64,000 nt of DNA from Boletus sp. NGJ (lineage: Eukaryota; Basidiomycota; Agaricomycetes; Boletales; Boletaceae): positions 186,001 through 250,000 of the forward strand of contig JAGTXK010000119.1 in the NCBI GenBank assembly GCA_019096195.1. Reading direction: 5' to 3'. Positions within the stretch are counted from its first letter, which is position 1. Each line of letters opens with the position of its first letter. Positions 1 through 64,000 of the stretch are shown here, in pieces. The position numbers and the translations under genes were made by a program. Under the pieces are notes generated by a model, which did not search any database, was not told the origin of the DNA, and worked only from the letters and a program-made list of their open reading frames with translations.

Positions 1-643
1 ATAAGAAGCGCAAGGCCGAGGGGAGGCCCCCCGTCGCTATCGCAGTGGTTACGGATGGGCCCGAGGACGAGGACACTGTCAAGCGGAGAAAACTGCTTCA
101 GGAAGCGCTGGAGCTGGACAAGGATGACAACGACGAGGACGAAGAGCAAAAGGAGGCGAGCGAGGAAGAGTCGGAGGACGAGGACGAGGACGAGGACGAT
201 ACTGACGAGCTGCTACGCGAACTCGAAAAGATCAAACGCGAACGTGCGGAAGAGAAGGCGCGCCAAGAACGCGAGCAGTTGGCGTCGCAAGCTGCCCAAC
301 TAGGCCAATCTCAGGGTTTGAACACGACCGTTCCCGGGACGTTCTCCGTGAAGAGAAGGTGGGACGATGGTACGTGTTTCTCCTTGCCGACTTCCGCCAT
401 GGAGGACCACACGAGTGATTTTAGATCTCATCTTCAAGAACCAGGCCATGAACCAAAGGGAAAAGTCTGGCCAGTTCGTGAACGACCTCCTGCGGACCGA
501 GTTTCACAAGTGTGTCCCATCCTTTTGGATGTTTCTTTGTCTGACTGTCATTTACTCAGAAAATTCATGGCCAAGTTTATCAAAGTAGGTTTCGAGTGTG
601 CAAACGGATTCAGATGCTAAGTATGTCCCTTTCCTTGCAGTGA
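1..643 (+). CDS. CWC15: Pre-mRNA-splicing factor CWC15 (5' partial)
   Basis: This is the C-terminal part of CWC15 (CWF15), a subunit of the NTC/Prp19-associated spliceosome. The window opens inside the reading frame. An acidic low-complexity stretch (about codons 40-65 of the visible part) is followed by a Lys/Arg/Glu-rich helix (LLRELEKIKRERAEEKARQE) and then the family's hallmark tail, WDDDLIFKNQA then FVNDLL and FHKKFMAKFIK. The tail becomes continuous only after removing introns 370-424 and 510-559. A third intron, 585-640, separates the last Lys codon from the TGA at 641-643, so the stop codon is alone in its exon. If that intron is kept, translation would run about 12 residues further to a TAA at 618-620. 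Identification is firm from the tail; the 5' end lies outside the window. Confidence 0.93.
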
Positions 644-779
644 TTCGTCGACGTTCCGACGGTTACATGGTACTACTTGATTAAAGTACTCCGTAGTAGC
701 TTAGTACTGTATGTCCGACATCAATCAATTTGGTACAAATAAGCTGTACTTTGGGTAATTGCTGTTTTCAACGAGTGAC

Positions 780-2269
780 ATGCGTGTCAAGATATCAGCG
801 AATCCACCGCTGCCTCCGGTCAGAGCCTGGTTTCCTCTCGCTCTTCCCTCCGTGCAGTCGACGCCGACCGTCTCCTCCTTCAAGTCCCTCCTCTGCACGT
901 CCCTCCCTGCCTTTGGTGGCGTCTCACCCTCCTCGTTGTGCCTGTCCATCGATGGCTTCGAGCTGCTTGACAATTCCGAGCTCACCGTCGTGAGAGATGG
1001 CGATCTCATCTGGTGAGTCACCATGGCTCTCTTTACACGAAGCTAACTTTGCGTGCAGCGTAGACGTACTCGACGCGCGGACCAAGGACGGGACTGCACG
1101 AGGCCTGCATGCAACACAAAAGCGCCTTGAGGCAGCAACCTCGCACAAACGGAAACGATGCGAGTCTGAGACAAAGTCCACCACCTCTCCGTCAGCGTCC
1201 GAGTCCGAGTCCGAGTCCGAGACCTCGGAATCCGACTCAACATCAGACTCGGATGATTCCTCGCGTCCCGGGACGCCGTCTTTGCGGAAGGCAGAACCCC
1301 CCAAAATCCATGCAAGCGAACGCGCTCTAATACAACCCAAGCCACACGTGGTGCACCCGTACGTCGAGTTCTCCGCTGACCTCGTGTTCTGGTCGACGAC
1401 AACTTCTACTAGCACATCATTTGTTCCTCCTGGGTATGGTAAATCGCAAACACGACTACGCAATCTACGACGACGGCTCAAGCGAATGCACGAGCGCGAG
1501 GGGGGTGCTGTGTCTGAGGACGGACCGGTGTCTGGCGCAAATGCACCAGTGGAGGGGATCACGCCAGCGGTCTCTGACGCTGGAGATGCATACTCTGGCC
1601 TCCTGTCGCTGTCCCTCCGCAACAAGAACAAGGCAAAGAATTTCAAGTCGCTCCTAGGGAGACCGCTTGCTCCAAAGATTATATTTGGCGACGCCGAGTG
1701 TCCACCAACGACATCAGTGCAAGCGTTACCTCGACTGATACCGCCCTCGTCACGCTCCTCGCTGCCCCCAAACCTCTTTGTGACGAGCATTGACGTCGAG
1801 GGAGGGTTGCAGAGGAAAAAGAAGCAACGCAAGACGCGTATCGAGTACGATGAGAATATCTCGCTTGACTATGGGAATGAGGTCGACACGGCGACAGAGA
1901 TGGACATTGACAGGCTGGAGGCGATTGTCGACAAGAGTTGGGGTACACTTGAAAGGCTGACGAGCGCCGAGCAGATTACGGGCGGGATGACGGTCGGCTA
2001 CAAGGTGAGGATTGTCGCAGGTGACTTTGGGCTGGCTGACTTTTGATACACAGGCGCTGGGGATCAACGCGGTGACGTACACGCCGGAGCAGTGTCTCAC
2101 GGTCGGGCGGGTTGTGTCATGTGACCGTGAGAGTGTTATCGTGCGACCGTTGCGTGCACAGGTGTCGTTTGGCGGGCCGGTCGAGTCGGAAGAGCACGTG
2201 CACACGTGGCATGAAATTCTCACGGGTGATTGGAGGTTGGCGTCGTCACTCGGCACGGCTTCGGCATAG
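780..2269 (+). CDS. Coilin-like protein (Cajal body scaffold)
   Basis: Three exons (780-1012, 1059-2004, 2054-2269) give 464 codons plus stop. The N-terminal ~78 residues look like the coilin self-association fold: RVKISANPPLPPVRAWF, a loop, then LSIDGFELLDNSELTVVRDG before the first intron. The centre is disordered, with a KRKR basic patch and a Ser/Glu/Asp run around residues 115-145 (SESESESETSESDS). The last exon (GINAVTYTPEQCLTVGRVVS...VIVRPL) resembles the atypical Tudor domain at the coilin C terminus. Known coilins scaffold snRNP assembly in nuclear Cajal bodies. It starts 136 nt after the CWC15 stop and ends 69 nt before the next start codon, so the promoters are tiny. Assignment rests on domain order and motifs, not on a database search. 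Confidence 0.7.
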
Positions 2270-2338
2270 ACACCCACCCGGTTTTACCCGAGACACTTTT
2301 ATTACTGCGATTTCGTAGCTTTTTGATTCAACGCGACC

Positions 2339-5300
2339 ATGCTACCAAAGGTCGCCAATCACTTCCTCCTCCACACATCCCGTGCGGTCGCGCTCGTCCA
2401 GAACCAGTCGGGTGCTCTCCGCAACGTCCTCCCTGCTGGCGCTGGCTCTTCCTGGGGGGGCACCGGCGCTGGTCCAGGCGGCGCAAAGTTCCACGCCGGA
2501 AGCAAATTCTACAAGGGCTACACCGTGCGTCGTCTCATCCTTTCCCGCTCGCACACCCCTCATCTCTTCCTCACGACAGGGCGCCGGTCGCGTCATCACA
2601 CAGGCCAATTCCTCGGCGACCCAGGATGGCGCTACCAAAGCAGACGACGACAAGGAAGACATCAAGGCAACCCTTGTCGCGCCCTCGCTCCACCTCGAAA
2701 TCGTCCCGCACACTCGCACGTCGGCATTCCTTTTCCTTCCCCGCTGGTCTCAATGACCACGACTACTTGGGCGCCACTGTGTTGCACGCCGTGCAGATGC
2801 AGCTACGCGAACGTCATGCCGCTGCTGCAAACAAGGACCAGCAGGGTGAAATCACCCCCGAACAGGAGCCACGTCCCGTCACTGCCTGGTCTCCGTTTGC
2901 CCTCGCCCTTGAAGACGCATTGTCCAAGAACGACACCCCAGCCGTCCTGCAACACGTCCGTTGGCTGATTGATGCCGCCAAAGAACCTACACTATCTTAC
3001 CCCGAACCTACCCTCCTCGATTTCAACCATGCCCTTCGTGCCCTCGTTGCCATCGGTTCTCCAGCTAGCGCGGCCCTCCTCGTACAGCTCTATGATACCC
3101 TCATCCACACCGGCCTATCTCCTAACCTGGGCACATTCGTCAACACCATCATTGGCCTCACAGACAGGGATCGCGAGGTCCAAAACTCTCTCCAGGTCCT
3201 GTCCTACCGTGCGAAGCGACGGCATTTGTCTGCCGTCGGGGACCTCGATGACCCCTGCAGGCGAGGAGGCCCAAGTCGATCAAAGGCAAAAGGCGACTTT
3301 GCTCGCAGAGGACAGTTTTACGGCTGCAATGCGCATCTTTGACGCAGCTTGTGTCGTTCCTCAGCAGTCGTCTGACTCTGCCACAGGCGCGCGACCATTA
3401 GCTGCGCATTTTCCGATCAACGTTTACCATGGACTCCTCCGCTCATGTGCTGCTCACGCAAACATCGACGCTGCCATCCGCATATATGCGCAACTGGAGG
3501 CACGCTCTCGACCTCCTCCTACGGATCTGATGTTCTACTACCTGTTGTCCACCTACGTCAACGCAGGTGATCTCACGGGTGCCAAAGAGGTCTTTAAAGA
3601 GTTTCGAGATCTAGGTACACGTGGTCTGGTCATGGAGGTCGAGCGGCAGTTCCCAATCCAGCTCAGGGTTTGGAACAAGATGATTCACGGTTATTTCAAG
3701 GCTGGGCAACCTGCCGGTGCACTTCGTCTGCTCGAGACGATGATGGACAGCGGGCGTCCCGAGAAGGGTAACGCTTGATTCACTTTCAAACACCATTCAA
3801 TGCGTGCTGACATGCGTACCAGGCGACCTAGCGTCGATTCCATCTCCGGCCTCCTCAACGTTCACCACCATTATCAGTGGCTTCTGCAACCCTTCTTCAT
3901 CAGATGTTGCTCACACTCCATCAAAACCGGACATCAAAACTGCACTATCTTGGTTCGATCGTCTTCTCCAACAACCTGTCGCATCTAGCCATAATGACGA
4001 GCCCACTCGAAACCCCTCCCGTCCTGACCAAATCTGTTGGGGTATCATGTTAGACGCCCTTGTGGAGGCCTCAGCTGTACAGGGTGCTTACCTCAGGGAC
4101 CTCAACAGGCTGTACGACATCCTCGTTGACTGTGCCCCAAAGGATCGTTTGACTGTCAACGTCTCGGACACGCTCATGGTTCTTGAAGCGAACCTCCGTG
4201 TGCTCGAGGAGTTCGCCAGGTCACGTCAATCTTTGGTGACGATGAGCGAAGCCGAAGAAACGAGGTACTCTGCCGACTTCATTGCTAGACACTTCCTCAG
4301 AGTCACCAACCAACTTTTGTCTCTCAAGCCTGGTAAGAACCTCGCCAGCTACAAGGCGACGACAGCAAAGGTACTGTCTGGTTATTTCGACACTGTTGCG
4401 GCCACTTCTCCCACCCATTCTCGCTCTGGAACAAATGTTGCCAATGATTCCCCTCGTAGCGTGGCTCGGCTCGGCCATCACACCGTCGATTGCCCGGCCT
4501 CTTCTCAACGCCTACATGTTTGCTCCTCGGAAACTTGATTCCGTCTCAGATCTAGAGACAGTTTTTCAGTGTGCACTCTCACTCCCTGCCTCTGATGCGG
4601 ACATTTCCTCGTCCTCTGAACGCGCATACACTGGCCTGATGCCACTGCTGCAAGCCATGAGCGACGCGGGAGTTGACTTGCGATTGGTGTCCAGCAAGAT
4701 ACAGGTCGCTTTGACGGATGTTCTCTACTCCAGTGTTACAGAGCGCGAGGTTTCTCGGTTTTTAGATGGTCTTGCATGGTCTTTCAACCGTCTCAGGATG
4801 CCCTTTGCCGAGCGGACGAACGGGGACAGCGATGTCCCCCGTACTCCCACGCCCCTTTTGCTCTCCGCGGAATTCCCTCCACCTCCAGCACATATCATCG
4901 TCGATTCGGAACTCAGTCGACAAATCGACCAGTGGTTCCCTTCGCACCCATCGGTCACGGTCCACGACAGTTACAATACTCTCCAAGTAGCCATCTCCGC
5001 GGAACCACCTCGTTATCCCCATCCGGCCACTCTGGGCAGGTTGATCAATGGGCTCGGACGCGCAGGCAACATGCCCGCAGCGTATTCGGTGTACTCCATC
5101 GCTCAGCAGGTTCTCTTCTCGCCCTTCGTAGCCCAAAGTCCAACCTGGCAATCCCAGGCGTGGTTCCAGATCGAAGACAACATGATCATTGCCTACGCAC
5201 ACGGGGGTGACATGGATGCTGCGTTTGCACACCGGAGCCGGATAACCGCTGCGGGTGGTGTTCCCTCCCCTGACGCGTATGGATCCTTGATCGAGTGCGT

Positions 5301-6607
5301 CAAGGACACCACGGACGATACCTCCAATGCTATGGCACTCTTTGCGGAATGTCAGATGCTTGGAACGAAGCCCAACGTATACCTTTATAACACGATCATC
5401 TCCAAGCTCGCCAAGGCGCGCAAGGCAGACTTTGCACTTGAGCTCTTCCAGCAAATGAAGACCAACACGTCATTGCGCCCCTCATCGATCACTTATGGTG
5501 CACTCATTGCTGCATGCGCGAGGGTTGGTGACGCCGTGGCTGCCGAGCAGCTGTTTGCCGAAATGACTAGTCAGCCCAACTTCAAGCCTCGAATTCCTCC
5601 CTACAACACGATGATGCAATTGTACGCGCATACAAAGCCGGACAGGGAAAAGGTGTTGTTCTACCTCAACAAGATGACCGAAGCCAATGTTCAGCCTTCG
5701 GCGCACACGTACAAGGTCAGCCGTCATGCTTTTCTCCACTCACTCGGTCTGACAATGTGTCGCAGCTCCTCATTGATGCATACGGAACCATCGAACCCGT
5801 TGATGTGGCTGCTATGGAGGCAACCTTTAAGCGTGTCGAGTCGAACCCGCGCATCCGTCTTCAAGGCACCCACTGGGCAGCGCTCATCAACGCTTACGGC
5901 TGTGTCAAGAAGGACACTGACAAGGCCATCCGTGTTTTTGAATCCATCTCCTCTCACCCATCTTCGCAGCGTGGTCCTACTCCCCTTCCCGATGCCGTCT
6001 CCTACGAGTCTCTGATCAATGTGCTCGTGACGCGCAAGCGGATGGATCTCGCACAGCAGTATCTCGCTCGGCTGCAGGAAACAGGCGTACACATGACGGC
6101 GTACATTGCGAACCTGTTGATCAAGGGGTACGCTGCCGACGGTGCTATTGAGCAGGCGCGGGCCATCTTCGAGAGCCTGGCAGACCCTCCTAGCGGTGTC
6201 GCCGCCCCTGGTAACCACGTCCCCCACGATTCCACTTTCGCTTCTTCTACTCCTCCAGGATCGCCAGACTCGGTCTCGTACAGAGAGGTGAGCTTGTCAG
6301 CCATACACGGGTTCATTACAGTTTACTTATCGCGTCCGTCTTCCTAGCCTTCGACATGGGAAGCGATGTTCCGCGCAGAGCTGGGTAACGGCGACCGTGA
6401 TCGCGCGGTCGCTCTGCTTGAACGGCTGAGACAACGGTAGGTTGTCTGCGCGCGCTCGAGAGAGAATTGTCTTGTTCTGACCTTTTCTTCCTCAGACATT
6501 TCCCAGAAGCGGTATATAACCGGATACGAGGCATCATGCTCGACGACGCGGCCGCACCTTGGGGTGGCCAGTCGCAAACACAACCCGAGTCGCCGTCGTC
6601 GCCTTGA
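2339..6607 (+). CDS. Large mitochondrial pentatricopeptide repeat (PPR) protein
   Basis: A multi-exon gene for a protein of roughly 1,300 residues. The N terminus (MLPKVANHFLLHTSRAVALV) is basic and hydroxylated with no acidic residues, as expected of a mitochondrial presequence. Helical-pair repeats of PPR type recur, for example RVWNKMIHGYFKAGQPAGAL, LYNTIISKLAKARKADFALE, SITYGALIAACARVGDAVAA and SYESLINVLVTRKRMDLAQQ. Introns include about 2525-2580, 3218-3269, 3767-3822, about 4390-4471, about 5716-5763 and two near the 3' end (about 6286-6347 and 6437-6495). PPR proteins bind organelle RNA; in fungi large ones of this kind (PET309/CYA5 type) promote stability or translation of mitochondrial transcripts. 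The exact orthologue cannot be decided here. The stop is TGA at 6605-6607. Confidence 0.82.
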
Positions 6608-7116
6608 CTGGGCTTCGCTCGATAGAAATTTACACAGCATCTGGTTATTCTATATCATATCAACGCAGTTTGGACACGCGATCCAAACGTCATACACCAA
6701 AGCATTCGCTCATATCCTCATGCATCTGACGCGCATCAGAAGAGAGGAAGAAAACGCGCGGCCGAGTTCGGCCGCTGTTCACACCAAAATAAAGTGGGGC
6801 AGTGGAACGACCAGCAACAAAAGAGGCCATCTAATTCACGATCCATCTAATCTACTCGCTTAACTGATATGTATACCATTCACGCCGACACTGTATATTA
6901 TAAAAACTTTTGCTTGCTGTATCATACCAGTAAACTCAAGATAAATGTCGATGCCACCCTCGTTTCACGCGCAGTAGATGTCGATTGCACGTCCAGATGG
7001 AATAAGATATACGTGTATGTGTGTACAGTCCCAACCAACCACGACTAGATCTCCAATGTATATGTTCTTTTTTTCTTTTTTTCTTCCTTTTTTGGGGGAG
7101 GGGGTGAGGTATCAAA
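6608..7116. other. Convergent intergenic region
   Basis: This holds the 3' flanks of the PPR gene (plus) and the disulfide isomerase gene (minus). It is T/A-rich in places (TATATTATAAAAAC near 6893) and has a pyrimidine tract near 7068-7095. I see no gene. Confidence 0.6.
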
Positions 7117-8776
7117 TCAATCCAACCGGCCACGCTTGGCGTATCGCTTCTCCGCCTCCCAATCTACAGACTCGTCCGTGAACATGCTGCGGAGCGCCAT
7201 AGCGACGACGCCGATGAGCGTGAGGATGACGAGGACCGTCCTGTACGGATGTGCCACGATCGATCGTTCCAGGTAGACGAGCGTGTCGTTCAAAGACTGT
7301 CGCAAAAAAAAAAAAAGGAGGGGTTTGCGCAAAAAAGCAAAAAAAAAAAACAAAAAGGAGGTGAGACGTACGTTGATAACCCGCTCGAGAACGTTGCGCG
7401 ACTCTTTCGGACGGGCGGTACCCGCAAAGATCGCTTCCAGCGCGGACGCGACGCTCACCGAATTGAACGAGATGGCGTGTCCGGTGCCGTCCTTGTCGTA
7501 ATACACCAGACGCTACTCCCCGAAAAAAAAAAAAAAAAAAAGGTCAGTTTGACGAATGTAACGAGGACGGGGAGGTTGCTGACATCGTGATCGGCCACGA
7601 CGATCTCGGGCTCCGTCCCCGCCTTGATCCCATACATGTCCTTCATCCACTTGCCCCACTGACCCTCATCCATCCACGTAAACACCACGTCTCGCGTCCC
7701 AGCGCCCACACCCGTGCCGTCGCTCGATGTCCGCTGCGTGCGCAACCGCCACTTTGTCGCAATCTCATGCAGCTTGTCGGACACGACGGCGCGTTGGCCC
7801 TGGGGCGTGGCGACGATGAGGACGAGGGGTTTGTGCGGGGCGTACATGACCTGTTGGAATACGTTCTTGGAGAGCTCCAACGATGACGGGAAGCGGTTGG
7901 TGTGGAGCCATGTGTTGAGCGCGTCGGCGTGTTGCGGAGACGAGGTGGGGGATGGGTAAAAGACCGCGACGGGTTCCTGCGCGTCGTTGTCTTTGAACGC
8001 GAGGAGTACCGAGGGGGTATTTTGACGGACGTTGTATTTGCGGAAGAGCACCGGGGACGTGGAGACGAAGACCGGCGGGGAACCGAGGAGGATGTGTGAA
8101 CTCTTGGCGACGTCGTTCTGTTCATAGTCGCCGGTTCGTTTTCAGTGGTCGGGAGCGCTCTAAGCTGAGGAAGCACGAGACACTTACCACGATTTGGGGA
8201 TTGGAGGCGTCGTGCAGTAAAAGGTACAAGACTGCGTTGTCGCGTACGACTTGTTCCAACTCCGGTGCGTCGATCACCTGCATTGTTCTGAAGCGAGGAT
8301 GAGTCGCGCGACGACGACGGCGAGGAAAGAAGCGCACGGATTAGAAGCCTTGTCGGCAAATGAGATGAGTTGGTCGTAAGATCTTCCGCCCGTGTATTCC
8401 GTCTTTGCACCGTGGGCGTAGTAGAACATCATGGGGAACCCAGTGACGCCCTGGCTCGTGCAAAGGGCCTTGTATTGTTCACAGTCCACTTCGGCCACGT
8501 TGAGCTTGTGTTGCATGCGTCGACCGAGTTTGACCCACGTAGGCGCCAGTTTCTTGCAGTGCCCGCACCTAAAAAGCATGAACGAGATGCGTGACGGAAA
8601 AAAAAAATATGACGACGCTACCAAGGTGCGAAAAACTTGACGAACGCGGGCCCCCGTGCAAGAAAGTTGTCAAAGGTTTGAACGTCGAGCGAGACGACCG
8701 TTCCAGCGGGGTTTGCGCCCGTACGAGGGGTTTGGACGACAAGACGTTCGGCAGTGGGTGATGGCGTCGACGTCGA

Positions 8777-8812
<36 letters not shown>

Positions 8813-9399
8813 AGCGACCTCTTGTTCCGTCGACGCTGGCACTGGCGCTGGCACATCCTCCCCTGAACCCTCCTCCTCCAACACCGCCTGAGAGTCCGCA
8901 TGTGCATCCAAATACTCGACCAGGAAGTGAAACTCCCTATCTGATTCGTACGATTCCACGAACTCGCCGTTGCGGTATAAATTCATTTGTGGGTATCCGG
9001 TGACGCCGTTGTCGTTGCACAGATCTTGGAACGCGTCGGTGTGCTGGCACGGATCAAAGCGAGTGTGGGGTGGACGTACCGCCGTTGAGAGCGCAGTTGA
9101 CCTGGGCGAGGTGTACGCCTGGGTCGGGCATGTTCTCAAAGTGGGCGACAACCTCATTCCAGGTCGGTTCGAATTTGCGACAGTGTTGACAATAGGGTGA
9201 AAAGTGCTCGACGAACCTGTGCGTCAGTCGTTCAGCAGGGATTCGTGTCAAGGAGAAACACGGCGCACCATACGCCCTGTGATATCGTTTCCTGAAAGTT
9301 TTGCGGGGTGAGCACGTTCGACGCTGCGGTTGGGGCAGCTGTTGCGAATGCGGTCGAGAGAACGACAACGAACGAAAGTAGAGACTGAAACATTTTCAT
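7117..9399 (-). CDS. Transmembrane protein disulfide isomerase (EPS1/TMX-like)
   Basis: Read from ATG at 9399 down to 7117. The N terminus is a signal peptide (KMFQSLLSFVVVLSTAFA then ATAAP). Two thioredoxin-type active sites are visible: CQHC (HFSPYCQHCRKFEPTW) and CGHC (FAPWCGHCKKLAPTW), each followed by the GVTGYP or GVTGFP cis-proline segment. Between them lies a Thr-Pro repeat linker encoded by GGTGTC units near 8780-8815. Two further thioredoxin-like segments without CxxC follow, then a single transmembrane helix (TVLVILTLIGVVAMAL) and a short basic tail ending KRGRLD. The architecture fits ER membrane-anchored isomerases of the yeast Eps1/animal TMX type, which oxidise or monitor membrane proteins. 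Several introns carry very long A/T runs (plus strand 7300-7360 and 7520-7540). It is head to head with CGI121, 96 nt apart. Confidence 0.85.
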
Positions 9400-9495
9400 G
9401 CTTGCATGAGAGTTTGTGTTGAATGTAGTAACAAAAGTTGCGTGGTCATAAACAACGGCCGGCTCGTTTAGATCAGACCCGTCAGTTGTACACTC
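9400..9495. promoter_or_regulatory. 96-nt bidirectional promoter
   Basis: The start codons of the disulfide isomerase (minus, 9399) and CGI121 (plus, 9496) face away from each other with only 96 nt between. Both promoters and 5' UTRs must fit in or overlap this stretch, or run into the neighbour. No TATA box is obvious. Confidence 0.7.
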
Positions 9496-10259
9496 ATGGA
9501 GTTGCTCGAGGTCTATCGCTACCCCGAATTCCTGTATCCCGTCATTTTCGCCGCCAAGTTCAAGCATGTCAAAAATGCGGGCGCTATCCGGGAGCGCATC
9601 GTCAAGGCAGCGACGATGGAGGGTCCAGAGGGCGACAAGGAGCGCGATGCGGTCAATTTCTCATTCATCAACGCCAAGCTGGTCAGTGCCTCGCCCCGTC
9701 GAACGACCGCACTCATCGATCTTTCTTCAAGATAACGAGTCCGCTGCATCTCCAGACCGCTGCCGTTCAGGCACTCTTTGCCCAGTCGGAGGAGACCATG
9801 CGGACAAAGACGCTCCATTCCGAGATCATCTGGAATCTCAACCCAACCAATAATGTACGTCGCTCTGTGTCTACCCAGGAGACGCCCGCGTGATGTGCTC
9901 GCTAGATTACGGAGGCGATCAAACGGTATGGTGTCTCGAACACCATGACAGATCTCATCGTCATGCATATGGCTTCGTGGGAGAGAGAAGACGTCCTGGA
10001 AAGGATGCGTAACGTTGTCGACGGGGAGTTGGACCTCCTGGCAAATGTTTCTCAGATCACGGACTGGAATACGGTGATGAAGGCGAGTATCACCCTTTCT
10101 GTTGCCTCTCGAACCATGCTGAATACCATGACGCATCAGCATTACAAGCTAGACCAGGAGCCAGCGTTCAAGGATATTACAGGGCGTAGTCCAGAGGAAA
10201 GAGCGCTTATTGACAACCTCGTTATAAGCTCTGTCGCAATGAAATCCATCATGGCCTAG
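9496..10259 (+). CDS. CGI121: EKC/KEOPS complex subunit CGI121 (TPRKB)
   Basis: Three exons (9496-9681, 9732-9854, 9906-10259) give 220 residues. CGI121 belongs to the KEOPS complex that makes the t6A modification on ANN-decoding tRNAs and influences telomeres; it binds Bud32 and the tRNA 3' end. Family signs are FKHVKNAGAIRERIV near the N terminus, AVNFSFINAKLITSPLHLQT crossing the first splice, SEIIWNLNPTNNITEAIKRY crossing the second, and the VSNTMTDLIVMHMASW core. The exon sum is divisible by three and both introns have GT-AG ends. Confidence 0.9.
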
Positions 10260-11024
10260 CTTCTCTCGCGTGTCCTGTCGGTAAACTGATAGAGCGGTCC
10301 GTTGCAGGTTCAATTCATTTTTAATATTGCATCAGTTCCCCGTCGCCTGATTGATTCAAGGGTTGGTCTTACGCATGCTCTTGTGCAATAATGAATGAAG
10401 AAATCGGACAGACCAGCGTGCTGACAGAGGACTCTTCTAGATTTCCAATCGGCCTACGTGTCGAGTTTCACGTTCCCGTCCGACGCCAACGACATTGGAA
10501 TTGTTTTACCCCCCTTCCTGTCAATGGGAAGCAACCCCGCGACTACAGCGATTACAATATTGAACGTAAAAACTGTCTCGACTATTAGGAGCTGGAAGGC
10601 CCCAGGTGGAGCAGGTCGATCTTCTCTGACCCCTTTTTACGTCTCGCCGAAAACAAGGTATGAAAATTGTATTTGACATCCTGCCCGCGAACTAAACTCA
10701 GATCGCTTTTCCCTTGGTTGGTGCGAAGATTCTATCTATGCCTAATCATGGTCGCAGGACCCGCACGGAGTCTGTTCATTGTCTGGAGGTCGATTCTCAG
10801 GACCTAAGAGATGTGTGGGTGTGCGAGGATGTGGTGCTGAAGCGCTGATATTTGTATCTGATTGTGTGAGATGAATCAAGCTTTACTTTGGGAAATTTTT
10901 TCAGAGTGAGGCACTGAAGATTTTGTATATCTGACTTGGACTTGTTCACCCCCCTCTGTTTATCTTTTGGTTTCGCTTGTCACTCCTTGTATCTCTTTCC
11001 CTTTTATTTGGTTGGTTATAGATT
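10260..11024. other. Intergenic region and EMG1 upstream region
   Basis: About 765 nt. A 65-codon open frame at 10391-10588 has no family signature. The 120 nt before 11025 are pyrimidine-rich (CTTGTATCTCTTTCCCTTTT), as expected of a fungal promoter/5' UTR. Confidence 0.5.
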
Positions 11025-12371
11025 ATGTCGTCCATTGCGCCTGACATGGTTCCCGCTCGCCGTCGCCGTCACTCTGGTTCCACCGCAGACCCAGCGTTAG
11101 ATCGTGTCAGGTCGCTCAAATCCGAGGACGATACGGTGGGCGAACTTACACCCCCACCACGCCCAAAGTCCACCCCCGTCGATGAGCGACCGGAGCGACG
11201 TCGCAGAGCCAGCTCGGCCTCGGGTTCGGATCGCTCCGAGAAGGAGACCATGCGAATTGATTCAGTGGATCTCCCTGCCGTGCACCGCACACACATCGTT
11301 CAACACCATCCAAGCCCAGAACGCCCGACTCGTCCTCTCCCTGCATCCAGATCACGCAAAATGGCGTCCAACAACCCGTTGCCACGACCTGCGAACCCGT
11401 CCATGCTGCCCGTACAGGCGCACGTACCCAAGGGTGGCGTGGCATCTTCCCAACGAAGACTCTTCGTTATCTTGGAGCAGGCTTGCCTGGAGGCGTACAG
11501 GGTCACCAGTGGTGCAAAAGGAAAAGGCGGCAGAGAGGGCGATGTCAAGTACACCCTCTTGAACTGCGACGACCACCAAGGTATCCTCGCCAAAACTGGC
11601 AGGGACATTGCCGATGCCCGTCCTGATATCACTCATCAGGTAATCCGACTCGTATTTGCACCCTCTCGATCTAATATCGCCCTCTGAAGTGTCTGTTGAC
11701 ATTGCTCGACTCGCCTCTTAACAAGTCGGGCTTGCTCCAGGTATACATTCACACTGCGAAAGGTGTCCTCATCGAGGTCAACCCTCATGTGAGAATACCA
11801 CGCACCTTCAAACGGTTTAGCGGCTTGATGGGTGCGGACTTTTACTCGCCACCTCGTGGTGCTCGCTTATTCCTTGTCAGTTCAACTCCTTCACAAACTC
11901 TCCATTCGGGGTGTCAATGGTCCCGAAAAGTTGCTTAAAGTGATCAAGGTAGTCATCTCGGCGTATAGTATTGCTCCGCCGCTGAAATCGAAACCAGAAC
12001 CCCGTTACTGACCATCTACCTGTCAACACCGTTAAACTGAGCAAGTCTAGGTTGTGTGGCGTCTGCCGATACACCACTGACACATCTCTTTAGCATTATC
12101 CGGCGACGCTCAGACCGTCAGGCTGTCAAAATACTTGACCACACTCCCAGAAACGCACTCCGTCGCTGTTTTTGTCGGTGCGATGGCTCGTGGTCGGGAT
12201 GACTTTGCCGATCACGTCGTGGATGAAAAGATCAGTATCAGTGAGTATCCGTTGAGCGCGTCGGTTGCATGTGGCAAGGTACGCTAGTTCCATTCCGACT
12301 GGCAAGACACCGATGCCCATCTGTCTCTCAAGTTCTGCTGCGCTCTCGAGGAACTCTGGGACATTGTGTAA
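11025..12371 (+). CDS. EMG1: 18S rRNA (pseudouridine-N1)-methyltransferase EMG1/NEP1
   Basis: Six exons (11025-11639, 11690-11831, 11881-11948, 11998-12040, 12094-12278, 12333-12371) sum to 363 codons plus stop. EMG1 is a SPOUT methyltransferase that methylates a hypermodified pseudouridine of 18S rRNA and is needed for small-subunit assembly. Family motifs are [78 protein letters not shown] and the C-terminal [20 protein letters not shown]. The first ~140 residues are a basic, Ser/Pro-rich extension, longer than in yeast. The fourth intron (12041-12093) has a GC donor (gcaagt); only that splice restores KLTLSGDA and the frame. Confidence 0.95.
12041..12093 (+). other. GC-AG intron in EMG1
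   Basis: The donor is a|gcaagt and the acceptor is ctttag|c. Splicing gives ...VKL-T-LSGDA..., the conserved EMG1 motif, and an exon total divisible by three. No GT donor nearby gives the same result. Confidence 0.85.
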
Positions 12372-12807
12372 TCAGCCATGCCACCACCTGCCCTCTGACG
12401 ATCAGCACGCCCTCGAAATGTAATATCGGTCGGTTGCGTTCACGAAAATGTATTCCAGAAAAGCACACGTGTCGGGTCCATTCGTTTCGGTCGCATTTTC
12501 TACATGTTCACTCGTTGCAATTCAACCTGCGTTGGTCAGACGTTTGTACATTTATTCGACGAGCCGCATCGTGTACTAGTAGTAGACGGATAGCCCAAGC
12601 CCCATCGCATTAGATTCACGACTCAACTCGTGAATCTGGGCTCTGGATATAATGATGCGAATCTATTTTTTGTATACAAATTCATGGTGTGGATGCGCTC
12701 AAATGCCCTGCTAAATTCCGAGCTCGCGGCGTCGAGACACTGGCCTATTTGAGTTTCAAATATGCTGTTGCCAGCCCCCTCCACTTCTTCGCTTTACACC
12801 AACGACC
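12372..12807. other. Intergenic region with SEC14 promoter
   Basis: I see no gene. The last 60 nt before 12808 are rich in C and T (CCCCTCCACTTCTTCGCTTT), a plausible initiator region. Confidence 0.5.
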
Positions 12808-13990
12808 ATGTCCCTTCTAGAGCCCGCCAGCGTTAGCCCTCTCCCCGAGGGTATCACCGACCCCAACTACAAGCCTTTGCCAGGTCGGCTGGGCAACCTT
12901 ACCCCCGGCCAACTACATGCCCTCAACACCCTCAGACAACAACTCGTGGACGAGGGCCGTTTCGTACCAGAGAGGATGGACGATGCCACACTCCTCAGGT
13001 ACGTCGTTGGGTCCGTGCACACACACACCCATCCATCCGTACATGGTGCGATCGATGTCGATGGACGCTGCGATGTGTGTGTGCACGCGAGTCCAAAAAA
13101 GGGCGCAAAACGACCGACGCTCACCCCGTCCTTCATAGATTCCTGCGCGCCCGCAAGTTTGACGTCGCCAAGACGAAAGCGATGTTGTTGTCCGCCGAGC
13201 AGTGGAGGAAAGATCTGAACGTCGAAGACATTGTAATGTAGGTCGTGCGCTTGCCCCCCCCCCTTTTTTTTTTTTTTGAAATCGACCTTTTATATCTTTT
13301 GGTGGTTCTTAGGAATTTTGAATTTACGGAGAAGAAAGAGGTGGACAAATATTACCCCCAGTACTATCACAAGATGGACAAGGTATGTCGGTCGCCTCCT
13401 CTCTCCTCCAACGTCTCGCGTGTTCACTCACATCCATCGTCGGCCCCCTACTCCAGGACGGTCGACCCGTCTACATCCAACGACTCGGCAGGATTGACGT
13501 CGGCGCACTCAACGCCATCACGACCCAAGACCGCCAACTCCGGCGCTTCGTCCTCGAATACGAAAAATTCCTCGCTGAGCGTCTCCCCGCCTGCTCCAAA
13601 GCCGTTGGCCACCCCGTTGAAACGTCGTGCACCATCATGGATCTCGCCGGCGTTAGCATCACCTCGTTTTACCGCGTCAAGGATTACGTCTTTCAAGCGG
13701 CCAGGATTGGTCAGGATCGGTACCCGGAATGTATGGGCAAGTTTTATATCATCAACGCGCCCTGGGCATTTACGAGCGTGTGGTCCATCATCAAGCCTTG
13801 GTTGGACGAGGTGACGGTGGCGAAGATTGATATCGTGAGCAGTGCGAGCGTCAGGGAAAGGCTATTGTCGCAGATTCCCGCGGAGAATCTACCCATCGAG
13901 TTTGGCGGGATGTGTCAGTGCGTCGGTGGCTGTTCGCTGAGTGACGCGGGCCCATGGAATCCCCAGGCACAGGCGAATGGGGTGGTATAG
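12808..13990 (+). CDS. SEC14: SEC14-like phosphatidylinositol/phosphatidylcholine transfer protein
   Basis: Four exons (12808-12998, 13139-13237, 13313-13382, 13457-13990) give 297 residues, close to the usual ~300. The CRAL-TRIO N domain is seen in LRQQLVDEG...DDATLLRFLRARKFDV. The lipid-binding CRAL-TRIO fold follows: DGRPVYIQRLG, TCTIMDLAGVSI, YPECMGKFYIINAPWAFTSV, IKPWLDEVTVAKI and the C-terminal FGGMCQCVGGCSLSDAGPW. Sec14 proteins exchange PI and PC and link lipid metabolism to Golgi export. The first intron is long for this genome (140 nt). The second contains a run of C then T (13254-13277). Confidence 0.92.
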
Positions 13991-14168
13991 ATGCGAGATA
14001 GAATTGTCTGATTGCATTTGCGAGGACGGAGGCCCTTGGCGGTAATCTACCTATATTCATGCCTAATCGTTCGAGCAACTTCATAAGGAATGGATTCAGT
14101 GCTGCTACCGCTTAGGGGGTGACTACATCAATCTGATGTCTTATATGTAGATGGACCAACAGAGAACT

Positions 14169-16794
14169 TTAGACGGGGTCGGCTTCCTTCATCCTGACCC
14201 ACAGACCATCCTAGAATATACCCGATGCATTTCAGCGATTCTGGCAAGGACATGCCATGGAAATAAAAAAGCGATCCCCGTACCTGGACATACATGGTCA
14301 TGTGCGACCTCAGCATGACCTTCTCCAACGCTTTGCGTCCCTTGGCCTCTGCCCACTCCGCAGGAGGGAGGTGAAGCGTGTCCATATCCAACGAGACAGC
14401 ATCGATCGATTGCAAAAGCCGAATGAGGAAGTACGAGACCTCATGGTACGCAAACTGAATCCGTGGTCAGCCAGAATACACACGCACCCTCGAGTGACGC
14501 GGGGAAGATGGATCGGCGTACCTGTTGACCAGGGCAGATGCGAGGACCGGCATTGAAAGGTAAAAAGATGAACGGGTTCGGCGTAAGGTACTTGTGGAGA
14601 CGTGCATCGAGGAACCGATCTGGATCAAAGAAGTCCGCTGGGAACAAAAAGTCAGATGGACGGTGCACGCTGGCCACCTCCCCTGCAGGGTACTCACCAT
14701 CGGGGCCCCACAGGTCTTTCCTGCGGTGCATCAGGAAGACACTGTACAAGATCCTATAAATCGGGGTAAGATAGAACGGGGAGAGGATTCAGTTGAGCCC
14801 GCCTCGTGTTTGCAGGTATATAAATGGGTTTTCCGCCATTTAATCCTGGCCAAATCTGTGCTTCAGTAGACGACCTGATGACTAATCAGGGAAAGCAGCT
14901 GGAATGGGGGGACCTGTATCGCACCTGAGATTAAAGGGGCTGCACGATATCAGAAATCAATCATCCCTTCGAGAGAAAAAGAACTTACAGTGGTGGATAT
15001 AATCGAAGGACCTCTGAGATAAGGGCTCCTTATCAGTACAAAACTCTGCAGGGCGATCACGAGTTGCGTACCATTAATAAATGCCCTCAAATACTTCATG
15101 TCCCTCATGTCGTCACGCGTCGGCCGGCTGGAAACACCAACTTTGGCAACGATTTCCTCTCGCAAACGAGTGAGAACATCAGGGTGCTGAGAAAGCATAT
15201 AAATAGCAAACGTCAATGTCGCGGCAGTCTACGCGTGACGTGGTCACGATGAGATTCACCAGGTCATACCGCAGAATCGGCTCACCGTATCCCTGCCGGC
15301 GATCATGATATTCATCGTCTCATCCCTGATAACCGTTTGATCTGAGGACACATCAATACATCAAGCCCCACTCTCGAAAATGAAGATCACGACCTTCGGT
15401 GTAATTCACCAGATGCGCCAATAATGTCTCTCCCTCCTCGACCTCCCCTGTGCTGTCCTTGACGTCAACACCTAGACGTCTTTGTTCGTGTTTCTTCGCG
15501 ATCGCATCCGCAATTAGAGGGTCAATGAATTCATAACAAACTTTCATGTGCTTGTGGACTTGATCCTGCCAAAACTCAGCGAAGCGCCAGGAAGACCCAT
15601 AGTTGGTGCGATAGGCTGTGGCGCTTTCTGATTCCATGAATGCGCGGGCGAACCGATTGGCCGGATGATTGAGGATCTTGGGATCTTTGGACAGTGGGGA
15701 CGAAGATGGGTAGACGATGCCTGCTGAAAGGGAGCGGACGTCTTTTCCAAACAAAAACTCGGTCGCCGAATCGAGCGTGAAACGCGACACCACGTCTTCA
15801 AAATCGACGGGGTATCCTTCACGCAGGCGAATCTTCATCTGATGGATTGCATCTTCGGCATGCCTTTCAAATATGTCAAAGTCGCTGATGCGATCTCTAC
15901 TGAAGAATGGACGGGTCATTGTGCGATGAAATCTATAGTGTTTGTAAGTGCATGAAAAGACAGAGTCAACGTGCTGTGTGCATACTTCCAGGTGTCAGCT
16001 ATACAAGAATGAGTCTATGGATACCATGCCACTTAAAACAACGCCTACCATCAGAATTGAAAACGCCCGTCCCCAAAAGAGAATTGCATTGGTCACGGAA
16101 GAGGAGACCTTTGCAGGTTTATTCAGTATATGTATATGCTAGAACTTTCATATATAGTCCCACCTTTTGCATATGAGGGGAACTGCGTCGCAAGAATCGC
16201 CTGGATTTGCGACACATGTTACGTAGCTGACAGCAAACGATCAGAAGGCGACCCACCTTGACGTATTCGGGCTCCGTGGTGAATATCTACACAGATCGCG
16301 CAGCTCGTATCAAATGTCTGCGCAACCACCAAAAGTACTTGCCCTGTGTTCATACAGCAGGTAAAGATCCAGCGTATTCCCAATTTCTTCGCATTCCCTC
16401 TCGATATATTCAGCTAAATGTTTTTACGGGTCAACACATTCTTCCGTGTGGGAGGAGCAAAGGCAGAAGTGAGCCCACCTAGATAACCATTACTGAAGTT
16501 CCGTACAAGGGCCGAAAGCTTGTCCAGCGCGCCAGGCCAGCGGTAGTTTATGCTCTGGGGAATGACTGCCCCGTGACGTGCCGCCTGTCTGCGCTCTCTG
16601 ATACGAGCATACAGAACACTTGCCGCAAACGTGGCTGGTAGGGCCAAAAGATACGCTGGTACACGCAGCCATTGTGGTGCAGGTTGCCCAAGGAGTGCCT
16701 CGCAAACTCGGAGGGTGACGTATACCGTCGTTGGTGCGAAGAACAGTCGAGGGACAAGCCGCACCAGCGCTACTAGTCCCGGCGGCAACTGCAT
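14169..16794 (-). CDS. Cytochrome P450 copy A (CYP63-like), intact
   Basis: I reconstruct 16 exons totalling 591 codons plus stop, all in frame. The N terminus is a membrane anchor ([19 protein letters not shown], then a second hydrophobic stretch [20 protein letters not shown]). Family motifs: [31 protein letters not shown], helix [16 protein letters not shown] (oxygen-binding AGRDT), ExxR in NEVLRLYPP, then [17 protein letters not shown] and the heme loop [12 protein letters not shown] with the Cys thiolate. White-rot CYP63 enzymes hydroxylate alkanes and aromatics at the ER; the substrate here is unknown. Microexons of 13 nt (15986-15998), 15 nt (14925-14939) and 25 nt (14989-15013) occur. 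Two introns (16287-16342 and 14754-14802) use GC donors. Confidence 0.88.
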
Positions 16795-17222
16795 CGTCGT
16801 AATGCTAAGCATCGGTAGCCTGCTAGTGGGAGGTGATTTAAGAGAGAGAGAGAGAATTTGCTTTCCCATCGTGTCCTGGGACACGGCGGCCGTGCCATCA
16901 CCCCGGACAGCATGCGCTCGGTGTGTCAATGGGCGGCGATGTCCAGGGTTTTTTTTTGGACGACGAGCAAAGTGACTTGCTGAGTCTTTGTGACATGATT
17001 CTACATTTACATAATGCTCACCCAAGCGGGGGATTGTCGCACCTTGGAAGGCTTACATCATGTATTAGTACCGAGGGTCGACCTAGTAGTACCACATGCA
17101 AATCATCTAATTACAGTGCAATAACTGCTGATATATCCGCGGCAAAGAAACTTTATCTTGGTTGTAGACTCTGAAGCGATTTCACCTGTGCTGGTGCTCT
17201 CATCACTTACTATACTAGTCCT
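16795..17222. other. Upstream region of P450 A
   Basis: The 40 nt just before the start (AGCAGGCT...GCTTAGCATT...CGACGATG on the minus strand) resemble the sequence just before P450 C at 48676-48703. Beyond that I see no gene. Confidence 0.45.
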
Positions 17223-17860
17223 CATGAAATTGCTCGAAAGATTAGTAGATGTAGATTACTGCTAGGGCCCTCATTCAAGTTCAGCCGTATTTCTCAACAC
17301 CACCAACTCGACAATGAGATTGTTGTAGTGGTTTATCTGAAGAAAGTGATTTAGTTGATTGATACTTCAAGTTTGAGTCAGCTTGCTGTGTATGTACTAT
17401 AGTATGGTGCCAGCAACTCAGTGAATGGACTCAGGGCCTCATTCACATCACGAGGCTCCAGGATTTCTTATAATGCCTGATAATGCCTTGTCATATAGAC
17501 CCAGCGTTTTTCATGTTATCCGACCATTGTTATTTGGTTATTGTACTTAAGAAGGTCTTATAAGCGCTGATAACAGCCTTGCCCAGGCCCCCATTGTCGC
17601 GTGACATGGCAAACATTCACATTGTCACAAAAGCAGATATAACGCTAGGGTGGTCGTCGTGATGCAGAATTTCAGAGAGTAAAACACTGCTACAATCAAG
17701 GCTTGAGTTGGTGGTGTTGAGAAATACAGGTGAATGGGGCAGCATACAATAGATGCAAGATAAGTCGTTGGACTGCACTTGTAAGATCCAGTGATCTGAG
17801 TTACCTTACATACCTCTACTCTCATACCTAATCATTCGAGCAATTTCAAAAGGGCAAAGT
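17223..17860. repeat. Inverted repeat (MITE-like or inverted 3'-flank duplication)
   Basis: The stretch GTATTTCTCAACACCACCAA at about 17287-17309 recurs inverted at about 17705-17727. Weaker similarity extends inward (GATTGTTGTAGTG against GATTGTAGCAGTG) and outward to GAAATTGCTCGAA.GATTAG at about 17224-17243, which recurs inverted at about 17829-17849. The interior (about 400 nt) has no long open frame. The outer arm also resembles the 3' flank of P450 A (CTAATCGTTCGAGCAACTTC near 14063), so part of it may be copied gene flank. I could not define clean target-site duplications. Confidence 0.55.
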
Positions 17861-17971
17861 GATGCTATAGTAGCACTTATGAAAGGTAGGGGTGAAATCT
17901 CATTCAGGTACAACAAAGATATGAAGAATTGTATTCGTGAACGCATGAGCTGCCATGTATAGATAGTACAT

Positions 17972-20597
17972 TCAACGGTCGACTTCCTTCATCCTGACCC
18001 ACAGACCATCCTATGAACATACCCGATACATTTTAGCGATTCTGGCAAAGACATGTGATCGGAAGAAAAACGATCACCATACCTGGACATACATGGTCAA
18101 GTGTGACCTCAACAGGACCTTCTCCAATGCTTTGCGTCCCTTGGCCTGCGCCCAGTCTGCCGGAGAGAGGTGTTGCACATCCATGTCCAGCGAGACAGTA
18201 TCGATCGACTGCAAGAGTCGAATGAGGAAGTAAGAGACCTCGTGGTATGCGAACTAGATCCGTCGTCAGCCACACGCACGCACGCTTACAAAGAGTCGTT
18301 GACGTACCTGTTGACCAAGGCAGATACGAGGACCCGCGTTGAAAGGCAAGAAGATGAACGGATTTGGCGTCAGGTACTTGTTGAGACGTGCATCGAGGAA
18401 CCGATCTGGATCAAAGAGGTCCGCTAGAAATTATGGCGGTCGTGCGCGTGGGTCAAATGGTGCACGCTGACCATCTACTCTGTGAGGTGCTCACCATCGG
18501 GGCCCCACAGATCTTTCCTGCGGTGCATCAGGAAAACAGAGTACATGATTCTACAAATCGGGGTAAGATAGAACGGGAAGGGGGATCAGTTGGGCTCACA
18601 TCGTATTTGGGGGAATAAAAATGGGTTTTCCGCCATTCAATGCTGGCCAAACCTGTGCTTCAGTAGATAACCTGACGAATAATCAGGGGAACCAGCTGGA
18701 ATGAGGGGCCTGTATCGCACCTGACGTTAAAGGGGCTGCACGATATCAGAATCAATCATCCCTTTGAGAGAACAATAACTTACACAGGTGGATATAGGCG
18801 AAGAACCTCTGGTAGTGGCTCCATATCAGTACATATCTCTGCGAGGTGGCTACGAGTTGCGTACCGTTAATAAACGCCCTCAAATACTTCATGTCCCTCA
18901 TGTTGTCATGTGTCGGTCGGCTTGAGACACCGACATTGGCAATGATTTCCGCTCGCAAACGAGCGAGAACATCAGGATGCTGCGAGAGCATATAAACCCC
19001 AAACGTCAGTGTTGCGGCAGTCTACGTGTGATAACATGATCACGACGAATTCACCAGGTCATGCCGAGGAATCGGCTCACCGTATCCCTGCCAGCGATCA
19101 TGATATTCATCGTCTCGTCCCTGATAACCGTTTGATCTGAGGACACTTCAATACATCAAGCCCCACTCTCGAAAATGAAGATCACGACCTTCGGTGTAAT
19201 TCACCAGATGCGCCAATAATGTCTCTCCCTCCTCGACCTCCCCTGTGCTGTCCTTGACGTCAACACTTAGACGCCTTTGTTCGTGTTTTTTCGCGATCGC
19301 ATCCGCAATTAGGGGGTCAATGAATTCATGGCACACTTTCATGTGTTTCTGCACCTGATCCTGCCAAAACTTAGCGAAGCGCCAGGAAGACCCATACTGG
19401 GCGCGAGAGGCTGTGGCGATCTGCGCTTCAGTGAAGGCACGGACGAACCGATTGGCCGGATGATTGAGGAACGTGGGATCCTTGGACAGTGGGGACGAAG
19501 GTGGGTAGACGATGCCTGCTGAAAGGGAGCGGACGTCTTTTCCAAACAGGAACTCGGTCGCCGAATCGAGCGTGAAGCGAAATGCCACGTCTTGAAAGTC
19601 GACGGGATATCCTTCACGCAGGTGGATCTTCATCTGATGGATTGCAATCTTCGGCATGCCTTTCAAATATGTCAAAGTCGCTGATGCGATCTCTACTGAA
19701 GAACGGGCGGGTCATTGTGCGATGAAACCTGGAAAGCGTTTGTGAGCGGATGAGAAGACCGAGTCAACGTGCTGTGTACATACTTCCAGATGTCGGCTGC
19801 ACAAGCAATGAGTCCATAGGATACCATGTCTGCTTAAAATGATGCTCACCGTCAGAGTTAAAAACGCCTGTCCCCAAAAGAGAGTTGAATTGGTCATGGA
19901 AGATGGGACCTATGCAAGTTCTTTTAGCGTATCGGAGGATCTGCCACAACTTGGATGTATAGCCTCACCTTTTACAAACGATGGGAATTGCGTCGCAAGA
20001 ATCGTCTGGATTGTACCACACTTTACGTAGCTGAGAGCAAACGATCAGGAGGCGACCCACCTTGACGTATGTGGGCTCCGTGGTGAATATCTACAGGGAG
20101 CGGGCAGCTCGTATCAAACGTCTGTGCAACGACCAAAGAAGAACTTGCCCTATGCTCATACAGCAGGAAACAATCCAGCGTATTCCCAATTTCTTCACAT
20201 TCGCCCTCGATATATTCAGCTACATTTTACGCGTCAACACATCCGTGTTGGAGGAATAAAAGGCATAAATGAGCCTGCCTAGATAGCCATCACTGAAGTT
20301 CCGTACAAGGGCCGAAAGCTTGTCTAGCGCGCCAGGCCAGCGGTAGTTTATGCTCTGTGGAATGACTGCCCCGTGACGTGCCGCCTGTCTGCGCTCTCTG
20401 ATACGAGCATACAGAACACTTGCCACAAACGTGGCTGGTAGGGCCAAAAGATACGCTGGTACACGCAGCCATTGTGGTGCAGGTTGTCCAAGGAGTGCCT
20501 CATAAACTCGGAGGGTGATGTATACCGTCGTTGGTGCGAAGAACAGTCGAGGGACAAGCCGCACCAGCGCTACTAGTCCCGGCGGCAACTGTATCAT
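17972..20597 (-). pseudogene. Cytochrome P450 copy B (CYP63-like), one frameshift
   Basis: This is a tandem paralogue of copy A with the same exon pattern: membrane anchor ([19 protein letters not shown]), [39 protein letters not shown] and heme loop [12 protein letters not shown]. The one clear break is an extra base at about 19645-19648, where B reads GAAGATTGCAATCC and both other copies read GAAGATGCAATCC. That shifts the frame in the middle of a large exon. Everything else, including splice sites, looks functional, so the break may be recent or a sequencing error. The first intron has a GC donor (gcaggc) where A has GT; the intron before [10 protein letters not shown] has GT where A has GC. 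The 3' flank resembles that of copy A, supporting tandem duplication. Confidence 0.75.
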
Positions 20598-21105
20598 CGT
20601 AATGACACTAGGTCCAGTAAACTGCCAGGAGGAGAAGAAAAGGAGAATTTGCTCTGCAACTGACGTACGGTTGAAATGGCGTCCGCAGTACTTGACTCCG
20701 GCTGGACATCCCACCTGATTTTAAAGATCCAATTCAATTGAGTCACAAGCCGTTTTCATATCGCTGCGCATGCTAGTAGGCCGGAAGTGTCCAACAAGGA
20801 CCCCATAACTGCTCACGGTAGCATCCTTCCTAGTACCTCATCTCAGCTCATCTCATCTCATCAGAGTCAGTAAGCACATATCTGATGTGAATCAACAATA
20901 ATGTAAAGCTCGCGTGAAGGGCCCCTACCAAAATGGGCCCATCTTCATACCTGCCTCATCCAGCACGCTGCCCGTAGCCCGAACGCCTTCAATTCACTGT
21001 CAAGTGAAACAAATCTGTCTCCACTCGGAGTTCGGTACCTGTGATGATGCGGCTTGGCACGTTTCGCAGTTGGTCGGCAATATCCGGACACGGACCCCAA
21101 AAGTA
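20598..21105. other. Intergenic region between P450 B and the TIR element
   Basis: It contains a short CTCATCT-type microrepeat near 20838-20860 (CTCATCTCAGCTCATCTCAT). I see no gene. Confidence 0.4.
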
Positions 21106-22264
21106 CTGTAGCCGTCTGTATGGATGCAACCGGGTGGCGGTGCGTTACGGATACCCCTGACTCCGAGTTAGCAACCGGACCCCGCGTTATGTTGCTATTG
21201 TTAGTGTTAGATCATGACTGGACCGTTCTTCGGGCGTGAACTAGTCAAAAAGTATGACGGTCAAATTGCACAAATATTATTTGATAAAAAAAGGTTTGTC
21301 GTTTTTTCAGTTTCTTACACTAGTTTAATAATTCTTTACAGTTTTGGGCTCACTGCCAGGTCAAGGGATGGGATTTATCTGCAGAGTGTCTTACAAGTAG
21401 ACAAGCACAGACGGCTCTCATTGATTACCTTCGCACCCATTCGACACTCCACAAAGAGATCAAAGATCAAATGGGTATTGTCCATGGACTCAACAAGCTT
21501 GACTCAGTGGAGGATATCTGTCGTCACGGTGGCACCGAGTCGGACTATGTCACTGTTGATGCCGACGACGACGCCGATGTTCCATCAAGCGCGGTAATTC
21601 ACGATGCTCTTGGCTTAGCTGTGGTTGAGATGCCTGCTGCAGTAGACAGTGTCTCGCACTGTGTTGGGAGCACGGAAAAGGGTCCCAGCAATTCATTGGT
21701 GGCTGCAGGGGAGTATGAAGACATCTGGGCTTTTACTAACTTCGACGAATGCTTTTTTTTTTGGCCAATAGTCCCCCCGTTACGCGTTACTAATGAGTTC
21801 GAGCAAGGTCAGGACACCGCGCACTCCGGGCGCGTCTGTGCGATAAGGTCTCAGTCGTTGCGCTTCGGGCAGACGGACTGTGTATTTACCTGTGCGATAA
21901 GGTCTATGTACATAGTGATTAGACATGGTTTATGTAGGTATCGAGTGGTAACTGCTCACCTCAGTCGTTGCGCTTCGGGCAGACGGACTGAGGTGTCATT
22001 CTGGGTACACCGAGTTTTATATACGAAGGGTAAGAACAATAAAAGAGAAGTATCGTATGGCATCGAGTCGGCAAATGGACGCGACGGAGCATAGGGAATG
22101 AAGAATTATGTAGTAGAAACGTATACCGCGCGGTCGCGCAGTGCCTCAGCACCTTCCGTGCTCCCGGTTGACGTGCGGGTGACATGGTGACGTTTCACCG
22201 TGCGGCTGCGCGCGTGCTTGCTTGATTTCAACAGTTACGGTTGCATCCATACAGACGGCTACAG
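21106..22264. mobile_element. 1.16-kb DNA element with 27-bp TIRs and TA flanks
   Basis: Perfect 27-bp terminal inverted repeats (CTGTAGCCGTCTGTATGGAT...) lie at 21106-21132 and 22238-22264, each bordered by a TA dinucleotide (21104-21105 and 22265-22266). TA target duplication is typical of Tc1/mariner and some other DNA transposons. Inside, a frame at 21471-22094 and a possible first exon at 21214-21288 (MTGPFFGRELVKKYDGQIAQ) are open but show no DDE catalytic triad that I recognise. The 31-bp sequence CTCAGTCGTTGCGCTTCGGG... occurs twice in direct orientation (21850-21880 and 21960-21990). This looks like a non-autonomous element or one carrying captured coding sequence. Confidence 0.65.
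21214..22094 (+). CDS. Hypothetical ORF inside the TIR element
   Basis: A first segment (MTGPFFGRELVKKYDGQIAQ...FDKKR, 21214 to about 21293) precedes a candidate intron of about 49 nt (gtttgtcg...tttacag). The next open stretch reads FWAHCQVKGWDLSAECLTSR then LIDYLRTHSTLHKEIKDQMG and an acidic DADDDADV stretch. The phase across the splice is not settled. I do not recognise a family. The coding look is moderate, and it ends in repeats with poor coding character after about 21760. It may be a domesticated or captured fragment. Confidence 0.3.
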
Positions 22265-22266
22265 TA

Positions 22267-23326
22267 CATGACTGGCAGTTACCTACCCGTCGCCACCTGT
22301 CACTTTTTACAGACACATTTACAGATTACAGGTGGAGACCAGGTGCGGAAGGCGGTCACCAAGGGTCAGCGAACATCATGCACGTCTACGCGTAAGTATT
22401 GTCAATATATAAGCACTCGTTGTGTGGCTGGACATGTCAATCTACAAGGCTGTCATGTACAAAAAAAGGGCTGGCAGTCTAGCTGAAGATGGTTATGGAT
22501 ATCAGTCATGGGTATGTCGAGGCATCAGTATACACAAAAACGGGGTCGCAGTGCTATTGGCGTACGATTTTCGATAAGATATAATCCGCGGATCTGTTTC
22601 ACTGATAAGTACGCCACTCTCCTGGCAGTTCTCGTAACCAACAGTTGCCCGATTGTCGGCGCGCAGTTACTTGTAAATAACGTCTCTTGAACCGAGCAAT
22701 TCGCTGGCATAGCGAGGGGTGAATTGCCGGTTGTGGAAGTGGCCACCCAAGGGAAGCAAGTGGAAATGAAATCCCGTCACTTGCGCTCAATACTAGCGGC
22801 GGTTTCGACGTACCCCTTGGACTGACATCGATGACATTCAGAAGACCCTATTTGCGCGAGTCCTGACAACAACTGATCTTCGACGGTAAGTTACAAGTCT
22901 CATCTCGATAATTAGCCGCTTAGACCCAATACCCCTGGTGCCAAACTAGAGAACTATGTTATCTTTGCTAGCACATGGACGCCATGCGGTAACTCTAGAA
23001 GCAGTCCGGATGCCAGTCAAATAACAGAGAACACTCTCGTTAGATGGGCTGCATTAGCTGCTTTACGTGGTTCCTCTGTGGGGGGTCCGCCCTGGTCCAT
23101 TGACACCGCTTCCATCCAAGGTCAATGTGCCTCACCAGGTATGTCGGAAGCGCGTCGCAACGGCGACCGCCTGCATGTTTCACATACTAGCACGGTGGGT
23201 TCTTGCTCATCATTGGGCAAATGATTGTCTTATTCCCCAACACAGGGCCAAACTGGATGGGAGGCCCTGCATAAATAGTCTCCAGGTACTATTCCCTCGT
23301 GTAGCATCAACTTTTCTCCCTCCGAT
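22267..23326. promoter_or_regulatory. Upstream region and promoter of GH128 copy 1
   Basis: From about 23090 on, the sequence matches the upstream region of GH128 copy 2 in blocks (GCTTCCATCCAAGGTCAATG, CCAGGTATGTCG, GGTGGGTTCTTGCTCATC). A TATA-like CATAAATA near 23270 lies about 55 nt before the ATG, as in copy 2. Conserved blocks between the paralogues mark candidate control sites. Upstream of 23090 I see no gene. Confidence 0.6.
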
Positions 23327-24631
23327 ATGTTGTCTTCTGTCGTTGTCTTTCTCTCAGTATTTGCCGGTGCTGCTCAGGCAGGGAAGAGGGGTCTCTGTTG
23401 GCCTTGGTGTAAGGACGCAGCAAACATCTCTCCAACTCGTGATTGATTTTTTTTTCATTTTCTAGTCAATGCACCACTGTGCGATCGTTTCTGAGACTAT
23501 GTGTTCCCCATTCTCACTGACTAGCACAGGGACCCTGGAAAGTTCAACACTGGCGACGGTCAAGTAGTCGCCATGTATGTTGTTTCCAATCGAGCAGCTC
23601 CATTACTTATCCCATCCTTACCTCTAGTTATGACTACGAAACATACGCCCCACCCTCGAGCAATGGCAACGGTGGCCTCGCCTTCATCGGCATGCAGCGC
23701 TGCCTCGACTGCAGTTCCAGTCCTATCGCCGATCTCTATTCTCGCTGGCAATCCCAAGGCTGGGCGAGTACGTCTCTTCGTCAGTTCTCCTGTCATGCGT
23801 TATCTCATTGGTCACATATAGCCGTATTCACCTTGAACGAACCTGATCTCAACGGCATCACTGCTAGTCAGGCTGCTGCTTGGTACATCCAACACATCAA
23901 TCCTCTGGTAGGAACCTGTAGTCATATCGACAGGAGTGGCCGCTGATAGGAACGAAACAGCCTACCAAGAAGGCTCTTCCCGCCGTCAGTTCGAGCACGA
24001 ATCCTAGTGAAGGCTTGAATTGGCTCTCCGAAATCATGAGCGCCTGTAATGGCGAGTGCCAATACGACTACTGTAATATGGTAGGTGGAATTATGAATTG
24101 TATACTTGGTTGATAGCTCATTGATTGATCTGACCTGGGTTTGCCGGTAGCACTGGTACGGGTAAGCGAGAAGCTACTTATCTACCAAACCTTTTGCCTC
24201 ACGATACACGTCACCAGATCCTCGTTCGCAGAGTTCCAGAGTTACGTCGAATCCGCGCATACTCAGTTCCCCGTAAGCTGTCGTGATTGATGTTTGCATC
24301 CAAGACGTTGACGTTCTGATTCGATCAGTGTTGTCAATGGGTCATAACCGAGTTCGCTCTCCAGAACCCCTCTGGTGGTCAGGCAGATCAGTGAGTTTGT
24401 CCGTTTCATGCACAGCGATCTCTGACACGGCCTCCAAGGGTCACCTTCTTCCAGCAGGCATTCTCCTTCCTCGATAGTGCATCTTACGTGACACTCTACT
24501 TCCCATTCGTGGCCACCTCTCCAACCCTGCTCCAGCAAAATGACGCCTCTGCAGCTTCCTACGTTGGGACAGGGTCATGCTTGTACAATGACGACGGATC
24601 CCCATCTGCCGTTGGTAGTTCAATGATATAA
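23327..24631 (+). CDS. GH128 glycoside hydrolase (Asl1-like), copy 1
   Basis: Ten exons sum to 268 codons plus stop: 23327-23408, 23466-23478, 23530-23574, 23628-23767, 23822-23907, 23961-24080, 24151-24161, 24218-24272, 24329-24390, 24439-24631. GH128 enzymes are small secreted endo-beta-1,3-glucanases acting on fungal wall glucan. A signal peptide (MLSSVVVFLSVFAGAAQAGK) precedes RGLCWPWFNAPLDPGKF, VVAIYDYETYAPP, FIGMQRCLDCSSSPIADLYS, the acid-base segment TLNEPDLNG (NEP Glu), HWYG, and the nucleophile segment VITEFALQNPSGG. The frame needs two microexons, 13 nt (23466-23478) and 11 nt (24151-24161). It is an inverted paralogue of the gene at 36621-37914. Confidence 0.9.
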
Positions 24632-24931
24632 TGGTAGAACTGTGTTTAGTTTGTTCATTTTCCCGTAACTCCGGGACGTTGGGAGCTATGGGGCACGTAC
24701 CTTACAAAGTTGTGACCTTGTCCCCGGAAATTCTGGGGTTCATTCCAGTCCAAGTCACGGTCAGGCTACGCGAAGATATCTTGATCAGACGTGACCGAAA
24801 GAATACAATCGTGACATATTAGGGAAAAGACACTATCATCGTAGCAAAAGCATGAAAGGCGAGCAGAACAAAAGCGATGACATTCTACTACATGGATGAC
24901 AAGTCTTCGTTGTCTACTGAACCGTCCGAGT
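24632..24931. other. Convergent 3' flanks of GH128 copy 1 and actin
   Basis: Only 300 nt separate the two stop codons. I see no gene; the sequence is the shared 3' region. Confidence 0.6.
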
Positions 24932-26552
24932 TTAGAAGCACTCTGTGGGATGGGTGCGCCAGTCAAAGATGGGATCACGGGATAGTAAAAGACACTTACT
25001 GCGGTGAACGATACCAGGACCAGACTCGTCATACTCCTGCTTGGAGCACCACAAATTCTGGAAGGTACTAAGAGAGGCAAGGATAGAACCACCAATCCAG
25101 ACCGAGTATTTCCGCTCAGGTGGTGCGACAATCTTGACCTGTACAAGGGAATGAGACAACAATTAATTCAGCCCTCCGTCTGAACAACGCACCTTCATGC
25201 TTGAGGGTGAAAGTGATGTCAATTCCTTCTGCATCCGGTCCGCAATACCAGGGAACATGGTAGTACCACCAGAAAGGACGACATTGCCATACAGGTCACG
25301 GCGGATATCGAGATCACACTTGAAGATCGAGTTGTACCTGAATCAATACGGTCAAATGGAGAAGCGTTTCAAGCTGCGCCAAGAGACTTACGTGGTTTCG
25401 TGAATACCAGCCGCCTCAAGACCAAGGAAGGCTGGCTGGAAGAGAGCCTCAGGTGCACGGAACCTAGATAACCAAGGACTGAATGATATCATTGCCCTCT
25501 AAAGGATAAAGAACTGACCGTTCGTTGCCGATGGTAATTACTTGACCATCAGGAAGCTCGTAACTCTTTTCAAGAGCAGAAGATTGAGCAGCCGTCTGGA
25601 GTTCCTGCTCAAAATCGAGGGCCACGTAGCAGAGCTTCTCCTTGATGTCACGGACAATTTCACGTTCAGCGGTCGTCGTGAAGGAATAACCACGTTCGAT
25701 CAGGTTCTTGATCAAGTAGTCGGTCAAATCACGGCCAGCAAGGTCGAGACGGAGAATGGCGTGAGGAAGAGCAAAGCCCTCGTAAATGGGGACAGTGTGG
25801 GTAACACCATCACCAGAGTCCATAACGATACCAGTTGTACGGCCCGACGCATACAACGACAAGACGGCTTGGATGGCGACATAAAATGCAGGGGCGTTGA
25901 ATGTCTCAAACATGATCTGAGTCATCTTTTCACGGTTAGCTTTGGGGTTAAGGGGAGCCTCCGTAAGGAGAACGGGGTGTTCTTCTGGGGCGACACGGAG
26001 TTCATTGTAGAAAGTGTGGTGCCAGATCTTTTCCATGTCATCCCAGTTCGTTACGATACCGTGCTCAATCGGGTACTTCAAGGTGAGGATACCACGCTTC
26101 GACTGAGCTTCGTCTCTGCAAGACGCGAATAAGTAATATGACAAATTCGGTGATAAAACATAAACATACCCAACATAAGAGTCCTTCTGACCCATACCAA
26201 CCATCACACCTTGGTGACGGGGGCGACCGACAATAGAGCTGTCGATTTGCTATTAGATATTACCAATCGGAAACCCTTGACCACCTACGGGAACACGGCA
26301 CGGGGGGCATCGTCGCCTGAAAACGAGCAAGTTAGACGCGAAGCAAACTGTGGTAGGAATTGATCGGTGTACCAGCGACTATAGAAGCAGGTCAGCGGGC
26401 ATTTTGGAAAAGATTAGAAGTACTTACAGCCAGCCTTGCACATGCCGGAACCATTATCAATGACCTGATAAGTGATGAGGGATGAGGGCGTTGTCGATAC
26501 CGATGGAACGGAATGTTGAGCGACTTACGAGGGCAGCTACTTCGTCTTCCAT
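24932..26552 (-). CDS. ACT1: Actin
   Basis: ATG at 26552 ([20 protein letters not shown]) and TAA at 24932-24934 after the canonical GPGIVHRKCF end. The body carries the actin signatures [94 protein letters not shown] and [18 protein letters not shown]. The gene is intron-dense. Between KAG and DDAPRAVFP a 6-nt exon (26373-26378, TCGCTG) lies between introns 26379-26427 and 26317-26372 and supplies part of FAG. The last intron splits the Lys codon of RKCF. Actin is the cytoskeletal ATPase and is single copy in many fungi. Confidence 0.97.
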
Positions 26553-27293
26553 TGGAGATTATTCGTGAGGTAGATTGAGTAGAGTGGACGAGAGATGGAG
26601 GGAGATGAAGGCTGATCTGTCGGAGTATTTCAGCTTTCAAACCCAGTGCCCGCAGTCCAAAACAAGAGAAAACATAGGTCTCGGCGTTGGCCGTGCTGCC
26701 GCTGCGGTGCTACTGCGATTCAGTCAATTATCTGGGACCACCAAAGAGCTATGCATTACGGGAAATATGTATTTTGGCAGAAAAAGACTCACAAGTACCC
26801 AACATCGTCCTCAAAATCTTATGCCATTAGTATGACAATCGTACTCTATGTTTGTATAAAATCCACATCACACTGACACCCCTGCGATTAGACGTAACTT
26901 ACCGACAACATGCACAAGACTGCCCAGAGATCAGTCCGTTTGAATACGCAGCAGTATCAGGCTCCTTTCTCACTGCGGCGGAGCACAGCCTACGACGCTT
27001 CCTTTACCCAACGATAACACCTGCCATAACCGGCTTGATCGCCAATGTTGATCAAGTTCATCGGCCTGCACTTCCTATTAGCATTCTTGTCCTCCTCGTG
27101 TTTCTTGACCCAAAACTCACCCAGTCAGGTCTGTTATTTTACGATGGTACATACGAGATAGCGGGTCACCCGTGCGAACGCCACCCAGTCGTTCCCGTCA
27201 GCCTCCCCGCGCAGCACTATCGGGTCGCGCGCCGCAGCCTATGATTCTTGGTGACTCCCATTCATCGCCTTGCTTCCCAGTATGCCACCGACG
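26553..27293. other. Actin upstream region
   Basis: This should hold the actin promoter and any 5' UTR intron. A 130-codon open frame at 26852-27244 shows no recognisable domain and is rejected as a gene. Confidence 0.5.
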
Positions 27294-28046
27294 CGGAGCA
27301 CAGTCGTCGCAGCGTCGTCCGCCGAGCCACCGACTCATCAAGCTTCCATTCCCGCCATGGTCGCACTGGCACTCTTTCTATCCATGATGGCCGCTCTAGC
27401 CATCGGCGTCATCCTCCGACAACGCAGCGCAATGGCAGCCTTGAAATGTAGAGAAAAAGTCAAGCAAGACAAGCAACGTTCCGCTCGTGCCGGTTGGTCA
27501 TGGTTCTCCCCTTTCAAGCCCAGGTTGACTGGGGCCAACGCGGATAACCCGACCGCAGTGGGTGCGCTACACGCAACGAGCGTGCTACTGGCTGCGGCGC
27601 CCTGCCAAGTATTTTCCCATCCCATGACGATGCACTTTAGGATCCCTCTCGAGGACAAGACCATCCTCATCCTTGGCGTACCATGGTTCCCTGTCCGTTG
27701 CGGAGCGCAGTACTGTGGTGCTCCAGCGGTGAGGTCCTCACCCCTTTCTGGGTCAACAACTTTAGCTGTTGGGGTGAACCTGACATTTTTCTTTCTCACA
27801 GATCTGCGACTGTCCAGAAACATGTTGACGATAACAACAGCTACGATCACACACTCCCTGATTTCCTCAAGGTCCCTCCGTCTACCATTTCCCTGTCCTG
27901 TCCAACAGCCACCGATCATTATTCTTTCCAAGCCGAGTATCGTGCATCGACGTCCCCGATTTCATCCAATACAAAATAGATCTCTCAACCCCTCCGGGCA
28001 ATCGGGAGGACCGACGCATACAAGATTCCTACTACGGTGTGAGTAG
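27294..28046 (+). CDS. Hypothetical membrane protein
   Basis: An uninterrupted frame of about 250 codons begins MPPTRSTVVAASSAEPPTHQ. It has one clear hydrophobic segment (MVALALFLSMMAALAIGVIL) followed by a basic stretch (REKVKQDKQRSARAGWSWF). A central part reads HFRIPLEDKTILILGVPWFP. After about residue 150 the composition becomes less protein-like. A competing model splices GT at 27732 to an acceptor near 27803 or 27823 and yields KHVDDNNSYDHTLPDFLK in another frame, with a further intron before RVSCIDVPDFIQYKIDLS. I cannot choose between them. No family is recognised; the N-terminal part is the most credible. Confidence 0.4.
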   Translation, partial: RSTVVAASSAEPPTHQASIPAMVALALFLSMMAALAIGVILRQRSAMAALKCREKVKQDKQRSARAGWSWFSPFKPRLTGANADNPTAVGALHATSVLLAAAPCQVFSHPMTMHFRIPLEDKTILILGVPWFPVRCGAQYCGAPAVRSSPLSGSTTLAVGVNLTFFFLTDLRLSRNMLTITTATITHSLISSRSLRLPFPCPVQQPPIIILSKPSIVHRRPRFHPIQNRSLNPSGQSGGPTHTRFLLRCE

Positions 28047-28159
28047 ACACTCGGAGCTTAGCATTAAGGAAATACCTCCCATCCTAATGTACAACAACAC
28101 TACTGGATCAATATCCTACATCTGTGTATCATTCTCCCAAAATCTGTCACCATTCCTGC

Positions 28160-29873
28160 TCAGATATCCGTACCAGGCCCCGCCACATCCTGTGGGCGAT
28201 ATACACCATGGAAACCGAAACCAACGATACACTCCATACTCGCTCTTCCCACCTCCTTCATGCTCTTTGCATCCAACACTAATAAATAGCTCCTTTCTGT
28301 TAAACCATCAAGCACGACGCTCAAAAGTACGCCGTCGTCTTCTGCGGTACCCTCGGGGTTGGGGACGAATATCGGCTCACCGGGGTTGTGTCCATGCACG
28401 GACCAGTACGTCGGCGTGTGGGTCTCCGTGTCGTACTTGACGATACCATCAAAGAACGTGCTCAAGCCACGGTCGCAGACGCCGTATATGTACCGCGAGG
28501 GTTTGGTGAGGAAGCGGGGATTGATGACGGGAAGGTCGCAAGAGTGGCCGTGCTCGGCAGTGTGCACTGTGACAGCTTCGCGAGCCTCTGATGGAGTGTC
28601 GATAGTAGTGTTGACGCCGGGTAACCGCCAGCGTCGCAAGAACACGTCACAGCTCCCACTGCGCTTTTCGCCTACGTAGTCGAGCGAGCCAGGAGAGGTG
28701 GATTTGATGCCATTGTAATAGAAGCGTCTTAAGACGTCGAGGTTCTCGTAGATTGAGAGGTCGGCGATGATATCTACTTGGGAGGGATCCGAGGGGGAAG
28801 GCTCCTCCCAGGCATTGATGGTGTGGAAACAGAAGAAAGGGTCGCATTCGTATGTGGCGACGACACCTTTACCGTGTTTGCGGTCGATGACATACCACAA
28901 AGCTTTGATCGACGAGTCAAATGGAGCAATGGCGTCAAGTAAGTTTTGCTCCCACAGGATCTTTGCGCCTCCCCACGAATACTGACCACTCCAGATACAC
29001 AGGATGAAGTAGTTCTCCGTGATCAGGGAAGAGTGCAAGTAAGCACCTGGCGCATCTATGATGGTTGCTATGATATCTGTCTTTCCCGTAGCAGCAGACA
29101 CGCGGAAGATCTTGTATATCTGCTGTCTGCCAAGAGCAAGGTTGTAATTAAATATGTCTCCAGTGACCGGGTCTGACTTGGCGTGAGCGGCAGAAAGGTT
29201 GCCAGTGAGTTCGGGATGAAGAACAGTTTGTGTGGCAAGACCCATGGGCTCAAGTGTCTCAGGATCGATTTCGCGCATATGAGCGGCATCTGTCTTGACC
29301 CAGAGAGACTGGATACCGGATGCATGACCCCCTTTCTTCGTCCCTTGGCTCGTATCAACATCTTTCAGACCAGGGGGGTTCACGGAGAGCGTGACACCGA
29401 CGTTGATTTGATCCTGAGGCGGCTGCGGTTCCGGAATGAACATGCTCATGACCTTCTTGAAGAAGCTGACACAAGGGTCACGCTTCTGGCCGAAGCTGAA
29501 ACCGGCCAACTTGCCGGTCTTGCGGATGTTCTCAATGAGCGGGTCGACACTTCGGCGAGAGTTGTATATGACGCGTGTGGAATCGTCAGACTGGATGATC
29601 TGGAAACGGTGGTTCTGCGAGAAGCCGTCGAACCAGTGGTCGATAGAGAAGGTTTTGCCGTTGTCGGCCGCTACTTGGTAGCCCCCAGGACCTGTTCGGT
29701 ACAGAGTACCTGAGACGTAGCGTGGGATGTTCCCGGAGATTTGGAGCTCGACAGGCTCTCTCTCCTCGTGAACGACGTCAAACTAGAGCATAATGCAGTC
29801 AGCAACGATGCGTGTCAAGAGGGACAGAACACACCCCCGCATCGTTGGGCCAGTCGTTGAACGGCTTGGACAT
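28160..29873 (-). CDS. Carotenoid oxygenase (RPE65/CCD family)
   Basis: ATG at 29873 (MSKPFNDWPNDAG), a single intron (about 29783-29834), then one long exon to the stop at 28160. These non-heme iron enzymes cleave carotenoids, apocarotenoids or related stilbenes. N-terminal family marks are EPVELQISGNIPRYVSGTLY and YRTGPGG, then DHWFDGFSQNHRFQI. The four iron-binding histidines can be placed: SAAHAKSD, AYLHSSL, FCFHTINAWEE and the C-terminal GFGFHGVY. Length (about 550 residues) suits fungal CarX/Cao-2-type enzymes. The substrate is not determinable. It is convergent with the hypothetical membrane protein; no carotenoid synthesis gene is in the window. Confidence 0.92.
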
Positions 29874-30177
29874 GATGGAGTGAGACGATATGGTGGCGGT
29901 TCACAAACCCTTTTGATGGGACTTTATGCTACATAGCAAAGCATCATCATCATCACTCGCCTCGCCTGGGTTTGAAATCGAGTGGCAGTGTAACCGCTGC
30001 GTGTTTGACTGGCAGCTTAGTCATGCCAAAGTTCGGAGGAGATTCAGGAGAAATTGTGCAACGTCGGGAGATACATAAGTAAAATATATATCCGAGTCAC
30101 CGTTCAATGTAGCGCCATTCTCCACTTTTCATCATCAATGCCTAGTCTTCGTCCCCGTTTCTACACACATTCCTCCT
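29874..30177. other. Upstream region of the carotenoid oxygenase
   Basis: About 300 nt with a CATCATCATCATCACTC run near 29941. No gene is visible; it also carries the 3' flank of the DUF6533 gene. Confidence 0.5.
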
Positions 30178-31976
30178 TCAAACCTGATCATCTCTGAACG
30201 ATTCGAGTCGAATCGATTCCGATTCGTTCGCGGCCCCCTCCATGATCTGATCCTGTTCTAGGGCGACGTCCGCGAATGCAATTTCAGACAGAGGTGCATT
30301 GCGAGTAATAATGGCTTGCGACAACATGCCAAACCCAGTGTCAACCCCCTGCCCGCCGCGACTGAGGTCATGGTCATACAGCTCTCGCACGCTGATGATG
30401 AACCGAGGCATCATGGGGCATAGCGTCATGCCGGAAAACATGCTCAAGAGGAACCAAGTGTTGTTTCCTGTAGTTTCGACTAGATACGAAATATTCAAAA
30501 ACATGTTCCTAGCAGTTCGGAAGAAAATAACCGAATGGTTAGTTTGTTCGAGAGCAAAATGGGTGGGAACGTGACGGCGATAGATGGAAACGAGAGAGAG
30601 GGGGGGGAGAACGAGACATACACAAGGAAATAAATGATGCCATCTTTCACGAGTTGTTCCATGTACTGGTTAGGCTGCCACTTCTTTGTCGCTTTGTACA
30701 TGTCAACTGACTGCTTCAATGTTTGAGTGACAGCAAGAATCAACAGCATGGCACCGAGAACAAATCGTGGGATTGTTTCATACACGTCAAGCATGAATGG
30801 GGTGTTGCTCCATGAGATATTGCAAACAGAGAAATCCATCACTTGGGCAACAGCGACTGGAGAGAAGGGTGGCGAAGGGCAACCTGGGTGAGATTGGAGT
30901 GGCATGTGAAGCTTGTCCGGGACATACCTGAGAAATATGTACCAGTATTGTAGACTGCTGTAAAAACGAGGGAAATGAAGATCTGTGGCACATAAATGAA
31001 CAGAAGGAGCCAAAGGATCATTTTGGATCGACTCCACATTGCATACACCCGAAAAATCATGACTACTGTATTGAAATTTCAGTCGGTAGCAATGAAAGCA
31101 GGCAGAACCATAGTAACTCACAATCTGCACTGCTAAGAAATATAATGAATGCCCAGTCAATTACCAAATTGACTGCAGTGCCTTTGGAATATCCATGTCT
31201 GATACAACCATCATAGGGTAGTAAACCAATTGACTTACACCTATGGAATTGTTAACCATGTAATTTTCAATCTCACCTTGAATGCATACACCTGCTCAAC
31301 AATGATAAGTAATGACAGACCTGAGGCAGGATACAAAATAGAAACACTGACTTGAACAGGTCCAGGGATGAAGGTAGTACCATCTGTGGTACATCAGATC
31401 AGCTCAACTAACCTCTAATTTAATTGTGAACATACTGAGTGCAGCAAGACTTAAGCACAGTTTGATTATTACTTCACTATGCATTATCACAACAATAGAC
31501 CTACATGGTCCATGGAAGACCGACATAGCGTACCTACAGAAATGTCAATTGAGAACACTTGCAATGGAGGGGACTCAGATCCATGATGCATACTAGAACA
31601 AACATTGTTGAGACCCAGGTCCATGGTCGGTGCTGTGGGATTGTCAGGGGCGTGGTACTCACTCAATAATATTTGCTTTGTTACCCAAACATAGTGTATC
31701 TTTGAGTGTTCTCAGCAAATAATATGTGGAGAGTAACATAACATACTGTACCTCTCTCGAAAAGGTGAGGACTGCAGTGTTGGGATTGCAATTATAGCTT
31801 TGGAGTGAAAAAAAAAGGGCACATAAGCATCACTCACAATAATCATATACGACAGCAGTAACAATAACAACTGTCCTGGTCTGTAAGATCAATTATTGAG
31901 AAGAATGAGCGACCATACGGGTTGTGTAATTATTCTGTAGCAGAAGCTCCAAAACGGATTGTAAGTCGGAGGACAT
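30178..31976 (-). CDS. DUF6533 fungal multi-pass membrane protein, copy 1
   Basis: Read from ATG at about 31976 (MSSDLQSVLELLLQNNY). Small exons joined over short introns give RTVVIVTAVVYDYFLTFSRE then IHYVWVTKQILL, the DUF6533 signature (YDYxLTFxxEVxxxW). Downstream segments include FRVYAMWSRSKMILWLLLFI, TPFMLDVYETIPRFVLGAML, KQSVDMYKATKKWQPNQYME and LVKDGIIYFLVYV, then a long acidic cytoplasmic tail ending about 30178. This family has seven predicted helices and is greatly expanded in Agaricomycetes; function is unknown, with receptor or sensor roles only suggested by topology. Exon boundaries in the 31,150-31,700 part are uncertain. Confidence 0.72.
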
Positions 31977-33752
31977 GGCAGGTACAAGAGAAACTGGAAT
32001 GGATGACGATTCAACGTCAACGACAAACAAAGATTGTGAGTCGATGGGAGGGAGGTTGCCAGTGGTCCGGTGTTGGATTTTTCCGGCAGGTATATGGGAG
32101 ATACCCAGCGTATTACATATTTGCTTCAACACTGGTTTCTGAATTGAGTCCGAAGTTCGGCTCAACAAACATGTGACACAAACCTGATGGGGTTGGTCCA
32201 GGTGATGGAAGGTGGTGCGAGAGGGTGGTCTGTGCGGTATGTATACAGTAGACTCAACGGATCAGATCGATCATGACCGGGAACGACGAATTTGATGACG
32301 AGAATCAGCAGTGCCTCCCCGCCACTACGCACAGCGTACCTCAACGGGGGAACTGCGGAGGTGATGCGGAGAACCACAGTTGCCTCTGCCCGGTGCCACA
32401 ATCAGTGGTCTCAGCGGTGATCATCAGAGTTTGTCGTGGCATTGAGTGGGCCAAGTGAATGTTTGCACACCTATGGGTTATTCTTGAGGGCCAGACAGAC
32501 AGGAAGCAGGAGGACATTGTGCGGTAGTCTGGGCGAGGAGTCTCAAAGCCTTGGGAAGGACCCTCTCTCGGACCCTCTCCGCAGCGGTCACCACCACCAT
32601 CACATTCATCAAATGCTCCGTTTCCTTTTCTGACTCCATGTGCATCATCACCACCCTCTTCTGCCGTACAGACTGCCCAATGAATTTCGCGTCGCCCTCA
32701 TCGTCGAGGCGAGTTCGATCGCCCCTCGACGTGCCCTCCACATCCAGCGGTAGATCGGAGGATGGGATGAGGAGGGTCAACGAAGCAACTTTGTCTTCCT
32801 CTGCGTTTTCCTGGATGTAGAGGGTGGACATTTCTACGAAATGGGTACAGGCGCTGCGTCCCAAACCACCGCGACCGCGGCCACTATGAGGTGAATTGGA
32901 CGGGCGAGACCATTTTCATAGGAACGGGGTTCGGCAAGGATGGCGGAAGAAACGTGGGTGGAGGCATTGGGGATTCACTGAGATGTCGCTCAAAAGGAGA
33001 ACTAGACGAATGCTCGCGGAGAGCATCAGGTGTTCTTGTCGTTCGTCACCGATACCGACATCGTTGCAAACGTGGTCAGCATGTCGCTGGTACGGCTATA
33101 CAGGGCCTCGAGCAGTCGGGAGGTCATCCAAGTTCAACTCGCGGACGCACCGCTGTCGGCGTGGTTTCGTACGCGGCCGGTCGTCGCTTGAGCATTTGAG
33201 AGGTTGTCCGAGTTGTAGGTTGCAAAGGTGATACTGATTTTGGTCCGTTATGTTACGCCGGTCCCAACTCTATATACCAAACCTGTTTGTGCGAAAACGA
33301 TACGCCATCCGCTTCTTTTTCGCGTTATGTATCGGCACCTGATACGGTCTGGTCACCAGACCAAGAGCGAGTCGCCACCACTGAGGTCGTAGACGGCGCA
33401 GGAATTGTCGGGAGGAGTCTGGGGAGGCGGTCGCGTAGTAGTTGGCAGATAGGCCCACGGTGTTGGTCAGGTTGAAGGTGTTGAATATTGGCAGCTTAGT
33501 CATGCAACTGGCGCCTCTTACTATCTTCCACTGCCCACTGAGAATGGTCGCTCGCACTCCGTTTTATTCTGGACGAGTCGTCGTGTTTATCGGCTTGTTA
33601 TTATGTAGTGGGCCGGATGGACGACCTTCCCTCGGGTCTACCTGAGCATCGACGAGTGTTGCAACGAGTTGGCAGAGTGGCTGGCGGTTTGGTATCATCC
33701 GCCTGGTCAGCCTCTCAACTTGGTACCTACTTAAACTCAAGACTTGGTTGGT
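31977..33752. other. Unresolved region with scattered open frames
   Basis: About 1.8 kb. A minus-strand frame at 32478-32864 (GRSACTHFVEMSTLYIQENA... QSVRQKRVVMMHMESEKETE) and another at 33270-33503 have some coding look but no family signature, and I could not join them into one credible gene. The stretch just before 33753 is the promoter of the next plus-strand gene. Confidence 0.35.
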
Positions 33753-34704
33753 ATGTTGCTTCCTTCTACCTCGCTCTCGGTCTCTGTCGCTTTCTATCGT
33801 TTTCTTTCACCATCGACGTCCAACTCATCGATGGCGCCTCAGGCTACCCTAGTCGTTCCTACCCCGACCGCACAGTCTTCTGTCCTCCCGCCGTCTGCAC
33901 CAGCGAATGACAGTCACAAGCCCTTCATCCCCGTGACGCTCTTGGTCTTTCTCGGTCTCTGCCTTGCATATACACTCTCCTACGTCCTCTACCGCATCAT
34001 CATGTCACGTAGGCGTGAGTCAGAAGGGGACATTCCAGACTCCCCCGACCGCGGCGTGTCTCAGTTTATGAGTACGTCACCTTTCGTTTGCATCCAGTAG
34101 ATCGGTGTGATAGTGGCTCTGTCCTTAGACGGCGCACGTCTCACACTCAACCTTGGCCACAATCAGAAGTCTACGCCTGTAACTCTGAGCGAGTCACCCG
34201 ACGTGTGTCCTACGCTTGTTAGCAATTGATGACTTATTCTCTTCATCCAATCTTCAGATGCTCGACGAGGATAAGCTTCTCGCAGATTCCTCGCACCCCG
34301 CTCACCCAGAGATCCCAATAAGTAGCCCGGCAGACTCTTCTTCCACCCCGTTCATAAGCTTGACGCCAACCTTCACCATGCACCCCGATCAAGTATTATG
34401 TGAAGCACAGTTTCAAGAGCAAGGTGGTCCGACCGAACCTCAAGCGTCAGTCTCGGCTCCATCCCCGGCCCCGGCCCAACAACCCTTTTCCCAGCGCGTC
34501 GCAAACGAAGTCAAGCTTCTTTCGACGGACAGGGCGGAAGCCATCGTACTGGATCCGAAGCTCGCGCCCGTCCAGATTCCTCTCCGTCCCCTATCGATGG
34601 TCCCGAGTCCGTCACGGAAAAAACGGATGACCCTCTTTGGGCTTGGTTTGAAACATGCGCGTGGTCACGGCGGGGATCGAGAAACAAATTCGGAAACCCA
34701 GTGA
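33753..34704 (+). CDS. Single-pass membrane protein, unknown function
   Basis: Three exons (to about 34070; about 34130-34202; about 34258-34704). The start at 33753 (MLLPSTSLSVSVAF) is preferred, with 33831 (MAPQATLVVP) as an alternative. A Ser/Pro/Thr-rich N-terminal segment is followed by one helix (FIPVTLLVFLGLCLAYTLSY) and a basic stop-transfer (RIIMSRRRES). The remainder is disordered and acidic or Pro-rich (SVSAPSPAPAQQPF), ending in a basic region (PSPSRKKRMTLFGLGLKHAR). Topology suggests an extracellular or lumenal N terminus with a cytosolic tail. No family recognised. It follows a DUF6533 gene divergently, an arrangement repeated at 40-44 kb. Confidence 0.6.
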
Positions 34705-35280
34705 TGCGTTGATTGCACCACGGCCAAGTCCTGCCGTTTTACCCATCCTGTTGGCGTCTTGGACCCGATACCGACGTCGAGCGCTTCGATTCACACACAT
34801 TCTTTTTTTATTTTGGTTTGCCCTGCCAGTGTGCATGTCATATACTGTTAGTTCCATGTTTTCAGCTTGTTTGCCCTTTGGCACGACAGAGAATATATCA
34901 CGACACCCCAAGAGATGCGCAAACGGGTTTGGAATGCCCCTCAAGTCGAGTGAGGTCAACTTGTTTCGTTTCCACTCCCACTCCTGGGAATGTGTGGATA
35001 GATCGACCCATTCACCCTTTCGAGGCTACCAGCCTGTGTACTGCACCTCTATAAATCATGCCATGGTGTTGAGAGTGATGTGAATGTTTTCGCTTTCTAG
35101 GCTGACTTATTATACGGCATTTTGCACACCAAATGGCGACGAAGAAAATGTCTGCGAGACGTACGTATCAGTAGCCAGCCTATCTGTACAACTCGAAAAC
35201 AAAATCTGATGGTATCAACAACCACTGTTCACACACAACAGATGTACATGTCCCTGGGAATTGGGGGTCCCTTTGCTGGC
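34705..35280. other. Convergent intergenic region
   Basis: 3' flanks of the plus-strand membrane protein and the minus-strand YDADTQRY protein. No gene seen. Confidence 0.5.
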
Positions 35281-35915
35281 TCACTTGCGTGTATAATATC
35301 TCGACGGCCGTATCTCCGACTTGGAGCGCGCGATTCGGCCGTCTGTCACATCGCCCTTTCGAACGACCTCCCACGAGTCGTCCTCCAACAGTTTTCTCTT
35401 CTCATCCATGAGAGACCCGCTGCGCGAGACACCGCCCGCGGGTCTCCTCATAGTCGTACGGCGCCTGACGACTTCGACGACGCTCTGTACCTTGGGTATC
35501 GCTGCCTGAACGAGTTTCTCGCTCGAGGACACGACACTCATTGGGGCCTCCGCACCCGACTGTGCAGCAGTGATATAATCCGATGGAAGGATATCGCCAA
35601 ACGTCGTGGCCGGCTTTTCGGACCACTGTCTCAGCGCTGGGTCAGGGAGCTCTGTGAGATGCATAAACGGGATTTAGCGCCCGACGGGTGAGGAGGTAGA
35701 AGGTAGTACGTGCCTGTGATGGTGACATTGCGGCGGTGCGGGAGAGGTGCAGTGACGGCCCTGAGAACGCCATATTCTTCGCCAGGTGCGCTCTGGTAGA
35801 GTTGGCCAGAGCGATCGCGGAAGGTATAACGCTGCGTATCCGCGTCGTAGGCGATTCTTCTCATCCCTTCCGGGAGACGGTATACGTCCTGTCGCAATTC
35901 GGCGCTAAGACGCAT
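35281..35915 (-). CDS. Small protein with YDADTQRYTFRD motif, unknown function
   Basis: Two exons, 35714-35915 and 35281-35651, give 190 residues from MRLSAELRQDVYRLPEGM. A longer model starts at 35977 (MNKGRFSQFNE) with a very short 35-nt intron. The core LPEGMRRIAYDADTQRYTF then RDRSGQLYQSAPGEEYG is a recurring segment I recall from Agaricomycete proteins of unknown role, sometimes beside wall-binding modules. The rest is low complexity with a basic C terminus (RSKSEIRPSRYYTRK). The intron 35652-35713 needs a GC donor (gcacgt); the only nearby GT breaks the frame. Confidence 0.6.
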
Positions 35916-35977
35916 GTCATAGGGAACCGCCTCGAGTACGTTACCTCATTGAATTGAGAAAAACGGCCCTTGTTCAT

Positions 35978-36620
35978 GGTTGTAACTGTGCTGATGGTGG
36001 TTGGAAAGAGAGAAGCGTAATCGACATGTGCGCGCTGCGCAGTCGATAGGGGCACAGCAACAAGGCATGTGACCTCCCTTCGGATCTAAGCGCAGTTAGC
36101 CAAATAAATCATCTTAGAATAGAATAAAAAAAGGGTTACTGGAACCGTGATCCGACACTCGTAAATCTACTTTGTGGCCGTAAAAGGAAAGGTAAGTACG
36201 ACGCCGCGGTTCCGAGAAGCCTTGGTACAGTATGGTGAGGCAGGTGGGTCTGTTGGCGACTCTGTAACATATCGTAGTAACAGCTTCGACCCACGATTTG
36301 CCGCATCAGCAGTAGGACTTCAAGTCGGTATCCTTGTTGCAGCGTTGTCATACCTACAGGTTGTGTGATTGATCCGCTCTATACAATGGTCTCCCCCAGC
36401 CCCGTTACGTATATACAAATAAGATTGTTCCAATCTATGCGAGGCACAGGAACTATGACTTAGGGTACCGCGCAACGGTGAAATCTATGATTCCATCATG
36501 TAATACCGACTCATTGACAGGAATGTACTAGGAAAGGCAGGGGTTCCAAGAAAGATACGTAACAGCCTACAACTTCCCGGAGTTACTTAGAAGAAAGGAA
36601 ATACACGAAACACGATTTTA
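35978..36620. other. Intergenic region
   Basis: About 640 nt between the YDADTQRY protein and the 3' end of GH128 copy 2. No gene or repeat is recognised. Confidence 0.4.
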
Positions 36621-37914
36621 CTAGTACATCAAGTTACCGACAGCAGATGGAGATCCATCGTCATTGTACAGGCATGACCCTGTCCCAACGGTGGTTACTG
36701 CAGCGGAGTCGTATGCACCAAGCAGGGATGGTGAGGTGGCCACGAATGGGAAGTAGAGTGTCACGTAAGATGCACTATCAAGGAAGGGGAATGCCTGCTG
36801 GAAGAAGGTGACCCTTGGAGGCCGTGTCAGAGATCGCTGTGCATGAAACGGACAAACTCACTGGTCTGCCTGACCACCAGAGGGGTTCTGGAGGGCGAAC
36901 TCGGTTACGACCAATTGATAATTCTTATGGAAGCAGTACGTCAACGTATTGGATGCAAACATCAACCACGACAGCTTACGGGGAACTGAGAATGCGCGGA
37001 TTCGACGTAACTCTGGAACTCTGCGAACGAGGATCTGGACGTGTATCGTGAGGCAAGATGTTTGGTAGATAAGTAGCTTCTCGCTTACCCGTACCAGTGC
37101 TACCGGCAACCAAGGTCAGATCAATGAGCTACCAATCAAAAGAATACAAAATTCCACCTACCAGATTAATATAGTCGAAGTAGCACTGGCCACCACAGGC
37201 GGAAACCATTTCGGAGAGCCAACTCAAGCCTTGGCCAGATGTCGTGCTCGAAGTGACGGCAGGAAGAGCCTTCTTGATGGTCTGTTTCGTTCCTATCAGC
37301 AACCATTCCCCGTCGATAGGACTGCAGGTTCCTACCAGAGGATTGATGTATTGGATGTACCAAGAAGCAGCCTGACTAGCAGTGATGCCGTTGATATCAG
37401 GTTCGTTCAAGGTGAATACGGCTATATGTGATCAATGAGATAACGCATGACAGGAGAACTGACGACGAAGAGACGTACTCGCCCAGCCTTGGGCTTGCCA
37501 GCGAGAATAGAGATCGGCAATAGGACTGGAACTGCAGTCGGTGCAGCGCTGCATGCCGATGAAGCCGAGGCCACCGTTGCCATTGGTCGAGGGTGGCGCG
37601 TATGTTTCGTAGTCATAACTAGAGGTAAGGATGGGATAAGTAATTGTGCTGCTCGATTGGAAACAACATACATAGCGACTACTTGACCGTCACCATTGTT
37701 GAACACTCCAGGGTCACTGTGCTAGTCAGTGAGAATGGGGGATATAGTCCAAGAAACGATCGCACAGAGGTGAATTGTCTAAAGAAGGAAAAGGTCAATC
37801 ACGGGCCGGGGAGACGTTTGCTGCGTCCTTACACCAAGTCCAGCAAAGACCCCTCTTTCCTGCCTGAGCAGCAGCGGCAAATATTGAGAGGAAGACAAGA
37901 GCAGAAGACAACAT
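36621..37914 (-). CDS. GH128 glycoside hydrolase (Asl1-like), copy 2
   Basis: Inverted paralogue of the gene at 23327-24631, same exon pattern. Signal peptide MLSSALVFLSIFAAAAQAGK, then RGLCWTWYNSPLDPGVFNNG, IYDYETYAPP, TLNEPDINGITASQAASW, KKALPAVTSSTTSGQGLSW, CYFDYIN, HWYG, and the nucleophile segment QLVVTEFALQNPSGGQADQ. The 13-nt microexon is 37766-37778 and the 11-nt exon is 37089-37099. It keeps Asn-Tyr-Gln before VVTEF where copy 1 has CCQW, so copy 2 looks closer to the family norm. Predicted secreted endo-beta-1,3-glucanase. A TATA-like CATAAATA sits upstream at about 37961-37968. Confidence 0.9.
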
Positions 37915-38240
37915 GGTGTAGGGAGAAAAGCTGATGGTACACGAGAGAATACTCGGAGCGTATTTATGCGGGGGCCCCATTCTTGACTAGGCCGTATTGA
38001 TCCATGGCCCCGCTTTTCAGTCTGGAATCCGATGGAAGTTGGAACGGCAGTGATGCAAAAGACCTTGACCGCGTGATCCATGTGTTGGTCATAGGATACA
38101 CTGTTTCCCCACGATGGCATAGGATCAACCTAACCGACGAGCAAGAACCCATCACTGATGCTGTGTGTAGAGGGTCGCCATTAACTGGGGGGGCGACATA
38201 CCTGGCGAGGAACATTGAGTTTGTATGGAAGCGGTGGCGA
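37915..38240. promoter_or_regulatory. Promoter of GH128 copy 2, conserved with copy 1
   Basis: Minus-strand blocks GCTTCCATACAAACTCAATG, CCAGGTATGTCG, GGCGACC and GATGGGTTCTTGCTCGTC align in order with the region before copy 1. The TATA-like box and the C/T-rich leader (CTTTTCTCCCTACACC) are shared too. Confidence 0.6.
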
Positions 38241-38540
38241 TGGATCACAACGGATCCCTTGTGGAGGAGCTACCTAAAGTAGGTAATTCAGCTACGGAGG
38301 CTCTGTCCATCAAACGACAGCTGATAGGATTACCGCCCGGGACCGAGTTTGGACTAGTGCCCATGTGCTCACTGCTAACCAGTGGTAAATATAACATAGT
38401 TCTCCAGTTGGGAGCTGGACGTAATGAAACCTGTGAATTTAAGTTTCGAACTCTCGAGATGGCACTTGTAAATTTACCGGGAGGGTCCAAATTTAAAGAT
38501 CCGAGGAATCGGACTTTGCTCAAGGTTCGATGGGACTACG

Positions 38541-38576
38541 GTAGGGTTAGGGTTCAATACCCTCAGGTTAGGGTTA
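38541..38576 (+). promoter_or_regulatory. Telobox-like TTAGGG repeats upstream of RPN10
   Basis: GTAGGGTTAGGGTT at 38541-38554 and GGTTAGGGTTAA at 38567-38577 lie 70-105 nt before the RPN10 start. Such short TTAGGG arrays can be promoter elements bound by Myb/TRF-type factors, or a small interstitial telomeric insertion. Confidence 0.45.
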
Positions 38577-38645
38577 ATGTCGAGACGCGTCATCCAAGTC
38601 AACGACCAGCACAACTTAGCACTGAACGTCGACGAGGCCCAAAAA

Positions 38646-39805
38646 ATGCCTCTCGAAGCGACGATGATGATCATCGACAACTCAGAGTACATGAGAAATG
38701 GCGATTACACGCCGTCGAGATTCGATGCCCAGTCCGACGCCGTCAACACCATCTTCCAGACAAAGATCGACTCCAATCCAGAGAACACCGTCGGCCTCAT
38801 GACCATGGCTCACAAAGGGTACGTAAGTGTTCACCTCTCATCGTACACGGTGTACTCATCTCGTTCCCGTCCAGCCCAGAGGTCCTCGTGACCCATTCCA
38901 AAGACGTGGGTCAGATCCTCAAAGCGATCCATACCGCCACGTCCAAGATCGGTGGGTCGATAGACATTCCCACCGCTATCAACATTGCCCAGCTCGCACT
39001 TAAACACCGCGAAAACAAGAACCTCCGTCAGCGCATAATCGTCTTCGTTGGATCACCACTGCAGGGTGCAGGTGCAGACGAGCGAGAGATGGTCAAGCTT
39101 GCGAAAAAACTAAAGAAGAATAATGTGGCCATCGACTTTATCTCTTTTGGGGATGGTATCGAGGAGGGCGAGTCTAGCGTGCTCAAGTCGTTCGTCGACA
39201 ATGCTACCAGCGGCGATAACTCGTAAGTGCCGCTACGCTGGTCGGACCAACGAGTCTCTAACATGACATCCGGCATAGACATTTGGTGTCTGTGCCCCCA
39301 GGCCCACATCTACTTTCAGACTTCATATTGTCCTCACCCGTTTTGTCGGAGGATCGCGGAATACCACCAGAGGCTTTGGCCGGTGCAGCCGGTCCATCCG
39401 GTTCTGGTGGCGCAAACAACTTTGAGTTTGGGGTTGATCCTAGTCTGGATCCTGAACTTGCTATGGTAAAGTTATTGTGCTACGGGCACATGTATTTAGA
39501 TCTGATCGTGTTCGTAGGCATTACGAATGTCAATGGAAGAGGAGCAAGCGCGTCAAGCTGCCGAAGAACAAGCGCGCCAAGCAGCGACAAATGCTGCCGC
39601 CTCTTCCGAACACGCCGATGACGCTGCAGATGTCGACGCGGATGAGGAAGCTTTGCTACAACATGCGATAGCCATGTCCGAGGGTCGGGACGTTGACATG
39701 GGAGAGGAACAAGGCGACGACGATGAGATCGATGAGGAAGAGGCGATTGCTCAAGCTATCGAGATGAGTATGAAACAAGATCAAGGAGAACAGAAGAAAC
39801 AGTAG
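38646..39805 (+). CDS. RPN10: 26S proteasome ubiquitin receptor RPN10
   Basis: Exons 38646-38818, 38875-39222, 39279-39465 and 39518-39805 sum to 331 codons plus stop. RPN10 sits between base and lid of the 19S particle and binds polyubiquitin. The vWA domain is clear: [99 protein letters not shown] ubiquitin-interacting motif [20 protein letters not shown] spans the last intron, and a second Ala/Ile/Met-type motif ([15 protein letters not shown]) is near the C terminus. Confidence 0.96.
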
Positions 39806-40149
39806 CAGGTCGTGGTTCTTTACCCCGGTGCTGGTGACCCAGATGACTATTGTACTTTCGCCAGTATATATTTTCCTTTGACTACGAATTACATCGGAAA
39901 GTCGATTTGCTGATTCGGATCTACAATCTTCTCAAGTGCACCAATAGATCTCAAACCAACAGTGTCTGTGGTGTACATTTCTGCTACGGGGGTACCGTTT
40001 CTGCCTGTGTTGTGGTACCACCTGTTCGCCCAACTCGGTAATGTAAAGTACCGAGCGTCAACTCGTTCTCGAACACGTAGACCTCTTTATCACACTGTCT
40101 AAGATTGAAGAAAATCCGGGAAGCAAGGACGCTATGGATCGCCACCTGA
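39806..40149. other. Convergent intergenic region
   Basis: 3' flanks of RPN10 and of the second DUF6533 gene. No gene seen. Confidence 0.4.
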
Positions 40150-41505
40150 GCGCTGTTACGGAACAACACATGGTGAGAAACCGCGAGTGTCTAGAACATG
40201 GAAAAAAAAATACGAACGTATCCAGTGCAGGAACATACTCGACCTGTTGCAGGAAACATGCTCAATGCTGGGCCAGTAGACATGGTATTTTCACACTCAC
40301 CGGTGCAGCAAGCTGCACAGTCATGTTACTCCCAGACAACACTAATTTATATTCTGATCAAAGAAACGTCTCCACGAGAAAGGGGGATCACTCACTGATG
40401 ACACACCACATATACATGATCCCGTCCCAATATAGCGTATTTAGTGTTCTACTGCGGACGTCGCGGTATGTTCGGAACTTCCTCCAGGTATTCATGCTTT
40501 GGAGGACTGAAAGAAAATGAGATCTGCTCCGACAGAGAGCCCTGGCAAGAATGCACCGATCTCGTACGCCATCAGTAAAGTATATTGAAGTGCGGCACTT
40601 CTTGACGATCGATAAGCACACACGGATGGATAGAATTCTGTCCCGGTAGCCTTAATGACTTGTCATATGAATTGACGGGACTGACCATAGAATGAGGCGG
40701 AGTCCCCGGTAAAGAGATGTTGACTAGTAACGATAACACCTCAGCACCTGCAATGAATGCCTGGATATGTGCACAAGTCATCGACTAGACTCCACTGACG
40801 CGGATATGAATCGGAACGAGACTCACCCCCGCCAGCAACAATAGAAAAATAAGTATCCTCCTGCTACGACCCCACAAAGCATATGTGCGCAGGATCAAAA
40901 TTCCCTCCGCAAAGATGATGCTAGCAGTGTACATGGCTAAGAGAATTTCAGCAAGTGCGTAAAATGCGCCAAAACGTGACTATACCATCTAAAGCGAGGG
41001 TAAAGCTTCCACACTGAAAATAAGGCTCTAGATGGTCCATTGGTAAGTCCAATGGAAAAACTCGCTTTTTCCGTGACCAGTGCGTCTGAGTGACAACAAC
41101 GTCTTCAGATGCCCGATAGACACGGAGGTGAAACGAACCATAACAAGTCAGTGAGGAGGAAATAAACGGGAGGTATCTTGATACTGTGAACACCATGCGC
41201 GTAACCTCCCATTTCGTACCCCATACGTGTTCTACCTGAGTCCGCCATTGAGAATCGTCGAATGCACAGATGGAAAAGAAGAACCTCGACAGAAAATGTT
41301 AAACAGTAATCGAGTGCCTGGGTGGGGTAAATATTAGACCAGTCATCGCTCTGACAGCGTCGCGCATACGAAAGCAGCCAAAGCAGCGACTATAGATAAG
41401 ACAGATCAGTACGGTGGGACATCAGGGCTAAACTAGCCAGGCGTACCATTGAGGAACTGTGGCGAACAGACGCCCGTAAGTTCGTATCCTTTGGTTTGTC
41501 CAGCA
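40150..41505 (-). CDS. DUF6533 fungal multi-pass membrane protein, copy 2
   Basis: The boundaries are approximate. From a candidate ATG at 41505 (MLDKPKDTNLRASVRHSSSM), small exons give ALDYCLTFSVEV then HVWGTKWEVTRMVFTVSRYL, the DUF6533 signature. Then come YTASIIFAEGILILRTYALW with GRSRRILIFLLLLAG, a segment AHIQAFIAGAEVLSLLVNIS, and NTLYWDGIMYMWCVI, which matches the LYRDGIMYF-type helix 6 of the family. The last exons toward 40150 are unclear and may be decayed. Membrane protein of unknown function. Confidence 0.55.
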
Positions 41506-42626
41506 TGGAGGTGTGCACACCTTGCTAAACTGGAGACGGAACAGCTCGGTTAGGATGTCATCGGATGCATACTCGAAGGGCATCGCTCTGGCGCTGAGGG
41601 CCAAGCGGAGCCGAGGTAGGCTTGGACGAAGGCTCAGCTAAAAGTTGGGATTGGCTAAGCAAGCCAAACAGACTCCAGCCTTTTAGGTGACCATAAACAG
41701 TTAGTTCAGGTCGTGTCCACCAATCAAATTTCTCAGGTAGAGCGGATAACGTTACTCGGCAGCTTTTCAGGTTGCAAACAACTTTATGTAAAGCTGCAGC
41801 CACAAGTGTAACACCGACAACCCAAGTAATGCGCGCTAGTGGCGAACGGGGTTGTGAAACACTAATGCCAAAATCCATCAGATAGCCACAAACCGTCACG
41901 GGCCGGTGACCAGGTTATACAGTACCTTCTAACATGCAGTCGGAGATAGGTATTCTCCACGCAGGATGTGCGCCGAACCAAGGCAGCCTTCATAACGTCC
42001 ATTGGCGAGTTCAACGACGAAAAAACGTTTGAATCGATCTGCCAGGCAGACGCAATGTCATGGTGTTGCCTGACACGGAGTGCATACTTGAAGTAGTGAC
42101 TAAGCTGAGCCCCATGTGACTCTATTACCATATAGTGATGCTGTGATTTTCCTCATCGCGGTCACGGGTGCGTATGTTACTTTTGCTTTCTGAGATCGGC
42201 GTGGGTGGCCCACTGGTTCCCTCTGTCACGCGCGTACCATCAAGTTTTGCAACAACCAAGATTTTGCGTTTAAAATCACGAAGCATTTGACGGAGGGTTT
42301 ACTATCGCCAGGTCTACTGGTCTTATCGAGGTCAAAGTTGCGGCTGGGAGGCTCAACCACTTGGAATTTCGTGTTGGATCATCCACGTCGTCATCCTCGT
42401 GTAAATCCGATGCCAGCCTCCTCCTTTCCTGGTAATTATAATCTCGACGTGCTTGCAGTCGCACCGCAAATGGATCTACTCCATCCTGGTTTTCAATTCC
42501 CTTCTGCGAGAGGCTGACAATGTTTCCTTCCTCCATGTCAGCCCAAATCGCGGCCAACATGCGAGGGCTATATAAATGACCCTCCCTTCGTCCTCTGTCC
42601 CCCAGCTCAGTTGCCATTGAACGATC
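41506..42626. promoter_or_regulatory. Intergenic region with a TATA box at about 42569
   Basis: Two minus-strand open frames (41558-41899 and 41862-42131) have no family signature. CTATATAAAT at about 42569 lies about 55 nt before the ATG at 42627 and is a good TATA box for the next gene. Confidence 0.5.
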
Positions 42627-44280
42627 ATGTCTCCAGTTCCGTCTGTCGCTACTGCTCTTGTGCTCTCACCCACCGCTCGTTCCGTTGGTCTTGACCCAGA
42701 CTCGGCTGGGCAGTCTGCTTGGGTAGTATCGCAGCATCTCGGGACAGGTGGCCTGTTGTTCGCCGTAGTCGCCATTTTCTCGGTTGCGGGCTACTTCTAC
42801 CATGGACGAGGGGAAGCCAGCAGTACCCGGACGAGCAGCACCTGGGCCTCCTTGAGTAGTTTCTTGTCGTCTATGCGTCACCGTGGTTCGGCTCCAACCT
42901 CCACGGCAACTACTGCAACTGACTGGCCTGTTGATCTGGAGGTCGGTCCTGAGGTGAGTTGGACATGTGCATGCTCTTCGTTTGAGCTGACACGTCCCCA
43001 GCACCACGTCAGTATGGTCTATGCGAAATTCTTTCATCCGACATTCTGGAATGTAAGTAGACTAAATTTCGCATCATAGATGTTTTTCTAATAGTTGTAC
43101 ACAGCTCGTGGAATGTCATCCTGCGACGCCTTCCACCCCGGCAATCTATGTGGAAGACGAAACGAATGAGATTCCAGTGTCTGACCCGATAGCGCCCGGC
43201 GTGAGTTCGTTCTTGGACATGGACGACGACGGCGGCGGCGCCGATGCCAATGGCGACAGCCCCCAGCGTACATCTCAGGAACCGGAGCGAGGTGCGAGGC
43301 CCAGAGTTGAAGAGTTTCCGCCCTACGACACGAGCTCGCCGATTGAGGTTAGTTTCACCAGCAAGGTCATCGGTACGACGGCTCGTCCGGGCGCATTCCT
43401 TTCCGTTCCGGGGGAGCTTGAAGATGATTCATCTGAGAGCTTGTCATCCGATTCCGGGCTGGATTTCTCCTGTTCAGCTTACGATGGGATCTCGATGTCG
43501 CCGCCAAGGTCATCCTCCAGTACCCGACGACACGGTATGGCTGACATGGGACACCTCGTCCAGGGTCTGAAGGATACGATTCCGGAAGAGGGTTACGACT
43601 TGGTACCCACGATCTCTTGCCGAAATGGATTGCTCGATGTCTCGGTGCTCTTAGAGACGGATCCAGCCATGTCTTGCGGGCCCCTGGAACGGGTAGAGCC
43701 CGTGGACGATGATGAGCCGACTGCTACGAACTGCGATATCGGTGTCCACGATAACCGCGGCGACTTGCAGAGCAGTTGGAGCGATGCCGACACCCTTGTA
43801 GCCCCTCACGAGGGTGTGGACCTAATGCGGAGACTCCTTGCGGAACTTCGGGACCCCAGCTTGGACTGCAGTCCTCGAGCCCTCTCCGAAGACAGCGACA
43901 TCGAGCATTCCGACGATGACGATGACGAGGCAGCAGTTCCGCCCCTCACACCTACGCGGCGTCTTCATGGTGTGAGGCGAAACTCGCCTGAGTCGACTTC
44001 TTCCACTCCTACAACCGGTGACGATGTGTCTGAGGAGGGACCGATCTATCCCTTGACTCCGCCTCCGAGGTCTGCTCTGGCCAGCATTGCCGATATCCAC
44101 AAGGCTCGAATGGCGCCACCTGTCACACCTTGGTTCAAGAAGGAAGTGCAAGCCATGTCGCCCGTGTTTTCGGAGTCGCCTCCTTCGTTACCAACCAAGG
44201 CCTACGTCCGGACTCACAGGGATACTCGTTTGCTGTTATATGGACCGCGCTTGCCTCTGGTGGCCTTACCTCGCCTCTGA
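42627..44280 (+). CDS. Single-pass membrane protein with long acidic tail, unknown function
   Basis: Three exons (42627 to about 42953, about 43003-43051, about 43106-44280). After a short N-terminal segment there is one helix (GGLLFAVVAIFSVAGYFYHG) and a Ser/Thr-rich juxtamembrane region. The second exon contributes HHVSMVYAKFFHPTFWN. The rest (about 400 residues) is acidic and disordered, with Asp runs (DMDDDGGGADANGD, DIEHSDDDDDEAA), Pro-directed sites (PLTPTR, PLTPPPR) and a conserved-looking end (RMAPPVTPWFKKEVQ). The SP/TP density suggests CDK or MAPK targeting, which is inference. No family recognised. Confidence 0.65.
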
Positions 44281-45600
44281 GGTACCCAGATGGTCACTAT
44301 ACTCGATCATCTCCACATTCCAACTATTGTCACTCGTTTACATTTTGGTTTCCAGGCCAATTCCAACTATCGTCTCTCGTTTGTTAGGTTTCTGGTATGC
44401 TTCCCCCCTTCTTTTCTAACGACCGTTTCTGACGTAGTATCAAATATTGTCAGCAGTAGCCCCGTCCTTGCACAGTCCCGTTTGCATTTGGTCTTTGTTA
44501 CTTCATATGGTACGCTCTGGTATTCTTCCTGCTAACTGTTCAACGCAATTTACACAATCAGGTTTCTTGTGGTACGATTGCCACTCGTCGGCATGTCTCG
44601 TGATCTGTATTAGGTGTGGAATTGGTTTCTGTTGCTTCATATGGTACATCCTGATATTCCTCTCCTGACCCTTTAACACAAGTTTAACCGTCACACTCAG
44701 GTTTCTTGTGGTTCGATCCCAAACGATCGTCACCCTTTGCATTTGGCCTGTCTCGTAGTCTGCATCAGGTATGGAATGTTAACGTTCTCGTTACCCTTGA
44801 TGTTCGCCGGCATATTGAACGATTTCGCTTAGTTTCGTGTCAACTATTGTCGCCCATTTGGATTCGGTATGTAAATCTTACTTCCCCTCCGATTATTCTT
44901 CTGACGTCGTTCTCACAGCGGTATCGGTATTGTCTCGGTCAGAAAATTCACGACAAAGCTATTGGATGACATGTGTGGACTCAACAATATTCCTTCGACG
45001 ACACTGCAAACTAGCTCACCCTGATCCGAACTTGGCACTGCTCAGCCGTTTATTACCCTATCTCATTTTCTCCCCGGATGCGACTTGCGGTTTAACGCCC
45101 ATTTCGATGTGGTTGGATACCCCATTTCGCGTCTGTTGACCCCCTTCCTCTTCCCGAAGTGCTCGAGCAGTGTGCGTTCGTCTTCCGAGCTTGGATCTCG
45201 GCCTCGTGCATGTTAACTTTGCTCTCGGTCACCCACCTTCAGCCGTTGGACTCGAACCTCGAAACGTCCGCCGTTCTCTCCTTCCCGTCAAACGAAGGGT
45301 ATGCCTGGCGACATCTAGCCAATTCACGGTGGTCCTATTACCGTTGTACGTTTGGCTGGACATTTTTTTGAGGTACGAGCACTGGCGCGGCAACTTGACA
45401 TGTGACACGAGCTCAGCTTTGCAGTGGTATGGTCTGTTTACGCGTGCAGCCATCTGTCGTCCGCGTGTCTTTCCATAGCTGTTGTCGTACCAAAACCCCC
45501 CCAAAAAAACACACAAAATTTATTAAACCCAACGAGCATCGGAATGTGGTCCTGGAACGCAGACTCACAGGTTTTCACTTCACTTAGCGGGTGGCAACTT
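44281..45600. repeat. Pyrimidine-rich region with a degenerate tandem repeat
   Basis: Between about 44500 and 44790 a unit of roughly 135-150 nt occurs twice, imperfectly: CTTCATATGGTAC...GGTATTC, then CAGGTTTCTTGTGGTACGAT, then TCTCGT..TCTG.ATTAGGTGTGGAAT. Both copies share these blocks in order. The surrounding sequence is T/C-rich with no credible gene. Confidence 0.5.
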
Positions 45601-45609
45601 TGCCATTTC

Positions 45610-46087
45610 AGGTGAGAACGATGAAGACGCTCAGGGCGGTGAGGATGTTGGATTTGTGCAAGATAAAGGACCAGAACATGAAACACTGGAACTAGCGGGA
45701 GGTCAGCCCTCAGCCCCCGTGAAACACCTTCCATGCCAAGAGAGTGGCCCAACCCCATCCATGGCGGATAACAGATGGATCCAAAAGTACCAAGCGAAGC
45801 AGATGCCCTCAGTACGTCAACTGAGAGGTGAGCGCTTGAGCGCTGACATGGACAGCCGCTTGCTCATGAGAAAGGGGTTCGATCGCGACGCAAAAAAGTA
45901 ATCGTCTGACTTGGTGCCATAGCTGGGACGAAAAATGGAAGGCTCCGAGTCTATCCTGCACGAGAGTGCATCCCCCCAGATTGCAACACACGGCACAGCA
46001 AACGATATGGCAGCTACTGACGATGAGAGGACTGGCACTCCTGGGGATGCGGGGACTTGTGGCACTGCGTCAACAGTAACGATCTAA
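45610..46087 (+). CDS. Possible C-terminal gene fragment
   Basis: Two open stretches look like an acidic cytoplasmic tail. About 45611-45902 reads GENDEDAQGGEDVGFVQDKG then KYQAKQMPSVRQLRGERLSA; after a possible splice, about 45928-46087 reads KMEGSESILHESASPQIATH ending TASTVTI before a TAA. The intervening 25-nt gap is too short for a normal intron and no 5' part is recognised. It may be the remnant of a membrane protein gene. Confidence 0.25.
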
Positions 46088-47064
46088 ACTGGAGGTGGGC
46101 ACGATTGGCAAGAATGATGATAGCATTAGCTGCCAAGTGTATCAGTGGTTATTGAACCCTAGGACTGGTGGCATAATTAAAGTGCGTCCCGGCTCGCCGA
46201 CGTCAAAACACCTCTTCGGATTGGCCTAGTTCATCCGCGTAACGCACGTCTGCCAGTGCCGGGCCTGACCCCAATGTACCTGCCAACATCGTCAAAATAT
46301 CTGTACACTGAGAACGTAGTGTGGTTGAGATATCTTCGCGTAACACGGCAGTGGCATCTCAGGCTGAATCCTACTTTGAGTACTTATAGTTCCTTTCGCG
46401 ACCTCAGTGTCTCAAATGTGATGACAGCACCTCAGTACCAGTTTCAAGTGGATCCCCCTTTCTACTGCACAGGACTGTCAGAGAAACAAGGGTAAGTATT
46501 TGTCTCGCCGCCCCCTTGCAAGGCAGCTATGTTCTAAGGATTCTCACACCTCGGCGAACAAACACCGGACCCAGCGAGTGTGGGTTGACACCAACCCGTA
46601 CCACCTGCGGTATGATCGACTCATCGCGCACATGCTAAGAGGCTCCAACTTGACCTGACTAGCTGAGTTGGAGGACAGTTACTTCGAAGTATTTTTGTTT
46701 TCTTCTGCTAGATGACAAATAAGATCATCCGATGACACCGTAACGTGATATATCATACATCTGAAAGGTGGTATGTAACGTTATCGCTAGACGGCTCTAC
46801 CGCAGGCCTTCGAGAATTATGATTGGAGGACGGCTGGTAAAAAAAGGAAATTTACAGCATGGACCTAAGCTATGCTGGATACGGTCACCTAAAAGGTGCC
46901 ATTTTGGCTCGCTAAACCCGGTCCCAGATTGTAGATGTACCTCCCCGAGTAGCAGATTGACAGGTAGCACTCGCCAATGGTTTCGTAAACCAGGTTCTCG
47001 GTTCACGACGTTGGTAAGCTCACTCCAGGAATGACAAGTTATGCCCATGACAATTGACCAGAGG
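46088..47064. other. Intergenic region
   Basis: No gene recognised. The end leads into the promoter of the small secreted peptide gene. Confidence 0.4.
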
Positions 47065-47073
47065 GTATAAAAG
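47065..47073 (+). promoter_or_regulatory. TATA box of the small secreted peptide gene
   Basis: GTATAAAAGGGGGC lies about 75 nt before the ATG at 47145 and is followed by a CT-rich leader with CATCTTCGCAAAG. This is the strongest TATA element in the window. Confidence 0.65.
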
Positions 47074-47144
47074 GGGGCACTCTATGCCATGAGTCTTATC
47101 TTTTTTTCATAGTATATCCCTCGCACATCTTCGCAAAGCCAGTC

Positions 47145-47400
47145 ATGCAGTTCCCTGCCATCATTTTACTTTTTGCCGCTGCTGCTGCCATCGCTGCTCC
47201 AGTGCGTTATCTTTTTAAATTCTCTGGAATGACGTGATTGTGTTCGGTGGGACTGATGGGTTCGATTTTTATTAGGCCTCCAACGATTTCACGGAACGCA
47301 CTCCAGAAGTTGTCGAACGCGTATGTCTCGATCCTATACATACTAGTATCTGTGCACCATTTTGCTTACGCTTTCATTACAGGGTCCCCCTGATTGGTAA
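47145..47400 (+). CDS. Tiny secreted peptide precursor (39 aa)
   Basis: Three phase-0 exons (47145-47201, 47276-47320, 47383-47400) separated by GT-AG introns of 74 and 62 nt. Exon 1 encodes a signal peptide (MQFPAIILLFAAAAAIAAP). Exon 2 encodes ASNDFTERTPEVVER. Exon 3 encodes only GPPDW and the stop. A strong TATA box and normal introns support a transcribed gene. The layout of signal, spacer ending in Arg and short C-terminal peptide resembles a processed peptide precursor, but no dibasic KR site and no CaaX box are present, so it is not a standard basidiomycete pheromone or Kex2 repeat precursor. Function unknown. Confidence 0.55.
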
Positions 47401-48703
47401 TCGAAGATAACCGCGAGCCTGAGACGTTATCCTGAATATCTTTGTCTTGATTGTGAGTGCTATCTTCAACCGCCGTCTCGTCCTCGGCTTAGGCGGTTTT
47501 GAGTTTTATCGCTTTCAAACGACGCAGAATGTTGGTACCTGCGACAAGAATCTTACATCTTATCTTTCAAAAAACAAGTCTGTTTATCCTCCCACAGTGT
47601 ATCTTTCTAGGCTGTGCAGAGGCTTTTTACGAGGTTAGAAATATGACGGGGTAGCACTGCCACACAGATTAAGTGTAGAAAGGAAGATGGAGTGTGTTGG
47701 ATCCTTGTAGACCCTCGTCTCGAAAATCACAACAAAGGCTTGCATATTTTTTCCCCCCTTACGCTAGGACCTCTCAAGGGAATCATTGACACATACAAAC
47801 GACCGGTACCACTGGAAGCTACAAAACGTGAACAACATGCCAATACGGACTTGGTAGTACTACCTGCCCCGGGCCGGGCTATACCCGCAATCAAATCAGT
47901 AGATATCTTGCGCACCATCACTCCGAGGCTCTCTAGCAGCGAAGCAGCACCAATTCAGCCTCTCTGCGCTCGCCGTGTCACCAAACCCTCTGCTCGACTA
48001 ACAGTGATGCAACTTCTCTCGCCGTCATCCGACCATTCTCGACCACTAGGGGGGCCGCCTTCTTCAGGCTTTACCTACATACAATTTTTTCTTCCGCACC
48101 CCTCGCATCCATAACACTCATGTCGTCGAAGAGTTGGCGCATGGTTGCTTGTGCTGTTCAGCCCCGACCCAAGCCGCCAACGCGGTTGTTATCTATTTCA
48201 AAAATTTTCATCATTCATCACGCGACACTGTGTCGTCGTCTCCCATCACAGTTTCCATCTTGCGGTTTGACATTCGTGTCACATCGTGTCATAGCGTTGC
48301 CTGAGCACACGATACCTTTTCTCGTACCCTTTGCCCTTTGTCGTACTGTATAAGAGAGACCGCTCGTTATCGCAGCACCTCCGTCCGTTGCTTATCGCGC
48401 ACGACGACTGAGTCGAACACTTCGATAGTTCGATAGCCGTCGCTTGCTGTCCATTCTTTTAGCCTTTAGTGCTAGCGTCACTGCATTACAACTCGAATAT
48501 ACTTCTTTTCTACTCGCTATCTTAGAATGGGTACAGTACCTAAGTAATATATCCAGGTACATAATCCCAAGTTTATTTTTATTGCAGGAACAAACTGAGC
48601 TAATAGCCGACTCTGTTACCAACTCTTCTTACAGCTTATTAGAGCTACCCAACTGGTTTTTCGAAACACCCCCCAGCAGGCTGCGGAGCTTAGCATTGCG
48701 ACG
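47401..48703. promoter_or_regulatory. Intergenic region and P450 C upstream region
   Basis: A 140-codon frame at 47692-48114 lacks family features. A TATA-like GTATAAGAG at 48348 and the motif AGCAGGCTGCGGAGCTTAGC just before 48704 (shared with P450 A) mark the promoter side of copy C. Confidence 0.45.
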
Positions 48704-51331
48704 ATGCAGTTACCGCCCGGACTAATAGCGCTGGTGCGGCTTCTCCCTCGACTGGTTTTCGCACCAACGACGGTGTACATCAGCCTCCGAGTTTACGAGG
48801 CACTCCTTGGACAACCTGCATCACAATGGCTACGCGTGCCAGCGTATCTTTTGGCATTACCAGCCACATTTGCTGCAAGTATTTTGTATGCTCATATCAG
48901 AGAGCGCAGACAAGCGGCACGTCACGGGGCAGTTATTCCACAGAGCATAAACTACCGCTGGCCTGGCGCGCTAGACAAGCTTTCGGCCCTTGTACGGAAC
49001 TTCAGTGATGGCTATTTAGGCAGGCTCATTTATCCATTTTGCTCCTCCAACACGGATGTGTTGACGCGTAGAACCTTTAGCTGAATATATTGAGGGCGAA
49101 TGCAAAGAAATTGGGAATACACTGGATTTTTTCCTGCTATATGAACACAGGGCGAGTTCTTCTTTGGTCGTTGCACAGATGTTTGATACGAGCTGCGCGC
49201 TCCGTGTAGATATTGACCACGGAGCCCACATACGTCAAGGTGTGTCGCCTCCTGATCGTTTGCTCTCAGCTACGTAAAGTGTGGTACAATCCAGACGATT
49301 CTTGCGACGCAATTCCCATCGTTTGTGAAAGGTGAGGCTATACATCCAAGTTGTGGCAGATCCTCCGATACGCTAAAAGAACTTGCATAGGTCCCATCTT
49401 CCATGACCAATTCAACTCTCTTTTGGGGACAGGCGTTTTTAACTCTGACGGTGAGCATCATTTTAAGTAGACATGGTATCCTATGGACTCATTGCTTGTG
49501 CAGCCGACATCTGGAAGTATGTACACAGCACGTTGACTCGGTCTTCTCATCCGCTCACAAACGCTTTCCAGGTTTCATCGCACAATGACCCGCCCGTTCT
49601 TCAGTAGAGATCGCATCAGCGACTTTGACATATTTGAAAGGCATGCCGAAGATGCAATCCATCAGATGAAGATCCGCCTGCGTGAAGGATATCCCGTCGA
49701 CTTTCAAGACGTGGCATTTCGTTTTACGCTCGATTCGGCGACCGAGTTTTTGTTTGGAAAGGACGTCCGCTCCCTTTCGACAGGCATCGTCTACCCACCT
49801 TCGTCCCCACTGTCCAAGGACCCACGTTCCTCAATCATCCGGCCAATCGGTTCGCCCGTGCCTTCACTGAAGCGCAGATCGCCACAGCCAATCGCATCAA
49901 CCATGGGTCTTCCTGGCGCTTCGCTGAGTTTTGGCGAGATCAAGTGCAGAAGCACATGAAGGTTTGCTACGAATTCATTGACCCTATAATTGTAAATGCG
50001 CTTGCGAAGAAGTACGAACAAAGGCGTCTAGGTGTTAACGGCAAGGACAGCACGGGGGATGTCCAAGAGGGAGAGACACTATTGGCGCATCTGGTGAATT
50101 ACACCGAAGGTCGTGATCTTCATTTTCGGGGTGGGGCTTGATGTATTGAAGTGTCCTCAGATCAAACGGTTATCAGGGACGAGACGATGAATATCATGAT
50201 CGCTGGCAGGGATACGGTGAGCCGATTCCTCGGCATGACCTGGTGAATTCGTCGTGATCATGTTATCACACGTAGACTGCCGCAACACTGACGTTTGGGG
50301 TTTATATGCTTTCTCAGCATCCTGATGTTCTCGCTCGTTTGCGAGCGGAAATCATTGCCAATGTCGGTGTCTCAAGCCGACCGACACATGACAACATGAG
50401 GGACATGAAGTATTTGAGGGCGTTTATTAACGGTACGCAACTCGTAGCCACCTCGCAGAGATATGTACTGATATAGAGCCACTACCAGAGGTTCTTCGCC
50501 TATATCCACCTGTGTAAGTTATTATTCTCTCGAAGGGATGATTGATTCTGATATCGTGCAGCCCCTTTAACGTCAGGTGCGATACGGGCCCCTCATTCCA
50601 GCTGCTTCCCCTGATTGTTCGTCAGGTTATCTACTGAAGCACAGGTTTGGCCAGCATTGAATGGCGGAAAACCCATTTTTATTCCCCCAAATACGATGTG
50701 AGCCCAACTGATCCCCCTTCCCGTTCTATCTTACCCCGATTTGTAGAACCATGTACTCTGTTTTCTTGATGCACCGCAGGAAAGATCTGTGGGGCCCGGA
50801 TGGTGAGCACCTCACAGAGTAGATGGTCAGCGTGCACCATTTGACCCACGCGCACGACCGCCATAATTTCTAGCGGACCTCTTTGATCCAGATCGGTTCC
50901 TCGATGCACGTCTCAACGAGTACCTGACGCCAAATCCGTTCATCTTCTTGCCTTTCAACGCGGGTCCTCGTATCTGCCTTGGTCAACAGGTACGTCAACG
51001 ACTCTTTGTAAGCGTGCGTGCGTGTGGCTGACGACGGATCTAGTTCGCATACCACGAGGTCTCTTACTTCCTCATTCGACTCTTGCAGTCGATCGATACT
51101 GTCTCGCTGGACATGGATGTGCAACACCTCCCTCCGGCGGACTGGGCGCAGGCCAAGGGACGCAAAGCATGGGAGAAGGTCCTGTTGAGGTCACACTTGA
51201 CCATGTATGTCCAGGTATGGTGATCGTTTTTCTTCCGATCGCATGTCTTTGCCAGAATCGCTAAAATGTATGTTTATAGGATGGTCTGTGGGTCAGGATG
51301 AAGGAAGCCGACCCCGTCGAATCTACGTAAC
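48704..51331 (+). pseudogene. Cytochrome P450 copy C (CYP63-like), one frameshift
   Basis: Inverted paralogue of copies A and B, closest to B. Anchor [88 protein letters not shown] and heme loop [12 protein letters not shown] are all present, ending ADPVEST before TAA at 51329-51331. One base is missing at about 49820 (GGACCCACG where B has GGATCCCACG), which shifts the frame before NHPANRF. Splice sites appear functional; the first two introns use GC donors (gcaggc, gcgagt). With a single indel, a recent loss or a sequence error are both possible. Confidence 0.75.
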
Positions 51332-51697
51332 ATTTTCTGCTAAACCATTTATATATATGGCATCTTATGCCTTCACCACGCTCTATATCTCTGTTGTACT
51401 GACACTCTGACTGAGATTTCACCATTTGAGGTAAATCTGGGGAGAATGCTCCAATGGAGCGATGATGGGCAGAGGAGACTGTTGCGTGCTAGTTCTGCCC
51501 ATCGACCCAAATATAAACACGGGCAGTCTTGTATGCGCCCAAAGACCTGGATCGTTGGTTAATTCTATAAACCTCGAATCCTTACTTAGACACGAAGTTC
51601 AAGGTCTATTGAGTTTCCTCGCATTCTGGCCTCGTGCACGTGACCTAGTAATTAAGAGGGGACTGAAGAACACGAATCTAATCATACTACATCTTCG
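51332..51697. other. Upstream region of the uracil phosphoribosyltransferase gene
   Basis: About 365 nt containing the P450 C 3' flank and the FUR1 promoter. No gene seen. Confidence 0.45.
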
Positions 51698-52874
<1,177 letters not shown>

Positions 52875-53250
52875 TGACCTTGTGATGGCTCTTTAACCGT
52901 GTATGAACACTTCATCCCAGTTGGCTCCCCCTCGTATCATAAATTCATAAACGCATGAATGATGAGCAACATCTTCTTTCACATTTCACATGATACCGCC
53001 TCGACATTCCCAAGACCTGCACAGGGACCGAACACTTATGTATTTCAATACAATAGGTATGTTCTAAACTTCCAGTGCAAACGCCTTGCACGATTCATGC
53101 TTCTCAGATTCTCAAAGTCTCAGAGACGTGCTTAAGTAGCCATCCACTGATGGCATCTGCAATGGAACCGGGGCTACATAACCACAAACACCACCTTTGG
53201 CCGAGTGACTGCGCTTACCTTTTCCGAATACATATGGCCCGGAACAGTAC
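52875..53250. other. Convergent intergenic region
   Basis: No gene recognised. On the minus strand, a frame at 53112-53351 (GDVAELYPGAIEALVVLLPE) may be an alternative 3' end of the next gene. Confidence 0.35.
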
Positions 53251-53254
53251 AGAA

Positions 53255-53878
53255 TCACCAACGACCGCAGAAACATTGCTTCAGGCAATAACACGACGAG
53301 GGCCTCAATCGCTCCGGGGTAGAGCTCGGCCACGTCGCCTGCACAGTACACCGAATCAGAACGTCGGGTTTTTCAACGACACAACGTCGTATGTGACCCT
53401 CACCAATGAGAACCCCCACGTCATGGAGGAGAGGTTTGACACGAGCCAGATGGCGCTCGATCACCTCTTGCTCGATCTCATAGTCCCTCGCGAGACGGAC
53501 GACGAGCTGTTGGAGACGTTCAAGGACCTTGGACACACGCTTCACCCGCGCTGCGTGTCCCGGGGCCGTCGCAGGCAGTGGGAACTTTGCTCGAAAGTCG
53601 TCGTACACGATCGCAATAAGCAGTGCTACCTGTTTCAACGGTGGAGTGAACAGAGCGTTGCTCGAGGGGACGCTGTCGGAAGACGCGGACTCGAGTACGT
53701 CGTGCACCACCATCCCCAATGCCATGGTGCTGCTGATCATGGTCCCGAAGGACCAGATGAATTTTCCTGTTTCCTCGGAGAGGATAGCCTCTAGGCTTCG
53801 TTGGAGTGGTTCAGGCCCGCTATCTGAGAAGCCAGATGACGCTTGCGCTTCGGATTGATCTTCGTCCGAGTTCGCCAT
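53255..53878 (-). CDS. Hypothetical helical protein
   Basis: From MANSDEDQSEAQASSGFSDS the frame runs 207 codons. The middle is helical with a hydrophobic segment (FIWSFGTMISSTMALGMVV) and an amphipathic region rich in Leu, Val and Arg (KVLERLQQLVVRLARDYEIE, EVIERHLARVKPLLHDVGVL). The last ~25 residues (after DVLIR) look non-coding, while the +1 frame reads GDVAELYPGAIEALVVLLPE, so either an unrecognised splice or a frameshift lies near 53340. No family recognised. Confidence 0.45.
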   Translation of the reverse strand: MANSDEDQSEAQASSGFSDSGPEPLQRSLEAILSEETGKFIWSFGTMISSTMALGMVVHDVLESASSDSVPSSNALFTPPLKQVALLIAIVYDDFRAKFPLPATAPGHAARVKRVSKVLERLQQLVVRLARDYEIEQEVIERHLARVKPLLHDVGVLIGEGHIRRCVVEKPDVLIRCTVQATWPSSTPERLRPSSCYCLKQCFCGRW

Positions 53879-54798
53879 CAATGAAATGTCATTGCTACTT
53901 TGGACACATGACGCTTCTGTACAGTGACAAGGCCTTCAATGGTCAGTACTCCTGAAAATCATACACTCTTCCGGAGTAAGAAGGGAACGAACCTTGGATT
54001 CTCTCGACGATGCTGGCCAAATTGAGCAACGCTACACATGATTATCAGACTAGGATACTCAAGTGCACCAGTGTACGCACATACGAATCCTGTCCACCTA
54101 TTGACTGTATCCAGGGTCAATTGTATCTTCATATATGCAAGCAGAGAGACGAACGCGTGTCAGATTCAAAGAAAATTGGTTGCTTCTCTGGTTCCTTCGC
54201 TGCTCGACTGTCGGTAAGCGTGAAGTGGAGACAATATGAAAAGGCTATCAAAAACAGAATAGAAAAGTGTGGACGCATTTTAAAAGTTGAACAGAAAGCG
54301 GTCAAGCTGTTATATACCCGACCTCATGCATGAACAACACTCCAATCTGGTTGGCTTCCATCCAAGCAAGCCGACGGTGGTGTGGCATTGGGACGCCATT
54401 GAACCAATCACACGTCGTGTACACCGCCTGTTTGGCAAGGTGTCGCTGGCCATGAGACATTCAACCTTCCTGTGTTGCATCAACACCACGGCCGCTTGAC
54501 CTGGGGCCGCATACACTGCAAAAACTGGCCCTGGAGTGGAGAGACGGGAGAGATTGACTGGCTGTATACGTCTGAAAAAACAGCTGAGCTGACCGTGTGG
54601 TCGTGCACCTCCAGTTCAGTGTCACTCGACAAAGTGAACGTGCAGTCGACCCGCGATTCAGCACCAGAGCAAAGGACGAAAGATATTCAGAATTGTGAAG
54701 CGTGCGGCCGCCGCGAGTGCATCGAGTTCGTTGACTGTGAGATAGAAGAGAGTTTGGTTGACTTTGCCCTGATTCTGTACAGTCCGGCTTATTCCCGA
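53879..54798. other. Divergent upstream region
   Basis: Promoter region for the hypothetical helical gene (minus) and SCO1 (plus). Open frames at 54010-54333 and 54472-54798 have no domain features. Confidence 0.4.
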
Positions 54799-55787
54799 AT
54801 GTCCAAGTTCATCTCCTCCATTACGCGAACACGACCTGTATGGGTAGCTCGGACGACTTCACTGTCGTCGCTGAGAGTGTCAGACAAGCTTGCTTCACCG
54901 ACATGTAGGAGGTATGCCCAAATTCGCCAGTCAACTCCAGCAGGCGCTCGGGACAAGTCTGCTGTCGGGGTGTGTGACTCGTCTTCTGCAACAAGCTAAA
55001 TAAAATGACTTTCGATGTGCTCTTGCAGGTATTTACACCGGCTGCCGCTGCGCTGTTCGTAGCTACTGGTGTCGGTCTATTTTATTACTTCCAGTATGAG
55101 AAACAAAAGCTGCAGGATAAAAAAGGTCCGTTTCCATTCACAAACCGAGCGTCGCGCCAATGAACCTTCCATCATGTCATAGAAAAGGAGCTCGAGTCTC
55201 GTTCAGTCGGACGACCTCACGTTGGTGGTCCATTCACACTCACAGCACACGATGGTAAACCCTTCACGGAACAAGACCTCTTGGGAAAATGGAGTTTCGT
55301 CTACTTTGGATTCACCAATTGCCCTGATATTTGCCCTGCTGAACTCGACAAGCTCGGTGAATTCCTCAACACCTTGGGTTCGTTGTCCGATCCTTGTGAT
55401 ACAGCGAGCGTGCTCACCGTGTTGGTCGTAGAATCGGAATATGGACAGGTTTTCCAACCAGTCTTTATCTCTGTCGACCCGGCTCGTGACAGTACTGTCC
55501 AAATGAAAAAATATCTCGCTGATTTCCACCCCCGGATCGTGGGGCTTACAGGCGATTACTCCTCCACTAAATCTGTCTGTAAAGCATACCGGGTGTATTT
55601 CTCCACTCCGCCCAACGCAGACCCCAAGGGTGACTACCTCGTAGATCATTCGATATATATCTACTTCATGGATCCAGACGGCAAATTTGTGGAGGCTTTT
55701 GGGCAGAATGGCACACCCGAGGACGTGGTAGAGAGGGTCAAGAAGGAGATTGGAGAGTGGGAGAAGGGAGCGGGGCGTAGAATTTGA
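54799..55787 (+). CDS. SCO1: SCO1 mitochondrial copper chaperone
   Basis: Exons 54799-54969, 55029-55125, 55183-55377 and 55432-55787 sum to 272 codons plus stop. SCO1 delivers copper to the CuA site of cytochrome c oxidase subunit 2 at the inner membrane. A basic presequence (MSKFISSITRTRPVWVARTT) precedes one membrane helix (FTPAAAALFVATGVGLFYYF). The thioredoxin-like domain carries GKWSFVYFGFTNCPDICPAE with the CxxxC copper site, FQPVFISVDPARD and the copper-ligand His in YLVDHSIYIYFMDPDG. The third intron (55378-55431) is 54 nt with no in-frame stop, so retention would insert 18 residues at a poorly conserved place; I favour splicing because LNTLESEYGQVFQ matches the family. Confidence 0.93.
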
Positions 55788-56690
55788 TTCATACTGGACT
55801 CCATCCTATCACACCTACCACTCAAGTAATCTCATTGGATCACCGCTCATGAACGCATCGTTGCACTGGATTTGTAGTTGCACCGGGAGAACAAGTCTAT
55901 ACAGGCTGTCGGGTATGAAACCGCGATTCTATCCCTCGAGTTCCTCCGCTTGCTGGGCTTTTAGCTTTGACATCTTCTTCATTCGACGCATCATGCTTCA
56001 GAAACATCAAACGACGGCTGGTTTCTGGAAACACCGTTCACTTACTCGTCGTACTGGCACCTGCCAGAGAACAGTCAATGTTCTGTGACGAAGAGACAAA
56101 AGACCCAACTCACTTTTCATACCCGTGTCTCTCATTCTCACACTCCCAGGGGAGATAATAGTTCTTTCTTCGACACGCGTTTAACGGTATCAGCAACCTG
56201 TTTGTTCGCCCGTGGTCAGTCATCAATGGTACCGAGAACACCAACACGCGAAGAGACGCCATACGCGGAACATTGGTCTCTCCATGCGACTGGCACCTTT
56301 GCAGCTTTGAGCTCCTCCTGGGATGCGACGTGCGCAGACACCATTGAGGCAATGAAACGACGTTGGCCTTCCTGTAAAAGTGATGGCGGGTAAATACGAC
56401 AAGCGTGGCTGTGCTACTTCAACCGAATTCAGTCCAAACCGTTCTCTCAACGCTCGACAAAGCTTCGAAGGAGCTGTCGATGTCTTCCAACAGCAGCCAG
56501 TCCTGAAGACCAGCGCTGATAACGTACCAAAAGTCAATGTAGGTACGTATCACTAACAGTCGTCATTCCAGGACGAATGGTACAGAATTGAGATACTGGC
56601 ATACTCAGGCTGCACAGTCTGCACCTCAAGAGTTTCCCCGAACCATGCCGGGCCTCCTTTTCACCACACTCGATCTGAGTGGTCTGCAGG
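55788..56690. other. Region without a recognised gene
   Basis: Open frames on both strands (for example 56223-56537 minus) lack family features. It is the 3' flank of SCO1 and of the kinase remnant. Confidence 0.4.
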
Positions 56691-56691
56691 C

Positions 56692-57629
56692 TTACGATTC
56701 GACGACGACGACCTCCTTTGACAACGGCGAAGCACCGGGGAGTGGACGACGCCGATTGTAGAATGTATCCATCTCCAAAACCGTTTTCCGGATCGCTGGG
56801 ATCGACAAGCGTTTCGTAGGGGTTGGATGCGAGACCCGTTCTAGCAAGTCGTTCAGGGATTCTGAGATCGGACACGTATGGCACAAATGCAAGGAACGCT
56901 TGAACTCTTTGTCTGAGTCAAGGGCTGCCTCGCATGGGTGACGATTCGGAGAGAATCACTGGCAACGCCCAGCCCAATTATTGATCAGACTCAATCAGTA
57001 TGAGCGTTGCGACAACTAATATTGGTGGGAGTGCCTCAACCAGCGTCTCGGCAGAGAGGGTCGTAAGTAGTCAAACCGACTCATCACCAATCTCTATTCC
57101 TATTCCGTGTGCTTTACACATGATGTTCGATGGTTTAAGATTCCGGTGGAAGATACCCTTATCATGGCAAGCACTGACACCATCTGTTATTTCTATGAGC
57201 GCTTTCTTGTCGACAGCGTCATTCCTCTAATACACTTTTTTCTTTCAAATCGCGCCATATGTATACCTCTCGTACAAGCCGAGGACGAGGGTGAAACATG
57301 AAACCTCTTCAATGACATCGTACAGCGGAAATACCTGCTAGGACTCGATCATCGCGCCATGGCTGACTCTACCTCTCCGACGAGTCGAGACCGCCGTCGG
57401 CGGGTAATCTTTTTGTGAAACACTTGACTGTGGAGGTTCTAGCGTCCTCTGTGTCGACAGCACCACACGGTCGATTCCCACCTGCGCACGATAGACAAAG
57501 ACGACAAAGTATCGAATTGGTCTGTTGTCCACGCATCACTCCATGATCAGGAGGTTCTCTATGATAGCATCTACCTCCGCAACGCTGTGTTAATAGCAGG
57601 GAGAAAGAGAACTTCTTCGCCATCATCAC
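56692..57629 (-). pseudogene. Decayed protein kinase
   Basis: Three kinase pieces appear in order on the minus strand. An N-lobe-like piece (DARTSTVKCFTKRLP, VAIK-type Lys) lies at about 57430-57500. The catalytic loop (EITDGVSACHDKGIFHRNLK then PSNIM) lies near 57115-57190. A C-lobe end (CPISESLNDLLERVSHPTPT then KRLSIPAIRKTVLEMDTFY) lies at about 56745-56870. The catalytic Asp of HRDLKP is Asn here, no DFG motif follows (IGDESV instead), and only about 230 nt separate the catalytic loop from the final helix, so the activation loop is missing. Stops interrupt the frames. This looks like a dead copy of an Agaricomycete Ser/Thr kinase. Confidence 0.5.
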
Positions 57630-59515
57630 CGGTCTCGGAGACGATCACGTTGGTTGAAACACCGTCAATGTATCCATAACTGTCCAGCATGACCCACGAG
57701 TAGATACAACCTTCGTTCGACGTAGGAACGACAAGCCTGCAAAATTAAGAGATTAACGGATAGTCCGCCGAAATGACCTCGAAATTAAAACATTTACCGG
57801 TATTGATTGTCATCCGTCGGCCATAGTGGGAGACGCGTCAAAGCTTCTGGATCATCGTCTTGCACGACCTGCAGGAGATTGGTACCGTTGATGGTGTACT
57901 CGGTTACATACACCGACCCGCGATCGATCTCCACCGTGAGCGATGCCATTCCATCTGTCGAATGCCATGTGCCTTCCAGGTTATTGCGCGCGGCATCTTC
58001 TAATACACGGTCGAACGCCGCTTGTACGTGGCTCGTGATGAGCTTCGTAAGTCGAATCGTCTCCGATGTCGGTCCCGACTGAAGCATGACGATGCCATAT
58101 GAATTAACAGGGTTGAGCGTGAACGCCGTATGGTAACCTGGGAGTTCTCCTACTGGGACAAAGGTCAACCAGAGCGGCTGTTGATTAGCGCAAGTGCTTG
58201 CTCACATTTCTGATACAATTTTTGTTTTCTGCTATAAGAGTCTGTCGAGGTGTAGATTTCCCATAACGCTCCGACGTCGGAATAATCATCGAACCAGGAG
58301 TGTGTGGGGCGCATCCATTCACGGACTGTGAACGGAGACAGGATACTTTCTGGTCGCTGAGGATTTACCAACACTTGCATGAGCTTAGTGAGATCGGAAA
58401 GCGAGCTCATCTGTCCCCCGGATGGGTTCATAGCATCCTTGAAATCTTGGTCCTAAAGATGACTCAGCATCACAGACGAGACAACTGCCAAAGCACGTAC
58501 GATGTCCGAAGGATATAGCGAAGGCACGACGACATTGTGTATATTCTCCTCCGTCACCAAGAACGAGGTTCCATTGAATCTCAATGGTCCAAAGATATCT
58601 TGCTGCACCAACTCAGCGTGGGTCGATGGCGCAGAAGGACCGTTCGCAGCAATATTTGCGGCCACGTTCGCGATTCCCAATAGTGAGTAGCCAGTGTTCG
58701 AGTATACGGGATAGGTGTACGGAGCCACTACAGGACGGCTCTGGGCGATGCCGTCAAAGACTTCTTGGTGAGAAGGGAATTGGCGACCGTTGTACATTGG
58801 GGGTCCCCCTCCGAACAGCGACGCTGGCCAGTGGCCCTGTGCGTTCCCTGGAGGTAAGTCTCTTCCGATGCCCGACATGTGGCTCATCAGAGTACGAAAC
58901 GTGATCGGAGCGTAGTATTTGTTGTACCGAAACTCGGGACACACAGATGAAATAGGATCATCCCTGTGAAGACTGGTCAGGAGTATATTATTTGAAAGTG
59001 TGAGACTCAGCTCCTTACAGTTTGAGCACTCCACGATCACGCAGAATGAAGGTCTCAAGTGCAGTGAACAGTTTCGAGACGGACGCGACCCTATAGATGG
59101 AGTGCTTGTCAACCGTGGTGTCTTCCCCAATATCCGATTCGTTGGCTCGACGCTGTCCCCAAAAGCCCTCGTAGAGCGAGCCATCGGACCCAACGACGGC
59201 CACACTGAGACTGTCGATGCCTCCCCGATCGAAATCGCGCTGAAGAGCAGAATCTAGCTGGTTGAATGCTTTCTGCAATGGTGCCTCTGCTCTAGAAGGA
59301 GCCTTCGTCGCCAGAAATGGCGGAAGTGGTGCACGGCACTCAGAGAATGTAGGTTGAGGCGGCGAAGAAGGGCGCCTCGGGGAGCTAGACGGTATCACTG
59401 AGCGAAGCGCGAACTGTAGGAGGGCTGCGAGGGCAATTGCGTTCAAAAGGACACTCCATCGTACCCAACGCGGAGTGGATGGCTGGACATGTTTGTCGGG
59501 AGGGAGGTCCTTCAT
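57571..59515 (-). CDS. Serine beta-lactamase-like (class C/LACTB) membrane protein
   Basis: From ATG at 59515 (MKDLPPDKHVQPSTPRWVRW) with a signal-anchor helix (VLLNAIALAALLQFAL), so the catalytic domain should be lumenal or extracellular. The SxxK nucleophile motif is SVSK (YRVASVSKLFTALE) and the YxN motif is YSNTGY (YPVYSNTGYSLLGIANV). FRTLMSHMSGIGRDLPPG and GGQMSSLSDLTKLMQVL are also typical. A C-terminal beta-rich region follows (about 150 residues), ending FLPAINTALRR. Introns lie near 57738-57797, 58165, 58456-58500 and 58963-59018. Family members hydrolyse amide or ester bonds of varied small substrates; the substrate here is unknown. The 3' end overlaps the kinase remnant's span on the same strand. 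Confidence 0.88.
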
Positions 59516-60019
59516 CGTACCAAGTGTAAAAGTGCACCTATCAATGGATCATAGAGGCTGGCTATTTTATAACGAGTTATAATTACCAGCTTGCGGCTTC
59601 AAACTTTGAGCCTGACCGGGACCGGTGACCAAACTGAAGCTGTCCATGTGCCGGCACCGGACACACTCAGTGAAAGTCCGGTCGCCACATACTTTCCTGT
59701 TGTTTCATGTTTTTCAATGTTGCACATGTACGTTATAGACCTATTCAAGGGTCGAGTGGATGCTTGATTTGTCTACCAGCGACTAGATTCAACCAGTTGA
59801 TGACAGTCCGGGCCCGTGACGAGGTTTAATTACGATTGTAAACTCTACGTCGAGCTAACAAATTATCCAGGCTCATTCGCAATTGACGTTCCACTGCTGC
59901 TGGAGGGGTTGGGCGCGTTACATCGTATTGTCAGCCTCAGCGAGAGGCTGACATCCTACGTGTCAAGCTATATAGTCAAAAGTCATTATGAGGTCTGCAT
60001 TTCATTCATTTCATTGATT
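59516..60019. promoter_or_regulatory. Divergent promoter region
   Basis: About 500 nt between divergent starts (59515 minus, 60020 plus). The minus-strand side has TATAAAATAGC near 59560-59570, a plausible TATA box about 50 nt before the beta-lactamase start. A short inverted repeat CAGCCTCAGCGAGAGGCTGA lies at 59933-59952. Confidence 0.5.
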
Positions 60020-61629
60020 ATGCCTATGCCCCCCGACGCTCATTCTGACGATCCACTCCTTAATGACGCTTTCGACTTCTCCCGGTATCCAATCTTCAAG
60101 ACAAGGAATACGGAGCTGTCGGCTGTATGTCTCATCGCCTCGTCAACTCCTCGCATTCTAATGGACTCGCCAAGATGCCACACGAGCTGAGACATCGTGT
60201 TCGTGTTCGAGCCCTGCCCACGTGTCACAACCGAGGGTCGCCCTCCTCTACAGCGGAGACGTGTCGGCGTTCCAGGAATGTCTCAGAGCCACAGCTCATA
60301 TCCTCAACCAACTACATGAGGGAATCTTGGTTCACGAACTTTGCGTCCGCGCGTACTGTGGGCGATATCGCTAACTTTTCCAGTGACGATGATATCTGTG
60401 CAAACATCCATCCCAGTCAGAGCACCACTGTCGTTGATTCTCCTGGTGCTCGTTCGTTGTGCGATGTGGACGACGACGATCTCCAGAAGACAAACCGCAT
60501 CACTCGTGAGGATTCTTGCGATGCCCCTGGGCGCGAAACGAGTAATTGCAAGGGCGAGGAAGACTCCTTCTATAGCATGGACTCTGCCGAACAGGACGCG
60601 CACCCTTTCTTGCTTTCGATGCCGATAATACCCCAGATCAAGCTCGAACGCAAGGCCACTGTTAGGAAGCCCGACTCTGGGCCTTTGTCGGACACTACGC
60701 AAAACCAATCCCTTCTCTCTCCTCGTATCCGGGACCTCAGGACACCTGCGAGGATGTCATCTCGCCGTTACGGACGTATTCTCGCACGCATAAGTCCACA
60801 GGTGGTAGTCTCCGACGCGGCCGAGAGCGATAGACATGATGCACTCACTTTCCAAGCATCTCGACGATTTGGGTCGACCAGCTGGAGCGATGCGGAGAAT
60901 AGTACTGAGCTGACATGCACACATTCAGCGTCCGAACCCATGCTGAACCCTCCGTATACATCGGATGACGAGAAAGAACCTCTTGTGAAGAAAGGGATCG
61001 ACGAGTCGCTTCACTCCGACGTGCTTTTATCTATGATCGAAGATGTGGGCTCTTTCCCTGAACAGTATTGCAATAGCCCGGATTCAGGCGTCGACGTGCC
61101 TCGCGGCCCGAAGCAGGTCCCCCCTAAACACCTGCAACGCAGCCATCAGCGATCTTCTGTGCACCACTCGATATCCTTCAGCAGCATCGTTCAAGCTGTT
61201 GCTGACGGATGTGCTTCCCTTGACCTCCTCCTTCGCAAACCAAAGACCAAACCCAAGTCCATGACCAAACACTTCCCAAACGCGCACGACCCAACATCTA
61301 AATGGGCTCCCAAGCAGGGGCAGATCATTATCAAGGTGTTTGTTCCCTCGACAGACGACATCTGGATGTTCCGTGTGCCACAGGACATCAGCCTCGCCAA
61401 CTTCACATCGAGGGTGGTGACCAAGCTTGGATTTGCCGTCTCCTTCAGCGGGAGTCTTTGGGACGAACCAAAGTACTACTTTATGACAGACGGGCGATTC
61501 AAGTCGTGGGTCAAGGGACGGATTAGGTTCGGGCGTAATCTACCTATCGTTGCACATGTTCTCCCGCCTCTGCCATTGGTGAGGCTGAGCGTGGATGGGG
61601 ACGGATGCGAAGTTTGGTGCTATGCATGA
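60020..61629 (+). CDS. Protein with C-terminal PB1-like domain
   Basis: Two exons, 60020-60124 and 60175-61629 (the 50-nt intron has a CTAAT branch motif), give 519 residues starting MPMPPDAHSDDPLLNDAFDF. The first ~370 residues are Ser/Asp-rich and disordered. The last ~120 residues read GQIIIKVFVPSTDDIWMFRV, PQDISLANFTSRVVTKLGFA, then GRFKSWVKGRIRFGRNLPI, which resembles a PB1 fold (KV-strand, helix, low-similarity OPCA part). PB1 domains mediate pairing in polarity and NADPH oxidase complexes; a partner is not identifiable. A start at 60127 in the same frame is the unspliced alternative. Confidence 0.6.
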
Positions 61630-63344
61630 CAGAGGGGGACGTATCCACGTCGTCACTCAATGATATTTCCGAGATGGAGGATCGTGTGGCGAGATCACTT
61701 AGGTGGTGCAGACTTCCTCGAAGCACAGCATAGAATCGTGTCCATGGACACTGAGGCTGCAGACTTCGTTCACAAAACGAGATGAACCATACTCAGTACT
61801 GTCGCAGTGTCTCTTCCCGATGCAATTGGTTCAGTCTGTGATTCAAGCCTCACCGACGTGTTTTTTTTTTTCACCGACGCCATTATTTTTCCATGTGTCC
61901 TCCCAGTCCAATCGGGATTGAGTCCAAGCACTCGTTCACAACATAGTAGAACGGAACAAACCTTTGAAATGCCTTACCATTCGAGGGATAGTGTGACGCT
62001 CGGGAGTGAATGTTCCATCAACGATCGGGGGCAAAGACAGCTGTGTCATCGACTCCAGCGAGGTTGTGGTTGTGGTTGAGGAGCTTGTAAAGTGTTGATG
62101 TCTGCATCATGAAGGAAAGATAGGATGTCTGAGTGCGATCCACAGCTGTACCATCATGAGATCGACGGAACTCGTTTCGCTCCAGGAACGACTTCACTGT
62201 AGACCGACTATCTCGAAGAGCTCAGTTATCGGAGATCTAGACGATGTGCGAGCTCACCTCGCGGACATGATTGTCATATTTACATAAATTGGCATGCTGA
62301 ACTTGTGATGGCGGCTCTGAAGAGTGAGGGTCACGTTTGACCGCCCTGAAGGCCCGAGATCCCGATCAATTTATGCGTAAAGCTACCCTCACAGCAGATT
62401 TACCCCAAATTGATCAATCAATCAATCATACACAAAAAGGTTTAAACCACCAAACCGACGTGTGAATGCACTCGTCGTGGAGGATAGTCCTGATTAACTG
62501 CAGGAAAATCAGCTTTTGCGCACTTGAAGTAACTCGCGTAGACCCACGTGTTAAGTCTGCATCTGGATTTCACTGCATCACCGGCCAAGTAGTCGAAAAG
62601 ACCAGCAGTCCTGTATGACATGTACAACTGCTATGTATGGCAACATGAACGGCGTCTGGATTGAAGGTTTAGCGGACGAGTTCCCCGATAGTGCTTGATA
62701 GTGACCATTCGGCTGCCTCCTAACTTGTTGTATGTCAGATATCGTTGGTAGGGCTCGAGGTGAAGACCATCGGAGGTGCCAGGAGCAAGGCCATTACATC
62801 TTGGTAGGACGCTCAACCCACCCTGTCACCTCCTACTAGTAAGACCCCCGTAAATCTCTTTGTGTCAGTACGTGACGTCTCTTCCGTCGGAATCATTACC
62901 CTAGAGACTATAAATTCAACGCTGCCGTGTGCGACCTGGTAACTTCAAGGGTGTGGTCGGTCGTAGTGACACCGACCGTCTTTGCTAGCTCGTCCGACGA
63001 AAGGCTTGCAAGCGACATGTCTGCAGCGTTACGGCAGGTAGTATCCATTTGGCTAGGATGTCGCACCTCTTGTGTTGAATTGTTAGAAGGGCGCAGCTTG
63101 TTATCTATATTCCGGGCCCTTCTTGCGCCGTTTGTAATGTTCTTGTTCTGTATCCACGTTTCACGTCACGAGAACTTTCATCCCGGTGTCTAATTCCTTG
63201 AAAGTAAGTTATCCAGATTCCAGACATTCATCAAATTCCTCAACAGCGTTTCAAGGAGTTACTTAGAAAGAAGGCATTTGTCTCACGGCGGTCGGTCTGC
63301 ATTTTCCCACTAGCAGATGAAATGTTGAAGTTATACGCACCATT
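61630..63344. other. Region without a recognised gene
   Basis: About 1.7 kb with a T run at 61860-61871 and only short frames on both strands. Nothing I can assign. Confidence 0.4.
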
Positions 63345-64000
63345 CACTGTCGGACCAAGTCACCTCAACATCCTTTTGGCAATTTGTACAGGGACACGAT
63401 TCCTCGCAAGAAGTCGACAGCACGTTCTGGAAATGGTCTACACGCTCCAGGGGTGTTGACACCGGGCAAATTCGGGGGTCCTGCGAAACCTCAACAGCCT
63501 GTAGGGAATGAAAAATTTGAAACTCGACACTAGCCTCCTCGTAGCTTGTATCGACCAAAGATAATGCCCGGATGACTGCAGTGGCAAGACGCGCTGCCCC
63601 CTGCTATTAACTACTAATTTCATGATACGAAGATCGACTATCTCAGTTTCTCCGCGGTGTTCGTGGAGAAGACATTATCACAAGTATAACGTACGATCTT
63701 GATCTGGGACATACGACTCTTTGCGTTCTCTCGCAACTGGTCCTCGGATCGCAGCCCAACCTTGCCTTGCTGGCAGTGCCGGATACCTCGGTTTTCCTTC
63801 AAGATTAAGGATCTATGACGTTAAAACGGGAATATGCGACCTCGACCCCATTACCTACTAGGCAGAAAGCAATCAAGCGGGCGATATCGGTGGCCACCTT
63901 CTTCTGCTGAATGTTAGTGAGTTAAATACTTTGCCGACATCAAGCATCTATACAATGATACTAACAATTCTACACAGTTGCACACACTGCGCGCATTGCT
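63345..64000 (-). CDS. Possible gene running in from the right edge (partial)
   Basis: Minus-strand pieces with a coding look: KKVATDIARLIAFCLV near 63860-63910, RHCQQGKVGLRSEDQLRENA near 63690-63790, and AVEVSQDPRICPVSTPLERV then a Cys-rich EESCPCTNCQKDVEVTWSDS at about 63345-63500. Possible GT-AG joints lie between them, but the frames cannot be linked with certainty. No family recognised; the 5' end would lie beyond the window. Confidence 0.25.

Follow-up and report, generated by a model that had tools for sequence, protein, structure and literature searches.

Probable ectopic gene conversion among inverted P450 and GH128 paralogues of similar silent age in Boletus sp. NGJ

Among GH128 enzymes, the endo-beta-1,3-glucanase of PDB entries 6ub2-6ub6, which we take to be of Lentinula type, has a solved structure. 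The CYP63 tandem cluster of Phanerochaete chrysosporium contains genes for proteins of 571-603 aa with 6-14 introns bounded by GT/AG junctions (PMC1184071), and the term "gene conversion" does not occur in the main text of that article. Conversion between inverted copies is described for the human Y palindrome P6, whose arms share an identity above 99.9% (PMC3723533). In the open-access literature we noticed no report on the locus presented here or on conversion among CYP63-like genes, and an Aspergillus paper (PMC5307856) contains both "CYP63" and "gene conversion".

The window analyzed here is a stretch of 64,000 nucleotides from contig JAGTXK010000119.1 of Boletus sp. NGJ. It carries three P450 genes (A, B and C) and two GH128 genes for a cell-wall glucanase. 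P450 B (-) followed by GH128-1 (+) is mirrored by GH128-2 (-) followed by P450 C (+). Using blastn of the window against itself, P450 B (17966-20604) aligned with C (51326-48694) at 95.2% identity over 2643 positions, the GH128 copies (23257-24681 and 37980-36570) at 87.0% over 1433, and P450 A (14177-16804) with B at 86.4%, bearing out the inverted paralogy that a preliminary description had claimed for both gene pairs. P450 A and B form a direct tandem pair and C lies inverted, 28 kb off; the two GH128 copies are inverted with 12 kb between them. Both genes are thus paralogous and in mirror order, as a single inverted duplication of a two-gene unit requires. The nested order is a prediction of such an event, and it counts against the reading favored below.

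In our splice model, P450 A (14169..16794, minus strand) is intact, with 16 exons and 591 aa (PF00067, E 4.1e-65). P450 B (17972..20597, minus) and P450 C (48704..51330, plus), both with their ends placed at the stop in the frame of A, share the same 16 exons. Exon 7 is 539 nt long in A, 540 in B and 538 in C, and owing to these single-base indels (+1 in B, -1 in C) only A reads through as given. The models contain 15 introns with a few GC donors. By convention, a P450 belongs to CYP63 when its identity to a named member of that family exceeds 40%; from their domain, size and microexons we tentatively call the three genes CYP63-like. GH128-1 (23327..24631, plus) and GH128-2 (36621..37914, minus, ATG at 37914) are both intact, with 10 exons and 268 aa. 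They were assigned to GH128 by the PF11790 domain in each (E 8.5e-35 and 5.6e-37, respectively) and by the close match of copy 2 to 6ub2 (E 1.9e-125). Against 6ub2, the faster-changing GH128-1 has 29 private changes and the conserved GH128-2 has 4. GH128-1 may derive from GH128-2, which lies beside an RPN10-like gene.

A DNA search of the 32.8-Mb assembly revealed no further copies, except for one 91-bp match (76%) to the P450 on contig C41. Our family search of the assembly takes each exon separately, and even GH128-1 escaped it, so copies of greater divergence may exist. It found GH128 family matches on contigs C22, C124 and C65. None of the 58 listed protein matches to P450 A (74 of 80 candidates scored) was on C22 or C124, and among the matches listed no P450-GH128 neighborhood was seen for GH128 genes or P450s on other contigs. 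As outgroups, the GH128 genes on C22 and C124 were too distant, giving short tblastn matches only and, at E 1e-3, nothing by blastn against the window, while the P450s on C41 and C5 are real relatives but were judged from protein identity to be too far for silent sites.

The similarity between P450 B and C is concentrated in two near-identical tracts of about 1.2 and 0.44 kb. The first (18009..19167, minus; partner 50130-51281) covers exons 8-15 with their introns and has 18 differences in 1151 compared positions, and the second (19624..20063, minus; partner 49237-49675) has 3 in 438. The dS between B and C was 0.030 (CI 0.010-0.056) inside the tracts and 0.237 (0.167-0.325) outside, these intervals being descriptive, as tracts and exon groups were picked from the alignment after the pattern had been seen. 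For A and C, the same partition gave 0.426 inside and 0.268 outside (overlapping CIs); given this variation, the equidistance of the three genes outside the tracts may be due in part to constraint or to earlier exchange. B and C have no differences in introns 4, 6, 8, 12, 13 and 14, each of which shows 7-22 differences between A and either of them, and around intron 7 all three genes are nearly the same, any two differing at 1-2 of 51-52 positions. Exon 1 of B falls in a tract shared with A (20276..20611, minus; partner 16476-16808), with 13/332 differences versus 28/332 for B/C and a dS of 0.059 to A versus 0.215 to C. By permutation of the 382 polymorphic sites, both the longest BC run (40 sites, P 1e-4) and the longest AB run (8 sites, P 5.5e-4) were significant, as was B as a recombinant of A and C in both directions (P 5e-5, 20,000 shuffles). 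Beyond the gene, the 3' flank of B matches C for ~70 bp, and a match to A of ~140 bp lies farther from the gene; on the 5' side the B/C match was not significant.

The P450s therefore show what defines ectopic conversion, namely bounded high-identity tracts, introns included, in otherwise divergent paralogues. B had previously been described as closer to C than to A, a view upheld by the LGQQ and TEPTYVK motifs and by the splice donors at introns 1 and 12 but not by its A-like exon 1. The near-identical tracts account for most, though not all, of this closeness, and ectopic gene conversion is the mechanism we infer for the mosaic and for much of the B/C likeness. Introns 1-2 of B are nearer to C (10/117 differ) than to A (17/114), so B and C may nonetheless be true sisters.

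The divergence of GH128-1 is also patchy along the gene. One of two clustering tests on neutral sites was significant: window variance was 8.6 versus 3.4 expected (P 0.0012), while the longest identical run (54 versus a mean of 40.6) was not significant (P 0.10). By exon group, dS was 0.056 versus 0.301, with groups chosen after seeing the pattern, yet intron 8, located between exons of the homogenized group, differs at 6 of 56 positions. Given the run test and this divergent intron, the evidence for conversion is weaker for GH128 than for the P450s, and the copies have probably been homogenized in shorter patches.

With a probability of roughly 0.7, we believe that the P450 and GH128 genes stem from old duplications of similar silent age that were later patched by ectopic gene conversion. 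Old duplications would have produced the three P450 and two GH128 paralogues, with dS of about 0.23-0.30 outside the tracts, and later break repair between copies would have replaced patches of one by the other. Across the inverted repeat, such conversion would have acted on B and C; it would also have acted between the tandem neighbors A and B in exon 1 and, probably, between the GH128 copies. Having exchanged with both A and C, B would be a chimera with an A-like start and a C-like end.

The preliminary description proposed instead the inverted duplication of one head-to-head P450-GH128 unit and a subsequent split of arm 2 or shrinkage of arm 1; with conversion on top, we consider this rather unlikely. 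The nested mirror order speaks for it, as does the block upstream of GH128-1 (22801..23211, plus), which aligns, as had been stated, with 38561-38136 upstream of GH128-2 (38136..38561, minus). This block was readily detected between the gaps (lax score 84 versus a shuffle maximum of 19). It ends, however, next to the RPN10-like gene, and GH128-2 is head to head with that gene rather than sharing one divergent intergenic region with P450 C, as had been suggested. The N-terminal exons of this gene (38646..39221, plus; start and exon ends presumed) encode a VWA domain, and a search of the assembly with the first of them gave one match. The presumed start is Met 38646, with a further in-frame Met at 38577. 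The name RPN10 comes from the preliminary description; what the searches show is the VWA domain. P450 C starts ~10 kb beyond the RPN10-like start, and the interval holds, besides this gene, a DUF6533-like ORF whose match (E 1.4e-4) falls short of the curated cut-off.

The gap in arm 1 holds the TIR element described earlier (21103..22267), multi-copy in the genome and with 30-bp inverted ends, within which a second element of 443 bp (21791..22233) is nested between GTTAC on both sides. Without these elements, the arm 1 gap (1039 bp) had no convincing counterpart in the arm 2 gap, which was compared in five chunks and two orientations with 60-100 shuffles each (best P 0.03, next 0.066, uncorrected for 10 comparisons). 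Homology between the arms is thus limited to two separate blocks, the gap between them lacking detectable homology, and copying as one unit is unsupported. Since the upstream block stops beside the RPN10-like gene and the rest of the gap has no convincing homology, neither a split of arm 2 nor a shrinkage of arm 1 has left a trace, and the unit scenario requires that one arm later had its entire middle replaced.

Whole-gene dS was 0.130 (0.094-0.171) for B/C and 0.192 (0.128-0.267) for GH128, and 0.237 and 0.301 in the less-homogenized parts. These overlapping ages favor a common copying, and the equality of dS that had been predicted did not fail. However, outside the tracts A-B and A-C are of comparable age (0.226 and 0.272, exon 1 omitted), and as conversion has also reset parts of the pairs, dS cannot discriminate. 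A one-unit origin is possible, but we infer that P450 and GH128 were not duplicated as a single adjacent unit.

Orientation could also be explained by a direct tandem duplication after which the distal segment was inverted locally, perhaps via crossing-over between P450 copies. This is compatible with old duplications patched by conversion, though we regard it as unlikely. In its favor, A and B lie in direct tandem and have a common 3' flank, and on the map, reversing 36.5-51.4 kb would place the genes in direct order (P450-GH128 ... P450-GH128). Nevertheless, no inversion breakpoint or polymorphism is visible in the one assembly, and the missing intergenic homology speaks against any copied unit. 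More doubtful is that B and C arose recently by inverted duplication, with a true dS of about 0.03, and that their divergent parts were overwritten by A or by lost paralogues. The near-identity of A and B in exon 1 makes exchange between them likely, but in alignment columns 1100-1557 B is about equally far from A (41/457) and C (43/455), so A was no recent donor there, and the B/C matches beyond the gene are short for a recent segmental copy. It is improbable that the B/C and GH128 arms jointly form a long-lived, self-repairing inverted repeat, in which repeated conversion over 12-31 kb would keep some exons alike while others diversify and chimeric P450s arise, and in which the ~28-kb segment between the arms, with the RPN10-like gene, would occasionally flip. 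Finally, although C22 in the same assembly carries an inverted repeat that is long and matches perfectly, mis-assembly or haplotype folding is very improbable, as artefactual copies should be near-identical and those in the window differ by 5-13%, with consistent splice structure and different flanks.

Seeming sister copies in fungal gene clusters can thus be conversion mosaics, in which case shared motifs and whole-gene dS can mislead on the origin of a cluster. If conversion between the inverted arms is still active, the locus could serve to measure how fast conversion proceeds and how long its tracts are in a fungus of this kind.

Compared with the solved GH128 enzyme 6ub2-6ub6, residues 17-268 of GH128-2 align (E 1.9e-125), and NEPD and [T/S]EFAL, presumably the catalytic Glu motifs, are both kept; here, however, the gene is duplicated in inverted orientation and copy 1 has diverged in patches. 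The P. chrysosporium CYP63 cluster resembles the P450s in protein size (591 aa for P450 A), in its many short introns and microexons and in its tandem paralogues of identical intron layout, but our models have 15 introns and some GC donors, one paralogue is inverted 28 kb away and the copies are mosaics (PMC1184071). As in human Y P6, inverted copies are held alike in kilobase-order tracts, although the Boletus arms are gene-sized, far apart and homogenized in patches rather than above 99.9% throughout (PMC3723533).

A blastn comparison of the window with itself gave four main matches: P450 B with P450 C (inverted, 95.2% identity), P450 A with P450 B (direct, 86.4%), P450 A with P450 C (inverted, 85.0%) and GH128-1 with GH128-2 (inverted, 87.0%). 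The inverted paralogy of both gene pairs, as proposed in the preliminary description, is thus confirmed. P450 A (14169..16794, minus strand), B (17972..20597, minus) and C (48704..51330, plus) all fit one gene model, with 16 exons separated by 15 small introns. The frame of A is open over 591 aa (Pfam PF00067), and B and C do not read through in the sequence as given because each carries a single-base indel in exon 7 (540 nt in B and 538 nt in C vs. 539 nt in A). GH128-1 (23327..24631, plus) and GH128-2 (36621..37914, minus) are both open, with 10 exons, 268 aa and a PF11790 match, and the alignment to the GH128 structure PDB 6ub2 covers residues 17-268 of GH128-2. Between the two copies lies an RPE65/carotenoid-oxygenase-like frame, stop-free over 540 aa (28163-29782, minus).

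The two arms differ. P450 B and GH128-1 are separated in arm 1 by 2.65 kb, which contain a TIR element (21103-22267) with ends CTGTAGCC...GGCTACAG between TA and TA; nested in it is a 443-bp element with GTTAC on either side, for which a solo-LTR-like nature is a guess. Both elements have many matches in the assembly searched (32.8 Mb, 141 contigs), which, judging by its introns and gene content, probably belongs to a mushroom-type fungus. In arm 2, P450 C and GH128-2 had been thought to diverge from one common intergenic region. Instead, GH128-2 diverges from a VWA-domain gene with a presumed start at 38646, 732 bp from the GH128-2 ATG, and a further in-frame Met at 38577; P450 C starts 10 kb further on. 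We take the presumed N-terminal peptide of the VWA-domain gene to resemble RPN10. The GH128 upstream blocks do align, as had been claimed (22801-23211 with 38561-38136), ending 85 bp before 38646, or 16 bp before 38577, and past this block no alignment between the arms was detected (P = 0.79). The unequal spacing had been attributed to a later split of arm 2, in which case the middle of arm 1 should be retained, or to shrinkage of arm 1, in which case part of the arm 2 middle should be. Neither remnant was found: the arm 1 gap without its TE sequence (1039 bp), compared with five chunks covering the arm 2 gap in two orientations, gave a best P of 0.03 and a next of 0.066, uncorrected for these 10 comparisons, while the GH128 5' flank, scored in the same way, reached 84 where shuffles gave at most 19.

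The three P450 genes have a mosaic structure. Over the whole gene, dS was 0.275 (A-B), 0.338 (A-C) and 0.130 (B-C), based on 590, 590 and 589 of 591 codons. Along the three-way alignment, B/C and A/C identities were 91.6 and 90.7% in columns 105-440, 91.1 and 86.8% in 440-660, 99.3 and 85.3% in 660-1100, 90.6 and 89.0% in 1100-1557, and 98.4 and 84.9% in 1557-2735; A/B identity was 96.1% in columns 105-440 and 85-91% in the other segments. The near-identical B/C tracts lie at 18009..19167 (partner 50130-51281) and 19624..20063 (partner 49237-49675), and exon 1 forms the A/B tract. Among 382 gap-free polymorphic sites, B=C accounted for 271, A=B for 71 and A=C for 39, with one site different in all copies. 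B=C sites formed runs of up to 40 (P = 1e-4) and A=B sites runs of up to 8 (P = 5.5e-4); for A=C sites, run lengths agreed with expectation (P = 0.99). A 3SEQ-like test identified B as recombinant, with A and C as its parents (P = 5e-5 both ways); it gave no such support for A (P = 0.58 and 0.36). Taking C as the child gave P = 0.01 and 5e-5, a result to be expected if B and C share tracts. Protein constraint fails to explain the mosaic, since most introns show the same pattern. Introns 1-2 still pair B with C (10/117 differences vs. 17/114 for A-B), and all three copies are near-identical around intron 7. With exon 1 and the tracts set aside, dS was similar for all three pairs (0.226, 0.272, 0.252); for A-C, it was 0.426 within the tracts and fell to 0.268 outside them. 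Exon 7 spans 19189-19728 in B and 49572-50109 in C, and its two indels differ, that of B lying inside the second tract and that of C somewhat beyond it; they may reflect either young pseudogenes or consensus errors.

Downstream of the P450 genes, the match of B to C extends over ~70 bp (56/65), and beyond it B resembles A over ~140 bp (97/131), both above all 300 shuffles; the A-C match (95/137) narrowly exceeded shuffles, in a lax test only. Upstream, A-C alone beat shuffles (35/40), the A-B and B-C matches not rising above them. These flanks fit B being a tandem duplicate of A carrying a C-like body; given the upstream A-C match, they are insufficient on their own for the order of duplication.

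Overall dS between the GH128 genes was 0.192 (268 codons). It was 0.056 (CI 0.013-0.121; 115 codons) for exons 4, 5, 7, 8 and 9 and 0.301 (0.192-0.446; 147 codons) for exons 1, 2, 3, 6 and 10, groups that were chosen after inspection and exclude intron-split codons. Differences at neutral sites (53/512) were clustered by window variance (P = 0.0012) but not significantly so by a longest-run test on the same 512 sites (P = 0.10). Intron differences ranged from 0/48 (intron 9) to 11/54 (intron 1), and intron 8 differs at 6/56 though flanked by two homogenised exons. Against 6ub2 (248 aligned sites, with four gapped residues dropped and the first 16 residues unaligned), 43 changes were common to both copies, 13 sites differed in all three, and private changes numbered 29 in GH128-1 and 4 in GH128-2, which suggests that GH128-2 is the conserved, probably parental copy. 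Exon 6 (23961-24080 vs. 37281-37162) had a dN of 0.279 vs. a dS of 0.227 between copies and, in the comparison with 6ub2, 12 of the changes private to GH128-1, none private to GH128-2 and four sites different in all, a pattern of either relaxed constraint or diversification.

Elsewhere in the assembly, contig C22 holds a very large inverted repeat (~170000-316532; 9769 bp at 100%), both arms of which carry GH128 matches. Five of six sampled 501-bp pairs were 100% identical (170, 190, 215, 225 and 235 kb); the sixth (150 kb) had no in-register match, its first 20 letters being shifted by one base. This repeat is possibly an assembly fold-back; its computed midpoint is itself non-palindromic. 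For the contig pairs C10/C125 and C35/C50, the matches agreed exactly or almost exactly in score and length, which suggests that the paired contigs are recent duplicates or haplotigs that were retained.

From this one genome, we infer that the most likely history is duplication followed by repair. Old duplications would have produced the three P450 and two GH128 genes, and break repair using a paralogue as template would then have transferred tracts between tandem neighbours as well as between inverted partners that lie 12-31 kb from each other. The P450s are putative CYP63 members, a label set by size, introns and motifs. Tandem CYP63 clusters (PMC1184071) and conversion between inverted arms (PMC3723533) are already known, and the locus is a further example of such kinds of event, in a fungus.
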